Shown: positions 1 through 64,000 of the stretch, piece after piece
Position numbering within the stretch: position 1 is the first letter of the stretch
How the letters are laid out: each line of letters starts with the position of its first letter
Assembly: GCF_018449475.1 (NCBI RefSeq)
Contig: NZ_JAHCQH010000017.1
Location: 186,001-250,000, forward strand
Source: Ancylobacter radicis
GTDB lineage: Bacteria; Pseudomonadota; Alphaproteobacteria; Rhizobiales; Xanthobacteraceae
DNA: 64,000 bases
Direction of reading: 5' to 3'
Notes under the pieces: generated by a model
Told to the model about the DNA's origin: nothing
Seen by the model: the letters and a program-made list of their open reading frames with translations, nothing else
The model's database searches: none
Position numbers and translations under genes: made by a program

Positions 1-182
1 TCTCCATGGACCTGCTGGCGGTCGATGTCACCGATGTGCCGGAAGACGGCGTGCTGCCGGGCGACTGGGCGACCCTGCTAGGCGAGGGCCTCGGCCTTGA
101 GGATCTGGCCCGCCATTCGCACACGATCGATTACGAGATCCTGACCTCGCTCGGCCAGCGCTTTCACCGCCGCTGGACGTAA
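1..182 (+). CDS. alr: Alanine racemase, C-terminal end (partial)
   Basis: The open frame enters from the left edge and ends at TAA 180-182. The last ~59 residues include a YEILTSLGQRFHRRW tail, typical of the beta-barrel C-terminus of biosynthetic PLP-dependent alanine racemase, which makes D-alanine for peptidoglycan. The following radA-cvpA-purF order is the usual rhizobial neighbourhood of alr and supports the call. The 3' end overlaps the convergent gene at 164-547 by 19 nt. The catalytic lysine and most of the protein lie outside the window. Confidence 0.85.
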   Translation, partial: SMDLLAVDVTDVPEDGVLPGDWATLLGEGLGLEDLARHSHTIDYEILTSLGQRFHRRWT

Positions 183-547
183 TGCGACTTCAGCCGGGCA
201 TCCGCCGGCAGGCCGTGGCGGACATGCTCGCGCACCGCCTGGACCATATCCTGGCCGTTCTCAAGCCAACTGGGCAGCACCACGGCGCGCCCGTCATCGA
301 AAAGCACGTCCAGGCGAAGAACCGGCTGGTCGCTGTCGTTGTAACTCTTGCGGCTCAGCAGACCTTTGACGTCTTTCCACGCGACGAAGCGACCTGACCA
401 AAGGTAAACTCCGTCACCGGTAACTTTGTACACAAACGAACGCCGCCAAAACCACAGCGCAAGACTGCCAATTCCACATGTGAGCGGCAGCAATATCAGC
501 AGCCACATAAGGAAGCGGTTGTTGGGACGCGCGGTGACTTGTTCCAT
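164..547 (-). CDS. Small membrane protein with PH-like C-terminal domain, unknown function
   Basis: The 127-residue protein starts MEQVTARPNN. A hydrophobic segment of about 23 residues (12-35) is followed by a short soluble part with alternating strand-like stretches (YKVTGDGVYLW, LRLDVLFDDGRAVVLP), as in bacterial PH-like membrane proteins. It converges on alr and overlaps its 3' end by 19 nt. ATG 545-547 was chosen because hydrophobic sequence begins soon after it; ATG 581-583 would add 12 residues. The frame stays open far upstream only because it runs antisense to radA. I do not recognise a function. Confidence 0.6.
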   Translation of the reverse strand: MEQVTARPNNRFLMWLLILLPLTCGIGSLALWFWRRSFVYKVTGDGVYLWSGRFVAWKDVKGLLSRKSYNDSDQPVLRLDVLFDDGRAVVLPSWLENGQDMVQAVREHVRHGLPADARLKSHYVQRR

Positions 548-772
548 ATCGATCCCGTAAGAGCGTGGGCGCGCCGCGTCCATACCATATTTCTGGTTTG
601 TCGGTAATTTAGTAATGCAAGCAAAAAACATACCGATGACGGAACGCCTCGGCTGACCGGCCCGCACGCCCGCCTGAAGCTGGGCGCTTGAGGGGCGCCC
701 ATGTGGCCCGACTTGCCCTATGTCTCCGACCTCTGCATGACGGTCGGCATCGACGCGATTCGCGAGTATCCC

Positions 773-2209
773 ATGGCCAAGCGCCCGGCTTCCTTCATCT
801 GCCAGACCTGCGGCGCGGCTCACACGCGCTGGCAGGGACGCTGCGATTCCTGCGGCGCGTGGAACAGCATCGTGCAGGAGGAAGAGGCCGGCGGCTCGGT
901 CCCGCCCTCGCAGCGGGCCAACCGGCGTGGCCGGCTGATCGCCCTGGAGAGCCTGTCCGGCACCTCCGAGGATGCGCCGCGCGTCTCCGTCGGCATCGGC
1001 GAACTCGACCGTGTGGCCGGCGGCGGGCTGGTGCCGGGCTCCGTGCTGCTGATCGGCGGCGATCCCGGCATCGGCAAGTCGACCCTGCTGATCCAGGCCT
1101 CGGCCGCCCTCGCCAAGGCCGGCCATCGCATCATCTATGTGTCGGGCGAAGAGGCGGTGGCGCAGGTTCGTCTGCGCGCCGAGCGGCTGGGCTTGGCCGA
1201 CGCGGCGGTGGAACTCGCCGCCGAAACCAATGTCGAGGACATCGTCGCCACCCTTTCGGAAGGCCGCAGGCCCGCCATGGTGGTGATCGACTCCATCCAG
1301 ACCATGTGGACCGACACGGTGGAGTCCGCCCCCGGCACGGTCACGCAGGTCCGCTCCTCCGCGCAGATCCTCATCCGCTACGCCAAGCGCGCCGGCGCCG
1401 CCGTCATCCTTGTCGGCCATGTCACCAAGGACGGGCAGATCGCCGGCCCGCGCGTGGTCGAGCACATGGTCGACGCGGTGCTCTCCTTCGAGGGCGACGG
1501 CGCCCACCAGTTCCGCATCCTGCGCGCCCAGAAAAACCGCTTCGGGCCGACCGACGAGATCGGCGTGTTCGAGATGACCGGCCTCGGCCTGCGCGAGGTG
1601 GCGAACCCGTCCGAACTGTTCCTGTCGAACCGCGACCGCGGCGCGCCGGGCACCGCCGTCTATGCCGGCATGGAAGGAACGCGCCCGGTGCTGGTGGAAA
1701 TTCAGGCGCTGGTCGTCCCCACCAGCCTCGGCACGCCGCGCCGCGCCGTGGTCGGCTGGGATCCGAGCCGGCTCTCCATGGTGCTCGCGGTGCTCGAAGC
1801 GCGCTGCGGCGTGAAGCTCGGCGCCCATGACGTGCATCTCAACGTCGCCGGCGGCTTCCGCATCACCGAGCCGGCGGCCGATCTCGCCGTGGCAGCGGCG
1901 CTGATCTCCTCGCTCTCCGGCGCGGTGCTGCCGGCCGACGCGGTGTATTTCGGCGAGGTCAGCCTCACCGGCGCGGTGCGGCCCGTGCCCCATTCCCCGG
2001 CCCGGCTGAAGGAAGCGGCCAAGCTGGGCTTCGCCCGCGCGGTGGCGCCGGAGGGCAAGCCTGCCGGCCGGGACAGCGCCGGCGCACGCGGCGAGCCGCA
2101 GGAATCGCCCCTGCTGGTGGAAACCGTCGCCTCGCTCGGCGACATCGTCGCCGGCATCGCCGCGCTCGGCCCGAAACGCCCCCGCGCGCGGGATACGGAA
2201 GAGGGATGA
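773..2209 (+). CDS. radA: DNA repair protein RadA (Sms)
   Basis: RadA is a RecA-like ATPase that promotes branch migration during recombinational repair. The 478-residue product has an N-terminal C4 zinc finger (Cys10, Cys13, Cys24, Cys27), a Walker A GGDPGIGKST at about 95-103, the RadA-specific KNRFG motif near 258, and a C-terminal Lon-like domain. Length matches the family (about 455-480). ATG 773 (MAKRPASFICQTCG) was chosen over an in-frame start at 701 because it sits just before the zinc finger, as in orthologues. It lies between alr and cvpA. Confidence 0.95.
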   Translation: MAKRPASFICQTCGAAHTRWQGRCDSCGAWNSIVQEEEAGGSVPPSQRANRRGRLIALESLSGTSEDAPRVSVGIGELDRVAGGGLVPGSVLLIGGDPGIGKSTLLIQASAALAKAGHRIIYVSGEEAVAQVRLRAERLGLADAAVELAAETNVEDIVATLSEGRRPAMVVIDSIQTMWTDTVESAPGTVTQVRSSAQILIRYAKRAGAAVILVGHVTKDGQIAGPRVVEHMVDAVLSFEGDGAHQFRILRAQKNRFGPTDEIGVFEMTGLGLREVANPSELFLSNRDRGAPGTAVYAGMEGTRPVLVEIQALVVPTSLGTPRRAVVGWDPSRLSMVLAVLEARCGVKLGAHDVHLNVAGGFRITEPAADLAVAAALISSLSGAVLPADAVYFGEVSLTGAVRPVPHSPARLKEAAKLGFARAVAPEGKPAGRDSAGARGEPQESPLLVETVASLGDIVAGIAALGPKRPRARDTEEG

Positions 2210-2284
2210 CGGCCCGCCTGTGCCGCGCTATACCTCGCGCGGCTCCAATCGGGGCCCCACGCCTTTGAGATTCGCCGCTCCCTC

Positions 2285-2896
2285 GTGGAGCCGCTCGGTC
2301 ACGGTGCGCACGACTTGACGCTGCTCGATATCATCCTCATCGCCGTGATGGTGGTCTCCGGCCTTCTGGCCATGGTCCGCGGTCTGGTGCGCGAAGTCTT
2401 CGCCATCGCCTCCTGGATCATCGCGGCCGGGGTCACGCTCTACGCGTACCCGCTGGTTCTGCCCTATGCGAAGCAGTACATCGCCAATGACACCTTCGCC
2501 ATGGCGGCAAGCGTGGGCGGCGTGTTCCTGCTGACGCTGCTGATCGTCTCGATCATCACCGTGCGCATCTCCGATCTGGTGCTCGACAGCCGCATCGGCG
2601 CGCTCGACCGCACGCTGGGCTTCCTGTTCGGCCTCGGACGCGGATTCCTGATAATGGTGGTGGCCTTCCTGTTCTTCAACTGGCTGGTCCAGAACGAGCA
2701 GGGCCAGCCCGACTGGATTCGTGACGCCCGTTCCAAGCTGGTCTTGCAAAGTGCCGGTGACTGGCTCATCTCCATTCTGCCGGAAGATCCCGAGAGCCTG
2801 ATACGCGACATTCGCAACTCGCGGGATGCGGAGCCGACCGAGCCGCCGCCGGAGCCGTTCAACCCGGCTCCCTCGACGACACCGTCGGCGCCATAA
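2285..2896 (+). CDS. cvpA: CvpA family membrane protein
   Basis: CvpA is a conserved inner-membrane protein, first linked to colicin V production and generally encoded upstream of purF. The 203-residue product has about four hydrophobic segments (near 15-32, 40-60, 75-100, 115-135) followed by a proline- and glutamate-rich cytoplasmic tail (TEPPPEPFNPAPST). GTG 2285 gives the listed start. A TTG at 2315 (TLLDIILIAV) would give the N-terminus more usual for CvpA, and neither has a clear Shine-Dalgarno. It sits 103 bp before purF. Confidence 0.85.
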   Translation: MEPLGHGAHDLTLLDIILIAVMVVSGLLAMVRGLVREVFAIASWIIAAGVTLYAYPLVLPYAKQYIANDTFAMAASVGGVFLLTLLIVSIITVRISDLVLDSRIGALDRTLGFLFGLGRGFLIMVVAFLFFNWLVQNEQGQPDWIRDARSKLVLQSAGDWLISILPEDPESLIRDIRNSRDAEPTEPPPEPFNPAPSTTPSAP

Positions 2897-2999
2897 TTTG
2901 ACCGCGCCTTCGGGGCACAGCGCCCCCGACGACGTGCGTTGCACTTGAGCAGTGGAAAGCGGCGCAGCCTTGAACTGCGCAGAGCGGAGCAATGGTCAC

Positions 3000-4499
3000 A
3001 TGGCCGATCTAGCCGTTGATGGCATGGTGCCGAAACCCGTCGATGCCAATGATCATTATGATGATTACGGGGACACGCTGCGCGAGGAGTGCGGCGTGTT
3101 CGGCATTTACGGGCACCCCGATGCCGCGGCGATCACCGCCCTCGGCCTGCACGCGCTGCAGCATCGCGGCCAGGAGGCAGCGGGCATAACCACTTATGAT
3201 GGCCAGCGTTTTCACTCCGAGCGCCGCCTCGGACTGGTCTCCGACGCGTTCTCGGACGGCGAAGCGATCAAGCGCCTGCCCGGCCATATCGCGGTCGGCC
3301 ATGTACGCTACTCGACCACCGGCGAGACCATCCTGCGCAATGTGCAGCCGCTCTTTGCCGAACTCGACGGCGGCGGTTTCGCCATCGCCCATAACGGCAA
3401 CCTGACCAACGGCCTCAGCCTGCGCCGCCAGCTCATCCGCGATGGCGCCATCTGCCAGTCCACCTCCGATACCGAGGTGATGCTACACATGGTGGCCCGC
3501 TCCAAGCGCGGCCGCTTCACCGAGCGTTTCATCGACGCGCTACGCGCCATCGAGGGCGCCTATGCCTTTGTCGGCCTCACCAACAAGAAGCTGGTGGGCG
3601 CCCGCGACCCGCTCGGCATCCGCCCGCTGGTGCTCGGCGAGCTGGACGGTCACCCGATCCTGACCTCCGAGACCTGCGCTTTGGACATAATCGGTGCGCG
3701 TCACGTGCGGGACATCGAGCCCGGCGAAGTGATCGTCTTCTCCTCCGACAAGGTCGAGACGCTGCGCCCCTTCGGCGCGGTGAAGCCACGCCCCTGCATC
3801 TTCGAGTACATCTATTTCGCCCGGCCGGACTCGATCGTAGGCGGCCAGTCGGTCTATCAGGTGCGCAAGAATATGGGCATGCACCTCGCCGCCGAGGCCC
3901 CGGCCAATGCCGACCTCGTCGTGCCGGTGCCAGATTCCGGCGTGCCCGCCGCCATCGGCTATTCGCAGGCCTCGGGCCTGCCCTATGAGCTGGGCATCAT
4001 CCGCAACCACTATGTCGGCCGCACCTTCATCCAGCCCACCCAGTCGGTCCGTGACCAGGGCGTGCGCATGAAGCATTCGGCCAACCGCGCCGTGGTAGAG
4101 GGCAAGCGCATCGTGCTGATCGACGACAGCCTGGTGCGCGGCACGACCTCGGTGAAGATCGTCCGCATGATGCGCGAGGCCGGTGCCCGCGAGGTGCATT
4201 TCCGCATCTCCTCGCCGCCGATCACCCACCCCGACTATTACGGCATCGACACGCCGGATCGCGACAAGCTGCTCGCCGCGACGCACGACCTAGAAGGCAT
4301 GCGCCGCTATATCGGCGCCGACAGCCTCGCCTTCCTCTCCATCGACGGCATCTACAAGTCGATGGGCCATGAGGGGCGCGATCCGGTCAACCCGCAATTC
4401 ACCGATCATTGCTTCACCGGCGAATACCCGACGCCGCTCACCGATCGCGCCGGCGAAGTGGCCCCGCGCCAGCTCTCGCTGCTCGCCGAAGCGAGCTGA
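3000..4499 (+). CDS. purF: Amidophosphoribosyltransferase
   Basis: PurF catalyses the first committed step of purine synthesis: PRPP + glutamine to 5-phosphoribosylamine. In this 499-residue protein the N-terminal nucleophile CGVFGIYG begins at Cys31, so a 30-residue propeptide must be removed. The glutaminase domain (RYSTTG, HNGNLTN) is followed by a PRTase domain with the PRPP loop VLIDDSLVRGTTS near 370. ATG 3000 is preceded by GGAG at 2986-2989. An in-frame start at 2952 would add 16 residues with no homology-like content. The gene is followed closely by the VOC gene. Confidence 0.96.
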   Translation: MADLAVDGMVPKPVDANDHYDDYGDTLREECGVFGIYGHPDAAAITALGLHALQHRGQEAAGITTYDGQRFHSERRLGLVSDAFSDGEAIKRLPGHIAVGHVRYSTTGETILRNVQPLFAELDGGGFAIAHNGNLTNGLSLRRQLIRDGAICQSTSDTEVMLHMVARSKRGRFTERFIDALRAIEGAYAFVGLTNKKLVGARDPLGIRPLVLGELDGHPILTSETCALDIIGARHVRDIEPGEVIVFSSDKVETLRPFGAVKPRPCIFEYIYFARPDSIVGGQSVYQVRKNMGMHLAAEAPANADLVVPVPDSGVPAAIGYSQASGLPYELGIIRNHYVGRTFIQPTQSVRDQGVRMKHSANRAVVEGKRIVLIDDSLVRGTTSVKIVRMMREAGAREVHFRISSPPITHPDYYGIDTPDRDKLLAATHDLEGMRRYIGADSLAFLSIDGIYKSMGHEGRDPVNPQFTDHCFTGEYPTPLTDRAGEVAPRQLSLLAEAS

Positions 4500-4515
4500 C
4501 CGGAGACGGGCGGAC

Positions 4516-4932
4516 ATGGTCGAGCTTTCCGAGTGGCATCGCGGACGGCTGATCGACCATGTCTCGCTGGTGGTCGCCGATTACGCCGCCAGCCGCCGCT
4601 TCTATGCGGCGGTGCTGGAAGTGCTCGGCGTGCCGCTGGTCGAGGGTGACGGCTATTTCTTCGCCGACGAGTTGTTCGTCTCGCCGGGCGAGCCCCTCAC
4701 CGGGCGGGCGCATATCGCCTTCCAGGCGGGGGATGAGGAAACGGTCCGCCGCTTCCATGCCGCCGCCCTCGCGGCCGGCGGGCGCGACAATGGCGCGCCG
4801 GGCCCGCGCGCCTATCACCCCGGCTATTACGCCGCCTTCGTGCTCGACCCCGAAGGCAATAATATCGAGGCTGTCTTTCACGGCCCGCACCGGCGCTCCG
4901 CACCCTCGGTGGTGATGACGGACGCCCCCTAA
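4516..4932 (+). CDS. VOC family (glyoxalase/dioxygenase-fold) protein
   Basis: This 138-residue single-domain vicinal-oxygen-chelate protein has the two-repeat pattern: IDHVSLVVADYAASRRFYAAVL at the N-terminus and a C-terminal GYYAAFVLDPEGNNIEAVFHG. The first-repeat His, the internal His of the second half and the final Glu of NIEAV are plausible metal ligands. The start at ATG 4516 follows a GGAGACGGGCGG purine-rich stretch 16 nt after purF stops, so co-transcription with purF is likely. The substrate is unknown; the family includes glyoxalases, fosfomycin-resistance proteins and ring dioxygenases. Confidence 0.8.
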   Translation: MVELSEWHRGRLIDHVSLVVADYAASRRFYAAVLEVLGVPLVEGDGYFFADELFVSPGEPLTGRAHIAFQAGDEETVRRFHAAALAAGGRDNGAPGPRAYHPGYYAAFVLDPEGNNIEAVFHGPHRRSAPSVVMTDAP

Positions 4933-4948
4933 GCTTCGAGGAACCGCC

Positions 4949-5707
4949 ATGTCCGATCTTTCCGACGCGCGCCCGCTCGCCGGCCGCTACGCCCTCGTCA
5001 CCGGCGCGACCCGCGGCATCGGTCAGGCGACCGCCCTCGCCCTCGCCGGCGCCGGCGCCCATGTGGTGGCCGTCGGCCGCACCTCCGGCGCGCTGGAGGA
5101 ACTGGACGACGCGATCGTCAAGGCCGGCTCGACCGCCACCCTCGTGCCGCTCGACCTCAAGGACGGCGCGGCGATCGACCGGCTCGGCGGCGCGCTCTAT
5201 GAGCGGTTCGGCAAGCTCGACATCTTCATCGGCAATGCTGGCGTGCTCGGCCCCATGACCCCCCTCGCCCAGGTGGAGCCGAAGGAGTGGGACGACGCGC
5301 TGGCGATCAACCTCACCGCCAACTGGCGGCTGGTGCGCTCGCTGGACCCGCTGCTGCGCCTCTCCACCGCCGGGCGGGTGGTTCTGGTGTCCTCGGGCGC
5401 GGCGCACAAGGCGCGGGCCTTCTGGGGCACCTATGCGGTCACCAAGGCGGGGCTGGAGGTGCTGGCGCGTACCTGGGCCAACGAGGTGATGAACATCTCG
5501 AACCTGAAGGTGAACCTGATCAATCCCGGCCCGGTCGCCACCAAGATGCGCGCCAAGGCGTTTCCCGGCGAGGACCCGAACACCCTGCCCGCCCCCGAGG
5601 ACGTGGCCGAGGCCATCCTTGCCCTGTGCCTGCCCGGCTTCGAGCAGACCGGCCAGCTCTACGACTTCCCGACCCGCGCGCTCAAGGCGTTCCCGGTTCC
5701 GGCGTGA
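4949..5707 (+). CDS. Short-chain dehydrogenase/reductase (SDR)
   Basis: This 252-residue classical SDR has the nucleotide-binding motif TGATRGIG near residue 20, NAG (GNAGVLG) near 92, a catalytic Ser (LVSSGAA), and YAVTK carrying the catalytic Tyr and Lys. It is a likely NAD(P)H oxidoreductase of unknown substrate. An SDR is common after purF in rhizobia, so it probably belongs to the purF transcript. AGGAA lies 7 nt before the ATG. Its last 26 nt overlap the convergent EamA gene. Confidence 0.88.
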   Translation: MSDLSDARPLAGRYALVTGATRGIGQATALALAGAGAHVVAVGRTSGALEELDDAIVKAGSTATLVPLDLKDGAAIDRLGGALYERFGKLDIFIGNAGVLGPMTPLAQVEPKEWDDALAINLTANWRLVRSLDPLLRLSTAGRVVLVSSGAAHKARAFWGTYAVTKAGLEVLARTWANEVMNISNLKVNLINPGPVATKMRAKAFPGEDPNTLPAPEDVAEAILALCLPGFEQTGQLYDFPTRALKAFPVPA

Positions 5708-6620
5708 GGATGCGGCGGCGGGCGAAGATCGCCACCGCCACCACCACGCCGACCAGTTGCAGCAGCGCGCCCACCGCCTCCGGTACGCTCGGCAGGCGCT
5801 GCTCGAAGGCCAGGCCGTAGCCCAGCCCGAACACCGTCTCGGCAACGATCAGCTGCGCCGAGAGGGCCATGGGCAGGCGCTCGGAGGCGACCACCCAGCC
5901 ATAGGTGCCGAGCCACGAGGTGACGACACCCATCATCAGCGCCCACAGGAAGAAGTTCTGGGTCGCCGGGGCGGCGAGATCCAGCATGGCCGGGCCGCTG
6001 GAGATGAAGGGCAGCAGCATCAAGGCCAGCGCGCCGCAGCCCACGCCCTGCACCCCGGTCCAGCGCAGCGCGTCCGGGGCGTCCGGGGCGCGCATGACCA
6101 CGGCATTGACCATGCCATAGGCGATCCACATCACCAGCGCGAAGACCGACAGCGCGACGCCGACCAGCAGATTGCCGACCTCGCCGGACGGGGCCTCCTG
6201 CAGGCTGGCGACATTGACCACGCCAAGGCCGGCGGCGATCAGGCACAACGGCACGGCGAGGCGCCGCCACGGCAGCGAGCGTTCGCGAAAGTTCGCGGCG
6301 ATGGCCAGCAGCACCGGCGCGGTGCCGGTGATCAGCGGCGGCAGCACCGCCCCCGCCAGCAGCACGGCATAGGAAATGGCGAGGAAATAGCCGAACGTGC
6401 CGACGGCGCCGAGCACCAGACCCGTCAGCAGCATCCGCCTGGACATGCCGGTGGGGCGGAAAAGCGGGATCGCCATCAGCGCCACGCTGACGATCCCGAA
6501 GATCAGGTAGCGGATGACGGAAATATCGAGCGCGGTGAACGGCTCCACCACGCGCGGCGCGATGAAGGCGAGCCCCCACAGCGCCCCGGTCATGAGGCCC
6601 GCAAGAATGCCGATCAGCAT
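5682..6620 (-). CDS. EamA/DMT family permease
   Basis: The 312-residue protein has about ten hydrophobic segments arranged as two EamA repeats, the drug/metabolite transporter fold used for export of amino acids, nucleotides or other small metabolites. ATG at 6620 (MLIGILAGLMTGALWGLAF) puts the first membrane helix at the N-terminus, whereas a start at 6740 would add 40 low-complexity residues. It converges on the SDR gene with a 26-nt overlap. The transported compound cannot be inferred. Confidence 0.85.
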   Translation of the reverse strand: MLIGILAGLMTGALWGLAFIAPRVVEPFTALDISVIRYLIFGIVSVALMAIPLFRPTGMSRRMLLTGLVLGAVGTFGYFLAISYAVLLAGAVLPPLITGTAPVLLAIAANFRERSLPWRRLAVPLCLIAAGLGVVNVASLQEAPSGEVGNLLVGVALSVFALVMWIAYGMVNAVVMRAPDAPDALRWTGVQGVGCGALALMLLPFISSGPAMLDLAAPATQNFFLWALMMGVVTSWLGTYGWVVASERLPMALSAQLIVAETVFGLGYGLAFEQRLPSVPEAVGALLQLVGVVVAVAIFARRRILTPEPGTP

Positions 6621-6835
6621 GGCAGTGACCAATTGAAGACGCCCACGCCGAAGAGGCGCGTCGCCGGATGCCGGATGGAGGGAAGGCGCCGTCCGAGGGA
6701 CAGCGGAGGGAAGACGCAAATTATAAGCGCAGGACGGCATGCGAGCGAAGGAAAATCGTTTCGCCCGAAGAAACTGCAGCGCGAACTGTCAGGTGGCGCG
6801 ACGCCGGCGGACTCTCGCCCGCCGGTTAGCCTCCC

Positions 6836-8188
6836 CTACTCCTTCTCGGCGTAGGGATTGTCCTTCTCGCGCAATGTCAGCCGGATCGGCACGCCCGGCA
6901 GGTCGAAGCTGGTGCGCAGCTTGTTGACCAGATAGCGCAGATAGCTCTCGGGCAGCGCGTCGGCGCGCGAGCAGAACAGCACGAAGCTCGGCGGGCGCGC
7001 CTTGGGCTGCGTCATGTAGCGCAGCTTGATGCGCCGGCCCGACACCGCCGGTGGCGGATGATCGCTGGTCATCTCGATCAGCCAGCGATTCAGCGGGTTG
7101 GTGGCGATGCGGCGGTTCCACACCTGGTAGGTCTGCTGGATGGCGCGCACCAGACGGTCGAGCCCGTCGCCGGTGAGACCGGAGACCATCACCACCGGGG
7201 CACCCTTGACCTGCGGCAGCCAGTGGTCGGCTTCCTCGCGCATCCGGGCCGCCATGCCCGGCTGGTCCTGCACCAGATCGGATTTGGACAGCGCCAGCAC
7301 GACCGCCCGTCCCTCGCGCTCGGCAAGGTCGGCGATGCGCAGGTCCTGCTCCTCGAACGGGTGGGTGGCGTCGATCAGCACCACCACCACCTCGGCGAAG
7401 CGCGCGGCGCGCAGCCCGTCGGCAACGGAGAGCTTTTCCAGCTTGTCCTCGATGCGGGCACGCTTGCGCATCCCCGCCGTGTCGAACAGGCGCAGGGCGA
7501 CGCCGTGATGCTCGATATCGACCGCGATCGAGTCGCGGGTGATCCCGGCCTCGGGTCCGGTCAGCAGCCGGTCCTCGCCGAGCAGGGCATTGATCAGGGT
7601 CGACTTGCCGGCATTCGGGCGACCGAGCACGGCGACGCGGATCGGGCGCCGGGCCCGCTCCTCATCGGTCTCTTCCTCCACCTCATCACCCTCATCGGCC
7701 ACGAAGACCGAGAGGGCGCGGACGAGGTCCGCCATGCCGTCGCCATGCTCGGCCGACAGCTCCACGGGGTCGCCCAGACCCAGCGAATAGGCATCGAGCG
7801 AGCCCGCCTGCGAGCCCTTGGCCTCGGCCTTGTTGGCCACCAGAATCGTGTGTTTGCCGGACTTTCGGGCGAGATCGGCAAAGGTGCGGTCGCTCGGCGT
7901 GATGCCGGCCTTGGCGTCGATCAGGAACAGCAGAACGTCGGCGTCGTCGATCGCCGTCTCGGTCTGCGCCCGCATCCGCCCTTCCAGCGTCTCGGCCTTG
8001 GCCTCTTCCAGCCCCGCCGTGTCGATCACCCGGAAGGACAGATGACCCAGACGCCCCTCCCCCTCCCGCCGATCCCGCGTAACCCCCGGCCGGTCATCGA
8101 CCAGCGCAAGGCGCTTTCCAACCAAGCGATTGAAAAGAGTGGACTTTCCGACATTGGGCCGGCCGACGATGGCAACGGTCGTGGTCAT
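6836..8188 (-). CDS. der: Ribosome-assembly GTPase Der (EngA)
   Basis: Der is the double-G-domain GTPase needed for 50S subunit maturation. The 450-residue product has two G1 motifs (GRPNVGKST at residues 8-16, GRPNAGKST near 190), NKxE/KSD base-recognition motifs, an acidic linker ([12 protein letters not shown]) between the domains, and a KH-like C-terminal domain ([18 protein letters not shown]). ATG 8188 ([11 protein letters not shown]) has GGAGGC about 8 nt upstream, and an in-frame upstream start adds eight unlikely residues. It is last in a run with the lipoprotein and YfgM-like genes. Confidence 0.96.
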
Positions 8189-8208
8189 GGACGGCGCCTC
8201 CGAGCGCC

Positions 8209-8484
8209 TCACTGAGCCGGGGTCGCCGGCGCCGGCGTCTCCGGCGGGAGTTCATATTTGGCGGAATTGGCCGGCTGCGGCGGCGGCGCATTGTAGTCCA
8301 CGCCCGGCACCCCCTCGGGGAACACGGGAGCGCGCGCGCCCGGCAGCGGTTTTTCCTTTTCCGTGAAGGGGTTCATCTTGTCGAGCGTCTCGCAGCCGGA
8401 CACCGCCAGAGCGAGGCCGAGAATGGGCAGCAGCCCCAGAACGCGACGCAGCCGCGGCGAACGCGGCGTGGCAGGCTTCGTCAT
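8209..8484 (-). CDS. Small proline-rich lipoprotein in the usual position of bamB
   Basis: This 91-residue protein has a signal peptide with lipobox AVSGC (Cys at about 30), then [31 protein letters not shown] and a Pro/Ala-rich tail. It lies between the YfgM-like gene and der, where rhizobia usually carry bamB. The mature start, with KxxLPGxRxPVFP, resembles the segment just after the lipobox of alphaproteobacterial BamB as I remember it, but no PQQ beta-propeller follows. GAGGAG lies 6 nt before the ATG. It could be a reduced BamB or an unrelated small lipoprotein. The gap to der is 20 nt. Confidence 0.65.
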
Positions 8485-8494
8485 GGAGTTCTCC

Positions 8495-9205
8495 TCACTG
8501 GACAGCGGGCGCGGCGGCCGGAGCCGTCGCCCCCGCCGGAGCGGCCGTGGCGTCGGGCGGGACCTGCGCGCTGGCCAGCGTGCGCATCAGCTCCGCGCGA
8601 CGGCGCAGGCCGGGCGGCGTCTGGCCATCGTCAAGGATGGTGGTGAAGGTCGCGCTCGCCGCCTTGTAGTCCCCGGCCTTGTACTGGGCGAGGCCGAGAA
8701 GCTCACGCGCGGAGTGCCGGAAGGCGCCCTGCGGTTCGTTCAAGGGGTTGATCCGCTGTTGAAATTCCGCGAGCGGCGCGGTGTCGACGAGCAGCATGGC
8801 CGCGCGCAGGCGCGCCACGTCCTGCATCAGCGGACCGATGCTGGAGTCCCCGGCAAGGGCATCAAACTCGGTCACGGCCGCCTTCGGGTCGGTCCCCGCC
8901 AGTTCGATGGCGGCCCGGAAGCGCGCCAGCGTGCGGTAACCGGCCGGCGCATCCTTCTCCATCGCGGCGAACGCGGCCTCCGCCTCGGCGGTCTTGCCCT
9001 GCGTCGCCAGTTGCATGGCCGCCTCGAAGCGGGCGCCGGCTTCCTGCGCCTGCTGGGTCTTCCACCACTCATAACCGCGCCAGCCGGCCACCGCGACGAC
9101 GATCAGCACCGCTAGCGCGATGAGATAGACGCCATAGCGGCTCCAGAGGCGCGAAAACCGCTCTCGGCGAAGATCCTCGTCGATCTCGTGGAAAATATCG
9201 GCCAT
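8495..9205 (-). CDS. YfgM-like tetratricopeptide membrane protein
   Basis: The 236-residue protein starts MADIFHEIDEDLRRERF. One N-terminal transmembrane helix (about 23-43) is followed by an Ala-rich helical TPR_21 region, the layout of YfgM, a Sec-translocon-associated periplasmic chaperone partner. The C-terminal 25 residues are Ala/Pro-rich. ATG 9205 is the start that puts the conserved FHEIDEDLRRE motif first. It lies 10 nt upstream of the small lipoprotein gene and likely forms an operon with it and der. Confidence 0.85.
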   Translation of the reverse strand: MADIFHEIDEDLRRERFSRLWSRYGVYLIALAVLIVVAVAGWRGYEWWKTQQAQEAGARFEAAMQLATQGKTAEAEAAFAAMEKDAPAGYRTLARFRAAIELAGTDPKAAVTEFDALAGDSSIGPLMQDVARLRAAMLLVDTAPLAEFQQRINPLNEPQGAFRHSARELLGLAQYKAGDYKAASATFTTILDDGQTPPGLRRRAELMRTLASAQVPPDATAAPAGATAPAAAPAVQ

Positions 9206-9342
9206 GTGGTGTCCGTGAGCAGGTCGTTCGACAGGTGCCGGCATCCGCGTGCAAGTGCGTGCCGACATGGAAAAAGGCCGCGTAAACTACCGATGCGGCT
9301 TGAACAAGGCAAATCTACCGCCGTCCCGGCCAGCGCGCCGCT

Positions 9343-10164
9343 TCACGCCTTCTTTGGCGCATAGACATGCTCCGGGCCGGGGAAAGTGCGGGCGCGCACC
9401 TCTTGGGCATAGGATTCGACGGCGGCCCCGATGGCCGGGCCAATGTCCGCGAACTTCTTCACGAAGCGCGGCACCCGGTCCGACAGGCCGAGCATGTCCT
9501 CCAGTACCAGGATCTGCCCGTCGCAGGCCACCGAACCGCCAATGCCGATGGTGGGCGGGGCCACCTCATCGGTGATCTGGCGGGCCAGCGGTTCGGAAAT
9601 CGCCTCAAGGACGATGGAAAAGGCGCCGGCCTCGGCAATCGAGCGCGCATCGTCGAGGATCAGCGCCGCGCTTGCCTCGTCGCGCCCCAGCGCCTTGAAG
9701 GAGCCGAGCGTGTTGATGGCCTGCGGGGTGAGACCCACATGGCCCATCACGGGCACGCCGCGATCAGCCAGGAAGCGCACCGTCTCCGCCATGCGCCGCC
9801 CGCCCTCCAGCTTCACCGCGCCCGCCCCGGTCTCCTTCAGCACGCGCGAGGCGGTAGCAAAAGCCTGCTGCGGCGAGCCTTCATAAGAGCCAAACGGCAG
9901 GTCGACGACCACCAGCGCATGCGAGGAGCCACGCATCACCGCCTGCCCCTGCAGGATCATCATCTCAACCGTCACCGGCACCGTCGTTTCCATGCCGTGC
10001 ATCACCATGCCCAGCGAATCGCCCACCAGCATGAAGTCGACATGCGGGTCGATGAGGCGCGCCGTGTGGGCGTGATAGGCCGTCAGCGAGACGATGGGCT
10101 CGCCACCCTTCCGGGCGCGAATATCCGGGGCTGTAAGGCGGCGAGCGGCGGACTGAACCGACAT
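9343..10164 (-). CDS. panB: 3-methyl-2-oxobutanoate hydroxymethyltransferase
   Basis: PanB makes ketopantoate from alpha-ketoisovalerate and 5,10-methylenetetrahydrofolate in pantothenate/CoA synthesis. The 273-residue protein has the Mg-binding [12 protein letters not shown] loop near 46, KLEGG near 118, and GHVGLTPQ near 139, all family hallmarks. panC is not adjacent. It lies 33 nt after the NnrU-like gene on the same strand and 137 bp before the YfgM-like gene. Confidence 0.95.
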
Positions 10165-10197
10165 CCGGAGCGTTTCCTCTTGTTTTTCTAGGGCTTG

Positions 10198-10767
10198 TCA
10201 GCCCATTACCGGCACCCCGATGATGTAGGGGTGGAGCCCGAAGGCGAGCACGGCATAAAGCACAACACCGCCGAGGATCGCAACGAGGTCGCCTCCCCAG
10301 CCCGCCGGCGCCACCGGCAGCGGGGCGTTGCGGCGCTTGGCCATGATCCGCAGAACCACCGCCCAGCCGAGGATGACGACGGCGAGCGTCACCGTCGCGG
10401 CATCCCCATTGGAGATGAGGTGCGCCAGCGCCCAGGTCTTGATCGCCACGAGGAAGGGGAATTTGAGCCACGCCTTGATGTGGCTCGGCACCAGAGCGGC
10501 CACGGCGGCGATACAGGCGATCAACATCAGCAGCAGCGCCAGATGGCGCAGGCCCACCGGCGGATCATAAAGCTGCACCGGCCCTTCGGCCCGCCACTGG
10601 CCGAAGCCATAGGCCATCATCAGCAGGGCGATCGCGGCAAGGACGCCGTGGATCATGCGGTAGGTGGTGGCTCCCAGCATGTCGTTCGCCGCGCCAACCA
10701 TCTTGCGACGCGCGGATACGAGATGGATGGCAACAAACAGCGCCAGGCCGGCGAGCATCAGGATCAT
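10198..10767 (-). CDS. NnrU family membrane protein
   Basis: The 189-residue integral membrane protein has about five or six hydrophobic helices and the N-terminal pattern LFVAIHLVSARRKMVGAAND typical of NnrU proteins. NnrU was named from nitric-oxide/nitrite reductase loci, and related proteins are haem-linked or of unknown role. No denitrification gene is nearby. It is probably co-transcribed with panB, 33 nt downstream. Confidence 0.8.
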   Translation of the reverse strand: MILMLAGLALFVAIHLVSARRKMVGAANDMLGATTYRMIHGVLAAIALLMMAYGFGQWRAEGPVQLYDPPVGLRHLALLLMLIACIAAVAALVPSHIKAWLKFPFLVAIKTWALAHLISNGDAATVTLAVVILGWAVVLRIMAKRRNAPLPVAPAGWGGDLVAILGGVVLYAVLAFGLHPYIIGVPVMG

Positions 10768-10945
10768 GGGGTGGCTCCGCGAGATGAGTGCGGCGCGAAG
10801 CTAGATCGTTTCCAAGCCGGGCGCCATCGGGCTTGCGGTCGCGCATCGCTCCGTCTGGTTGCGGTCAGGTAAACCATAACGAGCATGTACGCTCACGCTC
10901 CGCAACGTCACGTGCCAGACTGGCCGCTCTTGCGGGGGAGCTGGG

Positions 10946-11377
10946 ATGAAGCGCATCCTTTTGATCATACTGGCCACACTGGCGCTCTCACTGGCGCACG
11001 TGCCGCACGCCCGTGCACAGGCGGTAGTCGCTCACATCGACCTGTCCACGCAAAGCATGGAGGTCTGGGTCGAGGGCTGGCGGAGATACACCTGGCCGGT
11101 TTCCACGGCGCGCAAGGGGTACCGGACCCCCGTCGGCACGTTTCATCCGTACCGCATGCACCGACGCTATTTCTCGCGCAAATACGACAATGCGCCGATG
11201 CCCTATGCGGTCTTCTTCCACAAGGGCTATGCCATCCATGGCACCAACGATCTGCGGCGCCTCGGGCGCCCGGCGTCGCATGGCTGCATCCGCCTTCATC
11301 CGGAAAATGCCAAGACCTTGTTCTCACTTGTCAGCGAATTCGGACGGAGTAATACCGAGATCGTCATTACGCGATGA
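10946..11377 (+). CDS. L,D-transpeptidase (YkuD domain)
   Basis: The 143-residue exported protein has a cleavable signal peptide ending near HARAQA (residue 25), then a compact YkuD domain with HGT at about 99 and the catalytic SHGCIRLHPENA with Cys near 115. Such enzymes form 3-3 peptidoglycan cross-links or attach lipoproteins and beta-barrels to the wall. No LysM or other targeting domain is present, so it is a minimal form. A GGGGGAG ribosome site precedes the ATG. Confidence 0.9.
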   Translation: MKRILLIILATLALSLAHVPHARAQAVVAHIDLSTQSMEVWVEGWRRYTWPVSTARKGYRTPVGTFHPYRMHRRYFSRKYDNAPMPYAVFFHKGYAIHGTNDLRRLGRPASHGCIRLHPENAKTLFSLVSEFGRSNTEIVITR

Positions 11378-11472
11378 TCGAGGCCGACAGACGCGGCTGA
11401 CGATCTGCTGCTTCACATGCAGCCTAACAACGCACAGCGGGGCGGGCGTCCGGCAGCCGCGGGAATTCATTG

Positions 11473-12624
11473 ATGTTGCTGGACTATGTGACTCTGCTTA
11501 CCGCCGTCGGCATATCCGCCGCCTGCCTTTCAGCGATGATCTTCATCGGCTGGCTGATGGGCCCCAAGGACTCCTTCCTGCTCAACTGCGCGATCGGTGG
11601 CGCCCTCTGCGGCCTGGGACTCCTGCTTTACGGCTTTTATGTCGCGACCCCCAAGGTGGCGATCGCCGTCGCGGCTTTCTGCATCATACTTGTCGGCCTG
11701 TCCCTGCTGGTGGGCGCGGGCTACCGATTCCGCACGGAGCGGCCATCACGCCGGCTTGTCACCACTCTTGCCATCATCGCGAATGTCCTGGCCTTGCCCT
11801 TGCTCATTCTCGGCTATAGCGGCATCGGTTTCGCGCCGATCAACGCCACCGTGGCCGTATTGCTGTTCCTTGTGGCTGGACAATACTGGGGCGCCCGCCG
11901 TCACGCCCCCGTCGCCATTGGCGGGCTGTGCGTTCTCTATTCCCTGATGGGACTCACCTTCCTGCTCTGCGCGATCATCATTGCCATAGATGGCCGTCTG
12001 ACACTGCCAGGCGCGCCCTCCGGTTGGGCCGAGGATTTTTCGCTGCTGGTCATGATCGCCTGCGTCCCCGGCATCGGCGCCGTGACGCTGACATTGAGCC
12101 AGACCCGGACCGCACGTGAACACCAGCGGGCCGCGATGACCGACTCGCTGACCGGTTTGATGAACCGCCGCGCCCTGTTCAAGGCGCAGGGCGGCTGTCC
12201 CATCGCCGCCGGGACAGCCATCATCGTGTTCGACATCGACCACTTCAAAAGCATCAATGATAGTCACGGGCACGCCGTCGGCGATCAGGTGATCGTCCAA
12301 TTCGCCCGCGCGATCGAACGTGAAATCCCGAAGGACACTCTTGCCGCGCGGCTCGGCGGCGAAGAATTCGCGCTGGTCGTTCCCTCATCCTCGGCGGACC
12401 GGGCTTTTCGGCTTGCCGAGAATGTGTGTCGGTACTTTGCGCAGATGTCGACCTCGATCGGCATTGCCGGCTTCTCAAGCACTGCCAGCGCCGGCATTGC
12501 CTTCGGCGTCGTCCACGGGGGAACCTTTGAGCAGGTACTGAACGAGGCCGACAAGGCACTTTATGCCGCCAAGCGCAGCGGGAGAAACCGCGTCATTCCA
12601 GCGGAGCCGAGGCTTTATGGATAG
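11473..12624 (+). CDS. Membrane-bound diguanylate cyclase (GGDEF)
   Basis: The N-terminal ~200 residues carry six to seven hydrophobic helices, and the C-terminal ~160 form a GGDEF domain with LTGLMNRRALF, FDIDHFKSIND, and the active-site variant GGEEF. It should make cyclic di-GMP from two GTP. No RxxD inhibitory site five residues before GGEEF is visible (PKDTLAARLGGEEF), so product inhibition may be absent. ATG 11473 directly follows an in-frame TTG. It converges on prfC. Confidence 0.88.
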   Translation: MLLDYVTLLTAVGISAACLSAMIFIGWLMGPKDSFLLNCAIGGALCGLGLLLYGFYVATPKVAIAVAAFCIILVGLSLLVGAGYRFRTERPSRRLVTTLAIIANVLALPLLILGYSGIGFAPINATVAVLLFLVAGQYWGARRHAPVAIGGLCVLYSLMGLTFLLCAIIIAIDGRLTLPGAPSGWAEDFSLLVMIACVPGIGAVTLTLSQTRTAREHQRAAMTDSLTGLMNRRALFKAQGGCPIAAGTAIIVFDIDHFKSINDSHGHAVGDQVIVQFARAIEREIPKDTLAARLGGEEFALVVPSSSADRAFRLAENVCRYFAQMSTSIGIAGFSSTASAGIAFGVVHGGTFEQVLNEADKALYAAKRSGRNRVIPAEPRLYG

Positions 12625-12630
12625 CGCGCG

Positions 12631-12656
12631 AGAAGGTGGCCTCAGGCCGCCTTCTT
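12631..12656. terminator. Hairpin between convergent GGDEF and prfC genes
   Basis: GAAGGTGGCCT and AGGCCGCCTTC form a stem around a one-base centre, with flanking A/T-rich ends, so it could serve both strands. It overlaps the prfC stop codon. Confidence 0.5.
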
Positions 12657-14249
12657 CACGTCCTTCACATCGGTGAAGACGATGCCGGGCCAGCGATCGC
12701 CTGTGTAGCCGATCATGAAAGCCGAGGGGCTGAGGAACACCAGATCGCCATCGAGGTCCTCCGCCGTCGAGAGGCGATTGCCGGCGGCGAATTCGTCGAG
12801 CCGCTTAGGATCGGCCGCCGAGACCCAGCGGGCAAGCTGAAACTCGGACATGTCGAAGCCGACATCGAGCCCATACTCGGCCTCCAGCCGGTTCTTCAGC
12901 ACGTCGAGCTGAAGGGGACCGACGACGCCGACGAGAGCGGGCGAGCCATCCGTCGGGCGGAAGACCTGGACGACGCCCTCTTCCGCCATTTCCTGCAGCG
13001 CCTGCTTCAGCTTCTTGGCTTTCATGGCGTCGGAGAGCTTTACCCGGCGCAGGATTTCCGGTGCGAAGCTCGGCACGCCGACGAAGTTGATCTCCTCGCC
13101 CTCGGTCAGCGTGTCGCCGATGCGCAGATTGCCGTGATTGGGGATGCCGACCACGTCGCCGGCATAGGCTTCCTCCGCCAGTTGGCGATCCTGCGCGAAG
13201 AAGAACTGCGGCGTGGCCAGGCTCATCGGCTTGCCGGTACGCACCAGCTTGGCCTTCATGCCGCGCTGGAGCCGGCCCGAACACAGCCGCGCAAAGGCGA
13301 TACGGTCCCGATGATTGGGGTCCATGTTCGCCTGGATCTTGAAGACGAAGGCCGTCATGCGCGGTTCCTCCGCTTCGACGCGGCGCTTGTCGGCGTCCTG
13401 CGCCCGCGGTGGCGGGGCGTAGCGGCCGAGCCCTTCGAGCAGGTCGCCGACGCCGAAATTGCGCAGCGCCGAGCCGAAATAGACCGGCGTCAGATGGCCT
13501 TCGAGGAAGGATTCAAGGTCGAACGGGTTGCAACCCTCGCGCACCAGACCGAGTTCCTCGGCGAGCGCCGGCTCTTCCAGCGTTACGTTAAGCGCGGCGA
13601 TCTCCGCCATGCTCATCTGCCGCAACGGGCCTGTCTTGCCTTCGTCGCCATCGAGCAGGCGCATGCCACCGGTGGCGACATCCATGGTGCCGACAAAGTC
13701 GCGCCCGCGGCCCACCGGCCAGGTCATCGGCGAGGTGTCGAGCGCCAGCGTCTTCTCGATCTCGTCGAGAATCTCGAACGGATCACGACTCTCGCGGTCC
13801 ATCTTGTTGATGAAGGTGATGATCGGAATATCGCGCAGCCGGCAGACTTCCAGCAGTTTGCGCGTGCGTGCCTCGATACCCTTGGCCGCATCGATCACCA
13901 TCACCGCCGCGTCGACCGCGGTCAGCGTGCGGTAGGTGTCTTCCGAGAAGTCCTCATGGCCCGGCGTGTCGAGCAAGTTGAACACATGCCCGTCGAACTC
14001 GAAGGTCATCACCGACGTCGCGACGGAAATGCCGCGCTCGCGCTCGATCGCCATCCAGTCCGAACGCGTCGAGCGTCGGTCCTTCTTGGCGCGCACCTGT
14101 CCGGCGAGCTGGATCGCGCCGCCGAACAGCAGCAGCTTTTCGGTCAGCGTGGTCTTACCCGCATCCGGATGAGAGATGATCGCGAAGGTGCGACGGCGCG
14201 CCACTTCAAGCGCGATCGGCGAGGCGGCGGAGTTGGAGAGAGCGTTCAT
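12642..14249 (-). CDS. prfC: Peptide chain release factor 3
   Basis: RF3 is the GTPase that recycles RF1/RF2 from the ribosome. The 535-residue protein has the G1 loop HPDAGKTT near 28, the RF3-specific RSTRSDWMAIERERGIS, DTPGHEDFSEDTYRTL (G3), NKMDRESRDP (G4), and a C-terminal ELQLxVLKNRLEAEYG-like segment (GPLQLDVLKNRLEAEYG). The length matches the family (about 530). Confidence 0.96.
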   Translation of the reverse strand: MNALSNSAASPIALEVARRRTFAIISHPDAGKTTLTEKLLLFGGAIQLAGQVRAKKDRRSTRSDWMAIERERGISVATSVMTFEFDGHVFNLLDTPGHEDFSEDTYRTLTAVDAAVMVIDAAKGIEARTRKLLEVCRLRDIPIITFINKMDRESRDPFEILDEIEKTLALDTSPMTWPVGRGRDFVGTMDVATGGMRLLDGDEGKTGPLRQMSMAEIAALNVTLEEPALAEELGLVREGCNPFDLESFLEGHLTPVYFGSALRNFGVGDLLEGLGRYAPPPRAQDADKRRVEAEEPRMTAFVFKIQANMDPNHRDRIAFARLCSGRLQRGMKAKLVRTGKPMSLATPQFFFAQDRQLAEEAYAGDVVGIPNHGNLRIGDTLTEGEEINFVGVPSFAPEILRRVKLSDAMKAKKLKQALQEMAEEGVVQVFRPTDGSPALVGVVGPLQLDVLKNRLEAEYGLDVGFDMSEFQLARWVSAADPKRLDEFAAGNRLSTAEDLDGDLVFLSPSAFMIGYTGDRWPGIVFTDVKDVKKAA

Positions 14250-14308
14250 AGGCCGGAAATGGCAGGGATGAGGCGCGGGATCAAGGGGCGTGCGGCACGT
14301 CCGGTGAT

Positions 14309-14656
14309 TCAGCCGAACCGCGCCGCGTAGGCCTCCGGCTTGAAGCCGACGAGCAACGTACCATCCGCGTCGAGCACCGGCCGCTTGATGAGCGAGGGCT
14401 GCGCCTGCATCAGCACCAGTGCCTTGCCCTCGTCGATATCGGCCTTGTCGGCCTCATCGAGCTTGCGGAAGGTGGTGCCGGCGCGGTTCAGCAGCGGTTC
14501 CCAGCCGACCTTGCCCGCCCACTCCTGCAACCGCCCAAGGTCGATGCCGGACGCCTTGTAGTCGTGGAACTGGTAGGCCACGCCCTGCGCGTCGAGCCAG
14601 GCGCGCGCCTTTTTCATCGTGTCGCAGTTCTTGATGCCATAGATCGTGACAGCCAC
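14309..14656 (-). CDS. Spx/ArsC-like (YffB family) thioredoxin-fold protein
   Basis: The 115-residue protein starts AVTIYGIKNCDTMKKARAWLDAQGVAYQFHDYK. It has a single N-terminal Cys (Cys11) in NCDTMKK, the YffB/Spx pattern, and RPVLDADG in the C-terminal half. YffB-like proteins are glutathione-dependent reductases related to arsenate reductase. There are no ars genes nearby, so arsenate resistance is unlikely. It lies between prfC and the coxM-type gene on the same strand. Confidence 0.85.
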   Translation of the reverse strand: MAVTIYGIKNCDTMKKARAWLDAQGVAYQFHDYKASGIDLGRLQEWAGKVGWEPLLNRAGTTFRKLDEADKADIDEGKALVLMQAQPSLIKRPVLDADGTLLVGFKPEAYAARFG

Positions 14657-14673
14657 GCGGAACCTCGCAAAGC

Positions 14674-15485
14674 TCAGCCGAGCGCGAGGATCCGCGACAC
14701 GGCGCGCCTCGTCATAACGCCGGCCAGATGCGCGCGATAGGCGCCGGTGCCGTGGATGTCGCTGATCATCGCGTCACCGTCGAGCCAAAGCCCGTCCAAC
14801 GCGGACGGATCGAAGTCGGTCATAAGCGCGGCCTCGGCCTCGCTCCAGCGGAACACCCCGCCTTGCCCGGTGCCGGTGATGGCCACGCGCACCTTGCCCA
14901 TGCCGCGCCAGACAAAGGCGCCCGCCATCGCATAGCGGGAAGCCGGATTGGGGAACTTCTCATAGGCTCCCTGCCCGCCGAGCGGGAAGATCACCTTGAG
15001 GATCACTTCCGCAGGCTCCAGCGCCGTCTCGAACAGATCACGGAAGAAATCCCCGGCCGGGATCTCCCGCTTGTCGGTCACGATCGTCGCATCAAGCGCG
15101 AGACAGGCGGCGGGATAGTCGGCGGAAGGGTCGTTATTGGCGATCGAGCCACCCAGCGTGCCGCGATTGCGCACCGCCGGATCGCCGATCAGCTCCGCCA
15201 AAGCGGCCAACGCCGGGAGCGCCTCACGCACCAGCGGGGACGCGGCGACATCGGCGTGGCGGGTCATGGCGCCGATGACCAGCGTGTCGCCCTCGCGCGA
15301 CATGCCGGCAAGACCGGGAATGGCGGCGAGGTCGATCAGGTCGCTCGGGCTGGCAAGACGTTGCTTGAGGGTCGCAATAAGCGTCTGGCCGCCGGCGAGG
15401 AGCTTGGCCTCGTCATTACCGCCGAGAAGGGCATGAACCGTCGGCAGGTCCGTCGGGCGGTGATAGGTGAAGGGGAACATGCCGC

Positions 15486-15489
<4 letters not shown>
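14674..15489 (-). CDS. Mo-hydroxylase FAD subunit (CoxM/CutM family)
   Basis: This 271-residue FAD-binding medium subunit of the xanthine dehydrogenase/CO dehydrogenase superfamily passes electrons between the [2Fe-2S] subunit and the acceptor. The two FAD motifs are present as AGGQTLIATLKQRLA near 32 and GTLGGSIANNDPSADYP near 108. The start overlaps the coxS-type stop by 4 nt (15486-15489), indicating translational coupling. The catalytic large subunit expected in such an operon is absent here; the nearest are 19 kb away at 34038 and 36596. Confidence 0.9.
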
Positions 15490-15974
<485 letters not shown>

Positions 15975-16006
15975 CGGCTTGCTCCCGGTCGCCTATGCGC
16001 GAAACG

Positions 16007-16471
16007 CTATTCGGTGGTGACGTCGACGGGCGCCGGCGCCACAAGCAGGGCAAAGGCCCCGAAGAACTCGCCCGCCAGCTTCTTAGAGGTCCCCTCGATG
16101 AGCCGGGCGCCAAGCTGGGCGATCTTGCCGCCAACTTTCGCCTGCGCCTCGTAATTGAGGATGGTGACACCCTCCTCCTCAATCAGCCAGACCTTCGCCC
16201 CGCCCTTGGCGAAACCCGCGACGCCCCCCTGCCCCTCGCCGTAGATGCGGTAGGCGGTGGGCGGTTCAAGGTCGGACAGCGTCACCGCGCCGGCAAAGGC
16301 GGCCTTCACCGGCCCGATCTTCAGCACGACCTTGGCGGTGAACTCGGTCGGCGACGTCTGCACCAACTCCTGGCATCCCGGAATGCACTGACGCAGTATC
16401 TCCGCATCGTTGAGCGCGCGCCACACCTCCTCGCGAGGGGCCTCAATGCGCTGGGAACCGGTCAAATCCAT
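16007..16471 (-). CDS. coxG: CoxG-like SRPBCC protein
   Basis: The 154-residue protein starts [34 protein letters not shown]. This is the Bet v1-like (SRPBCC) fold of CoxG, which helps membrane attachment or maturation of CO-dehydrogenase-type enzymes. No C-terminal membrane anchor is visible (it ends [10 protein letters not shown]). ATG 16471 is used because the sequence before it is not protein-like. It is first in the coxG-S-M operon, behind the promoter at 16639-16667. Confidence 0.85.
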
Positions 16472-16638
16472 AGGGCACCTGAATTTTCTGCGCGGCCACG
16501 ACGGAGCAGTCACCTTGAGGCCGGCCCGGTGCCTGAGCAACCCATGTGCCAACCCTCGAATAACCACGCTTCCGCCGCTACCAGCCTCCGCCGGGAACCG
16601 GCCTGAAGCGAAAATGCCCGCATAGGAGGCGCGCGCTG

Positions 16639-16667
16639 CATAAAATTGACGCAACGCTAAGTGTCAA
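16639..16667 (-). promoter_or_regulatory. Candidate sigma-70 promoter for coxG-S-M
   Basis: On the minus strand TTGACA (complement of 16662-16667) is followed after exactly 17 nt by TTTATG (complement of 16639-16644). The element lies within an inverted repeat ATTGAC-N12-GTCAAT (16645-16668), so a repressor there would cover the -35 box. The predicted leader to coxG is about 160 nt. Confidence 0.5.
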
Positions 16668-16693
16668 TCTTTATTGAGCAAAATTGCATTATT

Positions 16694-16719
16694 GGTATGG
16701 TCACATAGCACACCATACC
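16694..16719. promoter_or_regulatory. Perfect inverted repeat, candidate operator
   Basis: GGTATGGT, 10 nt, then ACCATACC. It lies about 110 bp upstream of the ABC binding-protein gene and just after the TTGCATTATTGGT motif. Spacing fits a dimeric regulator. The GntR-family gene at 31196 is the only regulator in the island, but no evidence ties it to this site. Confidence 0.45.
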
Positions 16720-16825
16720 TGCCGCAGCGTAGTGCGCTTTCCAGCACCGCGGCCGACGCGTTCCGAGCGGCCCCTCCCAGCGGGGCGAGACAACCACACG
16801 CCGTTCCAGAACAGGGAAGACTGAC

Positions 16826-18043
16826 ATGTCCGACATGGGTTTGCTCCGCTCCGCCCGCCTCGCCTTGCTGGCGGGCGGTCTTGCCGCCGGCCTTCTCGCC
16901 GCCGGCGCTGCCAAGGCGCAGGAAGTCATCAAGATTGGCGCGCCGCTCGCGCTCACCGGAGGCCTCGCCGACGAGGGCAAGAAGCAGGACATCGTCTGGA
17001 AGATGTGGGTCGAGAAGGTCAATGCCGCCGGCGGCCTTCAGGTCGGCGACAAGAAGATGAAGGTCGAGCTGATCGAGTACGACTACCAGTCGGAAGGCCA
17101 GCGCGCGAGCCAGCTCGCCGAAAAGCTCATCAATGACGACAAGGTGCAGTTCCTCTTCGCGCCCTTCGGTTCCGGCCATACCAAGATCGTCGCCGGCGTC
17201 GGCGAGCGGTACCAGATTCCCACCATCGCCTGCGTCGCCTCCTCCGAGAGCGTCTTCGACCAGACCTTCAAGCATCTGTTCGGCACGCTCTCGCCGAATG
17301 GCGGCATGACCACGGCCATGGTGAAGCTGTTCAAGGAAAAGTACCCGGAGACCAAGACCATCGCCGTTCTCGGGCGCGACGACGTGTTCCCCAAGTCGAT
17401 GGCCGAGGGCATCGCCAAGGCGGCGGAGGCGCAGGGCCTGACCGTTGCCTACAAGGAACTCTATCCGGTCGGCACGATGGATCACGCCGCCGCGCTGTCC
17501 TCGATCAAGGCCACCAAGCCCGACTGGATCTACATCACCGGCTATACGCAGGACCTGATCCTTGCCCGCAAGCAGATGCAGGATCTCGGCGTCACCGCGC
17601 CCATCGTCACCATGGTGACGGGCCCGTCCTACAAGGAATTCACCGAAGGCCTCGGCAAGCTGGCGAACGGCATCACCTCGTCGAGCTGGTGGCACCACGC
17701 GACCTCCTACACCGGCGAGGGCGTGTGGCCGACCACCGCCGCTTTCTATGAGGAGTTCAAGGCGAAGACCGGCGGCGATCCCGACTATGTGCACGGTTCC
17801 TGTGCCGCCGCTGGCGAGGTGATCGCCGACGCTCTGGAGCGTACCGGCTCGCTCGACAAGGCGAAGTTGCGCGATGCGATCGCCGCAACCGACATCCAGA
17901 CCTTCTACGGCCCGATCAAGTTCGGCCCGAACGGTATGAACCTGCCGCGCGAACTGCCGATCATCCAGGTGCAGGACGAGACCATCAAGGTGCTCGCCCC
18001 GGCGGCCATCAAGAACGCCGACATGATCGCCATGCCGAAGTGA
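16826..18043 (+). CDS. ABC importer substrate-binding protein (LivK/amide type)
   Basis: The 405-residue periplasmic receptor has a signal peptide ending near AAKAQE (about residue 31), then a type I periplasmic fold: IKIGAPLALTGGLADEGKKQDIVWKMWVEKVNAAGG and the Asp/Tyr-rich ligand loop. This is the branched-chain amino acid/amide family, which also binds aromatic acids and heterocyclic compounds. It opens a run of five transporter genes. AGGGAAGA precedes ATG 16826. A strong hairpin follows the stop codon. The ligand is unknown, but the adjacent CoA-transferase and Mo-hydroxylase genes favour a carboxylate or lactam over an ordinary amino acid. Confidence 0.92.
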   Translation: MSDMGLLRSARLALLAGGLAAGLLAAGAAKAQEVIKIGAPLALTGGLADEGKKQDIVWKMWVEKVNAAGGLQVGDKKMKVELIEYDYQSEGQRASQLAEKLINDDKVQFLFAPFGSGHTKIVAGVGERYQIPTIACVASSESVFDQTFKHLFGTLSPNGGMTTAMVKLFKEKYPETKTIAVLGRDDVFPKSMAEGIAKAAEAQGLTVAYKELYPVGTMDHAAALSSIKATKPDWIYITGYTQDLILARKQMQDLGVTAPIVTMVTGPSYKEFTEGLGKLANGITSSSWWHHATSYTGEGVWPTTAAFYEEFKAKTGGDPDYVHGSCAAAGEVIADALERTGSLDKAKLRDAIAATDIQTFYGPIKFGPNGMNLPRELPIIQVQDETIKVLAPAAIKNADMIAMPK

Positions 18044-18076
18044 CCACCGCAGCGACGTGACCAAACGGCCCATCAC

Positions 18077-18113
18077 GCGATGCGGCAGGTGTCTTGCCAC
18101 TCTGCCGCATCGC
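18077..18113. terminator. 12-bp stem hairpin after the binding-protein gene
   Basis: GCGATGCGGCAG (18077-18088) pairs perfectly with CTGCCGCATCGC (18102-18113) across a 13-nt loop. No T-run follows. Its position between the binding-protein gene and its permease suggests an mRNA-stabilising or partially terminating hairpin that would raise the receptor level relative to the membrane components. Confidence 0.6.
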
Positions 18114-18144
18114 CCGCGCCGCTGATCGCGATCTCAGGAAGCCC

Positions 18145-19008
18145 ATGGCCATCTATCTGCAAACACTCGTCAACGGCCTGATGCTCGGCGCACTCTATGC
18201 GTGCCTGGCCGTCGGCTTCTCGCTGGTGTGGGGCGTGCTGAACGTCATCAACATGCTCCACGGCTCCTTCATCATTCTCGGCGGCTACCTCACCTATTTC
18301 GCCTGGCACGCTTACGGCATCCATCCGGTCATCATGCTGCCGGTGGTCGCCGCCCTCATGTTCGCCCTCGGCTTCGCGCTCCAGCGCGGCCTGATCAACA
18401 AGGTCGTCAGCGCCCCGGTGCTCACCACACTGACGCTGACCTTCGGGCTGGACATGATCCTCTACAACGCGATGACCTATTTCTTTACGGCGACGCCGCG
18501 CCGGATCACGCTCGATCTCGGCGCGATCAGCCTCGGCCCGATCACGCTTCCGGTAGACCGCCTGCTCGGCACCGGTCTCGCCCTGCTGCTGACCCTGCTG
18601 CTCTATGCGGTGATGCGCGGCTCCAGCATCGGGCGCGCCATCGTCGCCGTGCGCATGGACCGCATGGCCGCGGAACTGATGGGCATCCGCACCGACCGCA
18701 TCTACGCCATCACCTTCGGCATCGGCGCGTTGATGGCGGGGGCCGCCGGCGTCGTCTTCGCCACCATCTTTCCCATCACCACCAATGTCACCGGCATCTG
18801 GCTCGGTAAGGCCTTCGTGGTCTGCGTCGTCGGTGGCCTCGGCTCGGTGCCCGGCGCCCTGGTGGGCGGGCTCGTGCTCGGACTGGTGGAGAGCTTCGCG
18901 GGCCATTGGTTCGGGCCGCAGCAGGCGATGACGGCCGGCTTCCTGCTCATGCTGGTGCTGCTTCTCACCCGCCCCACGGGCCTCGTCGGCGTGAAGGGTT
19001 ACGAATGA
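18145..19008 (+). CDS. ABC importer permease (LivH family)
   Basis: The 287-residue permease has about eight hydrophobic helices and the LivH N-terminus LQTLVNGLMLGALYACLAVGFSLVWGVLNVINMLHG. It forms the membrane channel with the next gene product. The start at 18145 follows AGGAAG; an in-frame start at 18094 lies inside the intergenic hairpin region and is unlikely. Its stop overlaps the next start (ATGA at 19005-19008). Confidence 0.92.
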   Translation: MAIYLQTLVNGLMLGALYACLAVGFSLVWGVLNVINMLHGSFIILGGYLTYFAWHAYGIHPVIMLPVVAALMFALGFALQRGLINKVVSAPVLTTLTLTFGLDMILYNAMTYFFTATPRRITLDLGAISLGPITLPVDRLLGTGLALLLTLLLYAVMRGSSIGRAIVAVRMDRMAAELMGIRTDRIYAITFGIGALMAGAAGVVFATIFPITTNVTGIWLGKAFVVCVVGGLGSVPGALVGGLVLGLVESFAGHWFGPQQAMTAGFLLMLVLLLTRPTGLVGVKGYE

Positions 19009-19937
19009 AACCGCTCCCGCTTTACGCGTCGCTTGTTGTCGGCCTCGCCATCCTCGCGGCCGCACCGCTCTATGGCGATAATTACGTGGTCCGCACCGCC
19101 GCCATCGTCGCCATGTACGGGGCGCTGGCCACATCGTGGAACTTCATCGGCGGTTTCACCGGCTATCCCTCGTTCTCTACCGCAGCCTTCTTCGGACTTG
19201 GCGCCTATGTCGGCGCGCTGTGCCAGCGCAGCGGCGTCCCCATGGTCGTGGCCTGGGCCATCGCTTCCGTCGCTGTGGCGGCTTTCGCGGCACTGCTGGG
19301 CGGCATTCTGCTGCGGCTGCGCGGCCATTACTTCGCCATCGGCTCGATCGCCGTGGTCGAGCTGTGCCGCCTCATCGTCTCCTCCTGGTCGAGCCTCACC
19401 GGCGGCGGCGACGGGCTGAACCTGCCACTGGTCCAGGGCACCCCGGAGGACCTGATGCGGTTCTTCCTGATGGTGATGCTGGTGATCCTGGCGGCAAGCC
19501 TCCTCGTGACAATTCTCGTCGATCGCTCCCGTCTCGGCTTCGGCCTGCGCTGCATCCATCAGAACGAGGATGCGGCGGCCATGGTCGGCGTCAACACCAC
19601 CGCCTACAAGGTCGCCGCCTATACACTCTCCGCCGTGTTCTGCGCCGCCGCGGGCGCTACCTATGCCTCCTGGACCGGCTATATCGACCCGACCGATTCC
19701 TTCCAGATCGTCCTGACGGTGAAGGTCGTCGTCATGGCGCTGCTGGGCGGCGCCGGCACCATTCTCGGACCGGCCATCGGCGCGGCGGCCTTCGTGCTGC
19801 TCGAAGAGGTGTTCTGGGCCAACTTCATCGACTGGAACCGCGCCATTCTCGGCCTGGTGATCGTGGTGCTGATCTTCTTCCTGCCCGGCGGCCTGCTCAG
19901 CCTGCGCCGCCGCCTGATGCCGGGAGGCGCCGCATGA
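19005..19937 (+). CDS. ABC importer permease (LivM family)
   Basis: This 310-residue permease has about nine hydrophobic helices and the LivM motif GYPSFSTAAFFGLGAYVGAL. It starts inside the LivH-type stop codon (ATGA) and ends in an ATGA overlap with the ATPase gene at 19934, so the permeases and ATPases are translationally coupled. It pairs with the LivH-type subunit. Confidence 0.92.
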   Translation: MKPLPLYASLVVGLAILAAAPLYGDNYVVRTAAIVAMYGALATSWNFIGGFTGYPSFSTAAFFGLGAYVGALCQRSGVPMVVAWAIASVAVAAFAALLGGILLRLRGHYFAIGSIAVVELCRLIVSSWSSLTGGGDGLNLPLVQGTPEDLMRFFLMVMLVILAASLLVTILVDRSRLGFGLRCIHQNEDAAAMVGVNTTAYKVAAYTLSAVFCAAAGATYASWTGYIDPTDSFQIVLTVKVVVMALLGGAGTILGPAIGAAAFVLLEEVFWANFIDWNRAILGLVIVVLIFFLPGGLLSLRRRLMPGGAA

Positions 19938-20692
19938 GCGACCCGATCCTGCGGCTCGAGGGAGTCTCCAAGACCTTTGGCGGCCTGAAGGCCCTCACCG
20001 ATGTGTCCTTCGGGCTCAATGAAGGCGAAGTCGTCGGCCTGATCGGACCGAACGGCGCCGGCAAGACCACGCTGGTCAATGTCGTCACCGGCAATCTGCG
20101 CCGCAGTTCCGGCCGGATCATGTTCGAGGGCGAGGATGTAGGACTGCAAAAGCCCTATCAGGCCGCGCGCAGGGGCCTTGCCCGCACCTTCCAGATCGTC
20201 CAGCCCTTCCCGGCCATGACAGTGCTGGAGAATGTCACCGCCGGCGCGCTGTTCGGGGGCGGCGCGGCTTCGGTGGGCGACGCGCGGGACAAGGCCCGGC
20301 AGAGCCTTGAATTTGTCGGACTGGCGCCTCTGGCCGACCGGCCCGCCGCAAACCTCGCTCTGGCAGCACGCAAGCGGCTGGAACTGGCCAAGAGCCTCGC
20401 CATGAACCCGAAGGTGCTGATGCTCGACGAGGTGAATGCCGGGCTCAATTCCTCCGAGATCGATGGCGCGCTCGACCTCATCCGCAAGATCGCCGACAGC
20501 GGCGTCACGGTGCTCATCATCGAGCATCTGATGAAAGTGGTGCTCTCGCTGTCGAAGCGCCTTCTGGTGCTGCATCACGGCCAGCTCATCGCCGACGGCC
20601 CCAGCCGGGAGATCGTCTCGGACGAGCGGGTGATCGAGGCCTATCTCGGTCAGAAATTCGCGGCGCGGCTCAAGGAGATGCACCATGGCTGA
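19934..20692 (+). CDS. ABC importer ATPase (LivG family)
   Basis: The 252-residue ATPase has Walker A GPNGAGKTT near 37, a Q-loop in RTFQIVQPFPAMTV, Walker B VLMLDEVNAGL, and the H-loop IIEHLM. The ABC signature reads NLALAARKRLELAKSLA in place of the usual LSYG(E/Q)QR. I have seen LTLA-type variants in this family, so this marks a subfamily rather than a dead protein. The start at 19934 overlaps the LivM stop, and the long upstream open frame is antisense-like coding noise. Confidence 0.92.
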   Translation: MSDPILRLEGVSKTFGGLKALTDVSFGLNEGEVVGLIGPNGAGKTTLVNVVTGNLRRSSGRIMFEGEDVGLQKPYQAARRGLARTFQIVQPFPAMTVLENVTAGALFGGGAASVGDARDKARQSLEFVGLAPLADRPAANLALAARKRLELAKSLAMNPKVLMLDEVNAGLNSSEIDGALDLIRKIADSGVTVLIIEHLMKVVLSLSKRLLVLHHGQLIADGPSREIVSDERVIEAYLGQKFAARLKEMHHG

Positions 20693-21401
20693 ACCGCTGC
20701 TCTCGCTTTCCGGCGTCACCTCGGGCTATGGCCAGATTCAGGTACTGTGGGGTATGGACCTCGCGGTGAATGCGGGCGAGGTGGTGGCGCTGGTCGGCTC
20801 GAATGGCGCCGGCAAGAGCACGCTGCTGCGCACCATCTCCGGGCAATTGGCACCTAGCGCCGGCTCGATCCGTTTCGACGGCACGGAAATCGGCGGATCC
20901 CGACCGGACATCATCCTCAAGGCCGGCATCGCCCATGTGCCGGAGGGGCGGCGCCTGTTTCGCGGCCTTACGGTGCGCGACAATCTCCTGCTCGGCGCCT
21001 ATCTGCGCACCGACAAGCAGGCCATCGCCGACGATCTGGAATGGGTGTTCGAGCTGTTTCCGATCCTGCGCGAGCGCCAGCGCCAGGACGCGACGACGCT
21101 GTCAGGCGGCGAGCAGCAGATGTGCGCGGTCGGGCGGGGCATCATGTCCCGGCCACGTTTGCTGATGATCGACGAACTCTCGCTCGGCCTCTCGCCGCGC
21201 ATGGTGGAGCATCTCGGCAATGCGCTGGTCGCCCTCAACAAGGCGGGCCAGACCATTCTGCTGGTCGAGCAGGATGTGATGACCGCCTTCGAACTCTCAA
21301 ACCGCGCCTATATCGTCGAGAATGGCCGCGTGGCACGCACCGGCGCCTCGGCTGAGCTGGCCCGCGACCCCACGGTCAGCGACGCCTATCTGTCGATATA
21401 A
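20685..21401 (+). CDS. ABC importer ATPase (LivF family)
   Basis: The 238-residue second ATPase has Walker A GSNGAGKST near 37, LivF-type AHVPEGRRLF, the standard signature LSGGEQQM, Walker B LLMIDELSLGL and H-loop VEQDV. It overlaps the LivG-type gene by 8 nt and completes the five-gene importer. The stop is followed by a 100-bp gap before the PLP-enzyme gene. Confidence 0.93.
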   Translation: MAEPLLSLSGVTSGYGQIQVLWGMDLAVNAGEVVALVGSNGAGKSTLLRTISGQLAPSAGSIRFDGTEIGGSRPDIILKAGIAHVPEGRRLFRGLTVRDNLLLGAYLRTDKQAIADDLEWVFELFPILRERQRQDATTLSGGEQQMCAVGRGIMSRPRLLMIDELSLGLSPRMVEHLGNALVALNKAGQTILLVEQDVMTAFELSNRAYIVENGRVARTGASAELARDPTVSDAYLSI

Positions 21402-21406
21402 CCTCA

Positions 21407-21436
21407 ATGCAAGAAATAAGAATTTGCATCATTGGT
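21407..21436. promoter_or_regulatory. AT-rich control region with ATGCAA/TTGCAT repeat
   Basis: ATGCAA (21407-21412) and TTGCAT (21424-21429) form an inverted repeat. The right half extends to TTGCATCATTGGT (21424-21436), nearly identical to TTGCATTATTGGT at 16684-16696 upstream of the importer. A TATCAT follows TTGCAT after 18 nt and could be a -10 box. This suggests a separate, co-regulated promoter for the genes from 21502 onward. Confidence 0.45.
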
Positions 21437-21501
21437 TCTATCATTAGTATCATCGAAAACGTGCGGTACGCCGCATCCACTGGAACTGCGATCGAGTCCG
21501 C

Positions 21502-22995
21502 ATGAACCCCTTCGAGCTCCCCTCCCGCGTCGTCGATGACGGCATCTACGCCCGCACCGTGGCGCATCTGCGCGAACGCGGCATCGTCCTCCCGCGCTTT
21601 TCCGAACTCGCGGCGCCGGAAACCATCCCTGCCGCGACCCGCAAGCTCGCGGCGCAGGCCGATCGCAATGCGCCGGATGGGCGCAATCTGTTCGGGGTGC
21701 ATTGGTTCAATCAGGCGGACAGTGTGAACGGTGTGACCGTCCCGTCCTTCCTTGAGCTGCCCTCCGCCATCACCGGGGTTCCCGCCCGCATCATCGTCAT
21801 GCAGGGCCGGCATTTTCCGATGATCCGGGCGCATAAGGTGCTGGCGGCCTATGCCTGCCTCGCCCCGCGTCTCGTCTCCGGCATGTTCGACCCGACGCAT
21901 CACCGCGCGGTATGGCCGTCCACCGGCAATTATTGCCGGGGCGGCGTCGCCATCTCGCGCATTCTCGGCTGCCACGGCGTCGCCGTGCTGCCGGGCGGGA
22001 TGAGCGCGGAGCGGTTCAACTGGCTGGAGCAGTGGGTTACCGACCCGTCCGATATCGTGCGCACGCCGGGCACGGAGTCGAATGTGAAGGAGATCTATGA
22101 CGCCTGCGCCGAGATGGCGAAGGACGAAGGTAACTTCATCCTCAACCAGTTCTCCGAATTCCCGAACTACCTCGCCCATTACGCCATGACCGGCACCGCT
22201 GCCGGCCGGCTGTTCGAGGCGCTGAACAGCTCCGGCACGCTGAACCTCGCGGCCTTCGTCGCCGGCACCGGCTCGGCCGGCACGCTGGGCACAGGCGATT
22301 ATCTGAAGGAAACCTACGGCGCCCGCATCGTCGCCATGGAGCCGGTGGAATGCCCGACGCTGCTCTATAACGGCTTCGGCGAGCACAACATTCAGGGCAT
22401 CGGCGACAAGCATGTGCCGCTGATCCACAACGTCACCAATACCGACCTGATCGCCGGCGTCTCCGACCATGCGACGGATGATCTCGGCTTGCTGTTCGGC
22501 TCAAAGGCCGGCCGCACCTACCTCGCCGAGCGGCGCGGTATCGACGCGGCGACGCTGGATGGCCTGGCGGAACTCGGCTTCTCCGGCATCGGCAATGTGC
22601 TGGCGGCGATCAAGACCGCGCGGCGCCTCGATCTCGGCGAGACCGATGTCATCATCACCGTGGCGACGGACGGCGCGGAGCTTTACCCGAGCGAGCTCGC
22701 CGCCCATCTCGCCCGCCGGGGCGGGACGTTCGACCAGATCGACGCAGCCGAGGCGTTCGGCCAGCACCTGCTCGGCGGGGATGCCGACCATGTGCTCGAA
22801 CTCGACCACCGCGAGCGCCAGCGCGTGTTCAACCTCGGCTACTACACCTGGGTCGAGCAGCAGGGCATTTCCGTCGAGGATTTCGACCGCCGCCGCCACC
22901 AGAGCTTCTGGAAGGAGCTGCGGGATTCGCTTCCCGTGTTCGACGAGATGATCGACCGCATGAACCGCGATGTCGGCATCGCCCAGGCGGCGTGA
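21502..22995 (+). CDS. Cysteine-synthase-like PLP-dependent enzyme of unknown reaction
   Basis: This 497-residue fold-type II PLP protein is longer than cysteine synthase (about 310). The likely PLP lysine is in MIRAHKVLAAYACLAPRL (Lys near 112), and the phosphate-binding glycine loop is GTGSAGTLGTGDYLK near 255. The extra ~150 residues are mainly C-terminal, with a helical part rich in Arg and Glu (FDRRRHQSFWKELRD). The gene is 100 bp after the importer and 12 nt before the CoA-transferase A gene, so it belongs to the catabolic run. Beta-elimination, beta-replacement or deamination of an amino-acid-like intermediate is plausible, but no known pathway enzyme matches in my reading. Confidence 0.8.
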   Translation: MNPFELPSRVVDDGIYARTVAHLRERGIVLPRFSELAAPETIPAATRKLAAQADRNAPDGRNLFGVHWFNQADSVNGVTVPSFLELPSAITGVPARIIVMQGRHFPMIRAHKVLAAYACLAPRLVSGMFDPTHHRAVWPSTGNYCRGGVAISRILGCHGVAVLPGGMSAERFNWLEQWVTDPSDIVRTPGTESNVKEIYDACAEMAKDEGNFILNQFSEFPNYLAHYAMTGTAAGRLFEALNSSGTLNLAAFVAGTGSAGTLGTGDYLKETYGARIVAMEPVECPTLLYNGFGEHNIQGIGDKHVPLIHNVTNTDLIAGVSDHATDDLGLLFGSKAGRTYLAERRGIDAATLDGLAELGFSGIGNVLAAIKTARRLDLGETDVIITVATDGAELYPSELAAHLARRGGTFDQIDAAEAFGQHLLGGDADHVLELDHRERQRVFNLGYYTWVEQQGISVEDFDRRRHQSFWKELRDSLPVFDEMIDRMNRDVGIAQAA

Positions 22996-23007
22996 GGAGA
23001 GCGATCC

Positions 23008-23997
23008 GTGACGCCCCTGTCCTATTCCGAACTCCGGCAGCGTACCCGAGAGCGTGACCGCAGCCTGCGCGACAAGGTGACGACGCTGGAGGACGCCGTG
23101 CGGCTGGTCCAGAACGGCGATCATGTCGCTGTCGGCGGCTGCACGGCGTCGCGCACCCCCTTCGCGCTGATCTGGGCGCTGGTGCGGGCGCAGAAGCATG
23201 ATCTTACCGTCTCGCGCTCGATCGTCTCGACCGAGGGCGACATCTTCTACGCCTCCGGCCTGTCCCGGCACATCATCACCAGCTGGTTCAGCCAGGGCAT
23301 TGTCTGGGGTGTGTCCAAGGTGATGCGGGCCTACACGGAATCGAAGCGCGCGCGCTTCGAGGAGTGGAGCCACATGGCGATGGGCCTCCGCTACCGCGCC
23401 GGCGCCATGGGCGTGCCCTTCATGCCGATGCGCTCCATGCTCGGCTCGGATGTGCTGGCGCGGGTCAGCGGCGATGAGGGCCCCGCCGACGCGGCCTTTG
23501 CCGCCGCCAAGACCATGGAATGCCCGTTCACCGGTGAGACGCTGCTGCTGGTGCCCGCGCTCAACCCGGATGTGGCGATCATCCATGTCCAGCGATGCGA
23601 CGCCTATGGCAACGCCCAGCTCGACGGCCTGACCTTCATGGACATCGACATCGCGATGGCCGCCAACCGGGTGATCCTCACCACCGAGCGCGTGGTCTCC
23701 AACGAGCAGATCCGCCGCCACCCGGACCAGACCAAGATCGGCTTCTTCACGGTGGATGCGGTGGTCGAGGTTCCCTTCGGCAGCGCGCCGCACGAGTGCT
23801 ACGGCCTCTATGAGCCGTTCTACAGCCATATGGACCTGTACGCGCAGATGACGGCGCGCGACCCGGAAGCGGGTGCGCAGGCCTATCTCGAACGCTTCTA
23901 TCACGAGCCGAAGAATTGGGCGGATTACCTCAACCGCATCGGCATGGCCGAATTGCTGGACGCCCAGCGCCGCGGGAGTGGCATCTATGACGACTGA
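23008..23997 (+). CDS. Class I CoA-transferase, subunit A (GctA-like)
   Basis: The 329-residue alpha subunit of a glutaconate/3-oxoacid CoA-transferase-type enzyme begins LRDKVTTLEDAVRLVQNGDHVAVGGCTASRTPFALIWAL, the usual family opening. The C-terminal half has a conserved HVQRCDAYGNAQLDG motif. Together with the next gene it should move CoA from a donor such as acetyl- or succinyl-CoA to a carboxylic acid. It overlaps the B-subunit gene by 11 nt. Confidence 0.88.
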   Translation: MTPLSYSELRQRTRERDRSLRDKVTTLEDAVRLVQNGDHVAVGGCTASRTPFALIWALVRAQKHDLTVSRSIVSTEGDIFYASGLSRHIITSWFSQGIVWGVSKVMRAYTESKRARFEEWSHMAMGLRYRAGAMGVPFMPMRSMLGSDVLARVSGDEGPADAAFAAAKTMECPFTGETLLLVPALNPDVAIIHVQRCDAYGNAQLDGLTFMDIDIAMAANRVILTTERVVSNEQIRRHPDQTKIGFFTVDAVVEVPFGSAPHECYGLYEPFYSHMDLYAQMTARDPEAGAQAYLERFYHEPKNWADYLNRIGMAELLDAQRRGSGIYDD

Positions 23998-24790
23998 ACG
24001 CGCCCGCGCCGGCCTCTCGCTAGCGCCCGTCCCCGGCTATACCGGCTCGGAACTGCTCGCGGTGATGAGTGGGCGTCTGCTCAAGGATGGCCAGACTGTC
24101 TTTGCAGGTGTGGGGATACCTCTACTCGCCGCCATCCTCGCGCAGAAGACCCACGCGCCGGGCCTCACCATTCTGTTCGAGGGCGGGGTCATCGGCCCCT
24201 TCGTCGAAGCCGGTAAATTACCACCGTCGACCAATGAGCAACGCTGCACCCGCCGCGCCAATATGCTGGTGTCGATCACCGAAGTGCTGCTGATGCTGCA
24301 GCGTGGCTATGTTGATGTCGGCTTCATGGGCGGGGCGCAGATCGACCGGTTCGGCAATCTCAACTCCTCCTTCATCGGTGACCCGAACGCCCCGAAGATC
24401 CGCCTGCCGGGCACGGGCGGGGGCAATGACATCGCCTCGCTCGCCGACATGATCGTCGCCATGAAGCATGAGAAGCGGCGCTTCGTGGAGAAGGTCGACT
24501 TCATCACCAGCCCCGGCTTTCTCGACGGCGGCCAGACCCGCGCCGAGCGTGGCCTGCCGGCGGGCGGCATGTTCCGCGTCGTCACCGATCTCGGCATTCT
24601 CGGCTTCGACGACACCAGCCGGGCGATGACGGTGGTGGCGCTACATCCGGGCGTCTCGGCGCAGGATATCAAGGCCAATACGGGCTTTGATATCCCCGTC
24701 CCGGCCGACGTGCCGACCACGGAGGCGCCGACGCCTGAGGAACTCGCCATCCTGCGCGAACTCGATCCGCAGCAGCTTTACACGGCCTAG
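23987..24790 (+). CDS. Class I CoA-transferase, subunit B (GctB-like)
   Basis: The 267-residue beta subunit carries the catalytic glutamate in LTILFEGGVIGP near 62, the counterpart of the SENG/EGG motif of class I CoA-transferases, and a GNLNSSFIGDPNAP segment near 128. ATG 23987 (MTTERARAG) lies inside the end of subunit A. It forms the heteromeric enzyme with that subunit. The acid substrate is not deducible. A palindromic repeat follows the stop codon. Confidence 0.88.
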   Translation: MTTERARAGLSLAPVPGYTGSELLAVMSGRLLKDGQTVFAGVGIPLLAAILAQKTHAPGLTILFEGGVIGPFVEAGKLPPSTNEQRCTRRANMLVSITEVLLMLQRGYVDVGFMGGAQIDRFGNLNSSFIGDPNAPKIRLPGTGGGNDIASLADMIVAMKHEKRRFVEKVDFITSPGFLDGGQTRAERGLPAGGMFRVVTDLGILGFDDTSRAMTVVALHPGVSAQDIKANTGFDIPVPADVPTTEAPTPEELAILRELDPQQLYTA

Positions 24791-24799
24791 CTTCCTTCT

Positions 24800-24897
24800 C
24801 CCTCTCCCCATTGGGGAGAGGGTCGGGGTGAGGGGCCTTCCCTCGCTCCGCCCCCTCACCCGCCGCGCCGCGGCGACCTCTCCCCCACGGGGAGAGG
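24800..24897. repeat. Intergenic palindromic repeat (three nested hairpins)
   Basis: The repeat contains a CCCTCTCCCC-ATT-GGGGAGAGGG hairpin (24800-24822), a GGGTGAGGGG/CCCCTCACCC pair (24827-24861), and a CCTCTCCCC-CAC-GGGGAGAGG hairpin (24877-24897). This type of element is scattered between genes in many Hyphomicrobiales genomes. It may attenuate transcription between the CoA-transferase and LLM genes. Confidence 0.8.
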
Positions 24898-24919
24898 TGA
24901 GTTAACAGAAGGCCTGCCC

Positions 24920-25867
24920 ATGCCCGCCCCCGTCTCCTTTGGCATCGCGATGCGCAATTTCACCCGCTTCCCGGAAATGCCGGATGCGGGCGCCCTGATC
25001 GACTATGGCGTGCGGATGGAGGAACTCGGCTTCGAGTCGCTCTGGGTGTGGGACCACATCCTGCTCGGCACAGACCCACATTTTCCGATCATCGACTCGC
25101 TCTCGCTGCTCACCGCCGTGGCGGCGCGCACCAAGACCATCAAGGTCGGTACTGGCGTACTGGTACTGCCGCTGCGCAATCCGGTCATTCTCGCCAAGCA
25201 GCTTTCCTCGCTCGACCTGATCTCGAACGGCCGGCTAATGCTGGGCGCGGCGGTGGGATGGTACAAGCGCGAGTTTGATGCCGTCGGCATTGCCTATGAG
25301 CGTCGCGGCAAAATCATGGACCGCAACCTCGACATACTGAAGCGGCTGTGGACCGAGGATTCCGTCACCGGCCAGTGGGACGAACTGAATCTGCGCAACG
25401 CGGTCATGTTCCCCAAGCCGGTGCAGAAGCCACACCCGCCGATCCTGATCGGCGGCTATGTCGATGTGGTGCTGAAGCGCGCGGCGACAAAGGGCGATGG
25501 CTGGCTCACCTACTTCTATACCCCTGAGGCGTATAACGAATCCTGGGCGAAGATCACCGCCTATGCCGAGGAAGCCGGGCGCGATCCGGCCGAACTCTAC
25601 AGCCTCAACCAGTTGCCGATCTATGTCGGCCCGCGCGAGGTCGGCATGGCGAAGATGAACGAATGGCTCCACGCCGAGTGGGATCTGTCCAAGGGGTCGC
25701 TCTCGACCTTTGACAGCGCCATCGTCGGCACCCCGGCAGAATGCGCCGAGCAGATCGCCGCCCATATGGCCACCGGCGTGAAGAAGATCGTTTTCGTGCC
25801 GTGGCGCTATGAGAAGGAGCAGATCGACCTGCTCGCTCATGACGTGCTGCCGCTGCTGCGCAGATAG
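24920..25867 (+). CDS. LLM class (probably F420-dependent) oxidoreductase
   Basis: The 315-residue luciferase-like TIM-barrel protein has the pattern RMEELGFESLWVWDHILL, VGTGVLVLPLRNPVILAKQLSSLDLISNGR and LGAAVGWYKREFDAVG, typical of the F420-dependent LLM subfamily. FMN-dependent relatives exist, so cofactor choice is inferred from the F420 genes nearby. It is the last plus-strand gene of the run from 16826, facing fbiC. It may oxidise or reduce an intermediate of the pathway served by the CoA-transferase. A T-run hairpin follows. Confidence 0.85.
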   Translation: MPAPVSFGIAMRNFTRFPEMPDAGALIDYGVRMEELGFESLWVWDHILLGTDPHFPIIDSLSLLTAVAARTKTIKVGTGVLVLPLRNPVILAKQLSSLDLISNGRLMLGAAVGWYKREFDAVGIAYERRGKIMDRNLDILKRLWTEDSVTGQWDELNLRNAVMFPKPVQKPHPPILIGGYVDVVLKRAATKGDGWLTYFYTPEAYNESWAKITAYAEEAGRDPAELYSLNQLPIYVGPREVGMAKMNEWLHAEWDLSKGSLSTFDSAIVGTPAECAEQIAAHMATGVKKIVFVPWRYEKEQIDLLAHDVLPLLRR

Positions 25868-25884
25868 GCGCGCTGGTTTCCTAT

Positions 25885-25963
25885 CCCTCCGCCTTGGAGG
25901 GTAGCCCGCCCCGGCGGGCTGGTGAGGGGTCGATGACCCCCTCAACGCCCCTCACCCCTTTTT
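25885..25963. terminator. Palindromic repeat ending in a rho-independent terminator
   Basis: Two small hairpins, CCCTCC/GGAGGG (25885-25901) and AGCCCGCC/GGCGGGCT (25903-25920), precede a long stem GGTGAGGGG (25921-25929) / CCCCTCACC (25948-25956) followed by CC and TTTTT. It sits at the end of the plus-strand catabolic run and between convergent genes. Confidence 0.7.
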
Positions 25964-25990
25964 CTCGCTGACAAGGCGATGTGGTCGGCC

Positions 25991-28429
25991 TTAGCCGCGC
26001 AGCGCCGCGAGGCTCCCCGTCCGGGCGTGCTTGCCGGCGGCCGGCTCCTGCCGCGGCGCCAACGCATCGGCGGCATAGGAACGCTGTTTCTGGCGCGAGG
26101 GCGCCTCGTCATAAGTGGTGGTGCGCTGGCGGGCGATGCGGCCCGCCGCTCGAATGGCCGCCTCCATGCGATCGGGCGCGAATTCCTGGCCATGCATGCC
26201 GCCAGCGGCGCGGCTGATCGATTCATCCATCAGCGTGCCGCCGATGTCGTTCGCGCCGGCCTTCAGCGCGGCCACAATGCCGCCCTCGCCCAGCTTCACC
26301 CAAGACGCCTGGATGTTGGTGATGAGCGGGTTGAGCGCCAGCCGGCCGACCGCGTGCATCAGCAACGCCTCGCGCCGGCTCGGACCGGCGCGCGTGCCGC
26401 CCTTGAGGTATAAAGGTGCCTCCATATGCAGGAAGGGCAGCGGCACGAACTCGGTGATGCCGCCGGTTTCCGCCTGCAGGCGGCGCAGGCGCAGCAGATG
26501 GCGCGCCCAGTGATGATAGCCGTCGACATGGCCGAACATGATGGTCGATGTCGTCTTCAGGCCGACACGGTGCGCGGCGCCGATGATGGCCAGCCATTGC
26601 GCCGTATCGAGCTTGTCCGGGCAGATGATGGCCCGCACCTCGTCGTCGAGGATTTCCGCCGCCGTGCCCGGCAGCGTGCCAAGGCCCGCCTCCTTCAGCC
26701 GCGTGAGAAAATCCGGGATCGACAGGCCGAGCGTCGCGGCACCGTGCTGCACTTCCAGCGCGGAGAAGGCATGGACATGCATGTCCGGCACGGCCTGCTT
26801 CACCGCGCGGACAATGGCGAGGTAGGTTTCGCCGGAAAAATCCGGGTGAATGCCGCCCTGCATGCACACTTCGCTCGCCCCGCGCTGCCACGCCTCGATG
26901 GCGCGGCGCTGGATCTCGCCGAGGTCAAGCTCATAGGGCCGGCCACGCAGATGCTCGTGCTGGCGCCCTTTTGAGAACGCGCAAAAGCCGCAGCGATAGG
27001 CGCAGACATTGGTGTAATTGATGTTGCGGGTAACGACATAGGACACGGTCTCGCCGACCGTCTGGCGCCGCAACTCATCGGCCGCGTCGAACACCCGCTG
27101 GGCCCGCGCACCGCGCGCGTCGAACAGAGTGACGGTCTCGTCTTCCGCCAGTTCGCGGCCGGCAAAAGCCTTGTCGATGATGGCGTCGAGCCGGCTATCG
27201 GTCCCCGCCAGCGCGGGCGCCGCCGGCCATTCGACGAGGCTCGCCCCCTCCTCCTCGCCCACCCGCCAGGCGCTCTCATGAGCGAGGCCTGCGCCATCGG
27301 CGCGGCGCAGGACATGGGGCGCGACGTGCGGATGAAGCCAGGTCGCGCGCGCCGCAAGATGACCAGGATAGACCGCGAGGCGTGGGGCCAGAACCTTGCC
27401 CGCACGGGCGGTAGCCGCGCCGAGAGCCGCGAGCGCCGGCCAGGGCGCCTCGGGGTTCACATGATCCGGCGTGACCGGCGACACGCCGCCCCAGTCATTG
27501 ATTCCGGCGTCGATCAGCGCCTTCAGCCCCTCCGGCTGGAGATTGGGCGGCGCCTGAACCGACATGGCTGGACCGAGGATCAGCCGCGCCACCGCCACGG
27601 TCCACAGATGATCCTCCAGCGAGGGCTCCAGTGCCTCGGCCATCTTCGTGCCGGCCTTGGCGCGGAAATTCTGGATGATGACTTCCTGCACATGGCCGTG
27701 CCGCTCATGGCTGTCGCGGATCGCCAGCAGCGCCTCGACGCGCTCCTCCCGCGTCTCGCCTATGCCGATCAGCAGCCCCGTGGTGAAGGGCACGCGGGCG
27801 CGTCCGGCCGCCTCCAGCGTCGCGAGCCGGACCGGAGGCCGCTTGTCGGGCGAACCGAAATGCGGGCCGCCGCGCGCCGAGAGACGCTCGGCGGTGGTCT
27901 CGATCATCAGCCCCTGCGAGGCGGAGACCTCGCGCAGCCCGGCGAGATCGGCCTCGTCCATGACGCCGGCATTGAGATGCGGCAGCAGGCCGGTCTCCTT
28001 GAGGACCAGCGTGGCCATGGCCTTGAGGTATTCAAGTGTTGTCGCGTAGCCGAGCGCGGCCAGTTCCTCGCGAACCGCGCGATAACGCAGCTCCGGCTTG
28101 TCGCCGAGCGTGAACAGCGCCTCGTCGCAGCCGACGCGGGCGCCGGCGCGGGCAATCTCCAGCACCTCGTCGGGGGTAAGATAGGACCTCTGTCCTTTCC
28201 GGGGGGGATGCGCGAAGGTACAATAATGACACACGTCGCGGCAGAGCTGGGTCAGCGGGATGAACACCTTGCGCGACACGGTGACGGTCGTGCCGAAACC
28301 GGCGTCGCGCACCCGCGCTGCCGCCGCCATCAGGGCCGCAAGATCGGTCCGCGCGGCAAGGCCGAGGGCCTCATCGCGCGACAGCTGGGCGCCCGCGGCA
28401 ACCGCTCCCCAAGGCTCCCGCGCCGCCAC
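25991..28429 (-). CDS. fbiC: Bifunctional FO synthase (CofG-CofH fusion)
   Basis: FO synthase joins 5-amino-6-ribitylaminouracil and tyrosine to make the deazaflavin chromophore of F420. This 812-residue protein fuses two radical-SAM halves: an N-terminal CofG part with CRDVCHYCTFA (CxxxCxxC near 63-70) and a C-terminal CofH part with NVCAYRCGFCAFSKG near 480. The fused layout is the actinobacterial/proteobacterial form; archaea use two genes. The start is GTG 28427-28429, only 3 nt after the pxpA stop, so it is translated from the pxpA transcript. The other F420 genes lie at 50391-53799. The C-terminal 40 residues are basic and low-complexity. Confidence 0.95.
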   Translation of the reverse strand: MAAREPWGAVAAGAQLSRDEALGLAARTDLAALMAAAARVRDAGFGTTVTVSRKVFIPLTQLCRDVCHYCTFAHPPRKGQRSYLTPDEVLEIARAGARVGCDEALFTLGDKPELRYRAVREELAALGYATTLEYLKAMATLVLKETGLLPHLNAGVMDEADLAGLREVSASQGLMIETTAERLSARGGPHFGSPDKRPPVRLATLEAAGRARVPFTTGLLIGIGETREERVEALLAIRDSHERHGHVQEVIIQNFRAKAGTKMAEALEPSLEDHLWTVAVARLILGPAMSVQAPPNLQPEGLKALIDAGINDWGGVSPVTPDHVNPEAPWPALAALGAATARAGKVLAPRLAVYPGHLAARATWLHPHVAPHVLRRADGAGLAHESAWRVGEEEGASLVEWPAAPALAGTDSRLDAIIDKAFAGRELAEDETVTLFDARGARAQRVFDAADELRRQTVGETVSYVVTRNINYTNVCAYRCGFCAFSKGRQHEHLRGRPYELDLGEIQRRAIEAWQRGASEVCMQGGIHPDFSGETYLAIVRAVKQAVPDMHVHAFSALEVQHGAATLGLSIPDFLTRLKEAGLGTLPGTAAEILDDEVRAIICPDKLDTAQWLAIIGAAHRVGLKTTSTIMFGHVDGYHHWARHLLRLRRLQAETGGITEFVPLPFLHMEAPLYLKGGTRAGPSRREALLMHAVGRLALNPLITNIQASWVKLGEGGIVAALKAGANDIGGTLMDESISRAAGGMHGQEFAPDRMEAAIRAAGRIARQRTTTYDEAPSRQKQRSYAADALAPRQEPAAGKHARTGSLAALRG

Positions 28430-28432
28430 AGC

Positions 28433-29209
28433 TCAGGCCTTCATCAGCTCGGGAAGCGTGACCAGCTCGACGCCGGCGTCGCGTAACGCATCGCGGCAGG
28501 CGGCGGCGACGGCGATGGCGGTCGGCTCATCGCCATGGACGCAGAGCGAGTCGAACGCGGTCGGCATTTTCTTGCCGTTGACCGAGAGAATTTCGCCATC
28601 CAGCACCATACGAACGACACGCTCCGCCGCCACCGCCGGCTCCTTGATGACGGCCTGCGGATGGGTGCGCGTGAGCAGATTGCCCTCATCATCATAGAGG
28701 CGGTCGATGAAGGCCTCGCGCGCCAGCGGCAGGTCGAGCGCCAGCGCGGCCTTCTCCATCTGCGAACCGGAGAGGGCAAGATAATACAGCGTGGGATCGA
28801 CGGTCTTGATCGCCCGACCGATGGCCAAGGCATAATCGGCATCCACCGCCGCCATATTGTTCAGCGCGCCATGCGGCTTCACATGCGTGACCTTGGCCCC
28901 GGCATAGTTGGCCATGCCGATCAGCGCGGCGATCTGGTAGGCCACGAGATATTCGAGATCGGTGGCGCTCATGCGGATATGCCGACGCCCGAAACCCCAG
29001 ATATCGTTGAAGCCGGGATGGGCGCCGATCGAGACACCATTGGCCTGCGCCTGGAGGCACACATCGCGCATCACCGTCGCGTCTCCCGCGTGCAGGCCGC
29101 AGGCGACATTGACGCTCTGCACGATTTTCAGGATCTCGGCGTCATTGCCGATCTGATAGTGGCCATAGCCTTCGCCCATATCGGCGTTGATATTGATGCG
29201 CTGCGCCAC
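28433..29209 (-). CDS. pxpA: 5-oxoprolinase subunit A (LamB/YcsF family)
   Basis: The 258-residue product opens with RININADMGEGYGHYQIGNDAEI and contains VNVACGLHAGD and SIGAHPGFNDIWGFGRR, family hallmarks. PxpA works with PxpB and PxpC in ATP-dependent ring opening of 5-oxoproline to glutamate; paralogues may act on other lactams. GTG 29207-29209 is preceded by GGAGG. pxpB-pxpC are divergent across a 110-bp gap instead of in the same operon, while fbiC follows after 3 nt. Confidence 0.92.
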   Translation of the reverse strand: MAQRININADMGEGYGHYQIGNDAEILKIVQSVNVACGLHAGDATVMRDVCLQAQANGVSIGAHPGFNDIWGFGRRHIRMSATDLEYLVAYQIAALIGMANYAGAKVTHVKPHGALNNMAAVDADYALAIGRAIKTVDPTLYYLALSGSQMEKAALALDLPLAREAFIDRLYDDEGNLLTRTHPQAVIKEPAVAAERVVRMVLDGEILSVNGKKMPTAFDSLCVHGDEPTAIAVAAACRDALRDAGVELVTLPELMKA

Positions 29210-29319
29210 AGGAGCCTCCGATAGGTCAATTCAGACCACTATTAACACATTAGATAATAATGGATTTCAAGCTCAAACATACTAACATTAGGATGATTGC
29301 TGCAAGGGCGTGGGGATAG
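29210..29319. promoter_or_regulatory. Divergent AT-rich promoter region between pxpA-fbiC and pxpB-pxpC
   Basis: The region is strongly AT-rich against its GC-rich surroundings. It contains a palindrome CATTA-GATAA-TAATG (29248-29262), a plausible operator for coordinated control of both halves of the 5-oxoprolinase genes. I could not assign -35 and -10 boxes with certainty. Confidence 0.5.
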
Positions 29320-30093
29320 ATGGAGAACGCAGGCGCCAACAAGACGGGGGAAGGTGGAAAGCGGGCCATCGGCACGCTCTGCCGCTTCCTGCCCGTGGGC
29401 GACACGGCCTTTGCCGTGGAGTTCGGAAACGCGATCTCGCCCGACATAAACGCCCTGGTGCATCGCGCCGCAGCACTTCTGGCGACGGCGCCGCCCGAGG
29501 GGCTTGTGGAGACGGTTCCCACCTTCCGCTCGCTGCTGGTGCATTACGACCCCTGCCGCACCTCGGCGCAGGCGCTGCAAGCCGCTATCGCGGAACTTGA
29601 TCTCGGCGAGACCGGTGTCGTGACACCTCCGCGAACCTGGCGGCTGCCGGTCCTCTATGGCGGCGATGCGGGGCCGGATCTGGACGAGGTCGCCCGCGCC
29701 ACGGGGCTCTCGACCGCTGAGGTCGTGGCGCTGCATGCGGGGACGACCTACCGCGTCTATGTGCAGGGCTTCCTGCCCGGTTTTGCCTATCTCGGCGACC
29801 TGCCGGCGAGGCTGGACCTGCCGCGCCTGACCACCCCGCGCGTGCGGGTCCCTCCCGGCTCGGTCGCCATCGCCCAGCGGATGACGGGTGTGTACCCGAT
29901 TGAATCGCCCGGCGGCTGGCGGTTGATCGGCAACACGCCGATCCGATTTTTCGACCCGGCTAGCGCGCCGCCGACACTGTTCGCGCCGGGCGATGGGGTG
30001 CGCTTCGTGCCGGTGGAAGCCATCGAGCATGAGCGAATCCGCGCGGCCGTTACGCGCGGGGAGTACGCGCCGGAATGCGAGGCAACCCCATGA
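29320..30093 (+). CDS. pxpB: 5-oxoprolinase subunit B (KipI family)
   Basis: The 257-residue carboxyltransferase-domain subunit 1 protein carries FLPVGDTAFAVEFG at 21-34 and the conserved VYVQGFLPGFAYLGDLP and PGSVAIAQRMTGVYPIESPGGWRLIG, matching KipI/PxpB. It partners PxpC and PxpA in ATP-dependent lactam hydrolysis. GGGGATAG precedes ATG 29320. It overlaps pxpC by 4 nt (ATGA). Confidence 0.93.
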   Translation: MENAGANKTGEGGKRAIGTLCRFLPVGDTAFAVEFGNAISPDINALVHRAAALLATAPPEGLVETVPTFRSLLVHYDPCRTSAQALQAAIAELDLGETGVVTPPRTWRLPVLYGGDAGPDLDEVARATGLSTAEVVALHAGTTYRVYVQGFLPGFAYLGDLPARLDLPRLTTPRVRVPPGSVAIAQRMTGVYPIESPGGWRLIGNTPIRFFDPASAPPTLFAPGDGVRFVPVEAIEHERIRAAVTRGEYAPECEATP

Positions 30094-31127
30094 CGGCGCT
30101 GCGTATTCTCCAGCCGGGGCCCCAGACCAGCGTGCAGGATCGCGGGCGCATCGGCTTCCAGGCCTTCGGCGTGCCCGTATGCGGCGTACTAGACGCGGTG
30201 GCGCTGCGCCTCGCCAACGCGCTGGTCGGCAACCCCGCCACGGCCGCCGCGCTGGAAATGCGCCTTTCCGGACCTAGCTTTATCGCGGAGGGCGGCGCCG
30301 TGCGGATCGCGCTGGCCGGCGCCACGGCCCGCATCGATGTCAGCCACGACGGCGAGACGCGCGCTTTTCCGGGCTGGCGGGCGATCGAGGTGCCGGAGGG
30401 CGCGAGCGTACGGATCGGGGCGCTGGGCGGTAGCGGGTGCGCCATTCTTGCGATCGCTGGAGGCATCATGACACCTCTCGTCATGGGATCACGCTCGACC
30501 GACCTCAAAGGCCGGTTCGGTGGGATCGAGGGCCGTGCGCTGGCGGCCGGCGACGAGGTGCCGATCGACGCAAGCGACCTCTCCGGCCCCTGCCTCGAAC
30601 TGCCGCGACCGCCCGCGAGCGTCTTTTCAGCCACGCTGCGTGTGGTGATGGGACCCCAAGCCGAGGCCTTCACCGAGGCGGGGCGGGAGACCTTCCTCTC
30701 ATCCCCTTATCGAGTCTCCCGCGAGGCCGACCGGATGGGGATGCGCCTTGAGGGGCCGGCGCTCGGCTTCGTCAAAAGTGCGGACATCGTCTCGGACGGC
30801 ATCGCCACCGGCTCGATCCAGGTGCCGGGCTCCGGCCTGCCCATCATGCTGCTGGCCGACCATCAAACCATTGGCGGCTATGCCAAAATCGCCACCGTGA
30901 TTTCCGCCGACCTGCCGGCCGCCGGGCGCCTGCTGCCGGGCGCGGAGATACGCTTTGCGGCGGTGAGCGTGGCGGAGGCGGAGCAGGCGCGGCGGGAGCT
31001 GGAGAGCGAGATGGCGCGCCTGATCGCGAGCCTCGTCCCGGTGCGCGAGGGAGCACGGGTGGACATGGACGCGCTATGGCGTGCGAATCTGGTGTCCGGC
31101 GTCGTTTCGGCGCTGGAAACCGAGTAA
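30090..31127 (+). CDS. pxpC: 5-oxoprolinase subunit C (KipA family)
   Basis: The 345-residue carboxyltransferase-domain subunit 2 protein has ILQPGPQTSVQDRGRIGFQAFGVPVCGVLD at the N-terminus, MGPQAEAFTEAG near 189, and the conserved C-terminal LADHQTIGGYAKIATVISADLP. The start at 30090 overlaps the pxpB stop (ATGA); an in-frame start at 30075 adds five residues. It is followed by the GntR regulator after 68 bp. Confidence 0.93.
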   Translation: MTALRILQPGPQTSVQDRGRIGFQAFGVPVCGVLDAVALRLANALVGNPATAAALEMRLSGPSFIAEGGAVRIALAGATARIDVSHDGETRAFPGWRAIEVPEGASVRIGALGGSGCAILAIAGGIMTPLVMGSRSTDLKGRFGGIEGRALAAGDEVPIDASDLSGPCLELPRPPASVFSATLRVVMGPQAEAFTEAGRETFLSSPYRVSREADRMGMRLEGPALGFVKSADIVSDGIATGSIQVPGSGLPIMLLADHQTIGGYAKIATVISADLPAAGRLLPGAEIRFAAVSVAEAEQARRELESEMARLIASLVPVREGARVDMDALWRANLVSGVVSALETE

Positions 31128-31162
31128 CGGCGCGGGGTCGCGGATAGGATTACATGATACTG

Positions 31163-31178
31163 AAGATAGGAAGATCTT
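31163..31178. promoter_or_regulatory. AAGAT-N6-ATCTT inverted repeat upstream of the GntR gene
   Basis: AAGAT (31163-31167) and ATCTT (31174-31178) flank 6 nt, about 20 bp before the regulator's start. A related GAAGAT-N3-ATCTTC repeat lies at 36466-36480 between the two large-subunit genes. It could be an autoregulatory operator, but the half-site is short. Confidence 0.35.
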
Positions 31179-31195
31179 GCCGATTCTGACATGAC

Positions 31196-31987
31196 ATGAC
31201 GCCGCCCAGCGGCTCCATCGGAACCGACCTGCCCATGCTGAAAGACCACGCGGCCGCTCTGGCCAGCCCCGACTACCGGCGCAGCCCGGTACCGCGCTAT
31301 CTGCAGATCGCCGGCGTCATTCGCCGCCGGATCGAGGACGGGGTATGGGGCCCGAACGAGAAAATCTCGACACTGCAAGAGCTTGAGGCCGAGTTTCGGG
31401 TGGCTCGCGTCACCGTGCGGCAGGCTGTCGAGGTGCTGCAGAGCGAGGGGCTGGTGCGGCGTATCCAGGGCAAGGGGACGTTTGTCTCCGGCTCGGTGGA
31501 GGAAAAACGCTGGCTCAAGCTCGATCTGAAATGGCACTCGCTGGCCGGCACGATCGGCGCCAACGTGCCGCGATTCCTGCCGGTTTCCGCCAACCCGCCC
31601 GCCCCGGCGATCCGGCCGGAGGATGGCGAGACGGCATCATCCTACCGCTATCTGGAGAGCGTGCAGTCGCGGCGCGGGCAGCCCTATTCCTATGCCCGCG
31701 TGCATTTCGACGAGCGGCTCTATGCGCTGGCGCCGGAACGCTTCGACCGCGAGCCGACCATCAGCGTGGTGGCGACGCTGGAGGGCCTCACGGTGACGAA
31801 AGCCCGGCAATCCTTCATCGTCGGTACGGTGGAACCGCGCGTGGCCAATCTTCTGGCGACGGGAATCGGCTTTCCCACGGTCGAGGCGCATCTCGTGATC
31901 ACCGACGCGACGGGCGTGGTGATCTATGTCGCCGATATCATCTATCGCGGCGACTGCGTGCAGCTCGACGTTGACCTTCTCGGCTGA
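31196..31987 (+). CDS. GntR family transcriptional regulator (HutC/UTRA type)
   Basis: The 263-residue regulator has an N-terminal winged helix (about 30-100) with LQELEAEFRVARVTVRQAVEVLQSEGLVRRIQGKGTFV, and a C-terminal UTRA ligand-binding domain (about 115-260) ending VIYVADIIYRGDCVQLDVDL. HutC-type proteins are usually repressors released by a pathway metabolite. It follows pxpC by 68 bp and is the only DNA-binding regulator in the 16-39 kb island, so it is the leading candidate controller of the catabolic genes. Internal ATG at 31235 would shorten it by 13 residues. Confidence 0.92.
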   Translation: MTPPSGSIGTDLPMLKDHAAALASPDYRRSPVPRYLQIAGVIRRRIEDGVWGPNEKISTLQELEAEFRVARVTVRQAVEVLQSEGLVRRIQGKGTFVSGSVEEKRWLKLDLKWHSLAGTIGANVPRFLPVSANPPAPAIRPEDGETASSYRYLESVQSRRGQPYSYARVHFDERLYALAPERFDREPTISVVATLEGLTVTKARQSFIVGTVEPRVANLLATGIGFPTVEAHLVITDATGVVIYVADIIYRGDCVQLDVDLLG

Positions 31988-32008
31988 AGTCTTTGATAGA
32001 CAAGAATT

Positions 32009-33196
32009 TTAGCCGCGCCCGAACAGGCGGGCGAGCCAGCCCTTGAGCAGGGACAGGACCAGCGAGCCGGCATCCAGCGGGGCGGCTTGAGGTGCCAAGA
32101 CACCTCCCTTGACCGCGCCATCGAGATTGGCGGCGAAGGCACCGGTGAGGCGGGCGGCGAGGTCGCGGGCGATGGCGCCACGGCTCATCTGGGCCAGCGG
32201 CCCCTGGAGCACATAGGCCACATCGACGCACACATGCGTGCCATTTTCGCTTTTTTCTTCAAGGCGATAGACCAGCCGCGCCTGCACCCGCGTGGCGCTC
32301 CTGGCATCCACGCCCCGCCCGTCAATGGCACCGGACCAGGTCGACGGATCCGCTGAGATCTGCCCGACGCCGCCGAACGCGGCCTGCATCGGGCCGAGCT
32401 TGACGCGCATTTCCGCCTTCAGGCTGCGCCCGTCCGACGGTTCGGAAAGGCTGGCGCCGGGTAGGCAGGCGATCACGCGCGCGGGGTCCTGAAAAAGCGC
32501 CCAGACCGTCGCACGGGGCGCGCCCACGTCGAATTCCTGAACGATTTCAATGGGATTGCGCAGCGGCTCGATGGTGAAGGCCGCATCTTCCGGCGCCGCG
32601 GCGGGCGCTTTCTGAGGTTCAATAATACCGATACGCGAGGTCGGCGGCACCGGGAGCGTCAGCGGCGAGGCATAAAGGGGCGGCGCGACCAGGGTGCCAC
32701 GGGTGACAAGAGGCGCCTCGCCCGCACGCTCGGCCGCAACCGATTGAATGGCCTTGATAATTCCGACATAGCCGGTGCAGCGGCAGAGATTTCCCGCCAG
32801 TTCGTGGCGGATCGCATCCGTGTCGAGACCGGGGCGGCGCAGCACGATGTCGCGCGCCATGACGAGCATGCCCGGCGTGCAGAATCCGCACTGCAAAGCG
32901 TGCTCGCGGGTGAACGCCGCACGCAGTTCGACCATCACGGGATCGTCGATAAGTCCTTCTATCGTCGTGATTTTTGCCCCCTCCAGCGCCACCGGAAAAG
33001 CGATGCAGGAGCGGGCGGGGGCGCCGTCTATGAGGATGGTGCAGGCGCCGCAGACGCCGTGCTCGCAGCCGAGATGGGTGCCGGTGAGGAGCAGATCCTC
33101 GCGCAGGAAATCGGCCAGGCTCTGGCGCGGCTCGACCTCGGCCTCGATGGGACGGCCATTGACCTCGATCGACAGGGCATGTGTCACGGCATTCAT
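32009..33196 (-). CDS. Fusion of Mo-hydroxylase [2Fe-2S] subunit with CoxG domain
   Basis: This 395-residue two-domain protein has a CoxS-type small subunit at residues 1-160, with GCEHGVCGACTILIDG, CGFCTPGM and CRCTGY. A Pro/Ala-rich linker (about 165-215) leads to a CoxG-like SRPBCC domain (about 220-370: IVQEFDVGAPRATVWALFQDPARVIACLPGA). It ends with LVLSLLKGWLARLFGRG, a short amphipathic tail that could touch the membrane. The first cluster encodes these two functions as separate genes (15486-16471). The start overlaps the FAD-subunit stop by 4 nt. It is last in the L1-FAD-fusion operon. Confidence 0.92.
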   Translation of the reverse strand: MNAVTHALSIEVNGRPIEAEVEPRQSLADFLREDLLLTGTHLGCEHGVCGACTILIDGAPARSCIAFPVALEGAKITTIEGLIDDPVMVELRAAFTREHALQCGFCTPGMLVMARDIVLRRPGLDTDAIRHELAGNLCRCTGYVGIIKAIQSVAAERAGEAPLVTRGTLVAPPLYASPLTLPVPPTSRIGIIEPQKAPAAAPEDAAFTIEPLRNPIEIVQEFDVGAPRATVWALFQDPARVIACLPGASLSEPSDGRSLKAEMRVKLGPMQAAFGGVGQISADPSTWSGAIDGRGVDARSATRVQARLVYRLEEKSENGTHVCVDVAYVLQGPLAQMSRGAIARDLAARLTGAFAANLDGAVKGGVLAPQAAPLDAGSLVLSLLKGWLARLFGRG

Positions 33197-34041
33197 GCGG
33201 GAAGGCTCTCGGGCTCAAGCGCGGCAATCGCCTCGCGGATCACGGCGCGGCGCAGACGGAAGCTGGCGGGGTCGGCGGCAAGCCCGGCTTCACGCAGGAC
33301 TTCGTCAATTTTATCAACGTCTTGCAGGATGAAACGGGCATCCTGAATCACCACCTGCCGGGCCTCGGTGGCGCCGATAGCGAGGCGAAAAACGCCGCGC
33401 GCGGGGTCGTAGAGTACCGCGCACATCGCTTCCGCGAACTCGCCGACCTTGCGGCAGGACTTGCGATAACCGAAGCGGGCGGTGCCATGACACCGCGGAA
33501 TCACCACACCCTCGACGATTTCCCCCTCCCCCAAAGCCGTCTCGAAGGCCCCGGTGATGAAGTCCTCGACGGGCATTTCCCGGCGGAGTGTCGGTGCAGT
33601 GAGGTGACCAGTCAGGCTTGTGAGGGTGACGAGGCTTACTTGCGCGCCCAGCGCGGCGAGCGTGGTCGGCCAGTCGGCGGCGGGGTCGGCATGGGCGAGG
33701 CTGCCGCCGATCGTGCCGCGATTGCGTACCGCGCGGTACGCGATGCCCCGCGCGATGCGGGCGAGGAAGCCGGGCGTCGGGTCCGGCACCGCGCCATCCT
33801 CGAACTCGGCATGGGTGATCGCCGCGCCATAGAGGATGGCGTCGGGGCGCTCCTCCACCGCGCGCAGTTCGGGCAGCGCACCGACATGAACGAGGAGCGA
33901 GGGTCGGGCGAGGCGCAAATTCAGCATCGGGCCGAGGCTCTGCCCGCCCGACAGCGGTTTGGCGCCCGTGTCCTCCTTGAGCGCGGTGAGCGCGGTGGGA
34001 AGATCGGCGGGGCGCAGATAGTCGAAACGGGCGGGCTTCAC
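33193..34041 (-). CDS. Mo-hydroxylase FAD subunit (CoxM family)
   Basis: This 282-residue FAD-binding subunit has KPLSGGQSLGPMLNLRLARP near 32 and GTIGGSLAHADPAADWP near 107, the two FAD-contact motifs. It lies between the large subunit (4-nt overlap at 34038-34041) and the fused small subunit (4-nt overlap at 33193-33196). The three together give a complete, tightly coupled alpha-beta-gamma Mo-hydroxylase. Confidence 0.92.
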   Translation of the reverse strand: MKPARFDYLRPADLPTALTALKEDTGAKPLSGGQSLGPMLNLRLARPSLLVHVGALPELRAVEERPDAILYGAAITHAEFEDGAVPDPTPGFLARIARGIAYRAVRNRGTIGGSLAHADPAADWPTTLAALGAQVSLVTLTSLTGHLTAPTLRREMPVEDFITGAFETALGEGEIVEGVVIPRCHGTARFGYRKSCRKVGEFAEAMCAVLYDPARGVFRLAIGATEARQVVIQDARFILQDVDKIDEVLREAGLAADPASFRLRRAVIREAIAALEPESLPA

Positions 34042-36428
34042 GCGGCGCCCCCTTCCGCAAGCTGGCGGGCGCGCGCGGCGAGCACGGCCTCGCGCACCCG
34101 GCGGGGCGTCATCGGCGAGACGGTGAGCTCGACGCCGAGATCGGCCAGCGCGTCATTGATGGCATTGCCAATGGCGGCGGGCGGGGCGATGGCGCCGCCC
34201 TCGCCAATGCCCTTCTGCCCGAAGCGGGTGTTGGGCGAGGGCGTTTCCATGTGCTGGATCCTCACCGGCGGCATCTCATTGGCGCCGGGCAGCAGATAAT
34301 CGGCGAAGGTCGAGGCGAGCGGCTGGCCGTTCTCGTCATAGACCATCTCCTCATAAAGCGCGGTACCGATGCCCTGCGCGGTGCCGCCATAGATCTGGCC
34401 GTCGACCACCATCGGGTTCAGCAGCACGCCGCCATCCTCGACGATGACGTAATCGAGGATCTCCACCTCGCCGGTCTCCGGCTCCACCGCGATGACGCAG
34501 GCATGGGTGGCATAGGAGAAGGTGCCGGTATCGACCACCGGCCGGTAGCCGGCGACGAGGTCGAGCCCGTCCGGGTCGGCATCGACAGGCAGGTTCTGCG
34601 GCGCGCGGTAGAAGGTGTGGGCGATCTCGCGGAAGGTGACGGAGCCGGACGGGCCGACGACCTTCGCGTCTTCGATCCGCACGGCATCGAGTGGCGCCTG
34701 AAGCAGATGCGCGCCGATGCGCTTGATGCGTTCGCCCAGCTTGTCGCAGGCGCTCGCCACCGCGCCGCCCGCCATCACGCCCGAGCGCGAGCCCCAGGTG
34801 CCGGTGGAATAGGGCGTCATCGCCGTGTCGCCATGCACGACATTCACCAGCTCCGGGTCGATGCCCAGCACCTCGCAGGCGATCTGCGCCAGCGTGGTCT
34901 CCATGGACTGACCGTGGCTCTGGTTGCCGACGCGCACCTCCAGCGTGCCGTCGGGCGTGAGGCGGGCGCCGCATTGCTCGAAGCCGGGCACCATGGGAAT
35001 GCCCCAGCCATGATAGACCGAGGTGCCGTGCGCGCCCTGCTCGCAATAGACGGCATAGCCGAGCCCGATGCGCCGCCCATCCGCCTCGCCCTGCTGCTGG
35101 CGGGCGCGCACCGCCGCATGGCCGATCATCTCATGCGCGCGGCGCAGGCTCTCGGGATAGTCGCCCATGTCGAAATCCTTGCCGGTGATGGACCGGAAAG
35201 GCATCTGGTCGGGCCGCACGAGATTGCGCAGCCGAACCTCATAGGGCTCAAGGCCGGCGGCGCGGGCCACCGCGTCGATCATCAGCTCCATCGCCGTGCA
35301 CACGCCGGTGCGGGCGACGCCGCGATAGGGCACGATGGGCGGCTTGTTGGAGCACACCGACAAAACGCGGGCGCGGTAGGCCGGCAAATTGTACGGGCCC
35401 GGCAGGTTGGAGACGACCTGCGCGCCCTCGAGGCAGGCCGAGAACGGGTAGACCGAATAGGCGCCGGCATCGACATGGGCGGAGGCCTCGAAGCCGAGCA
35501 AATGGCCGTCCGCATCCGCATAGGCGGTCATGATGTAATGGTGCTCGCGGCAATTGGCGGCGGCGATCAGGTGCTCGCGCCGGTCCTCCAGCCATTTGAT
35601 CGGCCGGTCGAGCTTGAGCGCCGCCCAGGCGCAGCACACTTCCTCGGGCTGAAGCAGCCCCTTCCAGCCGAAGCCGCCGCCGACATCGGGGGCGACGACG
35701 CGGATCTTGCGCTCGTCCAGCCCGAGACACTCGGCAAGGCCGGAGCGGACGATGTGCGGCATCTGCGTCGAGGTCCACAGATGAAGCTGCTCGGTGTGGC
35801 GCTCGGAGACGGCGATGCAGCCCTTGCCCTCCAGCGGCGCCATGCACTGCCGGCTGGTGCGCACCTCGCGCGTCACCTTGATCGGGGCATCCGCCAGCGC
35901 CTCGGAGAGGTTCTTCTCGGTCTGCGAGATCAGGAAGACATTGTCCGGCCAGTCCTCATGAATGCGCGCCGCCTCCGGGGTCGCCGCGCGCAGCATGTCG
36001 TAATTGGCGGGAAGCTCCTCATAGCCGACGCGGATTTCCTCGGCGAGATCCTCCGCCTCGGCCCGCGTTGGCGCCAGCACCATCACCACCGGCTCGCCGA
36101 CGAAGCGCACCTTGCCGCTCGCCAGCGAGGGCTGGGCGGAGACGCGGAAGCCCGGCAGGCCGGTCTTGGCGAGAATGTCCTTCACGCCCATCATGTCGTC
36201 ATGGGTGAAGGCGCGGCCCTTCAGATGGGCGGGGATATGGATGGCGGTGATGCGGGCATGGGCGAGGGTCGAGCGCACGAAAGCGACTTCGAGCTGGCCC
36301 GGAAATCGCATGTCGCCGATGAACCGCCCGCGCCCTTCCATGAGCCGGGCATCCTCCTTGCGCGGGAGGGAGGCGCCGACGCCGCGCGCCGGCTTTTCCC
36401 GCCCGTCAACCGCCTGCTGGCCGACCAT
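34038..36428 (-). CDS. Mo-hydroxylase large catalytic subunit L1 (CoxL-related)
   Basis: This 796-residue molybdopterin-cytosine-dinucleotide-type large subunit has GGGFGWKG (VAPDVGGGFGWKG near 262), an active-site loop reading VPYRGVARTG near 368, and the catalytic glutamate motif KGIGEGGAIAPP near 742. The true CO dehydrogenase signature AYRCSFR is absent, and the loop also departs from AYRGAGR of form II enzymes, so CO is an unlikely substrate; hydroxylation of a heterocycle or aldehyde is more likely. ATG 36428 has AGGGGCG upstream. It is the first gene of the operon with the FAD and fused subunits. Confidence 0.92.
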   Translation of the reverse strand: MVGQQAVDGREKPARGVGASLPRKEDARLMEGRGRFIGDMRFPGQLEVAFVRSTLAHARITAIHIPAHLKGRAFTHDDMMGVKDILAKTGLPGFRVSAQPSLASGKVRFVGEPVVMVLAPTRAEAEDLAEEIRVGYEELPANYDMLRAATPEAARIHEDWPDNVFLISQTEKNLSEALADAPIKVTREVRTSRQCMAPLEGKGCIAVSERHTEQLHLWTSTQMPHIVRSGLAECLGLDERKIRVVAPDVGGGFGWKGLLQPEEVCCAWAALKLDRPIKWLEDRREHLIAAANCREHHYIMTAYADADGHLLGFEASAHVDAGAYSVYPFSACLEGAQVVSNLPGPYNLPAYRARVLSVCSNKPPIVPYRGVARTGVCTAMELMIDAVARAAGLEPYEVRLRNLVRPDQMPFRSITGKDFDMGDYPESLRRAHEMIGHAAVRARQQQGEADGRRIGLGYAVYCEQGAHGTSVYHGWGIPMVPGFEQCGARLTPDGTLEVRVGNQSHGQSMETTLAQIACEVLGIDPELVNVVHGDTAMTPYSTGTWGSRSGVMAGGAVASACDKLGERIKRIGAHLLQAPLDAVRIEDAKVVGPSGSVTFREIAHTFYRAPQNLPVDADPDGLDLVAGYRPVVDTGTFSYATHACVIAVEPETGEVEILDYVIVEDGGVLLNPMVVDGQIYGGTAQGIGTALYEEMVYDENGQPLASTFADYLLPGANEMPPVRIQHMETPSPNTRFGQKGIGEGGAIAPPAAIGNAINDALADLGVELTVSPMTPRRVREAVLAARARQLAEGGAA

Positions 36429-36465
36429 GAACGCCCCTGACGACACCCGCCTCAAACCTCGCGTT

Positions 36466-36480
36466 GAAGATGCTATCTTC
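36466..36480. promoter_or_regulatory. GAAGAT-GCT-ATCTTC inverted repeat in the L1/L2 divergent region
   Basis: A perfect 6-bp inverted repeat with a 3-nt centre lies 38 bp before the L1 start, next to the AT-rich stretch 36480-36540 that must hold both divergent promoters. A TCGA-TAT-TCGA palindrome (36482-36492) follows directly. Candidate operator for joint control of both large-subunit genes. Confidence 0.45.
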
Positions 36481-36595
36481 TTCGATATTCGACATTATCG
36501 TACGTTATGTGCTGATGATTGCGCAAATAGAATGATTGGCAAGTGAGCACAATCATGCGATGCCTTTTTGCGCGGCAGAATGAGGGAGCGGCGCG

Positions 36596-38908
36596 ATGAA
36601 GTTCGGTCTGGGGCAGCCTTTCCGGCGGGTCGAGGATCTGCGGTTCATCACCGGCACCGGCCGCTTCACCGACGACATTCACTATGAGGGCGAGTTGTTC
36701 GCCGCCGTGGTGCGCGCGCCTGTCGCCCATGGCGTGCTGAACGGCGTCGATGTGAGCGCCGCGCGCGAGATGGAGGAGGTGCTGGCGGCGTACACCGCCG
36801 ATGACCTCGCCGCCGACGGCATCGGCTCGCTCCCCGTCATCATCGTGCTCGACCATGTGAATGGCGAGAAAATGCCCCTGCCCGCCCACACGCTGCTGGC
36901 CGGCGGCAAGGTGCGCTATCTCGGCGAGCCGGTCGCCTTTGTGGTGGCGACCAGCGCCCGCGCGGCGCAGGACGCGGCGGAAGCCGTGATGCTTGACATT
37001 GACGATTTGCCGGCCGTGGTCGAGCCCGCCGACGCGCTCGCCGAGGACGCGCCGGAGCTGTTCGCGGAAGCGCCGGGCAATCTCGCGCTGCACTGGCGGC
37101 TGGGCGAGATCGACGCGGCCGATGCCGCGCTCGACGCCTCGGCGCGGGTGGTGGAACTGGAGCTCATCAATAACCGCATCGTCGTCTCCTCGATGGAGCC
37201 ACGCAACGCCATCGGGCTGTATGATGCGGAAGCCGGCCAGTTCACGCTGGTGACGGGCAGCCAGGGCAGCCACATGATCCGCGACTTCATGTTCGAGGGC
37301 GTGTTCGGCCTGCCGGCCGACAGGCTGCGCGTCATCACCCCCGATGTCGGCGGCGGCTTCGGCATGAAGGCCATTCCCTATCCCGAACAGGCGCTGGTGC
37401 TCTATGCCGCGCGCAAGCTCGGCCGGCCGGTGCGCTGGCAGTCGAGCCGGGCGGAAGCCTTCCTGTCGGACACGCAGGGCCGCGACAACGCCTCAAAGGC
37501 GTGGCTCGGGCTCGATGCGGAGAACCGCTTCACCGCGCTGAAGGTGGAGACGCTGGCCAGCGCCGGCGGGGCGCTCTCGGCCTTCGGCGTCTATTGCCCG
37601 ACACTGTCCGGCCCGCCCATGGCGCCGGGCGTCTACAAGGTCCCGGTGGTGGCGACCGATGTGCGCATTGCTTACACCAATAACGCGCCGATCGACGCCT
37701 ATCGCGGCGCCGGGCGGCCGGAAGCGGCCTATCTGATCGAGCGGCTGGTCGACAAGGCGGCGCGCGAGATCGGCATCGGGCCGGACGCGCTGCGCGCGCT
37801 CAACATGATCCCGCCCGAGGAGATGCCGCACACCACGGCAACCGGCGTGACCTATGATTCCGGCGATTTCGTCCGGGTGATGCACAAGGCGATGGAGGCG
37901 GCCGACTGGGCCGGTTTTTCCGCGCGGCGGGCCGTGGCGGATGGAAAGCTCCGCGGCATCGGCCTCGCCTATTACATCGAGCGCACCGGCGTGCCCGGCA
38001 AGGAAGGGGCGCGGGTGGAGATCGCCACGGATGGCGCGGTGATCGTGCATGTCGGCACCCAGTCCACCGGCCAGGGCCACGAGACCACCTATGTGCAGAT
38101 GACCGCCGAGGCGCTGGGCCTCGACCCCGCCTGCATCACGGTGAAGACCGGCGATACCGACCATCCCATCCCCTCCGCCGGCGGCACGGTCGCCTCGCGC
38201 TCCATGGTGCATGGCGGCGGCGCGGTGAAGCTCGCCGCCGGGGCCTTGCTCGCCAAGGCAAGCCATGCGGCGGCCAAGCTGCTCGAGGTGAACGAGCGCG
38301 AGCTGGATTTCGACGACGGCCTGTTCCGCGTGCCCGGCACCAACCGGCATGTCGGCATCGTCGATGTCGCCGCCAAGGTCGGCGGGCTGGAGGGCATCGG
38401 CGATTTCGAGCAGATGATCGGCACCTTCCCCAATGGCGCGCATGTCTGCGAGGTCGCGGTGGACCCGGAGACGGGGTTCATCAAGGTCAAACGCTACACG
38501 GTGGTCGACGATTTCGGGCGCACGCTGAACCCGCTGGTGCTGTCCGGTCAGGTGCATGGCGGCATCGCGCAGGGGATCGGCCAGGCAATGACCGAGCGCA
38601 CCGTGTACGACCCCGAGACCGGGCAGCTGCTGTCCGGCTCGTTCATGGATTACGGCCTGCCGCGCGCCGACGACGTGCCGTTCTTCTCCGTGACGACGCA
38701 GAACACGCCCTGCACGACCAACCCGCTCGGCATCAAGGGCGCAGGGGAAGCCGGCGCCATCGGCGCCCCGCCCGCCTTCGTCAACGCCGTGGTGGACGCG
38801 CTGTCGGGCCTCGGCATCACCCATCTCGACATGCCGCTCACCCCGTCGCGGGTGTGGGAGGCGGTTCAGGCGGCGAAAGCCTTGGCGCGCCAGACGTCGT
38901 ATGATTAG
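36596..38908 (+). CDS. Mo-hydroxylase large catalytic subunit L2 (form II CoxL-like)
   Basis: The 770-residue large subunit has GGGFGMKA near 255, the form II loop AYRGAGRPEAAY near 367, QSTGQGHET near 490, and the catalytic glutamate motif IKGAGEAGAIGAPP near 714. The form I CO-oxidation signature AYRCSFR is missing. No small or FAD subunit gene follows it, so it must borrow partners: either the set at 32009-34041, or coxS/coxM at 14674-15974, which lack a large subunit. GAGGGAG precedes ATG 36596. It is divergent from L1 across 167 bp. Confidence 0.92.
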   Translation: MKFGLGQPFRRVEDLRFITGTGRFTDDIHYEGELFAAVVRAPVAHGVLNGVDVSAAREMEEVLAAYTADDLAADGIGSLPVIIVLDHVNGEKMPLPAHTLLAGGKVRYLGEPVAFVVATSARAAQDAAEAVMLDIDDLPAVVEPADALAEDAPELFAEAPGNLALHWRLGEIDAADAALDASARVVELELINNRIVVSSMEPRNAIGLYDAEAGQFTLVTGSQGSHMIRDFMFEGVFGLPADRLRVITPDVGGGFGMKAIPYPEQALVLYAARKLGRPVRWQSSRAEAFLSDTQGRDNASKAWLGLDAENRFTALKVETLASAGGALSAFGVYCPTLSGPPMAPGVYKVPVVATDVRIAYTNNAPIDAYRGAGRPEAAYLIERLVDKAAREIGIGPDALRALNMIPPEEMPHTTATGVTYDSGDFVRVMHKAMEAADWAGFSARRAVADGKLRGIGLAYYIERTGVPGKEGARVEIATDGAVIVHVGTQSTGQGHETTYVQMTAEALGLDPACITVKTGDTDHPIPSAGGTVASRSMVHGGGAVKLAAGALLAKASHAAAKLLEVNERELDFDDGLFRVPGTNRHVGIVDVAAKVGGLEGIGDFEQMIGTFPNGAHVCEVAVDPETGFIKVKRYTVVDDFGRTLNPLVLSGQVHGGIAQGIGQAMTERTVYDPETGQLLSGSFMDYGLPRADDVPFFSVTTQNTPCTTNPLGIKGAGEAGAIGAPPAFVNAVVDALSGLGITHLDMPLTPSRVWEAVQAAKALARQTSYD

Positions 38909-38938
38909 AGTTCTGACGTCTTTCGTTCGAACGCGTTG

Positions 38939-40321
38939 ATGAATCCGCCTGTGCCTGTCTCATCCGCGACATCGAGCGACACATCAGCCCTTGCCGCCGG
39001 CTCTCCCGACTTCGCGGCGCTCTGCCGGATCGCGCGGGATCTTCTGGATATGCCCTTCGCCTGCCTGTGGCAGGGCGACCATGTAGGGCTGGCCGGCAGC
39101 GACGACGGCACCTTCGGGCGCTCCGTCGCCGCCGCTCTTCAGACGGGCTTGCCGCCCGATGATCCCGCATCGCCCCTGCTCGTCCTCGGCGATACGCGGG
39201 ATGGCCCTGCCCTCGCTAAGCTGAGCGGGATCGCGGGAGAGGAGCGCGTGCGCTTTCTCGCCGTGCTGAAGGTCCCCGTACCCGCAGCTTGCCACCTCGA
39301 ACCCTGCCGCCTTGCCGTCTTCGACACGCGGCCGCGTGATTTCGACGCCGACCAGCGGCGGCGGCTGCTGGATCTCGGCACCCTCGCCGGTCAGGCCCTG
39401 CAGTTGAGCTGGCAGGCGGAGCTCGCCCGCCTGCAGGAGACGGAATTCCGCCTGCTGGCGGAGACCTCGACCGACACGATCGTGCGCGGCAATCTCGAGG
39501 GCATCCGCCTTTATATCTCGCCCTCCGTGCGCGCCCTGCTCGGTTATGAGCCGGAAGAGCTGATCGGCCATCGCGCGATCGACATCGTTCACCCGGATGA
39601 TCGTGAGAGCTTCGGCGCGCTCATGGCGGAGATCCGCGCGGGTAAGCTTGAGACCGGGGCTTCCGAGGTGCGTCAACGTCATAAGGACGGCCATTGGGTG
39701 TGGATGGAAGCCTCGGTCCGGCTCACCCACGACCCGGCCACGGGAGCCGCCAATGGCTATGTGGCTTCCGTGCGCGACATCCAGCGGCGCAAGCAGGCGG
39801 AAAGCCACCTCGAATATCTGGCGTCGCACGACACGCTCACCGGCCTCGCCAACCGTGCGGTCTTCGACAGGCGGCTGGCGGAGGCCGTCCTCCAGGCGCA
39901 GCGGGATGGACGCCGCTTCGCCCTTTTCTGCATGGACATCGACGGCTTCAAGCGCATCAACGACACGTTCGGCCATCAGGCCGGGGATGCCGTGTTGCGC
40001 GAAGCCGCGCGGCGGTTTCAGGCCGCCATAGGGGACGACGACACCGCGGTCCGGTTGGGCGGCGATGAATTCGCCTTGATACGGATGCTGGACAACACCG
40101 ACGCCGCCGTCTCGGTGACCACGATGGCAGGGCGTCTGATCGATGCGATGGCGCGTCCGATCCTGTTCCGGGCACATGAGATTCAGGCCACGCTCAGCAT
40201 AGGCATCGCGCTGGCCCCGCAGGACGGGTTGGATGTCGATCAGATCCTCTCGGCAGCGGACCGCGCGCTTTATGCCGCCAAACTCGGTGGCCGCAACACG
40301 TACCGTTTTGCCTCCCGCTGA
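38939..40321 (+). CDS. GAF-PAS-GGDEF diguanylate cyclase
   Basis: The 460-residue soluble sensor has a GAF-like region at about 25-160, a PAS domain at about 165-290 (TEFRLLAETSTDTIVRGNLEG, VHPDDRESFGALM, HKDGHWVWMEAS), and a GGDEF domain at about 300-460 with LTGLANRAVFDRRL, CMDIDGFKRINDTFGHQAGD and the intact active site LGGDEFAL. It should make cyclic di-GMP in response to an unknown cue. There is no membrane segment. ATG 38939 follows an in-frame TTG at 38936. It lies 30 bp after L2 and may share its transcript. Confidence 0.9.
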   Translation: MNPPVPVSSATSSDTSALAAGSPDFAALCRIARDLLDMPFACLWQGDHVGLAGSDDGTFGRSVAAALQTGLPPDDPASPLLVLGDTRDGPALAKLSGIAGEERVRFLAVLKVPVPAACHLEPCRLAVFDTRPRDFDADQRRRLLDLGTLAGQALQLSWQAELARLQETEFRLLAETSTDTIVRGNLEGIRLYISPSVRALLGYEPEELIGHRAIDIVHPDDRESFGALMAEIRAGKLETGASEVRQRHKDGHWVWMEASVRLTHDPATGAANGYVASVRDIQRRKQAESHLEYLASHDTLTGLANRAVFDRRLAEAVLQAQRDGRRFALFCMDIDGFKRINDTFGHQAGDAVLREAARRFQAAIGDDDTAVRLGGDEFALIRMLDNTDAAVSVTTMAGRLIDAMARPILFRAHEIQATLSIGIALAPQDGLDVDQILSAADRALYAAKLGGRNTYRFASR

Positions 40322-40361
40322 GCCCCCCCAGGCCACAGGGTCGCGTGCCCAGGCCCTTTGG

Positions 40362-41096
40362 CTACGGCACCTCCGGCCGTGTCGCTTCCTCCGGCCACCA
40401 GCCATCGTCGCGCAGGGTGAAGCGGGGGCAGCCATAGGCGGCGCGGATGGTCTCGGGCGGGAGGACATCCGCCATCGCCGAGACCCAGCGATTGGTCTGC
40501 TTCATCGCCACTACCATGCCGGCGATCTGCGCCCCGGCGCGGGCCATCAGCCGGCAGGCGGCGATGGCGGTGGCGCCGGTGGAGATGGCGTCGTCGACCA
40601 GCACCACGCGCCGGCCCTCGACCAGCGGCAGCAGGTTCGGGTCGAGCCGCAGCCGCTTGCCGGCCTCCGGCGAGGTGATGGAGGAGACCGGCTCGGAGAG
40701 CGCGTCGGCGTACCAGAACTTGCGGGAATAGCCGAGCGGCACATAGCGCGTCTGGCCGAGCCGCTCCGCCACCAGCGCGGCGAAGGACAGGCCGAGCGTC
40801 GGCAGGCCGGCGATTACCTGCGCCCCCAGCCCCTGCGCCTCCTCCGCCATCGCGTCAGCCAGAGCGGCGACCACCTGATGCGATGCCTGATTGGCGATCA
40901 GCGAGGCCACCGCGTGGGCCGCAACGGCGTGGGGGCTGCCCGGCAGGCGGCGCAGCGGCAGGACGAGGACGCGCCCATCCGGCAGCGTCACCGGATAGCC
41001 GAACCGGTAGGGCGGCGCGGCGGAGACGCCGTGCGGTACGGCGGGGTGCAGTTCCTGCCAATAGGCCAGCGTGGATTCGGTGAAGTCGTCAGACAC
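40362..41096 (-). CDS. Phosphoribosyltransferase family protein
   Basis: The 244-residue type I PRTase has the PRPP-binding motif RRVVLVDDAISTGATAIAA near 165 and a preceding LGYSRKFWYADALSEPVSSIT segment that could be the flexible loop. Purine or pyrimidine base salvage is the family role; the base is unknown. It is the last gene of the minus-strand run, 116 bp (including a palindromic repeat) after the GMC gene, so it may be functionally separate. Confidence 0.8.
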   Translation of the reverse strand: MSDDFTESTLAYWQELHPAVPHGVSAAPPYRFGYPVTLPDGRVLVLPLRRLPGSPHAVAAHAVASLIANQASHQVVAALADAMAEEAQGLGAQVIAGLPTLGLSFAALVAERLGQTRYVPLGYSRKFWYADALSEPVSSITSPEAGKRLRLDPNLLPLVEGRRVVLVDDAISTGATAIAACRLMARAGAQIAGMVVAMKQTNRWVSAMADVLPPETIRAAYGCPRFTLRDDGWWPEEATRPEVP

Positions 41097-41110
41097 GCGC
41101 AGCGGCCTTT

Positions 41111-41198
41111 CCTGTCATCCGGTGGAGCGGCGATGGCCGGGGCGCTCTCTATCCTGCCGACGCTCCCGGATCGGCCTTTGGCCGTCCGGGATGACGGG
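41111..41198. repeat. Palindromic intergenic element
   Basis: GTCATCC (41114-41120) and GGATGAC (41189-41195) form the ends. Inside is CCCGGA-t-CGGCC-ttt-GGCCG-t-CCGGG (41165-41190). It lies between the GMC dehydrogenase and phosphoribosyltransferase genes. It is related by its GTCATCC ends to the elements at 45208 and 46370. Confidence 0.6.
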
Positions 41199-41212
41199 CG
41201 GGATGCGCCGCC

Positions 41213-42775
41213 TCACAGCTCCCCGGCGGCCATCTGGCGAGCCATGAAGTCGGCCTGCCTTATGGCCAGCGCGACGATGGTCAGGGTCGGGTTGCAGGCG
41301 CCGCCGGTGGCGAAGTTGGAGCCGTCGGCGATGAACAGGTTCGGCACCTCCCACGCCCGGCAATTGCCGTCGAGCACGCCGTCCTCGGCCTTGGCCGCCA
41401 TGCGGTTCGAGCCGAGATTGTGGCTCGCCGGATAAGCGGGCGCCTCGACCGAACGCTTCGCGCCCGCTGCCTTGTGGATCGAGGTCAGTACCTTGTAGCC
41501 GTGGCTGCGCATCTTCAAATCGTTCGGGTGGTCGTCATAATGGATGTTGGCGACCGGCACGCCATAGGCATCCAGTTCGTCGGTCAGGGTGATGCGGTTG
41601 TCGGCCTGCGGCATGTCCTCGCCGGACATGAAGATGCCGGCCATGTTGGCGTATTGCTCGATCACCGAGGCGAAGTCGCGGCCCCACCAGCCCGGCTCCA
41701 TGAAGGCGGCGGTGGTCGGCAAGCCCATCGAGTTCATCTCGATATAGAAGCCGCCAGCATAGCCGCGCGCGGGATCGTGGCGCACGAAATCGTCGATCAT
41801 GCCGCCCATGATCTCGCCGCGATGCATGTGGACCGGCTTGTCGAAGGTCGACCAGACCGTCTGGATGAGATGGCGCAGATAATGCCGGCCGACATGGCCA
41901 TAGCCATTGGCGAGACCGTCGGGGAAACGCGCGCTCTTCGAGTGCAGCAGCAGGCGCGAGGATTCCACGCAATTGCCGGCCAGCACCACGGCGCGGGCCT
42001 TCTGCCGGTGGGTGACGCCCTCGGCATCGACATAGAGCACGGCGGACGCCTTGCCGGCGGCGTCATGCTCGATGAACACGGCGCGGGACTGCGCGCGCAG
42101 TTCCAGCTTGCCGGTGGCGAGGCCCTTGGGGAGCTCGACATTCAGCGTCGACCAGCGCGCGCCGGTCTTGTCGCCGGTGATGGTGAAACCGTCCTGAATG
42201 GTGGCCGGGCGGCCATCATAGGGGATGGTGTTGATGGCGTGGCGACCGGTGGTGACGTTGAGCCCCAGCGCGGTGGCGCCGGCATGCATCACCTTGAAAT
42301 TGTTGTTCGCCGGCAGGGCGGGCAAGCCATTGGTGCGGGTGACGCCCATCTTGGCTTCGGCGAGGTCGTAATAGGGGTTCAGCTCGTCCAGCGTGATCGG
42401 CCAGTCGATCAGCGTGGTGCCGGGGATCTCGCCATAGACGGTGCGGGCGCGCAGCTCGTCGGCGATGAAGCGGTAGCAGCAGGCGGACCAGTGCGTGGTC
42501 GTGCCGCCGACCACCTGACAGCTCCAGCTCGGGGTCAGCGGATGATCCTTGGCGACGCGCCAAGTGCCGGACGAGGTGCGCTTGTCGAGCCAGGACAGCA
42601 TCTCGTAGCCGCCCCATTCGTCATTGACGAAATCCTCGGCGGTCAGGTGCTTGCCGGCTTCCAGCAGCACCACGTCAATGCCGCGCCGGGCGAGCTCATG
42701 GGCGAGCGTGCCGCCGCCGGCGCCCGAACCGATAATGACAACGACGCCATCGTCGTCGAGGGAATAGGCGGTCAT
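41213..42775 (-). CDS. GMC family FAD-dependent oxidoreductase (sugar/alcohol dehydrogenase type)
   Basis: The 520-residue flavoprotein has the ADP-binding motif VVVIIGSGAGGGTLAHELARRG near 12, and C-terminal ASHNLGSNRM and NLFIADGSNFATGGACNPTLTIVALAIR, the catalytic His/Asn region of membrane-associated GMC dehydrogenases. Such enzymes oxidise sugars, polyols or sugar acids with a small subunit and a cytochrome c. The small subunit is encoded immediately upstream (gap 39 nt) and no cytochrome gene is nearby. GGAG 8 nt before ATG 42775 decides the start. Confidence 0.9.
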   Translation of the reverse strand: MTAYSLDDDGVVVIIGSGAGGGTLAHELARRGIDVVLLEAGKHLTAEDFVNDEWGGYEMLSWLDKRTSSGTWRVAKDHPLTPSWSCQVVGGTTTHWSACCYRFIADELRARTVYGEIPGTTLIDWPITLDELNPYYDLAEAKMGVTRTNGLPALPANNNFKVMHAGATALGLNVTTGRHAINTIPYDGRPATIQDGFTITGDKTGARWSTLNVELPKGLATGKLELRAQSRAVFIEHDAAGKASAVLYVDAEGVTHRQKARAVVLAGNCVESSRLLLHSKSARFPDGLANGYGHVGRHYLRHLIQTVWSTFDKPVHMHRGEIMGGMIDDFVRHDPARGYAGGFYIEMNSMGLPTTAAFMEPGWWGRDFASVIEQYANMAGIFMSGEDMPQADNRITLTDELDAYGVPVANIHYDDHPNDLKMRSHGYKVLTSIHKAAGAKRSVEAPAYPASHNLGSNRMAAKAEDGVLDGNCRAWEVPNLFIADGSNFATGGACNPTLTIVALAIRQADFMARQMAAGEL

Positions 42776-42814
42776 AGGGGTCACTCCGGGAAACGGGAAA
42801 GGGCTGCCGAGGGA

Positions 42815-43312
42815 TCAGACGCCAGCGGGCGGATCGGGCAGCCAGTCGAGATCGTTGAAGCCACGGTTGACGTAGCCGCCGAGATGGACCGAGGCGCCCT
42901 CATAGCCAAAGGCCTGCCACACCTCGACATCGTCATAGAGGAAGCGCACGGCCGAGCGCTGGACGAGGCGGAACGGCGCGCTCGCCTCCAGCGTCTTCAG
43001 CACCTGCACGCGGTAGCCTTCCGACAGCTCGCGGAACGGCAGCGGCAGGGCGCTGTCGGCCATGTCGATGAACTCGGCGAACACCTGCGCCGCCGCCGGG
43101 GCCTTGCTGGCCATGGCGTCGAAATGGAACACGGTGCGGCGGTAGATGCGCTCGGGCAGCCCGTCATGCGGGTAGAGCGTGCGCACCACCGCGACCAGCG
43201 TCTCCGCCGCCTGGGCATCGAACAGGGAGAGCGCGCCGACCCAGCTCGCATCCTCCGGCAGGGCGACGGGCGGGGGGAGCTTGGGGTCTTTATGGGCCGT
43301 GATAGCGGACAT
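42815..43312 (-). CDS. Gluconate 2-dehydrogenase subunit 3 family protein
   Basis: The 165-residue partner of the downstream GMC flavoprotein has LSLFDAQAAETLVAVVRTLYPHDGLPERIYRRTVFHFD, typical of the small (gamma) subunit of membrane-bound sugar dehydrogenases. The usual twin-arginine signal that exports the complex is missing, so this pair may stay in the cytoplasm. It is 49 nt downstream of the formamidase-like gene. Confidence 0.8.
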   Translation of the reverse strand: MSAITAHKDPKLPPPVALPEDASWVGALSLFDAQAAETLVAVVRTLYPHDGLPERIYRRTVFHFDAMASKAPAAAQVFAEFIDMADSALPLPFRELSEGYRVQVLKTLEASAPFRLVQRSAVRFLYDDVEVWQAFGYEGASVHLGGYVNRGFNDLDWLPDPPAGV

Positions 43313-43361
43313 CGGATGGCTCCGAACTTCAACGTTTCGAGGAAGGCTCAGCGGCAGGATC

Positions 43362-44309
43362 CTACCGCACTGGCAGGTATTTTTTCGGCAGCACGCAGTG
43401 GATGCCCTTGTTGAGGTCGACGGTCTGCGTCACCCGCAGATCGGCGCAGAGCGAGCACAGCGTGTAGGCATCCTGCGCGGAAAGGTCGGAGTGCTCGCGG
43501 ATCAGCGCGATCATGTCGCGCAGCGCCTGCTTGGCGGCGTCGTCGAGATCGGGGTCGAAGCCCATGGTGATCCAGTCCGCCGGGGTCTCGGCGCGCGGGC
43601 TGGTGAGCTTCATGTCCTTGCGCAGATGAAACTCGAAGGTGCCGGTCAGCGCGGTTTCCAGCGCCGTGAGGCACACCTCGCCATCGCCCTGCCGGCCATG
43701 CCCGTCGCCGACCGAGAACAGCGCGCCCTCGGTGAAGACCGGGAAATAGGTGATGGAGCCGACGCCCAGTTCCTTATTGTCCATGTTGCCACCGAACACG
43801 CGCGGCTCGGTAGAGGAGAGCCGGCCCCATTGCGGTGCCGGCGCGACACCGAAATTGCCGAAGAACGGTTCCAGCGGCAGTTCCTGGCCCCAGGGCATCA
43901 CCGCGACACCGCGCGCGCCATCAACCGGGATGTGCAGGCGGCGCAGATTGGGGAAATCCTCCGGCAGCGTGCCCCAGAACGGCATCTGGATGTTCCAGCC
44001 CCAGTCGGCGCGGAACTCGATCGCCTTCAGCCGCACCTCCAGCACGTCGCCCGGCTCGGCGCCGTCGACATAGATCGGGCCGGTCAGCATATGCGGGCCG
44101 GGGCCGCGGAAGGTGGAGGCGAACACCTCCGCCTGGCCGGGCACGGGGGTGAAGCCGAGCGCCGGGTCCGGCATGTCCTCGGGCTCGCCGGAGAGCGTGT
44201 CGATCACCACCGTGTCGCCGGACCTGATGGTGAGCACGGGCTTGAGGCTCGCGTCCCACTGGCCCCAGTTCACCGTGCCGGGCTGGGCCGGGAGATAATG
44301 ATCCGCCAT
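43362..44309 (-). CDS. Acetamidase/formamidase family protein
   Basis: This 315-residue FmdA/AmdA-type amidohydrolase has the N-terminal SGDTVVIDTLSGEPEDMP, GPIYVDGAEPGDVLEVRL near 90, GVAVMPWGQELPLEPFFGNFGVAP, and VGDGHGRQGDGEVCLTALE near 205. The family hydrolyses small amides such as formamide or acetamide; many members are uncharacterised. It follows the second permease gene by 10 nt, placing it in the ABC-importer transcript, so it may act on an N-acyl or amide form of the imported compound. Confidence 0.88.
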   Translation of the reverse strand: MADHYLPAQPGTVNWGQWDASLKPVLTIRSGDTVVIDTLSGEPEDMPDPALGFTPVPGQAEVFASTFRGPGPHMLTGPIYVDGAEPGDVLEVRLKAIEFRADWGWNIQMPFWGTLPEDFPNLRRLHIPVDGARGVAVMPWGQELPLEPFFGNFGVAPAPQWGRLSSTEPRVFGGNMDNKELGVGSITYFPVFTEGALFSVGDGHGRQGDGEVCLTALETALTGTFEFHLRKDMKLTSPRAETPADWITMGFDPDLDDAAKQALRDMIALIREHSDLSAQDAYTLCSLCADLRVTQTVDLNKGIHCVLPKKYLPVR

Positions 44310-44319
44310 CAGGTGCTCC

Positions 44320-45156
44320 TCACCCCTTGACCGCGCCGAGCGTGAGCCCGCGCACGATGTGCCGTTGCAAGACGAAGACCACCGCGAGGACGGGGAGCAG
44401 CGCGGTCATGCCGACCACCGCCATCTCGCCCCAGCGCACGCCCTGTGCGGTGATCAGCTTGGGGATGGACACCGGCAGCGTCTGCATCGCCTTGCCGCCG
44501 AGCATGAAGGCGAACAGGAACTCGTTCCAGGCGAAGATGAAGCACAGCACGGCGGTCGCCACGATGCCGTTGCGCAGCAGCGGGAACACCACGCGGCGGA
44601 AGATCTGCAGCCGCGACCAGCCCTCCAGCGCCGCCGCCTCCTCCAGCTCCACCGGCAGGTCGCGGCAGAAGGAGCGCAGCACCCAGATGTAGAAGGACAG
44701 GTTGAAGGTCATGTAGGCCAGCGTCAGGCCGGTGAAGGTGTCGAGCAGGCCGACCTTGGCGAAGATCAGGTAGAACGGGATGACCAGGCACACCGGCGGG
44801 GCCATGCGCGAGCCGAGGATGAACAGGAACAGATCGTCCTTGCCGCGCATCTCGAAGCGCGCAAAGGCATAGGCCGCCGGCGTGCCGATGATGACGACGA
44901 GCGCGGTGGACACCGAGCATAGCGCGAAGGATGTCAGCAGATACCAGTGGAAGCCCTGGTCGAGCACATAGCTGAAATGCTCAAGCGTCGGGGTGAACAG
45001 CCACTGGGTCGGGCGCGCGAACATGGCGTCGTTCGGCTTCACCATCATCGTCGCCATCCAGTAGATGGGGAACAGGACGATCAGCGCGTAGACGATGGTG
45101 ATGCCGGTCCAGAACCAGCCTTTGGAGCCTTCGGGGCGGTCGCTTGCTTCTGCCAT
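44320..45156 (-). CDS. Sugar-type ABC importer permease (MalG family)
   Basis: The 278-residue permease has six hydrophobic helices and the EAA loop EEAAALEGWSRLQIFRRVVFPLL near 190. It pairs with the MalF-type permease to form the channel of a carbohydrate-uptake transporter. ATG 45156 gives MAEASDRPEGSKGWFWTGI, directly before the first helix. The gap to the upstream permease gene (200 bp) contains a palindromic repeat, unusual inside an operon. Confidence 0.9.
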   Translation of the reverse strand: MAEASDRPEGSKGWFWTGITIVYALIVLFPIYWMATMMVKPNDAMFARPTQWLFTPTLEHFSYVLDQGFHWYLLTSFALCSVSTALVVIIGTPAAYAFARFEMRGKDDLFLFILGSRMAPPVCLVIPFYLIFAKVGLLDTFTGLTLAYMTFNLSFYIWVLRSFCRDLPVELEEAAALEGWSRLQIFRRVVFPLLRNGIVATAVLCFIFAWNEFLFAFMLGGKAMQTLPVSIPKLITAQGVRWGEMAVVGMTALLPVLAVVFVLQRHIVRGLTLGAVKG

Positions 45157-45207
45157 GAATGGTCTCCGGTTCAACCGAGGAAGGCGAATTGACGGGCACG
45201 AGAGCCG

Positions 45208-45330
45208 CCGTCTGCGTGCTTCGAGACGCGGGGCTGCGCCCCGCTCCTCAGCATGACGGGGACCGGGCGGCGGGGGCGCTCCGTCATCCTGAGGCGCCCG
45301 CCACAGGCGGGCCTCGAAGGACGCAGACGG
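45208..45330. repeat. Palindromic repeat with 10-bp terminal inverted repeats
   Basis: CCGTCTGCGT (45208-45217) and ACGCAGACGG (45321-45330) are perfect inverted ends. Inside are TTCGAG, CTCAGCATGACGG, CCGTCATCCTGAGG and CCTCGAAGG. The GTCATCCTGAGG and CTCGAAGGA cores are shared with 46370-46478. It lies between the two permease genes of the ABC importer. Confidence 0.8.
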
Positions 45331-45356
45331 ACAGTCGCAAGGTTCATCACCATCCC

Positions 45357-46283
45357 TCAGAAGGCGTTCAGGCGCTTCTTGGCGATCTGGTAGAAGACCG
45401 AGCAGAAGGCGAAGAAGGCGATCCAGACCAGCACCGCGAGCGCCGAGGCCTCGCCGATGTTCCAGAACTCGAAGGTCATCTTGTTGGCGAGGATCGACGG
45501 CGTCTCGGTGGAGGTGCCCGGCCCGCCGCCGGTCAGGATGTAGATCGTGTCGAACACCTTGAAGGCGTCGATGAAGCGCAGGAGGCCGATCACCGCGAGC
45601 AGCGGCGTCATCATCGGCAGGGTGATGTGGGTGAACATCTGCAGCGAATTGGCGCCGTCCACCGCCGCCGCCCGATAGGGCCCGAGCGGCAGCGCCTGAA
45701 GGCCGGCGAAGAAGGCCAGCATCATGAACGGCGTCCACTGCCAGATATCGACGAAGATCAGCGCGTAGAGCGCGTAGTCGGGCGAGGCGAAGACCGAGGT
45801 GCCCGGCAAAATGTCGAACCGCTCCAGCACGTTGTAGGATAGAAAGCCCCACGAGCCGGCGAGCATGATCTTCCACAGCAGGCCGACCACGATCGGCGCC
45901 ATCATCGCCGGCATGAACAGCAGCGGGATGAGGATGGAGCGCCCGCGCACATTCTGGTTCAGCACCAGCGCGCCGATCAGCCCGAGCATGAACTCGATGG
46001 GTACGGCGATGAAGACGAAGGTGGCGGCGATGCTGATCGAGTTCCAGAACCGCGCATCGGCCAGCAGCACGGCGTAATTGTCGAAGCCGATGAAGTCGGT
46101 GACGCGGCCGAACTTGGCGGCGTGGAAGCTCAGATAGATCGTGTAGAGGAACGGGATCAGCGAGACCACGACCAGCATGAGCATCGAGGGCGCGATCAGC
46201 AGGTAGGGATACCAGCTGCGCTCGCGCGGCAGCATTTTCGCCGCGGTGTCGGCGGCCGGGATGGGTTCGCTGGCGCTCGCCAT
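45357..46283 (-). CDS. Sugar-type ABC importer permease (MalF family)
   Basis: This 308-residue permease has six hydrophobic helices (YPYLLIAPSMLMLVVVSLIPFLYTIYLSF first) and the EAA loop AAAVDGANSLQMFTHITLPMM near 210. ATG 46283 (MASASEPIPAAD) has GAGGGC upstream; in-frame codons further upstream lie in a repeat. It follows the binding-protein gene across 218 bp that hold another palindromic element. Confidence 0.9.
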   Translation of the reverse strand: MASASEPIPAADTAAKMLPRERSWYPYLLIAPSMLMLVVVSLIPFLYTIYLSFHAAKFGRVTDFIGFDNYAVLLADARFWNSISIAATFVFIAVPIEFMLGLIGALVLNQNVRGRSILIPLLFMPAMMAPIVVGLLWKIMLAGSWGFLSYNVLERFDILPGTSVFASPDYALYALIFVDIWQWTPFMMLAFFAGLQALPLGPYRAAAVDGANSLQMFTHITLPMMTPLLAVIGLLRFIDAFKVFDTIYILTGGGPGTSTETPSILANKMTFEFWNIGEASALAVLVWIAFFAFCSVFYQIAKKRLNAF

Positions 46284-46369
46284 GGGTTCATGCCCTCGTG
46301 GTCGTCGGAGCTGGGAAAGATGCCTCGCCCGCGTGCGGGAGAGGCGGGTCGCTGACTGCCTAGGCGGAA

Positions 46370-46478
46370 CGTCATCCTGAGGTGCCCGGCTTTTGCCGGG
46401 CCTCGAAGGATGGTCATCCGGGCGCGCCCGGTGGTTCCATTCTTCGAGGCGCGCTGACGCGCGCACCTCAGGATGACG
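46370..46478. repeat. Palindromic repeat with 16-bp inverted ends
   Basis: CGTCATCCTGAGGTGC (46370-46385) and GCACCTCAGGATGACG (46463-46478) are perfect inverted ends. Inner CCTCGAAGGATGG and CCATTCTTCGAGG halves are also complementary. It is the same family as 45208-45330. It lies between the binding-protein and first permease genes, so it could form a long mRNA hairpin tuning receptor-to-permease ratio. Confidence 0.85.
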
Positions 46479-46501
46479 GTGTTCCCGTCACAGCAGGCTG
46501 A

Positions 46502-47899
46502 TCACAGCAGGCATTTGGTGCAGAGCTTGAGCAGCTCGGCCTGGCCCTTCTTGGCGCCCTCCTCCGGGGAGAGCTTGCCGAGGCCGACTTCCTGCGCGAT
46601 GCCGCTCATCACGTCGTAGATCTCGTAGAATTTCGGCATCTTCGGCTTGGCCTCGGCGACGTCGAGGGTCGACTTCATCGCGGTGTAGAGCGTCTTGTTG
46701 GCGGCGCCGGTGATGGCCGGCAGCGCCCAGGAGCTTTCGCGGATCGGCACGCCGCCTTCACCCAGCGCGATCAGCTTGTCCTGCTGCTTCCGGTCAGCCA
46801 GCCACTGCAGGAAGATGAAGGTCGGCTCGGGGTTCTTCGAGGCGGCGCTGATGACGGTGACCGACGGCTCGGCCTCGGCGAAACGCTCCTTGGAGCCGGC
46901 CTTGATCGGGATCGGGCCATAGACGAACTGGCCCGCGTAAGGCGACACGCCCTTCTTGTCGACGCCGAGCACGAAGTCCGACCAGGCGATGGACTGGGCG
47001 GCGATGCCGTTGCCCATCACGGTCGGCACGTCGACCAGCGAGTATTCGGCGATGCCGGGCGGGGCATAGGTCCACAGCTCGCGCCACATCTTCAGCGCGG
47101 CGACCGTCTCCGGCGTGTCGAAGGTCGGGCGGCCCTCGGCGTCGATCAGGTTGCCGCCATAGTTCTTGACGAAGTTGTTCCACAGGGTCGGGAAGGTCGA
47201 GCCGCCCTTGATGCCTTCGAGCACGATCCCGTAGAAATCGCTCTCAAGCGGCTTGCCGGCGAGCTTTTCGCCCTTCTTGCGGGTGAAGAACTGCGCGATG
47301 TCGCGCATCTGTTCCATGGTTTCGGCGGGCGCGAGATCATAGCCATACTTGGCCTTGAAGGCCGCCTTCTCGTCCGCATTGCCCAGCAGGTCGGCGCGGG
47401 TCCAGTAGATCTGGTTGTAGTTCCAGTTGATGAAGGAGTATTGCTTGTCGCCGACGAAGGCCGCCGTCTTGAACGGGTTCTGGATGAAGTCCGAGGTGCC
47501 GAGATTGGGGTTGGAGAGCTTCGGGTTGGCGACCAGATCGTTGAGCGGCATGATCGCGCCGGCCGAGATCATCGGGCCGAGCTGGAAGCCGTGCAGCATG
47601 ATCGCGTCGTAATAGCCGCGACCGGACAGCATGTCGGCCTGGCCCTTGTTGATCACCTCGAAATGGTTCAGCAGCTCCCACTCGACCTTGATGCCGGTTT
47701 CCTTCTCGAATTCCGGGATGATCTTGGACAGCGTCTCCTGCAGCGGGGTGATCTCGTCGAGCACGCGGATGGTCGTGCCCTTATAGGGCTTGGCCGCTTC
47801 CGCGTAGAAACTGTCCTGCGCGCGGGCCGGCGCGAGCGGTGCGAGGAGCACCGTCGAGGCCGCCAAGGCGGCGGCGAAACACCTGTGAAGTCTCTTCAT
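46502..47899 (-). CDS. Carbohydrate-type ABC substrate-binding protein (family 1)
   Basis: The 465-residue periplasmic receptor has a signal peptide ending near ARAQD (residue 28), then TIRVLDEITPLQETLSKIIPEFEKETGIKVEWELLNHFE and FINWNYNQIYWTRADLLG. This is the family 1 solute-binding type that recognises oligosaccharides, polyols and glycerol derivatives. Two Cys near the C-terminus (LCTKCLL) could form a disulfide. It sits third in a five-gene importer after two ATPase genes. The ligand is unknown. Confidence 0.9.
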   Translation of the reverse strand: MKRLHRCFAAALAASTVLLAPLAPARAQDSFYAEAAKPYKGTTIRVLDEITPLQETLSKIIPEFEKETGIKVEWELLNHFEVINKGQADMLSGRGYYDAIMLHGFQLGPMISAGAIMPLNDLVANPKLSNPNLGTSDFIQNPFKTAAFVGDKQYSFINWNYNQIYWTRADLLGNADEKAAFKAKYGYDLAPAETMEQMRDIAQFFTRKKGEKLAGKPLESDFYGIVLEGIKGGSTFPTLWNNFVKNYGGNLIDAEGRPTFDTPETVAALKMWRELWTYAPPGIAEYSLVDVPTVMGNGIAAQSIAWSDFVLGVDKKGVSPYAGQFVYGPIPIKAGSKERFAEAEPSVTVISAASKNPEPTFIFLQWLADRKQQDKLIALGEGGVPIRESSWALPAITGAANKTLYTAMKSTLDVAEAKPKMPKFYEIYDVMSGIAQEVGLGKLSPEEGAKKGQAELLKLCTKCLL

Positions 47900-47940
47900 C
47901 GCTCTTTCCCTCTGGTTGGTCTGTTATCAGCGGCTCGTAG

Positions 47941-49113
47941 TCACGTTCCGGGCAGCGCGCGGCCCGTCGTCCCGTCGAACAGGGCAAGCCCCTCGCTCGG
48001 GAAAAGCAGTCCCACGCGTCGGCCGATGCCGCCCCCGGCATCGGCGCCGAGCGCGGCGGCGTTCGCCATACTCGTCTTGGCCTTGGCCAGCAGCGCGCCA
48101 AGGTCGAGCGTGACGATGGCGTGCTTGCCGAAGGGTTCGTTGGAATAGATCTCGGCCTCGGCCGCGCCTGTCGCGCCGTTCGGGGCAAAGGCGATGCCGT
48201 CCGGGCGCACGCCGAGGATGACGGAGGCGGACGAGGCCTGCTCCGCCGCCCGCGCCAGCGCCGCCGGCAGGGCCAGACGCAGGGCGCGGCGGGTGAAGAA
48301 CAGCGCGCCCCCTTCATGGACGAGGTCGCCCTCGATGAGGTTCATCGGCGGGTCGCCGAGCAGGCGGGCGACGCGCGCGCTGGCCGGGCGCAGCCAGATT
48401 TCCTCGGGCGTGCCGACCTGCTCGACGCGGCCCTGATCCATCACCACCACGCGGTCGCCGACCGACAGCGCCTCCATGCCGTCGGGCGTCGCCCACAGGC
48501 TCGGCGCGCTCTGGGCAGACAGGCGGCGGCGGATTTCGCCGCGCAGCTTGTGGCGCAGCTTGGCGTCGAGATGGGAGATCGGCTCATCGAGAATGAACAG
48601 GTCCGGTATCTGCACCAGCGCGCGGGCCAGCGCCACGCGCTGCTTCTGCCCGCCCGACAGGGCGCCCGGCAGGCGCTCGCCGAGATGGCGGATTTCCAGC
48701 AGCTCCAGCACCTCGTCGACGCGCTTGGCGGCCGCCGCCGGGTCCAGCCGGCCGCCGGGCGCCTGAAGCGGCGAGAGGGCGTTGCCGCGCACGCTGAGAT
48801 GAGGATAGAGCGCGTAGGATTCGAACATCAGCGCCACGCGGCGCTGCTGCGGGGGAATGCCGGCAAGGTCGCGCCCGGCCAGCGTCACGTTGCCGGCATC
48901 GGGCCGCTCCAGCCCGGCAAGGATGCGGCAGAAGGTGGATTTGCCGGCGCCCGAGGGGCCGGTGATGGCGAGCAGCTCGCCCGGCGCGATGTTGATGTCG
49001 AGGTCGCGCAGGGCGGTGATGATCTCGTTTTTACCCTTGGCCGAACTCTTGCCCTTGGCGAAGCTCTTGGTGATGCCACGGGCGACAAGACCCGTCCCGG
49101 TTTCCGCGTTCAT
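47941..49113 (-). CDS. Sugar-type ABC importer ATPase 2 with altered H-loop
   Basis: This 390-residue MalK/UgpC-like protein has Walker A GPSGAGKST near 50, signature LSGGQKQR, Walker B LFILDEPISHLDA, and a C-terminal regulatory (TOBE-like) domain. The switch histidine is replaced: the H-loop reads WATPDGMEAL where MalK has VTHDQ, and the Q-loop reads MFESYALYPHL (Gln to Glu). One composite ATP site may therefore be weak or regulatory, complemented by ATPase 1. Its start overlaps ATPase 1 by 4 nt. An extra Lys/Ser stretch (KGKSSAKGKN) follows the first strand. Confidence 0.9.
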   Translation of the reverse strand: MNAETGTGLVARGITKSFAKGKSSAKGKNEIITALRDLDINIAPGELLAITGPSGAGKSTFCRILAGLERPDAGNVTLAGRDLAGIPPQQRRVALMFESYALYPHLSVRGNALSPLQAPGGRLDPAAAAKRVDEVLELLEIRHLGERLPGALSGGQKQRVALARALVQIPDLFILDEPISHLDAKLRHKLRGEIRRRLSAQSAPSLWATPDGMEALSVGDRVVVMDQGRVEQVGTPEEIWLRPASARVARLLGDPPMNLIEGDLVHEGGALFFTRRALRLALPAALARAAEQASSASVILGVRPDGIAFAPNGATGAAEAEIYSNEPFGKHAIVTLDLGALLAKAKTSMANAAALGADAGGGIGRRVGLLFPSEGLALFDGTTGRALPGT

Positions 49114-50207
49114 GACAGCGCCTCCCGGTTGCGCCCGCTGGCGGCGTCGAAGATGAGCAGGCGCGCCAGGTCGATGCCGAGGGCCACCCGGTCCCCGGCC
49201 CGCCAGGGCGCGGGGCCGGCGATCTCGGCGATCAGCGTGCCGCCCGGACCATGCTCGGATTCCAGCGCCACGGTGAGCACGTCGGCATCGCCGCGCGGCT
49301 CGCGATAGATGATGCGCCCGTGCGCCTCGCCGGGCTGGTCCGGGGCGCTTACCGTGATGTTCTCGGGTCGGATGCCGGCGACGATCGCACCCTCCCCGGC
49401 GACGCGTGGCAGGCGCGCTTGCGGCAGCGCCGCCGCCCAGCCGGCACCGACCACGCAGCCGCCTTCGGCGAAGGCGGCGGGCATCAGGTTCATCGGCGGC
49501 TCGCCGATGAAATTGGCGACGAAGAGATTGGCCGGGCGCTCGTAAAGCTCCTGCGGCGGGCCGACCTGCTGAAGCACGCCGTGATTCATCACCGCCACCC
49601 GGTCGGCCATGGCGATGGCCTCGGTCTGGTCATGGGTGACGAGGATCGAGGTGACCTGGCGCAGCTTCTGCAGCCGCTTGATCTCGGCGCGCAGCTGCAC
49701 CTTCTGGTCGGCGTCGAGATGGGACAGCGGCTCGTCGAACAGGATGACTTCCGGGTCGCGCACCAGCGCCCGGCCGATCGAGACGCGCTGCATGGCGCCG
49801 CCGGAGAGCCCGCGCACCGGCTGGTCGGCCATCTGCCGCAGGCCGAGAAGCTGGAGCACCTCGCCGATGCGCTCGGCCGCCGGCTGGCCGGAGATGCCGC
49901 GCACCTTCAGCGGGAAGGCGACGTTCTCCCACACCGTCATCTGCGGGTAGAGGGCGTAGTCCTCGAACACCATGGCAATGTTGCGCTCGCCCGGCGCGAG
50001 GCGGGAGACCGGGCGCTCGCCGAAGAAGATTTCGCCGGCGGAGACGGTCTCGATGCCGGCGGCCATTTTGAGCGTGGTGCTCTTGCCGCAGCCGGAGGGG
50101 CCGAGCAGCGCGAGCATCTCGCCAGCGGCGCAGGCGAGGTCGAGCCGGCTCACCGCCTCCACCTCACCGTAACGCTTGAAGACCGACACGAAAGCGATTG
50201 ACGACAT
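49110..50207 (-). CDS. Sugar-type ABC importer ATPase 1
   Basis: This 365-residue MalK/UgpC-like ATPase has Walker A GPSGCGKST near 38, Q-loop position MVFEDYALYPQM, signature LSGGAMQRVSIGRAL, Walker B VILFDEPLSHLDA, the standard H-loop VTHDQTEAIAMADR, and a C-terminal regulatory domain. GGAG 7 nt before ATG 50207 decides the start. Importers with two distinct ATPases are known from rhizobial glycerol (GlpS/GlpT) systems, which this arrangement resembles. Confidence 0.92.
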   Translation of the reverse strand: MSSIAFVSVFKRYGEVEAVSRLDLACAAGEMLALLGPSGCGKSTTLKMAAGIETVSAGEIFFGERPVSRLAPGERNIAMVFEDYALYPQMTVWENVAFPLKVRGISGQPAAERIGEVLQLLGLRQMADQPVRGLSGGAMQRVSIGRALVRDPEVILFDEPLSHLDADQKVQLRAEIKRLQKLRQVTSILVTHDQTEAIAMADRVAVMNHGVLQQVGPPQELYERPANLFVANFIGEPPMNLMPAAFAEGGCVVGAGWAAALPQARLPRVAGEGAIVAGIRPENITVSAPDQPGEAHGRIIYREPRGDADVLTVALESEHGPGGTLIAEIAGPAPWRAGDRVALGIDLARLLIFDAASGRNREALS

Positions 50208-50390
50208 CCGGCACTCCGCAGGGGCTATGCCGATGAGCAATCCAAGTTCTGTGCCAAATTGTGCTGGTGTTTAGACACACTGGATAACGAGCACGGTTAG
50301 TCGTTTCCCGCCCGTCGATTATGCTCAAGAAAGATGCGCCGGCACGCCCCCTGCTGCCTTTCGCGGCATGCCCCGCGGGCACGCACGTTT

Positions 50391-51089
50391 TCAGGGTGTC
50401 GGCGACAGAAATCCGTCGTGCCGTTCCAGCAGCCGGCGGGTGTGCGATGCGGGGAGCAGGCGGGCCAGACCGGCGAGGTCCGCCGGCTGGTCGATGTCGT
50501 GGGCGAGGCCGGGAAAATCGGCCGCATCGTGACAGCGCAGGGCGAGACCCGCCTCCTGCGCCAGGGTGACATGAAGGGGAAAGCTGAGCGGGCCGAAGGC
50601 AAAGCGCAGCGCGGCCGGCGGCGAGACGAGGAGCGCGTTGGTGCCCTGCCCGTCATGGGCGGGAACAAGGCTGACCGCCCGGCCGGGCGGATGGGCGGCG
50701 ACCAGCCGGTCGATCTCCGCCGCACTGACTCCGGGAATGTCGGAGGGCAGGATCAGCATTCCCGCGCGCTGCTCGGCGGCGAGGCGGGTGGCGACATTGG
50801 CGACGGCCGCGTTGAGGCCCCGCACCTGCCGCTCGAACAGCAGCCGCGCGCCATAATGGCGGGCGAGGAGGCCGGCCTGCGGATCGGCGGTGATGACGAT
50901 GGTGCCGGCGAGCCGCGTCGACGCCGCCAGCGTCTCCAGCACGTCGCAGAGCATGGCGCGGACAAGATCGCGCCGCTGGTCGGCGGACAGGGCCGGCGCC
51001 AGCCGCTGCTTGGCCAGGGCGAAATCCTTGACCGGCACGACGGCGTACACGGTGCCGTCCATCAGGGGTGTGCCGCGCGGCGCCTTCAC
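50391..51089 (-). CDS. cofC: Phosphoenolpyruvate/2-phospholactate guanylyltransferase CofC (FbiD)
   Basis: CofC activates the three-carbon phospho acid with GTP to start the F420 side chain. This 232-residue nucleotidyltransferase-fold protein has VYAVVPVKDFALAKQRLAPAL near 14, the metal-binding LPSDIPGVS near 113, and GQGTNALLVSPP near 147. GTG 51089 overlaps the cofD stop (GTGA); ATG 51062 would give MDGTVYAVV but lacks a ribosome site. It is last in fgd-cofE-cofD-cofC. Whether it prefers 2-phospholactate, PEP or 3-phosphoglycerate cannot be told here. Confidence 0.92.
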   Translation of the reverse strand: MKAPRGTPLMDGTVYAVVPVKDFALAKQRLAPALSADQRRDLVRAMLCDVLETLAASTRLAGTIVITADPQAGLLARHYGARLLFERQVRGLNAAVANVATRLAAEQRAGMLILPSDIPGVSAAEIDRLVAAHPPGRAVSLVPAHDGQGTNALLVSPPAALRFAFGPLSFPLHVTLAQEAGLALRCHDAADFPGLAHDIDQPADLAGLARLLPASHTRRLLERHDGFLSPTP

Positions 51090-52033
51090 CCGCCCTGCCC
51101 CGCCTGGGCCAGCACGAAGCGGGCGAGACCGATCTTGTCCGCCAGGCTACGCATCAGCGTGGGGGCGGCGACCACGGAGAGGCCGTCGACCTCCAGCCCC
51201 GCATCGGCCTCGTCGACGATGAAGATGTCGATCAGTCCCTCATAATGCGCGGCGACCGTGGCGGCGGACGGGACAAGGCCGAGTTCCGTCATCATCTTCG
51301 CGGTCGGCCCCTTCACCGCCTGCCCGGCGATGATCGGCGAGACCGCGATCACCGGCACGCGGCAGGCGCCGATGGCGGCGCGCAGGCCGGGCACGGCGAG
51401 GATCGGATCGACGCTCAGATAGGGGTTGGACGGGCAGATGATGATGGCCGCCAATTCCGGGTCGGCCAGCGCCGCCGACGCCGCCGGGGCGAGCGTGGCG
51501 GCGGAGGCCCCGGCAAAGGCGAGGCCGACCACGCGCGGGCGGCACTGATGGCGGACGAAATAATGCTGGAAGTCGTACCAGCCCTCATCGGTCTCGACCT
51601 GGGTGCGGACCGGGGCGTCGCTCATGGGCACGATGGCGGAGGCGATGCCCAGCGTGCGGCGCAGATCATCCGTCACCTGCGAGAGGCTGGCGCCGGCATC
51701 GAGGCGCCGGGTGCGCTCGACATGAACCGCGAGGTCGCCATCGCCGAGCCTGAACCAGGTCTCGCCGCCGAGCTGTTCGAGCGCGGCCATGAAGGTCCAG
51801 GTCTCATCCCGCCGCCCCCAGCCGCGCACCGGGTCGTCGAGACCGGCGAGCGTGTAGAGCAGCGTGTCGATGTCGGGCGAAACATGCAGGCCGAGATGGC
51901 GGAAATCGTCGCCGGTATTGGCGATGATTGTGAGCTGGCCGGGCGCAAGCACGCGGTCGAGCCCCAAAGCGAGCTTCGCGCCGCCTATGCCGCCGGAGAG
52001 CGCGACGATCTTGCCGCCGAGGGCGCCACTCAT
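51086..52033 (-). CDS. cofD: 2-phospho-L-lactate transferase CofD (FbiA)
   Basis: CofD joins the activated three-carbon unit to FO, giving F420-0 or its dehydro form. The 315-residue protein opens with [17 protein letters not shown], has [29 protein letters not shown] near 36, and [17 protein letters not shown] near 200, all family signatures. It overlaps cofE and cofC by 4 nt on either side. Confidence 0.95.
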
Positions 52034-52788
52034 CGGAACAGGTCCTCGTTTTCGGGGCGGATCAGCTCGGCTGCCGGGCTGTCCGCCGCGCTCCAGCCGA
52101 GCCCGCGCAGCAGTACCACGGGTCGTGCCTCGGCCGCCGGGCCCATGAGCAGCGAGGCGCTGGCGGCGATCTCGTCGGCAAAGGCGATCATCGTCACCTG
52201 CAAGGGCCGCCCGTAAAGATCCGCCTCGCCGCGCCGGTCGACCAGCGCCGGCAGGCCGGCGGCGCCGATGGCGACCCCCGTGGTGCCGCGCCGCCAGGGA
52301 CGGCCGAAACTGTCATTGATCACGACCCCGACACGCGCCCCCTCCGGCGCGAGACGCGCGCGCAGCTTTTCGGCGCTGGCGTCCGGGTTCTCCGGCAGCA
52401 GCAGCGCAAAGCCGTCCTCCACATTGGACTGGTCGATGCCGGCATTGGCCATGATGAGGCCGAGACGATGCTCGACGATCAGCACATGCGGCCGGGCGCG
52501 CACGATGCGCCGGCTCTCCGACAGGATGAGTTCGACCAGGCGGGCGTCCTTGCGCACCTCCTGCGCCAGCCGCTGCGCCTCGGCCGAGGGGGTGACGTCG
52601 GCGAGCCGGACAAGGCGACCTTCCGCCTTGGAGACGATCTTCTGCGCCAGAACCAGAACGTCGCCATCCTGAAGCGCGAGGCCGGCGCGGGCGAGGGCCG
52701 CAGCGATCAGCGTGCCGAGATCATCGCCCGGCCGGATGAGCGGCAGCCCCTCAAGCGCGACCAGCCGGACCTCGCCCCCCACCGCCAT
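52030..52788 (-). CDS. cofE: F420-0:gamma-glutamyl ligase CofE
   Basis: CofE adds gamma-linked glutamates to F420-0 with GTP. The 252-residue protein has [19 protein letters not shown] near 45, [12 protein letters not shown] near 115, and [21 protein letters not shown] near 155. It stands alone, without the FMN-binding reductase domain fused to FbiB in mycobacteria; no such reductase is in the window. It starts 6 nt after fgd and overlaps cofD by 4 nt. Confidence 0.95.
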
Positions 52789-52794
52789 CGAGCG

Positions 52795-53799
52795 TCAGCC
52801 GGCGAGCGCGCGCAGGCGCGGCAGCACCTGCTCGGCATAAAGCCGCAGGAAGCGCGCCTGATCCTCGCCCGGCGCGTGAAACACGAGGTGGTTGAAGCCG
52901 AGGTCGAGATAGGGGCGGATGCGCGCCACATGCTCCTCCGGGTCGTCGGAGACGATCCAGCGTTTGGCGGCCCGCTCCAGCGGCAGCGCGTCGGACAGCT
53001 TCTCCATCTCCAGCGGGTCCTCCACGCTCATCTTCTCCTCCGGCGACAGGCTCAGCGCCGCCCAATGGCGGGTGTCCTGCAAGGCGCGGGCCTTGTCGGT
53101 GTCGAAGGAGACCTTCATCTCGATCATCCGGTCGTAACCCTCGCCCGAGCGGCCCGCCGCTTCAAGGCCGGCGGCGACGTTCGGCAGCAGCGTCTCGGAA
53201 TAAAGCTCCCACGCCTTGCCTGACGTGCAGATGAAGCCATCGCCGACCCGGCCGGCGAACTTCGCCACCATCGGCCCGGCCCCGGCGACATAGATCGGCA
53301 CCGGCACGTCCGGCCGGTCATAAATGGTGGCGCGCTCGGTGCGGTAGAACTCGCCCTCGAAGGTGATGCGCTCGCCGCTCCACAATTCCTTGATGAGCCG
53401 CACCGCCTCGCGCAGCCGGGCGAAGCGTTCCTTCATCTCCGGCCAGGGCGCGCCGGTGGCCGGCACCTCGTTGAGCGATTCACCCGAGCCGACACCCAGA
53501 ATCACACGGCCGGGGAAAAGCTGGCCGAGCGTGCCGAAGGCCTGCGCCACCATGGAGGGGTGGTGGCGGAAGGTCGGGGTGAGCACGCTGGTGCCCATGA
53601 TGATGCGCGAGGTGGAGGCGCCTACCGCCCCCATCCACGGAAACGCCGCCGGGGCATGGCCGCCGGTGTGCCGCCAGGGCTGGAAATGATCGCTGATGAA
53701 GACGGAATCGAAGCCGCAGACCTCCGCCTCCACCGCGAAATCCAGCAGCCTGCGCGAGTCGAACTGTTCCGCCGACGCCTTGTAGCCGAGCCTGAGCAC
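52795..53799 (-). CDS. fgd: F420-dependent glucose-6-phosphate dehydrogenase
   Basis: Fgd reduces F420 with glucose 6-phosphate. The 334-residue LLM protein is very close to mycobacterial FGD1 across its length: [19 protein letters not shown] with the catalytic His38, [10 protein letters not shown] with Glu107, DGFICTSGK, and [13 protein letters not shown]. The three phosphate-binding residues I recall for FGD1 (Lys198, Lys259, Arg283) are conserved as the Lys of TSGK, the Lys of EEKMS and the Arg of AKRW. GTG start with GGAGG 8 nt upstream. It heads the fgd-cofE-D-C operon. Confidence 0.93.
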
Positions 53800-53872
53800 C
53801 GTGCCGCCTCCGTTTCAATGCGTGGATGATAGGGTGATATAGAGTTGCAGCACAATATGAGAAAAATTCATT

Positions 53873-53902
53873 TTATAACAGAACACTAGTTTTTCACTTC
53901 AA
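53873..53902 (-). promoter_or_regulatory. Candidate promoter for the fgd-cofE-cofD-cofC operon
   Basis: On the minus strand TTGAAG (complement of 53897-53902) is followed after 18 nt by TTATAA (complement of 53873-53878) in an AT-rich stretch, about 74 bp before the fgd start. The rest of 53800-54008 must also hold the promoter of the divergent permease gene. Confidence 0.4.
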
Positions 53903-54008
53903 CCAGCGCCGGCCCGTTGCCACCGTGCTATCGGCTGCACGCTTTGTCCATTGGCGCGGCCGGACTTATCCGGCAAAGTGTCCGGGGCTGAGGGAGTGAC
54001 GAAGCGGC

Positions 54009-55037
54009 ATGGGCGGGCGTGGGTTGAGTGTGATGATCGGGATCGGCTGCGCCATCCTGATCGCAGGAGCCGTTTATCTGGGCGGCGACCTGATTGCCCC
54101 GGTGGCGTTCGCGTTGTTCATCATGGCGCTGGTCTGGCCGCTTCAGGCCCGGCTGCAACGCCGAATGCCGCAATTGCTGGCGCTGCTTCTCACGCTGATC
54201 GTGACCCTCGTCGTGCTGGCCGGCCTGTTCTCGCTGACGCTGTGGGGCTTCGGCAAGGCGGCGCAGTGGCTGATCGCCAATGCCGGGCGCTTCCAGACGC
54301 TCTATGCCGAAGCCGCCGGCTGGCTGGAAGGGCATGGGCTCATCATCGCCGGCAGCATGGTCGAGACCTTCAATGTCGGCTGGATGATCCGCTTCCTGCA
54401 AAGCGCCGCCGCGCGGGTCAACGGGATGCTCGGCTTCGCGGTGCTGACCGGCATCTATGTGATGCTCGGCCTGCTGGAAATAGACGTGATCCGCCGCAAG
54501 CTGGCGGCGGGCGAGGCCGGGGAGAATGGCCGGCGCGTACTCGCCGCCTGCACCGAGACCGGGGCGAAGCTGCGCCGCTATATGGGCGTACGCACCGTGG
54601 TGAGCCTGTGCACGGGCCTTGCCGTCTGGGGCTTCGCCACGCTCGCCGGGCTCGACCTCGCAATCGCCTGGGGCGTGATCGCCTTCGTGCTCAACTACAT
54701 TCCCTTCATCGGCCCGCTGCTGGCGACGCTGATGCCGACGCTGTTCACCATGGCGCAGTTCGAATCCTGGCAGATGGCGATCGCCGTGTTCGCCGGCATG
54801 AACATCATCCAGTTCCTGTCCGGCAGCTATATCGAGCCGCGCATCGCCGGGCGGGCGCTCGCGGTCTCGCCCTTCATCGTGCTGCTGGCGGTGTTCGTCG
54901 GGGCCTTCATGTGGGGACTGGCGGGGGCCTTTATCGGCGTGCCCATCGTCATCGCCGCGCTGACGCTGTGCGAGCAGTTCGAGGACAGCCGCTGGGTGGC
55001 GCGCCTGCTCTCCGGCGCGCCGCCGGCGGCCGGTTGA
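54009..55037 (+). CDS. AI-2E family (PerM-like) transporter
   Basis: The 342-residue membrane protein has seven to eight hydrophobic helices, a large polar stretch at about 70-200, and the family motif FVLNYIPFIGPLLATLMP near 225 followed by PRIAGRALAVSPFIVLLAVFVGAFMWG. AI-2E family members export autoinducer-2 in E. coli (TqsA) or act as Na+/H+ antiporters; the substrate here is unknown. It lies 12 nt before the lipase-like gene. Confidence 0.85.
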   Translation: MGGRGLSVMIGIGCAILIAGAVYLGGDLIAPVAFALFIMALVWPLQARLQRRMPQLLALLLTLIVTLVVLAGLFSLTLWGFGKAAQWLIANAGRFQTLYAEAAGWLEGHGLIIAGSMVETFNVGWMIRFLQSAAARVNGMLGFAVLTGIYVMLGLLEIDVIRRKLAAGEAGENGRRVLAACTETGAKLRRYMGVRTVVSLCTGLAVWGFATLAGLDLAIAWGVIAFVLNYIPFIGPLLATLMPTLFTMAQFESWQMAIAVFAGMNIIQFLSGSYIEPRIAGRALAVSPFIVLLAVFVGAFMWGLAGAFIGVPIVIAALTLCEQFEDSRWVARLLSGAPPAAG

Positions 55038-55049
55038 AGGAGCAACATC

Positions 55050-56600
55050 ATGCTGCGCAAGCTGAGAACGATCCTGAGGCTGCTGGTCGTCGCGGTGGTG
55101 CTGGTGTTCGTCACCTTCATCGGCACGCGCATCTATTACGCCCAGAGCGGCGCCCCGCTGGAGCCGTGGCACACCTTCATCCCCCATGAGCTGAGCATCG
55201 CCGAGCTGGATGGCGCGGACTGGGCGGCTTATCTCGCCGCCGAGGAACGGGCCTTCACGGAGGTGCAGCGCGAGGTGGTGCAGAAGCTGCCGGAGGATGA
55301 GCGCATTCCCTCGAACCGCTATTTTGAGGGCAGCGTCGTCTACCCGCCGCATCTGCCACGCGACTGGAACCGCTCCTACACGCTGGAGCCGGAGGGCGCG
55401 CCCAAGGGCGCCGTCGTGCTGCTGCATGGCCTCACGGATTCGCCCTACAGCCTGCGCCATGTCGGCCAGCTCTATGCCGCCGCCGGCTATGCGGTGGTGG
55501 CGCCGCGCCTGCCCGGCCATGGCACGGTGCCGGCGGGGCTCACCGAGGTGACCTGGGAGGACTGGCTCGCCGCCACCCGCCTTGCCGTGCGCGAGGCCCG
55601 GCGCCGCGCAGGGGACACCGGCCAGCTTCACATTGTCGGTTTCTCCAATGGCGGGGCGCTGGCGCTGAAATACGCGCTCGATGCGCTGGACGATGCCCAG
55701 CAGCCGCGCGTCGACCGGCTGATCCTGATCTCGCCGATGATCGGCATCACCTCCTTCGCCCGCTTCGCCGGGCTCGCCGGCCTGCCGGCGCTGCTGCCCG
55801 CCTTCGCCAAGGCGGCCTGGCTGGGGGTGATCCCGGAATTCAACCCGTTCAAGTACAATTCCTTCCCGGTCAATGGCGCGCGCCAGTCGCACCGGCTCAC
55901 CGCGGCGTTGCAGGACTCCATCGCGCGGCGGGCGCGGGCGGGCGGTCTGGGTGATCTGCCGCCGGCGCTGACCTTCCAGTCGGTGATGGACTTCACCGTC
56001 TCGACGCGGGCGATCGTCAACGCCTTTTACGGGCTGCTGCCGGACAATGGCAGCGAACTGGTGCTGTTCGACATCAACCGCGACACCAAGCTGGGGCCGC
56101 TGCTGCGCGCCACGACCTATGACGCGCTCACCCGCACCCTGCCGGCGGCGCCGCGCAGCTTCGAGAGCACCATCATCACCAATGTCGCCGGCAATGACGC
56201 CGTGGTGGAGCGCACGACACCGGCCGGCGCCACCAGCGAGAGCGAGCGCCCGCTCGGCCTGACCTATCCGGGCGACGTCTATTCGCTCTCCCATGTCGCC
56301 CTGCCCTTCCCGCCCTCGGACGGGCTCTATGGCTCGAACCCCGACCCGGCGGACAATCAGGGGCTGGAACTCGGGGCGATGGCGGTGCGCGGCGAGCGCG
56401 GGGCGCTGATCGTCAATCTCGACGCGCTGGTGCGCATGTCGTCGAACCCGTTCTACGCCTATATGGCCGAGCGTATCGCCGCCGATATCGGCGCGCCGCT
56501 GCCCACCCGGACGGCGGCACCCCCGGCGGGCGGCGCGCCGAGCCCGCTGGTGGACGAGGCGCTGCCGGTCGAGCCGCCGCCGCCCTCGCCGGCGCCCTGA
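55050..56600 (+). CDS. Membrane-anchored alpha/beta hydrolase
   Basis: The 516-residue protein has an N-terminal signal anchor (about 8-28) and an alpha/beta hydrolase core: oxyanion region VVLLHGLTDSPYSLRHV near 125, nucleophile elbow VGFSNGGALAL with Ser near 195, and a likely catalytic His in SLSHVALPF near 410. A Pro-rich tail (ALPVEPPPPSPAP) ends it. Esterase or lipase activity toward an unknown substrate is likely. It follows the AI-2E gene by 12 nt. Confidence 0.82.
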   Translation: MLRKLRTILRLLVVAVVLVFVTFIGTRIYYAQSGAPLEPWHTFIPHELSIAELDGADWAAYLAAEERAFTEVQREVVQKLPEDERIPSNRYFEGSVVYPPHLPRDWNRSYTLEPEGAPKGAVVLLHGLTDSPYSLRHVGQLYAAAGYAVVAPRLPGHGTVPAGLTEVTWEDWLAATRLAVREARRRAGDTGQLHIVGFSNGGALALKYALDALDDAQQPRVDRLILISPMIGITSFARFAGLAGLPALLPAFAKAAWLGVIPEFNPFKYNSFPVNGARQSHRLTAALQDSIARRARAGGLGDLPPALTFQSVMDFTVSTRAIVNAFYGLLPDNGSELVLFDINRDTKLGPLLRATTYDALTRTLPAAPRSFESTIITNVAGNDAVVERTTPAGATSESERPLGLTYPGDVYSLSHVALPFPPSDGLYGSNPDPADNQGLELGAMAVRGERGALIVNLDALVRMSSNPFYAYMAERIAADIGAPLPTRTAAPPAGGAPSPLVDEALPVEPPPPSPAP

Positions 56601-56636
56601 GAGGAGCGCGCGACAAGGGCCACAAAGGCGCCCAAC

Positions 56637-56671
56637 AAAAAGGCCGCGTCCCTGCCGGGCGCGGCCTTTTC
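56637..56671. terminator. Bidirectional rho-independent terminator
   Basis: AAAAAGGCCGCG, a short loop containing CCCTGCC, then CGCGGCCTTTT. The A-run and T-run flank a GC stem, serving the hydrolase gene on the plus strand and the glycine-zipper gene on the minus strand. Confidence 0.85.
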
Positions 56672-56715
56672 GGACTTGAGCAGAGGCCAGGGCGTCCGCC
56701 GGATCAGTTCGGCAA

Positions 56716-56937
56716 TCAGTTCGCCGTGGCGGCGCCGATGACCGCACCGGTGCCGGCGCCGATCGCCGCGCCGACCGCCGCACCCGTGCCGCCGCCGGCG
56801 ATGCCGCCGATGATGGCGCCCGCGCCGCCGCCGATCAGCGCGCCCGTGCCGGCGCGGCGCTCGGTCGTGGTGCAGCCGGCCACCGCCAGCGCAAGAATGG
56901 AAAAGGCGGCGATCTTGACGGCAACAGACTTGGACAT
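56716..56937 (-). CDS. Glycine-zipper small lipoprotein
   Basis: The 73-residue protein has a signal peptide with lipobox AVAGC (Cys near 22), then a Gly/Ala-rich segment of repeated GxxxG units (GALIGGGAGAIIGGIAGG...) as in YMGG/glycine-zipper proteins of the outer membrane. GGAG lies 9 nt before ATG 56937; upstream in-frame codons to 57021 are unlikely. Function unknown, with envelope stress or scaffolding roles proposed for the family. Confidence 0.82.
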   Translation of the reverse strand: MSKSVAVKIAAFSILALAVAGCTTTERRAGTGALIGGGAGAIIGGIAGGGTGAAVGAAIGAGTGAVIGAATAN

Positions 56938-57080
56938 GGACGAATCTCCTACGGGAACTCCGTACCTGCTTAACGGTAGCAGGCTGCCCTTACAATCGAG
57001 TTCATGGATGCGGTGCGGCAAAGCCGGGCGAATACGAAGGACGTCCGCCGTTTTTCTCGACCTTTAGCCTGCCGGAAAAC

Positions 57081-57096
57081 TGAACTACTTAGTTCA
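57081..57096. promoter_or_regulatory. TGAACTA-CT-TAGTTCA palindrome, candidate operator
   Basis: Perfect 7-bp arms with a 2-nt centre lie in the 268-bp region between the divergent glycine-zipper and DUF900 hydrolase genes. The symmetry and length fit a TetR- or MarR-type regulator, but no such regulator gene is in the window. Confidence 0.5.
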
Positions 57097-57205
57097 CCTC
57101 CCCCGACCCGAAAGCCCCCTGTCCGACAGGCGGGTTGAGACGGAGAGCGGGACCCTGTAACGCTAGGGCGCGTGGGCCGCCGGGCTCCGCCACAGGAACC
57201 TCATC

Positions 57206-58468
57206 TTGGCGCACCGCACCGACCAGCACCTCGCCCGCCGACGCAACACCGCGCTCCGTCTGGTCGCGCTGCTGCTGATGGGCGATCTCGCCGCCTGTTC
57301 CAACCGCCCGGTGGGCGTGCTGACCCCGGTCGAGGCGGCCGCGCCGGAAGCGACCCGCGTGCCGATGCTGGTGGCGACGACGCGGGCGCGCTCCGACGAC
57401 CCCGCCATCCTGTTCACCGGCGAGCGCGGCGAGAAGGTCGCGCTGACCGCTTTCACCGTCTCGATCCCGCCCGATGACGTGCGCAAGATCGGCGAGGTGC
57501 AGTGGCCGCGCCGCCTGCCGGCCAATCCGCGCACCGATTTCGCCACGCTCGACGTGACGCCGCTCGACGGCAGCGGCGCCGCGAAGCAGTGGCTGGACAA
57601 GCACCTGCCGCCCGGCGGGCGGGTGCTGATCTTCGTGCATGGTTTCAACAACCGGTTCGAGGATGCGGTCTACCGCTTCGCCCAGATCACCCATGATTCC
57701 GGCTCCAAGGTCGCGCCGGTGCTGTTCACCTGGCCCTCGCGGGCGCGGGTGTTCGACTATCTGTTCGACCGCGAGAGCACGATCTTCTCGCGCGATGCCT
57801 TCGAGGAAACGGTCTGGCAGGTGACGCGCGACCCGCGCGTCAAGGACGTGACCATCATGGCCCATTCCATGGGGGCCTGGCTCGCCATGGAAGGGCTGCG
57901 GCAGATGGCGATCCGGCGCGGCAGCCTGCCGACCAAGATCAGCAATGTCATCCTCGCCTCGCCCGATGTGGATGTGGACGTGTTCGCCACGCAATGGCGG
58001 GCGCTGGAGCGACCGCGGGCGCGCTTTACCCTGTTCGTCTCACGCGATGACCGGGCGTTGCAGGTGTCCAGCCGGATTGCCGGCGGCATCGACCGGCTCG
58101 GCCTGATCAGCGCACAGGACCATTACCGCGATCTGGAGAAGTCCGGCATCGTGGTGATCGACCTCACCGCCATGCGCTCGGGCGACGCGCTCAATCATGG
58201 GCGCTTCGCCTCCTCGCCCGAAGTGGTGCAGCTTATCGGCCAGCGTCTGGTGAACGGCCAGACGGTGACGGATTCCAATGTCAGCCTCGGCGAGCGCATC
58301 GGCGTCGCCGCCATGGCGGCGGGCGAGACGGTCGGCGCCGCCGCGGGCCTTGCGGTCAGCGCCCCGCTGATGGTGATCGATCCCGCGACGCGCCAGAATT
58401 ACGGCGCGCAGATCGAGGAATTCGGGCGCTCGGCGCAGGAGACCGTGCGCGACCCCGCCGCCGACTGA
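57206..58468 (+). CDS. DUF900 alpha/beta hydrolase, lipoprotein-like
   Basis: The 420-residue protein has an N-terminal signal and possible lipobox LAAC (Cys near 31), then a DUF900 domain: VPMLVATTRARSDDPAILFTGERG near 50, RVLIFVHGFNNRFEDAVYRFAQI near 140, FTWPSRARVFDYLFDRES, and nucleophile elbow MAHSMGAWLAMEGLR near 222. A serine hydrolase of the envelope is likely, substrate unknown. Start codon TTG 57206 is preceded by AGGAA. Confidence 0.82.
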   Translation: MAHRTDQHLARRRNTALRLVALLLMGDLAACSNRPVGVLTPVEAAAPEATRVPMLVATTRARSDDPAILFTGERGEKVALTAFTVSIPPDDVRKIGEVQWPRRLPANPRTDFATLDVTPLDGSGAAKQWLDKHLPPGGRVLIFVHGFNNRFEDAVYRFAQITHDSGSKVAPVLFTWPSRARVFDYLFDRESTIFSRDAFEETVWQVTRDPRVKDVTIMAHSMGAWLAMEGLRQMAIRRGSLPTKISNVILASPDVDVDVFATQWRALERPRARFTLFVSRDDRALQVSSRIAGGIDRLGLISAQDHYRDLEKSGIVVIDLTAMRSGDALNHGRFASSPEVVQLIGQRLVNGQTVTDSNVSLGERIGVAAMAAGETVGAAAGLAVSAPLMVIDPATRQNYGAQIEEFGRSAQETVRDPAAD

Positions 58469-58498
58469 CGGCGGGGTCGCGACGGCGCTCGGAGGCGC

Positions 58499-58843
58499 TC
58501 AGCGGGCGCGCACCCAGCGGCCCGGCTCATATACCCAGCGGCCACGGCGCAGCACCCAGCGCGGGCCGGCATAAACAAAGCCGCGCCGCGCTTCCTCCCA
58601 ATGGCCGGGCACCCACACCCAGCGGTAGCGCGCCGACCAGTTCCAGTGGCCGGGCACCCAGACATAGCCCCGGCGCGCGGCCGGACGCGGCTCGCGGCGC
58701 GGCGGCGGCGGCGGGCCGGGCGGAACGGCACCAGGGGGCGGCGGCGCCGGCTGCGCCTCGGCCGCGGGAAGCAGCGACAGGCCGAGCGGGGCGGCAAGGG
58801 TGGCGCTCAGCAATCCTTTGACGAGAGAACGTCGGGAAATCAT
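58499..58843 (-). CDS. YXWXXGXW-repeat exported protein
   Basis: The 114-residue protein opens with a twin-arginine-like signal (ISRRSLVKGLLSATLAAPLGLSLLPAAEA). A Pro-rich linker leads to three aromatic repeats: GYVWVPGHWNW, RWVWVPGHWEE and RWVYEPGRWV. Such WXXGXW repeats occur in small envelope proteins of unknown role in Proteobacteria. It lies 35 nt after the gltS stop on the same strand and converges on the DUF900 gene. Confidence 0.78.
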   Translation of the reverse strand: MISRRSLVKGLLSATLAAPLGLSLLPAAEAQPAPPPPGAVPPGPPPPPRREPRPAARRGYVWVPGHWNWSARYRWVWVPGHWEEARRGFVYAGPRWVLRRGRWVYEPGRWVRAR

Positions 58844-58876
58844 GCGGATAGTCCTTGGACCGGGGCAGAGTCAGGG

Positions 58877-60082
58877 TCAGCCGGCGATATAGCCGATGAC
58901 CACGGCGTTGATAATGTCGATGAAGAAGGCGGAGACCAGCGGCAAAATGATGAAGGCCTGCGGGGCAGCCCCATGCACCTTGGTCACGGTCGTCATGTTG
59001 GCTATCGCCGTCGGCGTGGCGCCGAGGCTGATGCCGGTGAAGCCGGCCGCGATGACGGCGGCGTCGTAGTTCCGTCCCATGGCCGGGAAGACGGCGAAGA
59101 TGATGTAGAGGACGGCGACCGCCGTCTGCACCGCCAGCACCAGCAGCAAGGCGAGGCCGAGCCCGCCCAGGGTCCAGAGCTGCATGCTCATCAGCGACAT
59201 GGACAGGAACAGGTTCAGCGAAAAATCCGAGACCAGCGCCAGGGCGCGCGTGCGTGTTGGCCAGTGCAGGGCCGGCAGCAGGCGGGGTACCGTGTTGGTC
59301 AGCACGATGGCCACCAGCAGACAGATGACGAAAAGCGGCAGCTTCAGCGCCACTTCCTCCATCAGTTCCTCAAGGCCGTAGCCGATCAGGATCGCGACGT
59401 TCAGGACCAGCACGGTGCGCAGCAGGCTGACATGGCTGATGTCCTCGCGCAGCGGCGCGCCGCGGTCCGGCACGCCCACCACGTCGACCCGCGCGCGGGG
59501 ACCGTGCAGCCGGTGGCGCGCGATGAGGAAGCCGGCGATCGGTCCACCGGTGACGCTCGCCACCACGAGGCCCAGCGTGGCGGTCGCGATCCCCACCTCC
59601 AGCGCATTGGGCACCTGAAAACGCTCGGCGATGACCGGCGCCCACGCGATGGTGGTGCCGTGCCCGCCCACCAGCGAGGCCGAGCCGAGGAACACGGTGA
59701 GCCCTTCGGGCAGGCCGAGCGCGGTGACGCCCGCGGCTGCGACCACGTTCTGGAGCAGCAGATAGACTACGGTGAGGGCGAGGAGAACGAGCAGCGGCCG
59801 CCCGCCGGAGACCAGATCGTCGAGCCGGGCGTTGAGCCCGATGCCGGTGAAGAAATAGAGCAGCAGCATGTCACGCGCCTGAAGCGCGAAGCTGATCTCG
59901 ATCCCGAAGAAGCGATAGGCGGCGAGGGTCGCCAGGGCGGCGAGCAGCCCGCCGGTCACCGCGACCGGGATGTTCAACGCGCGCAGCAACGGAATGGCGC
60001 GATTGATGCCCTCGCCGGCGAAGAACACCAGAATGGCGAGGGTGAAGCTCAACAGTCCCGGCGTCTCGATGCTGGTCATCAT
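58877..60082 (-). CDS. gltS: Sodium/glutamate symporter family protein
   Basis: The 401-residue membrane protein has about ten to twelve helices arranged as two inverted halves, with SLVGGHGTTIAWAPV near 150 and GFTGISLGATPTAIANMTTVTKVHG near 360. These re-entrant-loop signatures are those of GltS, which imports glutamate with Na+. Two adjacent ATGs (60082, 60079) follow a GGATGGGGGG stretch; either may be used. In-frame codons up to 60160 are unlikely to be translated. Confidence 0.9.
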   Translation of the reverse strand: MMTSIETPGLLSFTLAILVFFAGEGINRAIPLLRALNIPVAVTGGLLAALATLAAYRFFGIEISFALQARDMLLLYFFTGIGLNARLDDLVSGGRPLLVLLALTVVYLLLQNVVAAAGVTALGLPEGLTVFLGSASLVGGHGTTIAWAPVIAERFQVPNALEVGIATATLGLVVASVTGGPIAGFLIARHRLHGPRARVDVVGVPDRGAPLREDISHVSLLRTVLVLNVAILIGYGLEELMEEVALKLPLFVICLLVAIVLTNTVPRLLPALHWPTRTRALALVSDFSLNLFLSMSLMSMQLWTLGGLGLALLLVLAVQTAVAVLYIIFAVFPAMGRNYDAAVIAAGFTGISLGATPTAIANMTTVTKVHGAAPQAFIILPLVSAFFIDIINAVVIGYIAG

Positions 60083-60237
60083 CCCCCCATCCGCCCCTCG
60101 GGCGGCTATTCCCCGGACCTCTTGTGCCGCAGGCCGCCGCTCGCGGCAATGTGCTGCCAATTCACGCCGTAACGGCGTATGATGACACCCGCACCACCGG
60201 ACGGATAATGATCCGGTGGGCGTCCGGGAGACATGCC

Positions 60238-61065
60238 ATGCAGACGATGCGCCTTACCCTGCGCCTTCTCGCCATTGCCGCCTTTTCCGCGCTCGCCGTC
60301 AACGCCGCCGCCGCGCAGGAGCCCGGCGCCGACGCGACGTGGAAGGAGCTGAAGCCGGATGTGTTCGGCGAACAGGCGATCACCGAGGCGAGCCCGCTGG
60401 TGCGGCTCACCGCACCCGGCCGGGCCGAGGATGCCGCCATGGTGCCGGTGGAAGCCGAAGTGATGCTGCCGGCCGGCGATCCGCGCACGGTGAAGAAGCT
60501 CACGCTCATCGTCGACGAGAACCCGGCCCCCGTCGCCGCCACCTTCAGCTTTGGCGGGCAGCGCCACGATGTGACGCTCGGCACGCGGCTGCGGGTCAAT
60601 TCCTACAGCTATATCCGCGCCGTCGCCGAACTCTCCGATGGTTCGCTGCACATGGTCGCGCGCTATGTGAAGGCGTCGGGCGGCTGCTCGGCCCCGGCGC
60701 TGAAGGACGAGGAACAGGCGCTGAAGAATCTCGGCCAGATGAAGCTGCGCGTGGTGGAGGATGGCAAAGCCGGCGACGCCACGCAGGCGAGCCGGCTCTC
60801 AAAGCTGCAACTGATGATCCGCCACCCCAATTATTCCGGCCTGCAAATGGACCAGGTGACGCGGCTCTACATCCCCGCCAAATTCGTCGACAATATCGAG
60901 GTGCGTCAGGGCGAGGATCTGGTGTTCTCCATGGTCGGCGGCATCTCGCTGAGCGAGGACCCGGCGATCCAGATTTCCTACGAGCCCACCGGCAAGGAAA
61001 TCGACGTACACGCCGCCGACACGGATGGCCGCAAATTCGAGAGCGAGCTGAAGCCGGCGGGGTGA
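60238..61065 (+). CDS. Quinoprotein dehydrogenase-associated fused SoxYZ-like carrier
   Basis: The 275-residue periplasmic protein has a signal peptide ending near NAAAAQ (residue 27), a SoxY-like N-terminal domain ending in ASGGCSAP with Cys150 where SoxY has its sulfur-carrying cysteine, and a SoxZ-like C-terminal domain (about 170-275: LMIRHPNYSGLQMDQVTRLYIPAKFVDNIEV). Fused SoxYZ proteins are found beside PQQ-dependent alcohol dehydrogenases, with unclear role. GGGAG precedes ATG 60238. Confidence 0.88.
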   Translation: MQTMRLTLRLLAIAAFSALAVNAAAAQEPGADATWKELKPDVFGEQAITEASPLVRLTAPGRAEDAAMVPVEAEVMLPAGDPRTVKKLTLIVDENPAPVAATFSFGGQRHDVTLGTRLRVNSYSYIRAVAELSDGSLHMVARYVKASGGCSAPALKDEEQALKNLGQMKLRVVEDGKAGDATQASRLSKLQLMIRHPNYSGLQMDQVTRLYIPAKFVDNIEVRQGEDLVFSMVGGISLSEDPAIQISYEPTGKEIDVHAADTDGRKFESELKPAG

Positions 61066-61369
61066 AGCGGGACGGGTCGCCGCCGCGCGCTCGAAAGCGA
61101 GAAGCGACCTCCGATCGCGACAGATGGTGAGCCGAAGGGCGGGGATGTCAGCTCGGCCCGGCCAGCTGGGCGCGTCGCTCGGGCGCGCTTTGGCGCCCTG
61201 GCCCGGCCGGTGTAATCGGCACACACCCTTTAGAACAGATCAATATAGGTTGAGCGCGGTCGACACAATTGCGCTACGATGTTACCCCTACATACTGACA
61301 ATGGGCGATTGGCGGAAGCTGAATTGTCCATATTACACTCGTTTACAAGTGAACTTCTAAGGACACATC
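61066..61369. other. 304-bp gap before the amidohydrolase gene
   Basis: I see no credible gene. The first 140 bp are GC-rich; 61215-61365 turn AT-rich and should hold the amidohydrolase promoter. A CACT-N8-AGTG imperfect repeat lies near 61336. AAGGA at 61359-61363 is the ribosome site of the downstream ATG. Confidence 0.5.
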
Positions 61370-63163
61370 ATGTGCCGCGTCTGCATCGGAACCCTCTTCA
61401 CCCATAAGAGCCTCTATAGCGGCTGGCCCGCCGCCCCGGCTGCTTGGCGTGACGGGCCCTCGCGCCGCAGCTTCATGGCCTTCGCCGGCGCAGCGGCGGG
61501 CGTAGCAGGATTGACCCTGCCCGGTGACCGCGCCGCCGCGCAGGCGGCCGGGGGAGCCGACATGATCTTCCAGGGCGGCACGATCATTCCCCTCGGCGCC
61601 GCCGGCGCGCAATCGGTCGAGGCGCTGGCGGTCAAGGGCGGGGCGATCCTGGCGGCTGGCTCCGCCGCCGATATCGCCGGACTGAAAGGCGCCTCGACCA
61701 AGATCATTGATCTGGACGGACGCACGCTGCTGCCCGGCTTCATCGACCCGCATCAGCATAGCTGCTTCGTGGCGCTGTTTTCCGAGCTGCTGGCCGATGT
61801 CGGCTACACCAACTACCCGACCCGCGCCGAGCTGATCGGCAGCCTCAAGGCACTCGACGCGAAGCTGCCGGCGGGCGAATGGCTGCTCGCCTATGATTTC
61901 GACAATCTGCTGCAAGGCGGCGATCTGTCGATGGCCGAGCTGGACGGCGTGTCGAAGGATCGGCCGATCCTCGTCTGGTACATCAACATGCATGACGGCG
62001 CGGCCAATTCCGCCGCCTTCAAGATCGCCGGCATCACAGAGGATGTCGGCATGCTGCCGGGCGGCGGGCATTTCGGGCGCGGCCCGGACGGCAAGCTGAA
62101 CGGGCTGATCTATGAAGAAAGCGCCATGCTGAAATTCGTCTCGCATGGCCTGCCCAAGATCACGCCGGCGATTTTCACCAAGGCGATGACCGACTATTTC
62201 AAGATGAGCGCCGCGCTCGGCAATACGGCGACCCATGAGCCGGGCACCATACAGCCGGACTGGATCGACGGGCTGGTCAAGCTGACCGCATCGGGAACCG
62301 GTCGTCTGAGCGCCAGCCTGATGTATGACGACATGGCCGGCGGCGATGCCTACAAGGCGCTCGGTCGCGGCGCCAAGGCGGCGCTGTTCCCCGATTGCCG
62401 CTTCTCGCTCTACGGCATCAAGATCATCGGCGACGGCTCCAACCAGACCAAGACCGGCGCGCAGACGATCCCCTATCTCGGGGGTACCGATAAGGGCCAG
62501 CCCAATTATGCGCCGGACGAACTGAAGACCATGGTGGCAGCCACAAAGGCGGCCGGCTGGCCGGTGCAGATCCACTGCAATGGCGACTTCACCATCGACA
62601 ATGCGCTCGATGCCATCGAAGCCGGCTATGGGGCCAATCCGTCGACCGGGATCAACCGCATCGAGCATTGCACCATGGTGCGGCCCGACCAGCTGGTGCG
62701 GATGAAGAAGCTGGGTGTCGAGCCGAGCTTCCTGATGAACCATGTCTATCTCTACGGCGCCGCCTATCGCGACCAGCTTTTCGGGCCGGAGCGGACGGCG
62801 TTCATGGACCCGGCGGGGGCCTGCGTGACGGAGAACCTGCCTTTCACCCTGCACACGGACGGGCCCTGCTCGCCGCTCGGCACGCTGCGCCTCGTCCAGA
62901 CGGCGGTGACGCGGCGCTGCGCGATCGACAATTCCATCATCGGTCCCGACCAGAAGATAGCCGTGCTCGACGCGCTGCGAGCGGTAACCTCGGCGGCGGC
63001 GGCGGCGCAGATCGGTCAGGGCGACCGGCTCGGCACGCTGGACGCGGGCAAGCAGGCGGATCTGGTCGTGCTGGAACAGGACCCGTTCAAGGTCGCGCCC
63101 GACGACATCATGAAGATCAAGGTCTCGCAGACCTGGGTCGGCGGCGAGAAGATCTTCGGCTGA
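61370..63163 (+). CDS. TAT-exported amidohydrolase (YtcJ/family 3)
   Basis: The 597-residue protein has a twin-arginine signal SRRSFMAFAGAAAG at about 31-44, preceded by an unusual 30-residue N-extension with a CRVC motif. The metal-dependent amidohydrolase barrel shows GFIDPHQHS near 126 (metal-binding HxH), HCNGDFTIDNALDA near 405, RIEHCTM near 432, and LHTDGPCSPLG near 493. The YtcJ group hydrolyses N-acyl or cyclic amide bonds; the substrate is unknown. It separates the SoxYZ-like gene from the two terminal genes on the other strand. Confidence 0.88.
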   Translation: MCRVCIGTLFTHKSLYSGWPAAPAAWRDGPSRRSFMAFAGAAAGVAGLTLPGDRAAAQAAGGADMIFQGGTIIPLGAAGAQSVEALAVKGGAILAAGSAADIAGLKGASTKIIDLDGRTLLPGFIDPHQHSCFVALFSELLADVGYTNYPTRAELIGSLKALDAKLPAGEWLLAYDFDNLLQGGDLSMAELDGVSKDRPILVWYINMHDGAANSAAFKIAGITEDVGMLPGGGHFGRGPDGKLNGLIYEESAMLKFVSHGLPKITPAIFTKAMTDYFKMSAALGNTATHEPGTIQPDWIDGLVKLTASGTGRLSASLMYDDMAGGDAYKALGRGAKAALFPDCRFSLYGIKIIGDGSNQTKTGAQTIPYLGGTDKGQPNYAPDELKTMVAATKAAGWPVQIHCNGDFTIDNALDAIEAGYGANPSTGINRIEHCTMVRPDQLVRMKKLGVEPSFLMNHVYLYGAAYRDQLFGPERTAFMDPAGACVTENLPFTLHTDGPCSPLGTLRLVQTAVTRRCAIDNSIIGPDQKIAVLDALRAVTSAAAAAQIGQGDRLGTLDAGKQADLVVLEQDPFKVAPDDIMKIKVSQTWVGGEKIFG

Positions 63164-63174
63164 GGCCGCATCCC

Positions 63175-63250
63175 CGGCGGGCTATGCCAGGCATCGGCCC
63201 GCCGGCCGACGCCGAACGGTTCGGCGTCGCTCGCGGCATGCGAGCGACGC
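63175..63250. terminator. Tandem hairpins between convergent genes
   Basis: GACGCCGAA-CGG-TTCGGCGTC (63208-63228) and GCGTCGCTCGC-GGCAT-GCGAGCGACGC (63224-63250) overlap, so only one can form at a time. A CCGGCGGGC/GCCCGCCGG pair lies just before. There is no T-run, but the location between convergent stops suggests termination or RNA 3'-end stability. Confidence 0.55.
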
Positions 63251-63274
63251 CATCAGGCGCGCCGATCACCCGCC

Positions 63275-63712
63275 TCAATAGAAGCAGGTGACTTCCGCCT
63301 CGGCCTGGGCGCGGCGCAGATCCGCCACCATGTCGCGGAACATGCCGGTGGAGCGGAAGACTTCCGCCTGCTGGCCGGCGACCTGGCCGACGCTGAGGAT
63401 GGTCTCGGCCTCGACATATTTCTCATAGGGCAGGATGGTCGCGATGGTATCGATCGAGCAGGAGCACTTCTCCAGCGCCTGCCGGCTCTGGCCGTTCGCC
63501 GCCATGCAGCCGAACACATAGTCGGCGCGGGCGACTGTCGGGTAGTCATTGACCAGCCCGGCGCCGGGCAGGACCACCGGGGCGGGACGGCTGGCGCCGG
63601 CAGCCACCGGGGCCATGGTGGAGGCATCGGCCGGCGCGCCACCGGACGACTGCGCGGCGGCGGCGCCCGCTCCCAGAGCGACACTCAAAACAAGGGCGGC
63701 AATGATGCGCAT
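63275..63712 (-). CDS. Periplasmic Cys-containing protein, probable quinoprotein dehydrogenase accessory
   Basis: The 145-residue protein has a signal peptide ending near GAAAAQ (residue 21) and the conserved-looking core DYPTVARADYVFGCMAANGQSRQALEKCSCSIDTIA with three closely spaced Cys, and a final Cys in VTCFY. I recall similar small proteins beside lanthanide/PQQ-dependent methanol dehydrogenase genes, which fits the SoxYZ-like carrier nearby, but this is from memory. GGGAGGAA precedes ATG 63712. Confidence 0.6.
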   Translation of the reverse strand: MRIIAALVLSVALGAGAAAAQSSGGAPADASTMAPVAAGASRPAPVVLPGAGLVNDYPTVARADYVFGCMAANGQSRQALEKCSCSIDTIATILPYEKYVEAETILSVGQVAGQQAEVFRSTGMFRDMVADLRRAQAEAEVTCFY

Positions 63713-63756
63713 GGTTTCCTCCCGGCCGCGCTTTCGGCGGCTCGTTTGTGGCGGCA

Positions 63757-64000
63757 CTATGGGACGGGCGGGGTCGCCCCCGCCGATGTGGAACCCGTCA
63801 GCGTCAGGCTGGTCTCGATGATGTTGGACGCGCCGTCCTTGGCGGGCGTGACGACGCGGATGGCATAGAGCCCGCCCGGCACCTCGTCGGAGAACAGGAA
63901 TTCGTAGCGGCGCTGGGCCAGTTCCTGGAGCTTGTCCTTGTTCGGGTCCTCGGCGAAGGGCCGCATGATGAGCTTCCAGCCGTCCACCGTCTTGCCGCCG
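63757..64000 (-). CDS. C-terminal fragment of an unrecognised protein (partial)
   Basis: The frame runs off the right edge and stops with TAG at 63757-63759. The visible ~80 residues include GWKLIMRPFAEDPNKDKLQELAQRR, then strand-like VPGGLYAIRVVTPAKDG and a Ser/Thr/Pro-rich end. It lies 44 nt upstream of the previous gene on the same strand, so the two probably share a transcript. I do not recognise a family. Confidence 0.5.
   Translation of the reverse strand, partial: GGKTVDGWKLIMRPFAEDPNKDKLQELAQRRYEFLFSDEVPGGLYAIRVVTPAKDGASNIIETSLTLTGSTSAGATPPVP

What the first reader, a model, noticed from the sequence alone, without database searches (positions are those of the whole stretch)
25991..53799. 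Complete coenzyme F420 synthesis plus Fgd in an alphaproteobacterium, split over two loci
The sequence shows fbiC (CofG-CofH fusion) at 25991-28429 and fgd-cofE-cofD-cofC at 50391-53799. All core steps from FO to polyglutamylated F420 are covered, with an enzyme to reduce it. F420 is known from archaea, actinobacteria and scattered soil proteobacteria acquired by transfer. The interest is that the two loci bracket transporters and dehydrogenases, suggesting F420 serves a specific catabolic pathway here.
Basis: partly seen in the sequence, partly recalled or inferred. Interest (0 to 1): 0.8.

Follow-up and report, generated by a model that had tools for sequence, protein, structure and literature searches.

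The report
Bacterial catabolic cluster running on F420
The genes for the rare redox vitamin F420 in this soil bacterium appear wired to a conserved set of degradation genes shared by many unrelated bacteria, which gives F420 in these organisms a likely job and may link it to a plant-symbiosis trait already reported in Sinorhizobium.

Summary
In detail: CofGH and fgd-cofE-cofD-cofC are intact and score above curated cut-offs. F420 plus Fgd in Alphaproteobacteria is already in print. The new part lies around CofGH. From 16.8 to 36.5 kb sits a conserved cluster: Liv transporter, PLP enzyme, glutaconate-CoA-transferase-like pair, TIGR03619-type oxidoreductase (LLM), PxpABC-type proteins, GntR regulator, Mo-hydroxylase. 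LLM orthologues occur in 9 of 297 genomes of the order, all 9 cofD-positive (31 of 297 are). Of 75 LLM carriers checked in named records, 72 have cofD. A palindrome, TACTA-N4-TAGTA, precedes several cluster operons, the pxpA-cofGH operon in the window and the F420 operon in 12 other loci. So F420 synthesis appears co-regulated with one catabolic pathway. By strains and gene content, the same cluster appears to be the 26-kb Sinorhizobium meliloti region that a GWAS linked to nodule competitiveness. Corrections: CofC is of the PEP/2-phospholactate type and no FbiB/FbiE-type dehydro-F420 reductase was found, so 'complete' is unproven; and Fgd mostly replaces Fno. The substrate is unknown; a cyclic amide or N-heterocycle is my best guess.

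The parts
25991..28429 (-). CofGH (FbiC-type FO synthase)
   Evidence: NF006687 1145 bits, cut-off 1018; two CxxxCxxC motifs
50391..51089 (-). CofC (FbiD), Gly at the residue diagnostic for 3-PG use
   Evidence: TIGR03552 150 bits, cut-off 105; FGPLSF
51086..52033 (-). CofD (FbiA)
   Evidence: TIGR01819 282 bits, cut-off 257
52030..52788 (-). CofE, single domain
   Evidence: TIGR01916 300 bits, cut-off 181
52795..53799 (-). [quoted passage not shown]
   Evidence: TIGR03554 491 bits, cut-off 420; 5lxe 3.6e-141
24920..25867 (+). LLM oxidoreductase of the cluster, putative F420H2-dependent enzyme
   Evidence: TIGR03619 202 bits, cut-off 167; 9 of 9 carriers in the order are cofD-positive
23008..23997 (+). 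CoA-transferase-like subunit A
   Evidence: PF01144; in 76 of 80 LLM loci
23873..24790 (+). CoA-transferase-like subunit B
   Evidence: PF01144; glutaconate CoA-transferase 1poi 8.5e-50
21502..22995 (+). PLP-dependent enzyme, distant cysteine-synthase relative
   Evidence: PF00291; PDB best 4.5e-18
16826..18043 (+). Liv-type solute-binding protein
   Evidence: PF13458
18094..19937 (+). Liv-type permeases (two ORFs)
   Evidence: PF02653 twice
19136..21401 (+). Liv-type ATPases (the first lies in the 3' half of an over-long ORF)
   Evidence: PF00005 and PF12399
28433..29209 (-). LamB/YcsF, PxpA type; ends 3 bp before CofGH, probably one operon
   Evidence: PF03746, NF003814 326 bits, cut-off 226
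29320..30093 (+). PxpB-type carboxyltransferase-domain protein
   Evidence: TIGR00370 185 bits, cut-off 146
30075..31127 (+). PxpC-like carboxyltransferase-domain protein
   Evidence: TIGR00724 278 bits, cut-off 230; PxpC equivalog 219 bits, under its cut-off 500
31196..31987 (+). GntR-family regulator with UTRA domain
   Evidence: PF00392, PF07702; HutC/PhnF-like but under cut-offs
32009..33196 (-). Mo-hydroxylase 2Fe-2S subunit fused to CoxG
   Evidence: PF01799, PF06240
33193..34041 (-). Mo-hydroxylase FAD subunit
   Evidence: PF00941
34038..36455 (-). Mo-hydroxylase large subunit
   Evidence: PF20256, PF02738; quinoline 2-oxidoreductase 1t3q 5.8e-148
21436..21449 (+). operator-like site before the PLP-enzyme gene, 1 mismatch
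   Evidence: TACTA-N4-TAGTA
29280..29293 (+). operator-like site between pxpA-cofGH and pxpBC, 1 mismatch
31158..31171 (+). operator-like site before gntR, 2 mismatches
41213..50240 (-). genes downstream of cofC: two ABC ATPases, solute-binding protein, permeases, FmdA-like, 165-aa protein, GMC oxidoreductase
   Evidence: partly conserved beside fgd-cofEDC in Ancylobacter; relation to F420 not shown

Best explanation
F420 in this bacterium serves one inducible catabolic pathway. A Liv-type transporter imports an organic substrate. A molybdenum hydroxylase oxidises it. Fgd (Fno in most relatives) makes F420H2, which the LLM enzyme uses for a low-potential reduction. An oxoprolinase-type enzyme (PxpABC-like here) opens a cyclic amide. 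The CoA-transferase-like pair and the PLP enzyme pass the product to central metabolism. A GntR-family regulator acting at TACTA-N4-TAGTA controls several of these operons, and also the pxpA-cofGH operon, so the cofactor is made when the pathway is on. Shown by computation: gene content, conserved linkage, co-occurrence, shared sites. Inferred: that the LLM uses F420, that GntR binds the sites, the operons and the reaction order. Guessed: the cyclic-amide or N-heterocyclic substrate (about 0.4). The confidence below is for 'F420 serves this co-regulated pathway'.
For: LLM orthologues: 9 of 297 genomes of the order, all 9 among the 31 cofD-positive ones (hypergeometric 4.6e-10). Control LLM from the same genome: 36 of 297, 7 of them cofD-positive. 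Named LLM loci: 26 of 80 hold cofD within about 10 kb; of the other 54, 50 were sent, 49 searched, and 46 have it elsewhere. In the 80 loci: CoA-transferase A and B 76 each, PLP enzyme of either kind 66, any F420 gene 41, any Mo-hydroxylase subunit 47. Site: 3 in the window at up to 2 mismatches, expected 0.50, 0 of 100 shuffles reach 3; 46 hits in 66 non-Ancylobacter loci at up to 1 mismatch, shuffle mean 1.2, 45 of 46 in zones before cluster genes; 6 in 37 kb of S. meliloti R28 pSymA, each before the first gene of a cluster operon, the F420 operon included. Ring-opening step: PxpABC subunits in 35 loci, M20 hydrolase in 22, both in 0 of 80; a HyuA-HyuB fusion in 4. Mo-hydroxylase nearest quinoline 2-oxidoreductase among solved structures.
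Against: Fold and PDB searches do not separate F420 from FMN use for the LLM: FMN luciferase-like enzymes rank with Fgd, Adf and Mer. No site at up to 2 mismatches lies before fgd-cofEDC, livK or the Mo-hydroxylase in the window. 38 of 66 non-Ancylobacter loci show no site at up to 1 mismatch, though many are cut short. 3 of 49 genomes lack a cofD hit (L105, L127, L142, all MAGs). The PLP-enzyme family also occurs without cofD (18 of 29 carriers), once beside M20 and Mo-hydroxylase genes (L189), so part of the pathway may run without F420. Genomes are related, so counts are not independent events. The motif was read by eye from Ancylobacter, so those loci and the window are not independent tests. 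No expression or chemical data.
Confidence: 0.72

Rival explanations
1. The cluster's LLM is an FMN-dependent monooxygenase. It travels with F420 genes only because they were transferred together.
For: LLM folds are shared by FMN and F420 enzymes; the best fold and sequence matches are mixed.
Against: All 9 carriers in the order are cofD-positive. In 46 of 49 named genomes whose LLM locus lacks cofD within about 10 kb, cofD is still in the genome. TIGR03619 cut-off exceeded by the window protein; the family is matched by all 20 members scanned.
Confidence: 0.15
2. F420 is mainly for sugar or stress redox metabolism, as in mycobacteria: Fgd draws reductant from glucose 6-phosphate, and the operon sits with a UgpC/MalK-like ABC transporter and a GMC oxidoreductase.
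For: The ABC genes behind fgd-cofEDC are kept in the four Ancylobacter stretches read. No operator-like site before fgd.
Against: cofGH, the first committed gene, is 3 bp behind pxpA in the catabolic cluster. Fgd mostly stands in for Fno: Fno in 26 of 31 cofD-positive genomes, and 4 of the 5 without it carry Fgd. That points to a supply role for Fgd.
Confidence: 0.2
3. Mature F420 is not the end product. Without FbiB-C/FbiE, the cell makes dehydro-F420 (or uses 2-phospholactate from an unknown source).
For: TIGR03553 over cut-off in 0 of 31 cofD-positive genomes. CofC has Gly, the PEP/2-PL state, in 110 of 112 rows, the other two without letters at that column.
Against: Trace F420 was reported for two Alphaproteobacteria (PMC8498797, passages). 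Three nitroreductase-family ORFs besides the BluB-like one exist in the genome. No genome with a proven FbiE was run as a positive control.
Confidence: 0.3

Closest known systems
26-kb pSymA region of Sinorhizobium meliloti GR4, KH35c and KH46 found by GWAS for nodule competitiveness (PMC8407117)
   Same: Table 2 of the paper lists FbiA, FbiC, LivF, GctAB, a luciferase-family enzyme, Mo-hydroxylase, M20 and GntR functions. In GR4 and KH35c I find the cluster with LLM 57% identical and operator-like sites.
   Different: Uses Fno plus Pnt transhydrogenase and an M20 hydrolase instead of Fgd and PxpABC; the window's PLP enzyme was not found beside it, though the table names a diaminopropionate ammonia-lyase. 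In the parts read, the paper speaks of an 'fbi operon' and proposes no pathway or regulon. I saw no coordinates for the 26 kb, so the match rests on strains and gene content.
Alphaproteobacterial F420 producers with Fgd and Fno (review PMC8498797, passages)
   Same: Same cofactor pathway and reducing enzymes.
   Different: [quoted passage not shown] Here Fgd and Fno mostly alternate genome by genome, and a catabolic partner is proposed.
Actinobacterial F420-dependent catabolic reductases (picrate/nitrophenol, recalled)
   Same: Low-potential reduction of ring compounds in aerobes using F420H2.
   Different: Different enzymes and partner genes as recalled; none of those clusters was compared here.
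Reductive pyrimidine and aerobic nicotinate catabolism (recalled)
   Same: Ring reduction, then hydrolytic opening of a cyclic amide.
   Different: As recalled, those use NADPH or ferredoxin; here the reductase would be an F420 LLM. Not compared here.

Membership tests
F420 biosynthesis pathway | CofG/H, CofC, CofD, CofE present and intact | tested here: met
   All above NCBIfam cut-offs
F420 biosynthesis pathway | dehydro-F420-0 reductase (FbiB C-terminal domain or FbiE) if PEP is used | tested here: not met
   Best hit 73 bits against a 249.6-bit cut-off, a gene I read by eye as BluB between cobT- and cobS-like frames (no library run); 0 of 31 genomes over cut-off. No positive-control genome
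3PG-F420 pathway | Ser/Thr at the CofC position of M. rhizoxinica S162 (PMC8764529) | tested here: not met
   Gly in the window and in 110 of 112 rows
[quoted passage not shown]
   491 bits, cut-off 420
[quoted passage not shown]
   -
TIGR03619 F420-dependent LLM oxidoreductases | score above curated cut-off | tested here: met
   202 bits, cut-off 167
TIGR03619 F420-dependent LLM oxidoreductases | uses F420 rather than FMN | tested here: inconclusive
   Fold search mixed; co-occurrence favours F420
PxpABC 5-oxoprolinase | three-subunit set PxpA, PxpB, PxpC | tested here: inconclusive
   PxpA subfamily and PxpB models over cut-off; third subunit over TIGR00724 but under the PxpC equivalog cut-off, 219 vs 500
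PxpABC 5-oxoprolinase | acts on 5-oxoproline itself | not testable with these tools
   Could be another lactam
aerobic CO dehydrogenase | large subunit over CoxL cut-off | tested here: not met
   560 bits vs 950; 462 vs 991

The most novel reading that the evidence does not exclude
A widespread pathway in aerobic bacteria destroys a plant- or soil-derived N-heterocycle reductively: Mo-hydroxylation to a lactam, F420H2-dependent ring reduction by the LLM, then opening by interchangeable lactamases. Its GntR repressor also governs F420 synthesis. On Sinorhizobium symbiosis plasmids this pathway would underlie the GWAS-linked gain in nodule competitiveness.
Probability: 0.3. Interest if true: 0.85.

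Novelty: new variant of a known kind. Interest (0 to 1): 0.68.

Why it matters
[quoted passage not shown] This analysis offers one testable answer: a named set of genes, a candidate regulator with a candidate operator, and named carriers (Ancylobacter, Rhodoplanes, Azospirillum canadense, Sinorhizobium). It would also give a functional reading to a GWAS region for nodule competitiveness. It exposes a gap in the pathway, namely how dehydro-F420-0 is reduced where FbiB and FbiE are not found.

Tried and rejected
CO dehydrogenase reading of the Mo-hydroxylase: rejected, scores far below CoxL cut-offs.

3PG-F420 as the way round the missing FbiE: rejected on the CofC residue.

PLP enzyme as the marker of the pathway: weak, 18 of its 29 carriers lack cofD. 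Of 9 carriers inspected where it lies apart from the cluster (8 cofD-negative, 1 cofD-positive), none shows the CoA-transferase pair or LLM beside it; L189, L191 and L195 do show Mo-hydroxylase genes, and L189 an M20 gene.

CoA-transferase B: at 58% identity or more in the nine LLM genomes plus one cofD-negative genome, G245; weaker paralogues in 26 others.

One regulator for both window loci: no TACTA-N4-TAGTA site before fgd. A different conserved element lies there.

Fold search of the LLM model (pLDDT 91): does not tell F420 from FMN.

Sigma-70 and terminator scans: near chance.

Literature: ten searches. No listed title or abstract start describes this cluster as a pathway; PMC8407117 lists its functions. 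PMC8498797 and PMC6279831: passages seen. PMC8764529: outline with abstract, passages and one section. PMC8407117: passages and the first parts of sections 7 and 9; its supplements and second parts not seen. All other papers: search listing only.

Limits on the counts: ORF picking in scripts used codon-position GC and may miscall starts. Many of the 80 loci are cut by contig ends, so absences there mean little. One search clustered 67 of 80 loci (13 close Ancylobacter-group rows dropped). Three weak cofD hits (G232, G247, G283) were dropped and G084, 0.6 bits under the cut-off, was kept, giving 31; two of the dropped (G247, G283) carry the control LLM. rows are not de-duplicated.
Full report
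Observation. The five F420 genes are real and intact at the stated coordinates. CofC, CofD, CofE and Fgd align to solved relatives. The window lies at 186-250 kb of contig 9 of a 4.2-Mb genome that is 99.97% complete. By the LLM scan its nearest named relatives are Ancylobacter species.

What is known already.

Distribution. Among 297 genomes of the order, 34 have any cofD match and 31 a convincing one. The one other listed genome of the same genus has none. Of nine other listed genomes of the family, one has a match, and that copy carries an in-frame stop.

Fgd and Fno. Of the 31 cofD-positive genomes, 5 have Fgd and 26 have Fno. The five without Fno are this genome and three of one genus, all with Fgd, plus the one with the broken cofD. 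One genome has both. Fisher's exact test gives 0.0008, with the caveat that three of the Fgd carriers share a genus. Fgd thus mostly replaces Fno.

The missing step. CofE here has no nitroreductase domain. TIGR03553 finds only a 73-bit hit, to a gene that I read by eye as BluB, and nothing over cut-off in 31 genomes. CofC has Gly at the position where Ser or Thr marks 3-PG use (PMC8764529, passages). The rows were not de-duplicated. Either 2-phospholactate is used, or an unrecognised reductase acts on dehydro-F420-0, or dehydro-F420 is the product. No FbiE-bearing genome was available as a positive control.

A conserved cluster around CofGH. Comparing the cofD neighbourhoods with the window showed that genes beside CofGH recur at 44-75% identity in other families of the order. 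These are the PLP enzyme, the CoA-transferase-like pair, the LLM, LamB/YcsF with PxpB and PxpC, GntR and the Mo-hydroxylase. A scan of a collection of 84,980 species genomes with the LLM alignment gave the best 80 of 255 related stretches: Alpha- and Betaproteobacteria, a MAG labelled Gammaproteobacteria, and MAGs labelled Nitrospinota, Tectomicrobia, Binatia and others. In these loci the CoA-transferase pair is present in 76, a PLP enzyme of either kind in 66, a Liv component in 53, a Mo-hydroxylase subunit in 47 and an F420 gene in 41. Fourteen of the 80 are Ancylobacter or close kin.

Co-occurrence. LLM orthologues are in 9 of 297 genomes, nine different genera, the others 58-75% identical to the window's, and all cofD-positive (hypergeometric 4.6e-10). 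Another LLM of the same genome, used as a control, is in 36 of 297, of which 7 are cofD-positive. In named records, 26 loci contain cofD. Of the 54 others, 50 were sent, 49 searched, and 46 have cofD elsewhere. Four Ancylobacter-group loci were not sent. The three without are MAGs.

Interchangeable ring opening. PxpABC subunits are in 35 loci and an M20 hydrolase in 22, never together. Outside Ancylobacter the figures are 22 and 22 of 66, overlap 0, Fisher 1.5e-5. Four loci carry a HyuA-HyuB fusion; the one run against NCBIfam resembles caprolactamase, below that model's cut-off; one of the four loci also has the M20 gene. Twenty loci show none of the three. PxpABC and HyuA-HyuB are both known as amide- or lactam-opening families (recalled), which suggests a cyclic-amide intermediate. 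The Mo-hydroxylase is closest among solved structures to quinoline 2-oxidoreductase, which oxidises the carbon next to a ring nitrogen (recalled).

Regulation. Reading Ancylobacter promoters side by side gave TACTA-N4-TAGTA. In the window it occurs three times at up to 2 mismatches, all between genes of the cluster. The site at 29280 lies in the divergent region between pxpA and pxpB, and pxpA ends 3 bp before cofGH, so cofGH is probably read from it. Outside Ancylobacter the motif was not trained: 46 hits at up to 1 mismatch against a shuffle mean of 1.2 (20 shuffles, maximum 4), 45 of 46 in zones upstream of cluster genes that cover 26% of bases. These hits fall in 28 of the 66 loci; 38 have none. 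In 23 cofD loci of other kinds there was 1 hit. In 12 non-Ancylobacter loci the site precedes a run of genes that carries the F420 genes. Assigning it to the GntR protein is inference.

Sinorhizobium. The LLM is on 11 of 72,556 plasmids at E up to 1e-60, all Sinorhizobium, including those of strains GR4 and KH35c. Strain R28 shows the layout liv - npdG - (cofE, seen by tblastn) - cofD - cofC - cofGH - CoA-transferase pair - LLM - M20 - pnt - Mo-hydroxylase - binding protein, with gntR nearby. The window's PLP enzyme was not found there. In R28 six operator-like sites in 37 kb at up to 2 mismatches each precede the first gene of a cluster operon, and no shuffle of 200 reached six. GR4 shows the same six; KH35c shows five, of which one (2 mismatches, at 5317 of L217) is not before a mapped cluster gene. 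A GWAS had tied a 26-kb pSymA region, present among its strains only in GR4, KH35c and KH46, to nodule competitiveness, and these functions stand in its table (PMC8407117, parts of sections 7 and 9). The authors say the role of F420 in symbiotic competition deserves further attention. I saw no coordinates for the 26 kb, so the identity rests on strains and gene content; KH46 was not examined.

Second locus. In Ancylobacter-group genomes, cofD lies 22-27 kb from the LLM on what is by length the same contig in 6 of 10, and on another contig in 4. fgd is beside cofE-D-C in 7 of 10. In the four such stretches read at length the ABC genes follow in all; FmdA is in 2 of the 3 that reach that far, and GMC in both that reach that far. 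Their link to F420 is unproven.

Verdict. The cofactor genes are ordinary members of a known pathway. The conserved, apparently co-regulated catabolic cluster that they serve, and its match to the Sinorhizobium competitiveness region, are the finding.

Noticed in passing
L055, L056, L057, L060, L061, L066, L067, L068 and others: A second kind of alphaproteobacterial F420 locus: separate CofG- and CofH-like genes and a different LLM (both named by eye), CofD, Fno, often CofC and CofE; in L055 also an amidohydrolase and an NMT1/THI5-type binding protein. Possibly another F420 pathway.
   Followed up: partly
L028 / L064: cofD with an in-frame TAG in another genus of the same family, where Fno and Fgd were not found either: looks like F420 loss.
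   Followed up: no
L207, L208, L209: Three of ten Ancylobacter-group genomes have a lone divergent cofD without fgd, cofE or cofC beside it, near another LLM; in L207 an M24 peptidase-like gene and a class-III aminotransferase accompany them.
   Followed up: partly
53795-53900 and L210-L213: Conserved element upstream of fgd, roughly CATATTGTGCTG followed by TATCAC(T/C)CTAT with variation, unlike the cluster's palindrome.
   Followed up: no
L210 and L213: A further weak LLM match (28-31%) beside the FmdA gene of the second locus; not seen in the window.
   Followed up: no
24800-24900: Short inverted repeats (two with CTCCCC/GGGGAG arms) between the CoA-transferase B gene and the LLM gene.
   Followed up: no
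14674-16654 and 36596-38908: A second set of Mo-hydroxylase genes split over both ends of the cluster: FAD and 2Fe-2S subunits with CoxG at one end, a large subunit at the other.
   Followed up: no
L111, L113, L115, L120, L140: Nitrospinota-like versions of the cluster add UbiD-family decarboxylases, a second LLM and a cyclase-family gene.
   Followed up: no
L121, L138, L141: Cupriavidus/Burkholderiaceae versions add a biotin-dependent acyl-CoA carboxylase and Pnt transhydrogenase, hinting at a CoA-bound product and at NADPH as the electron source.
   Followed up: no
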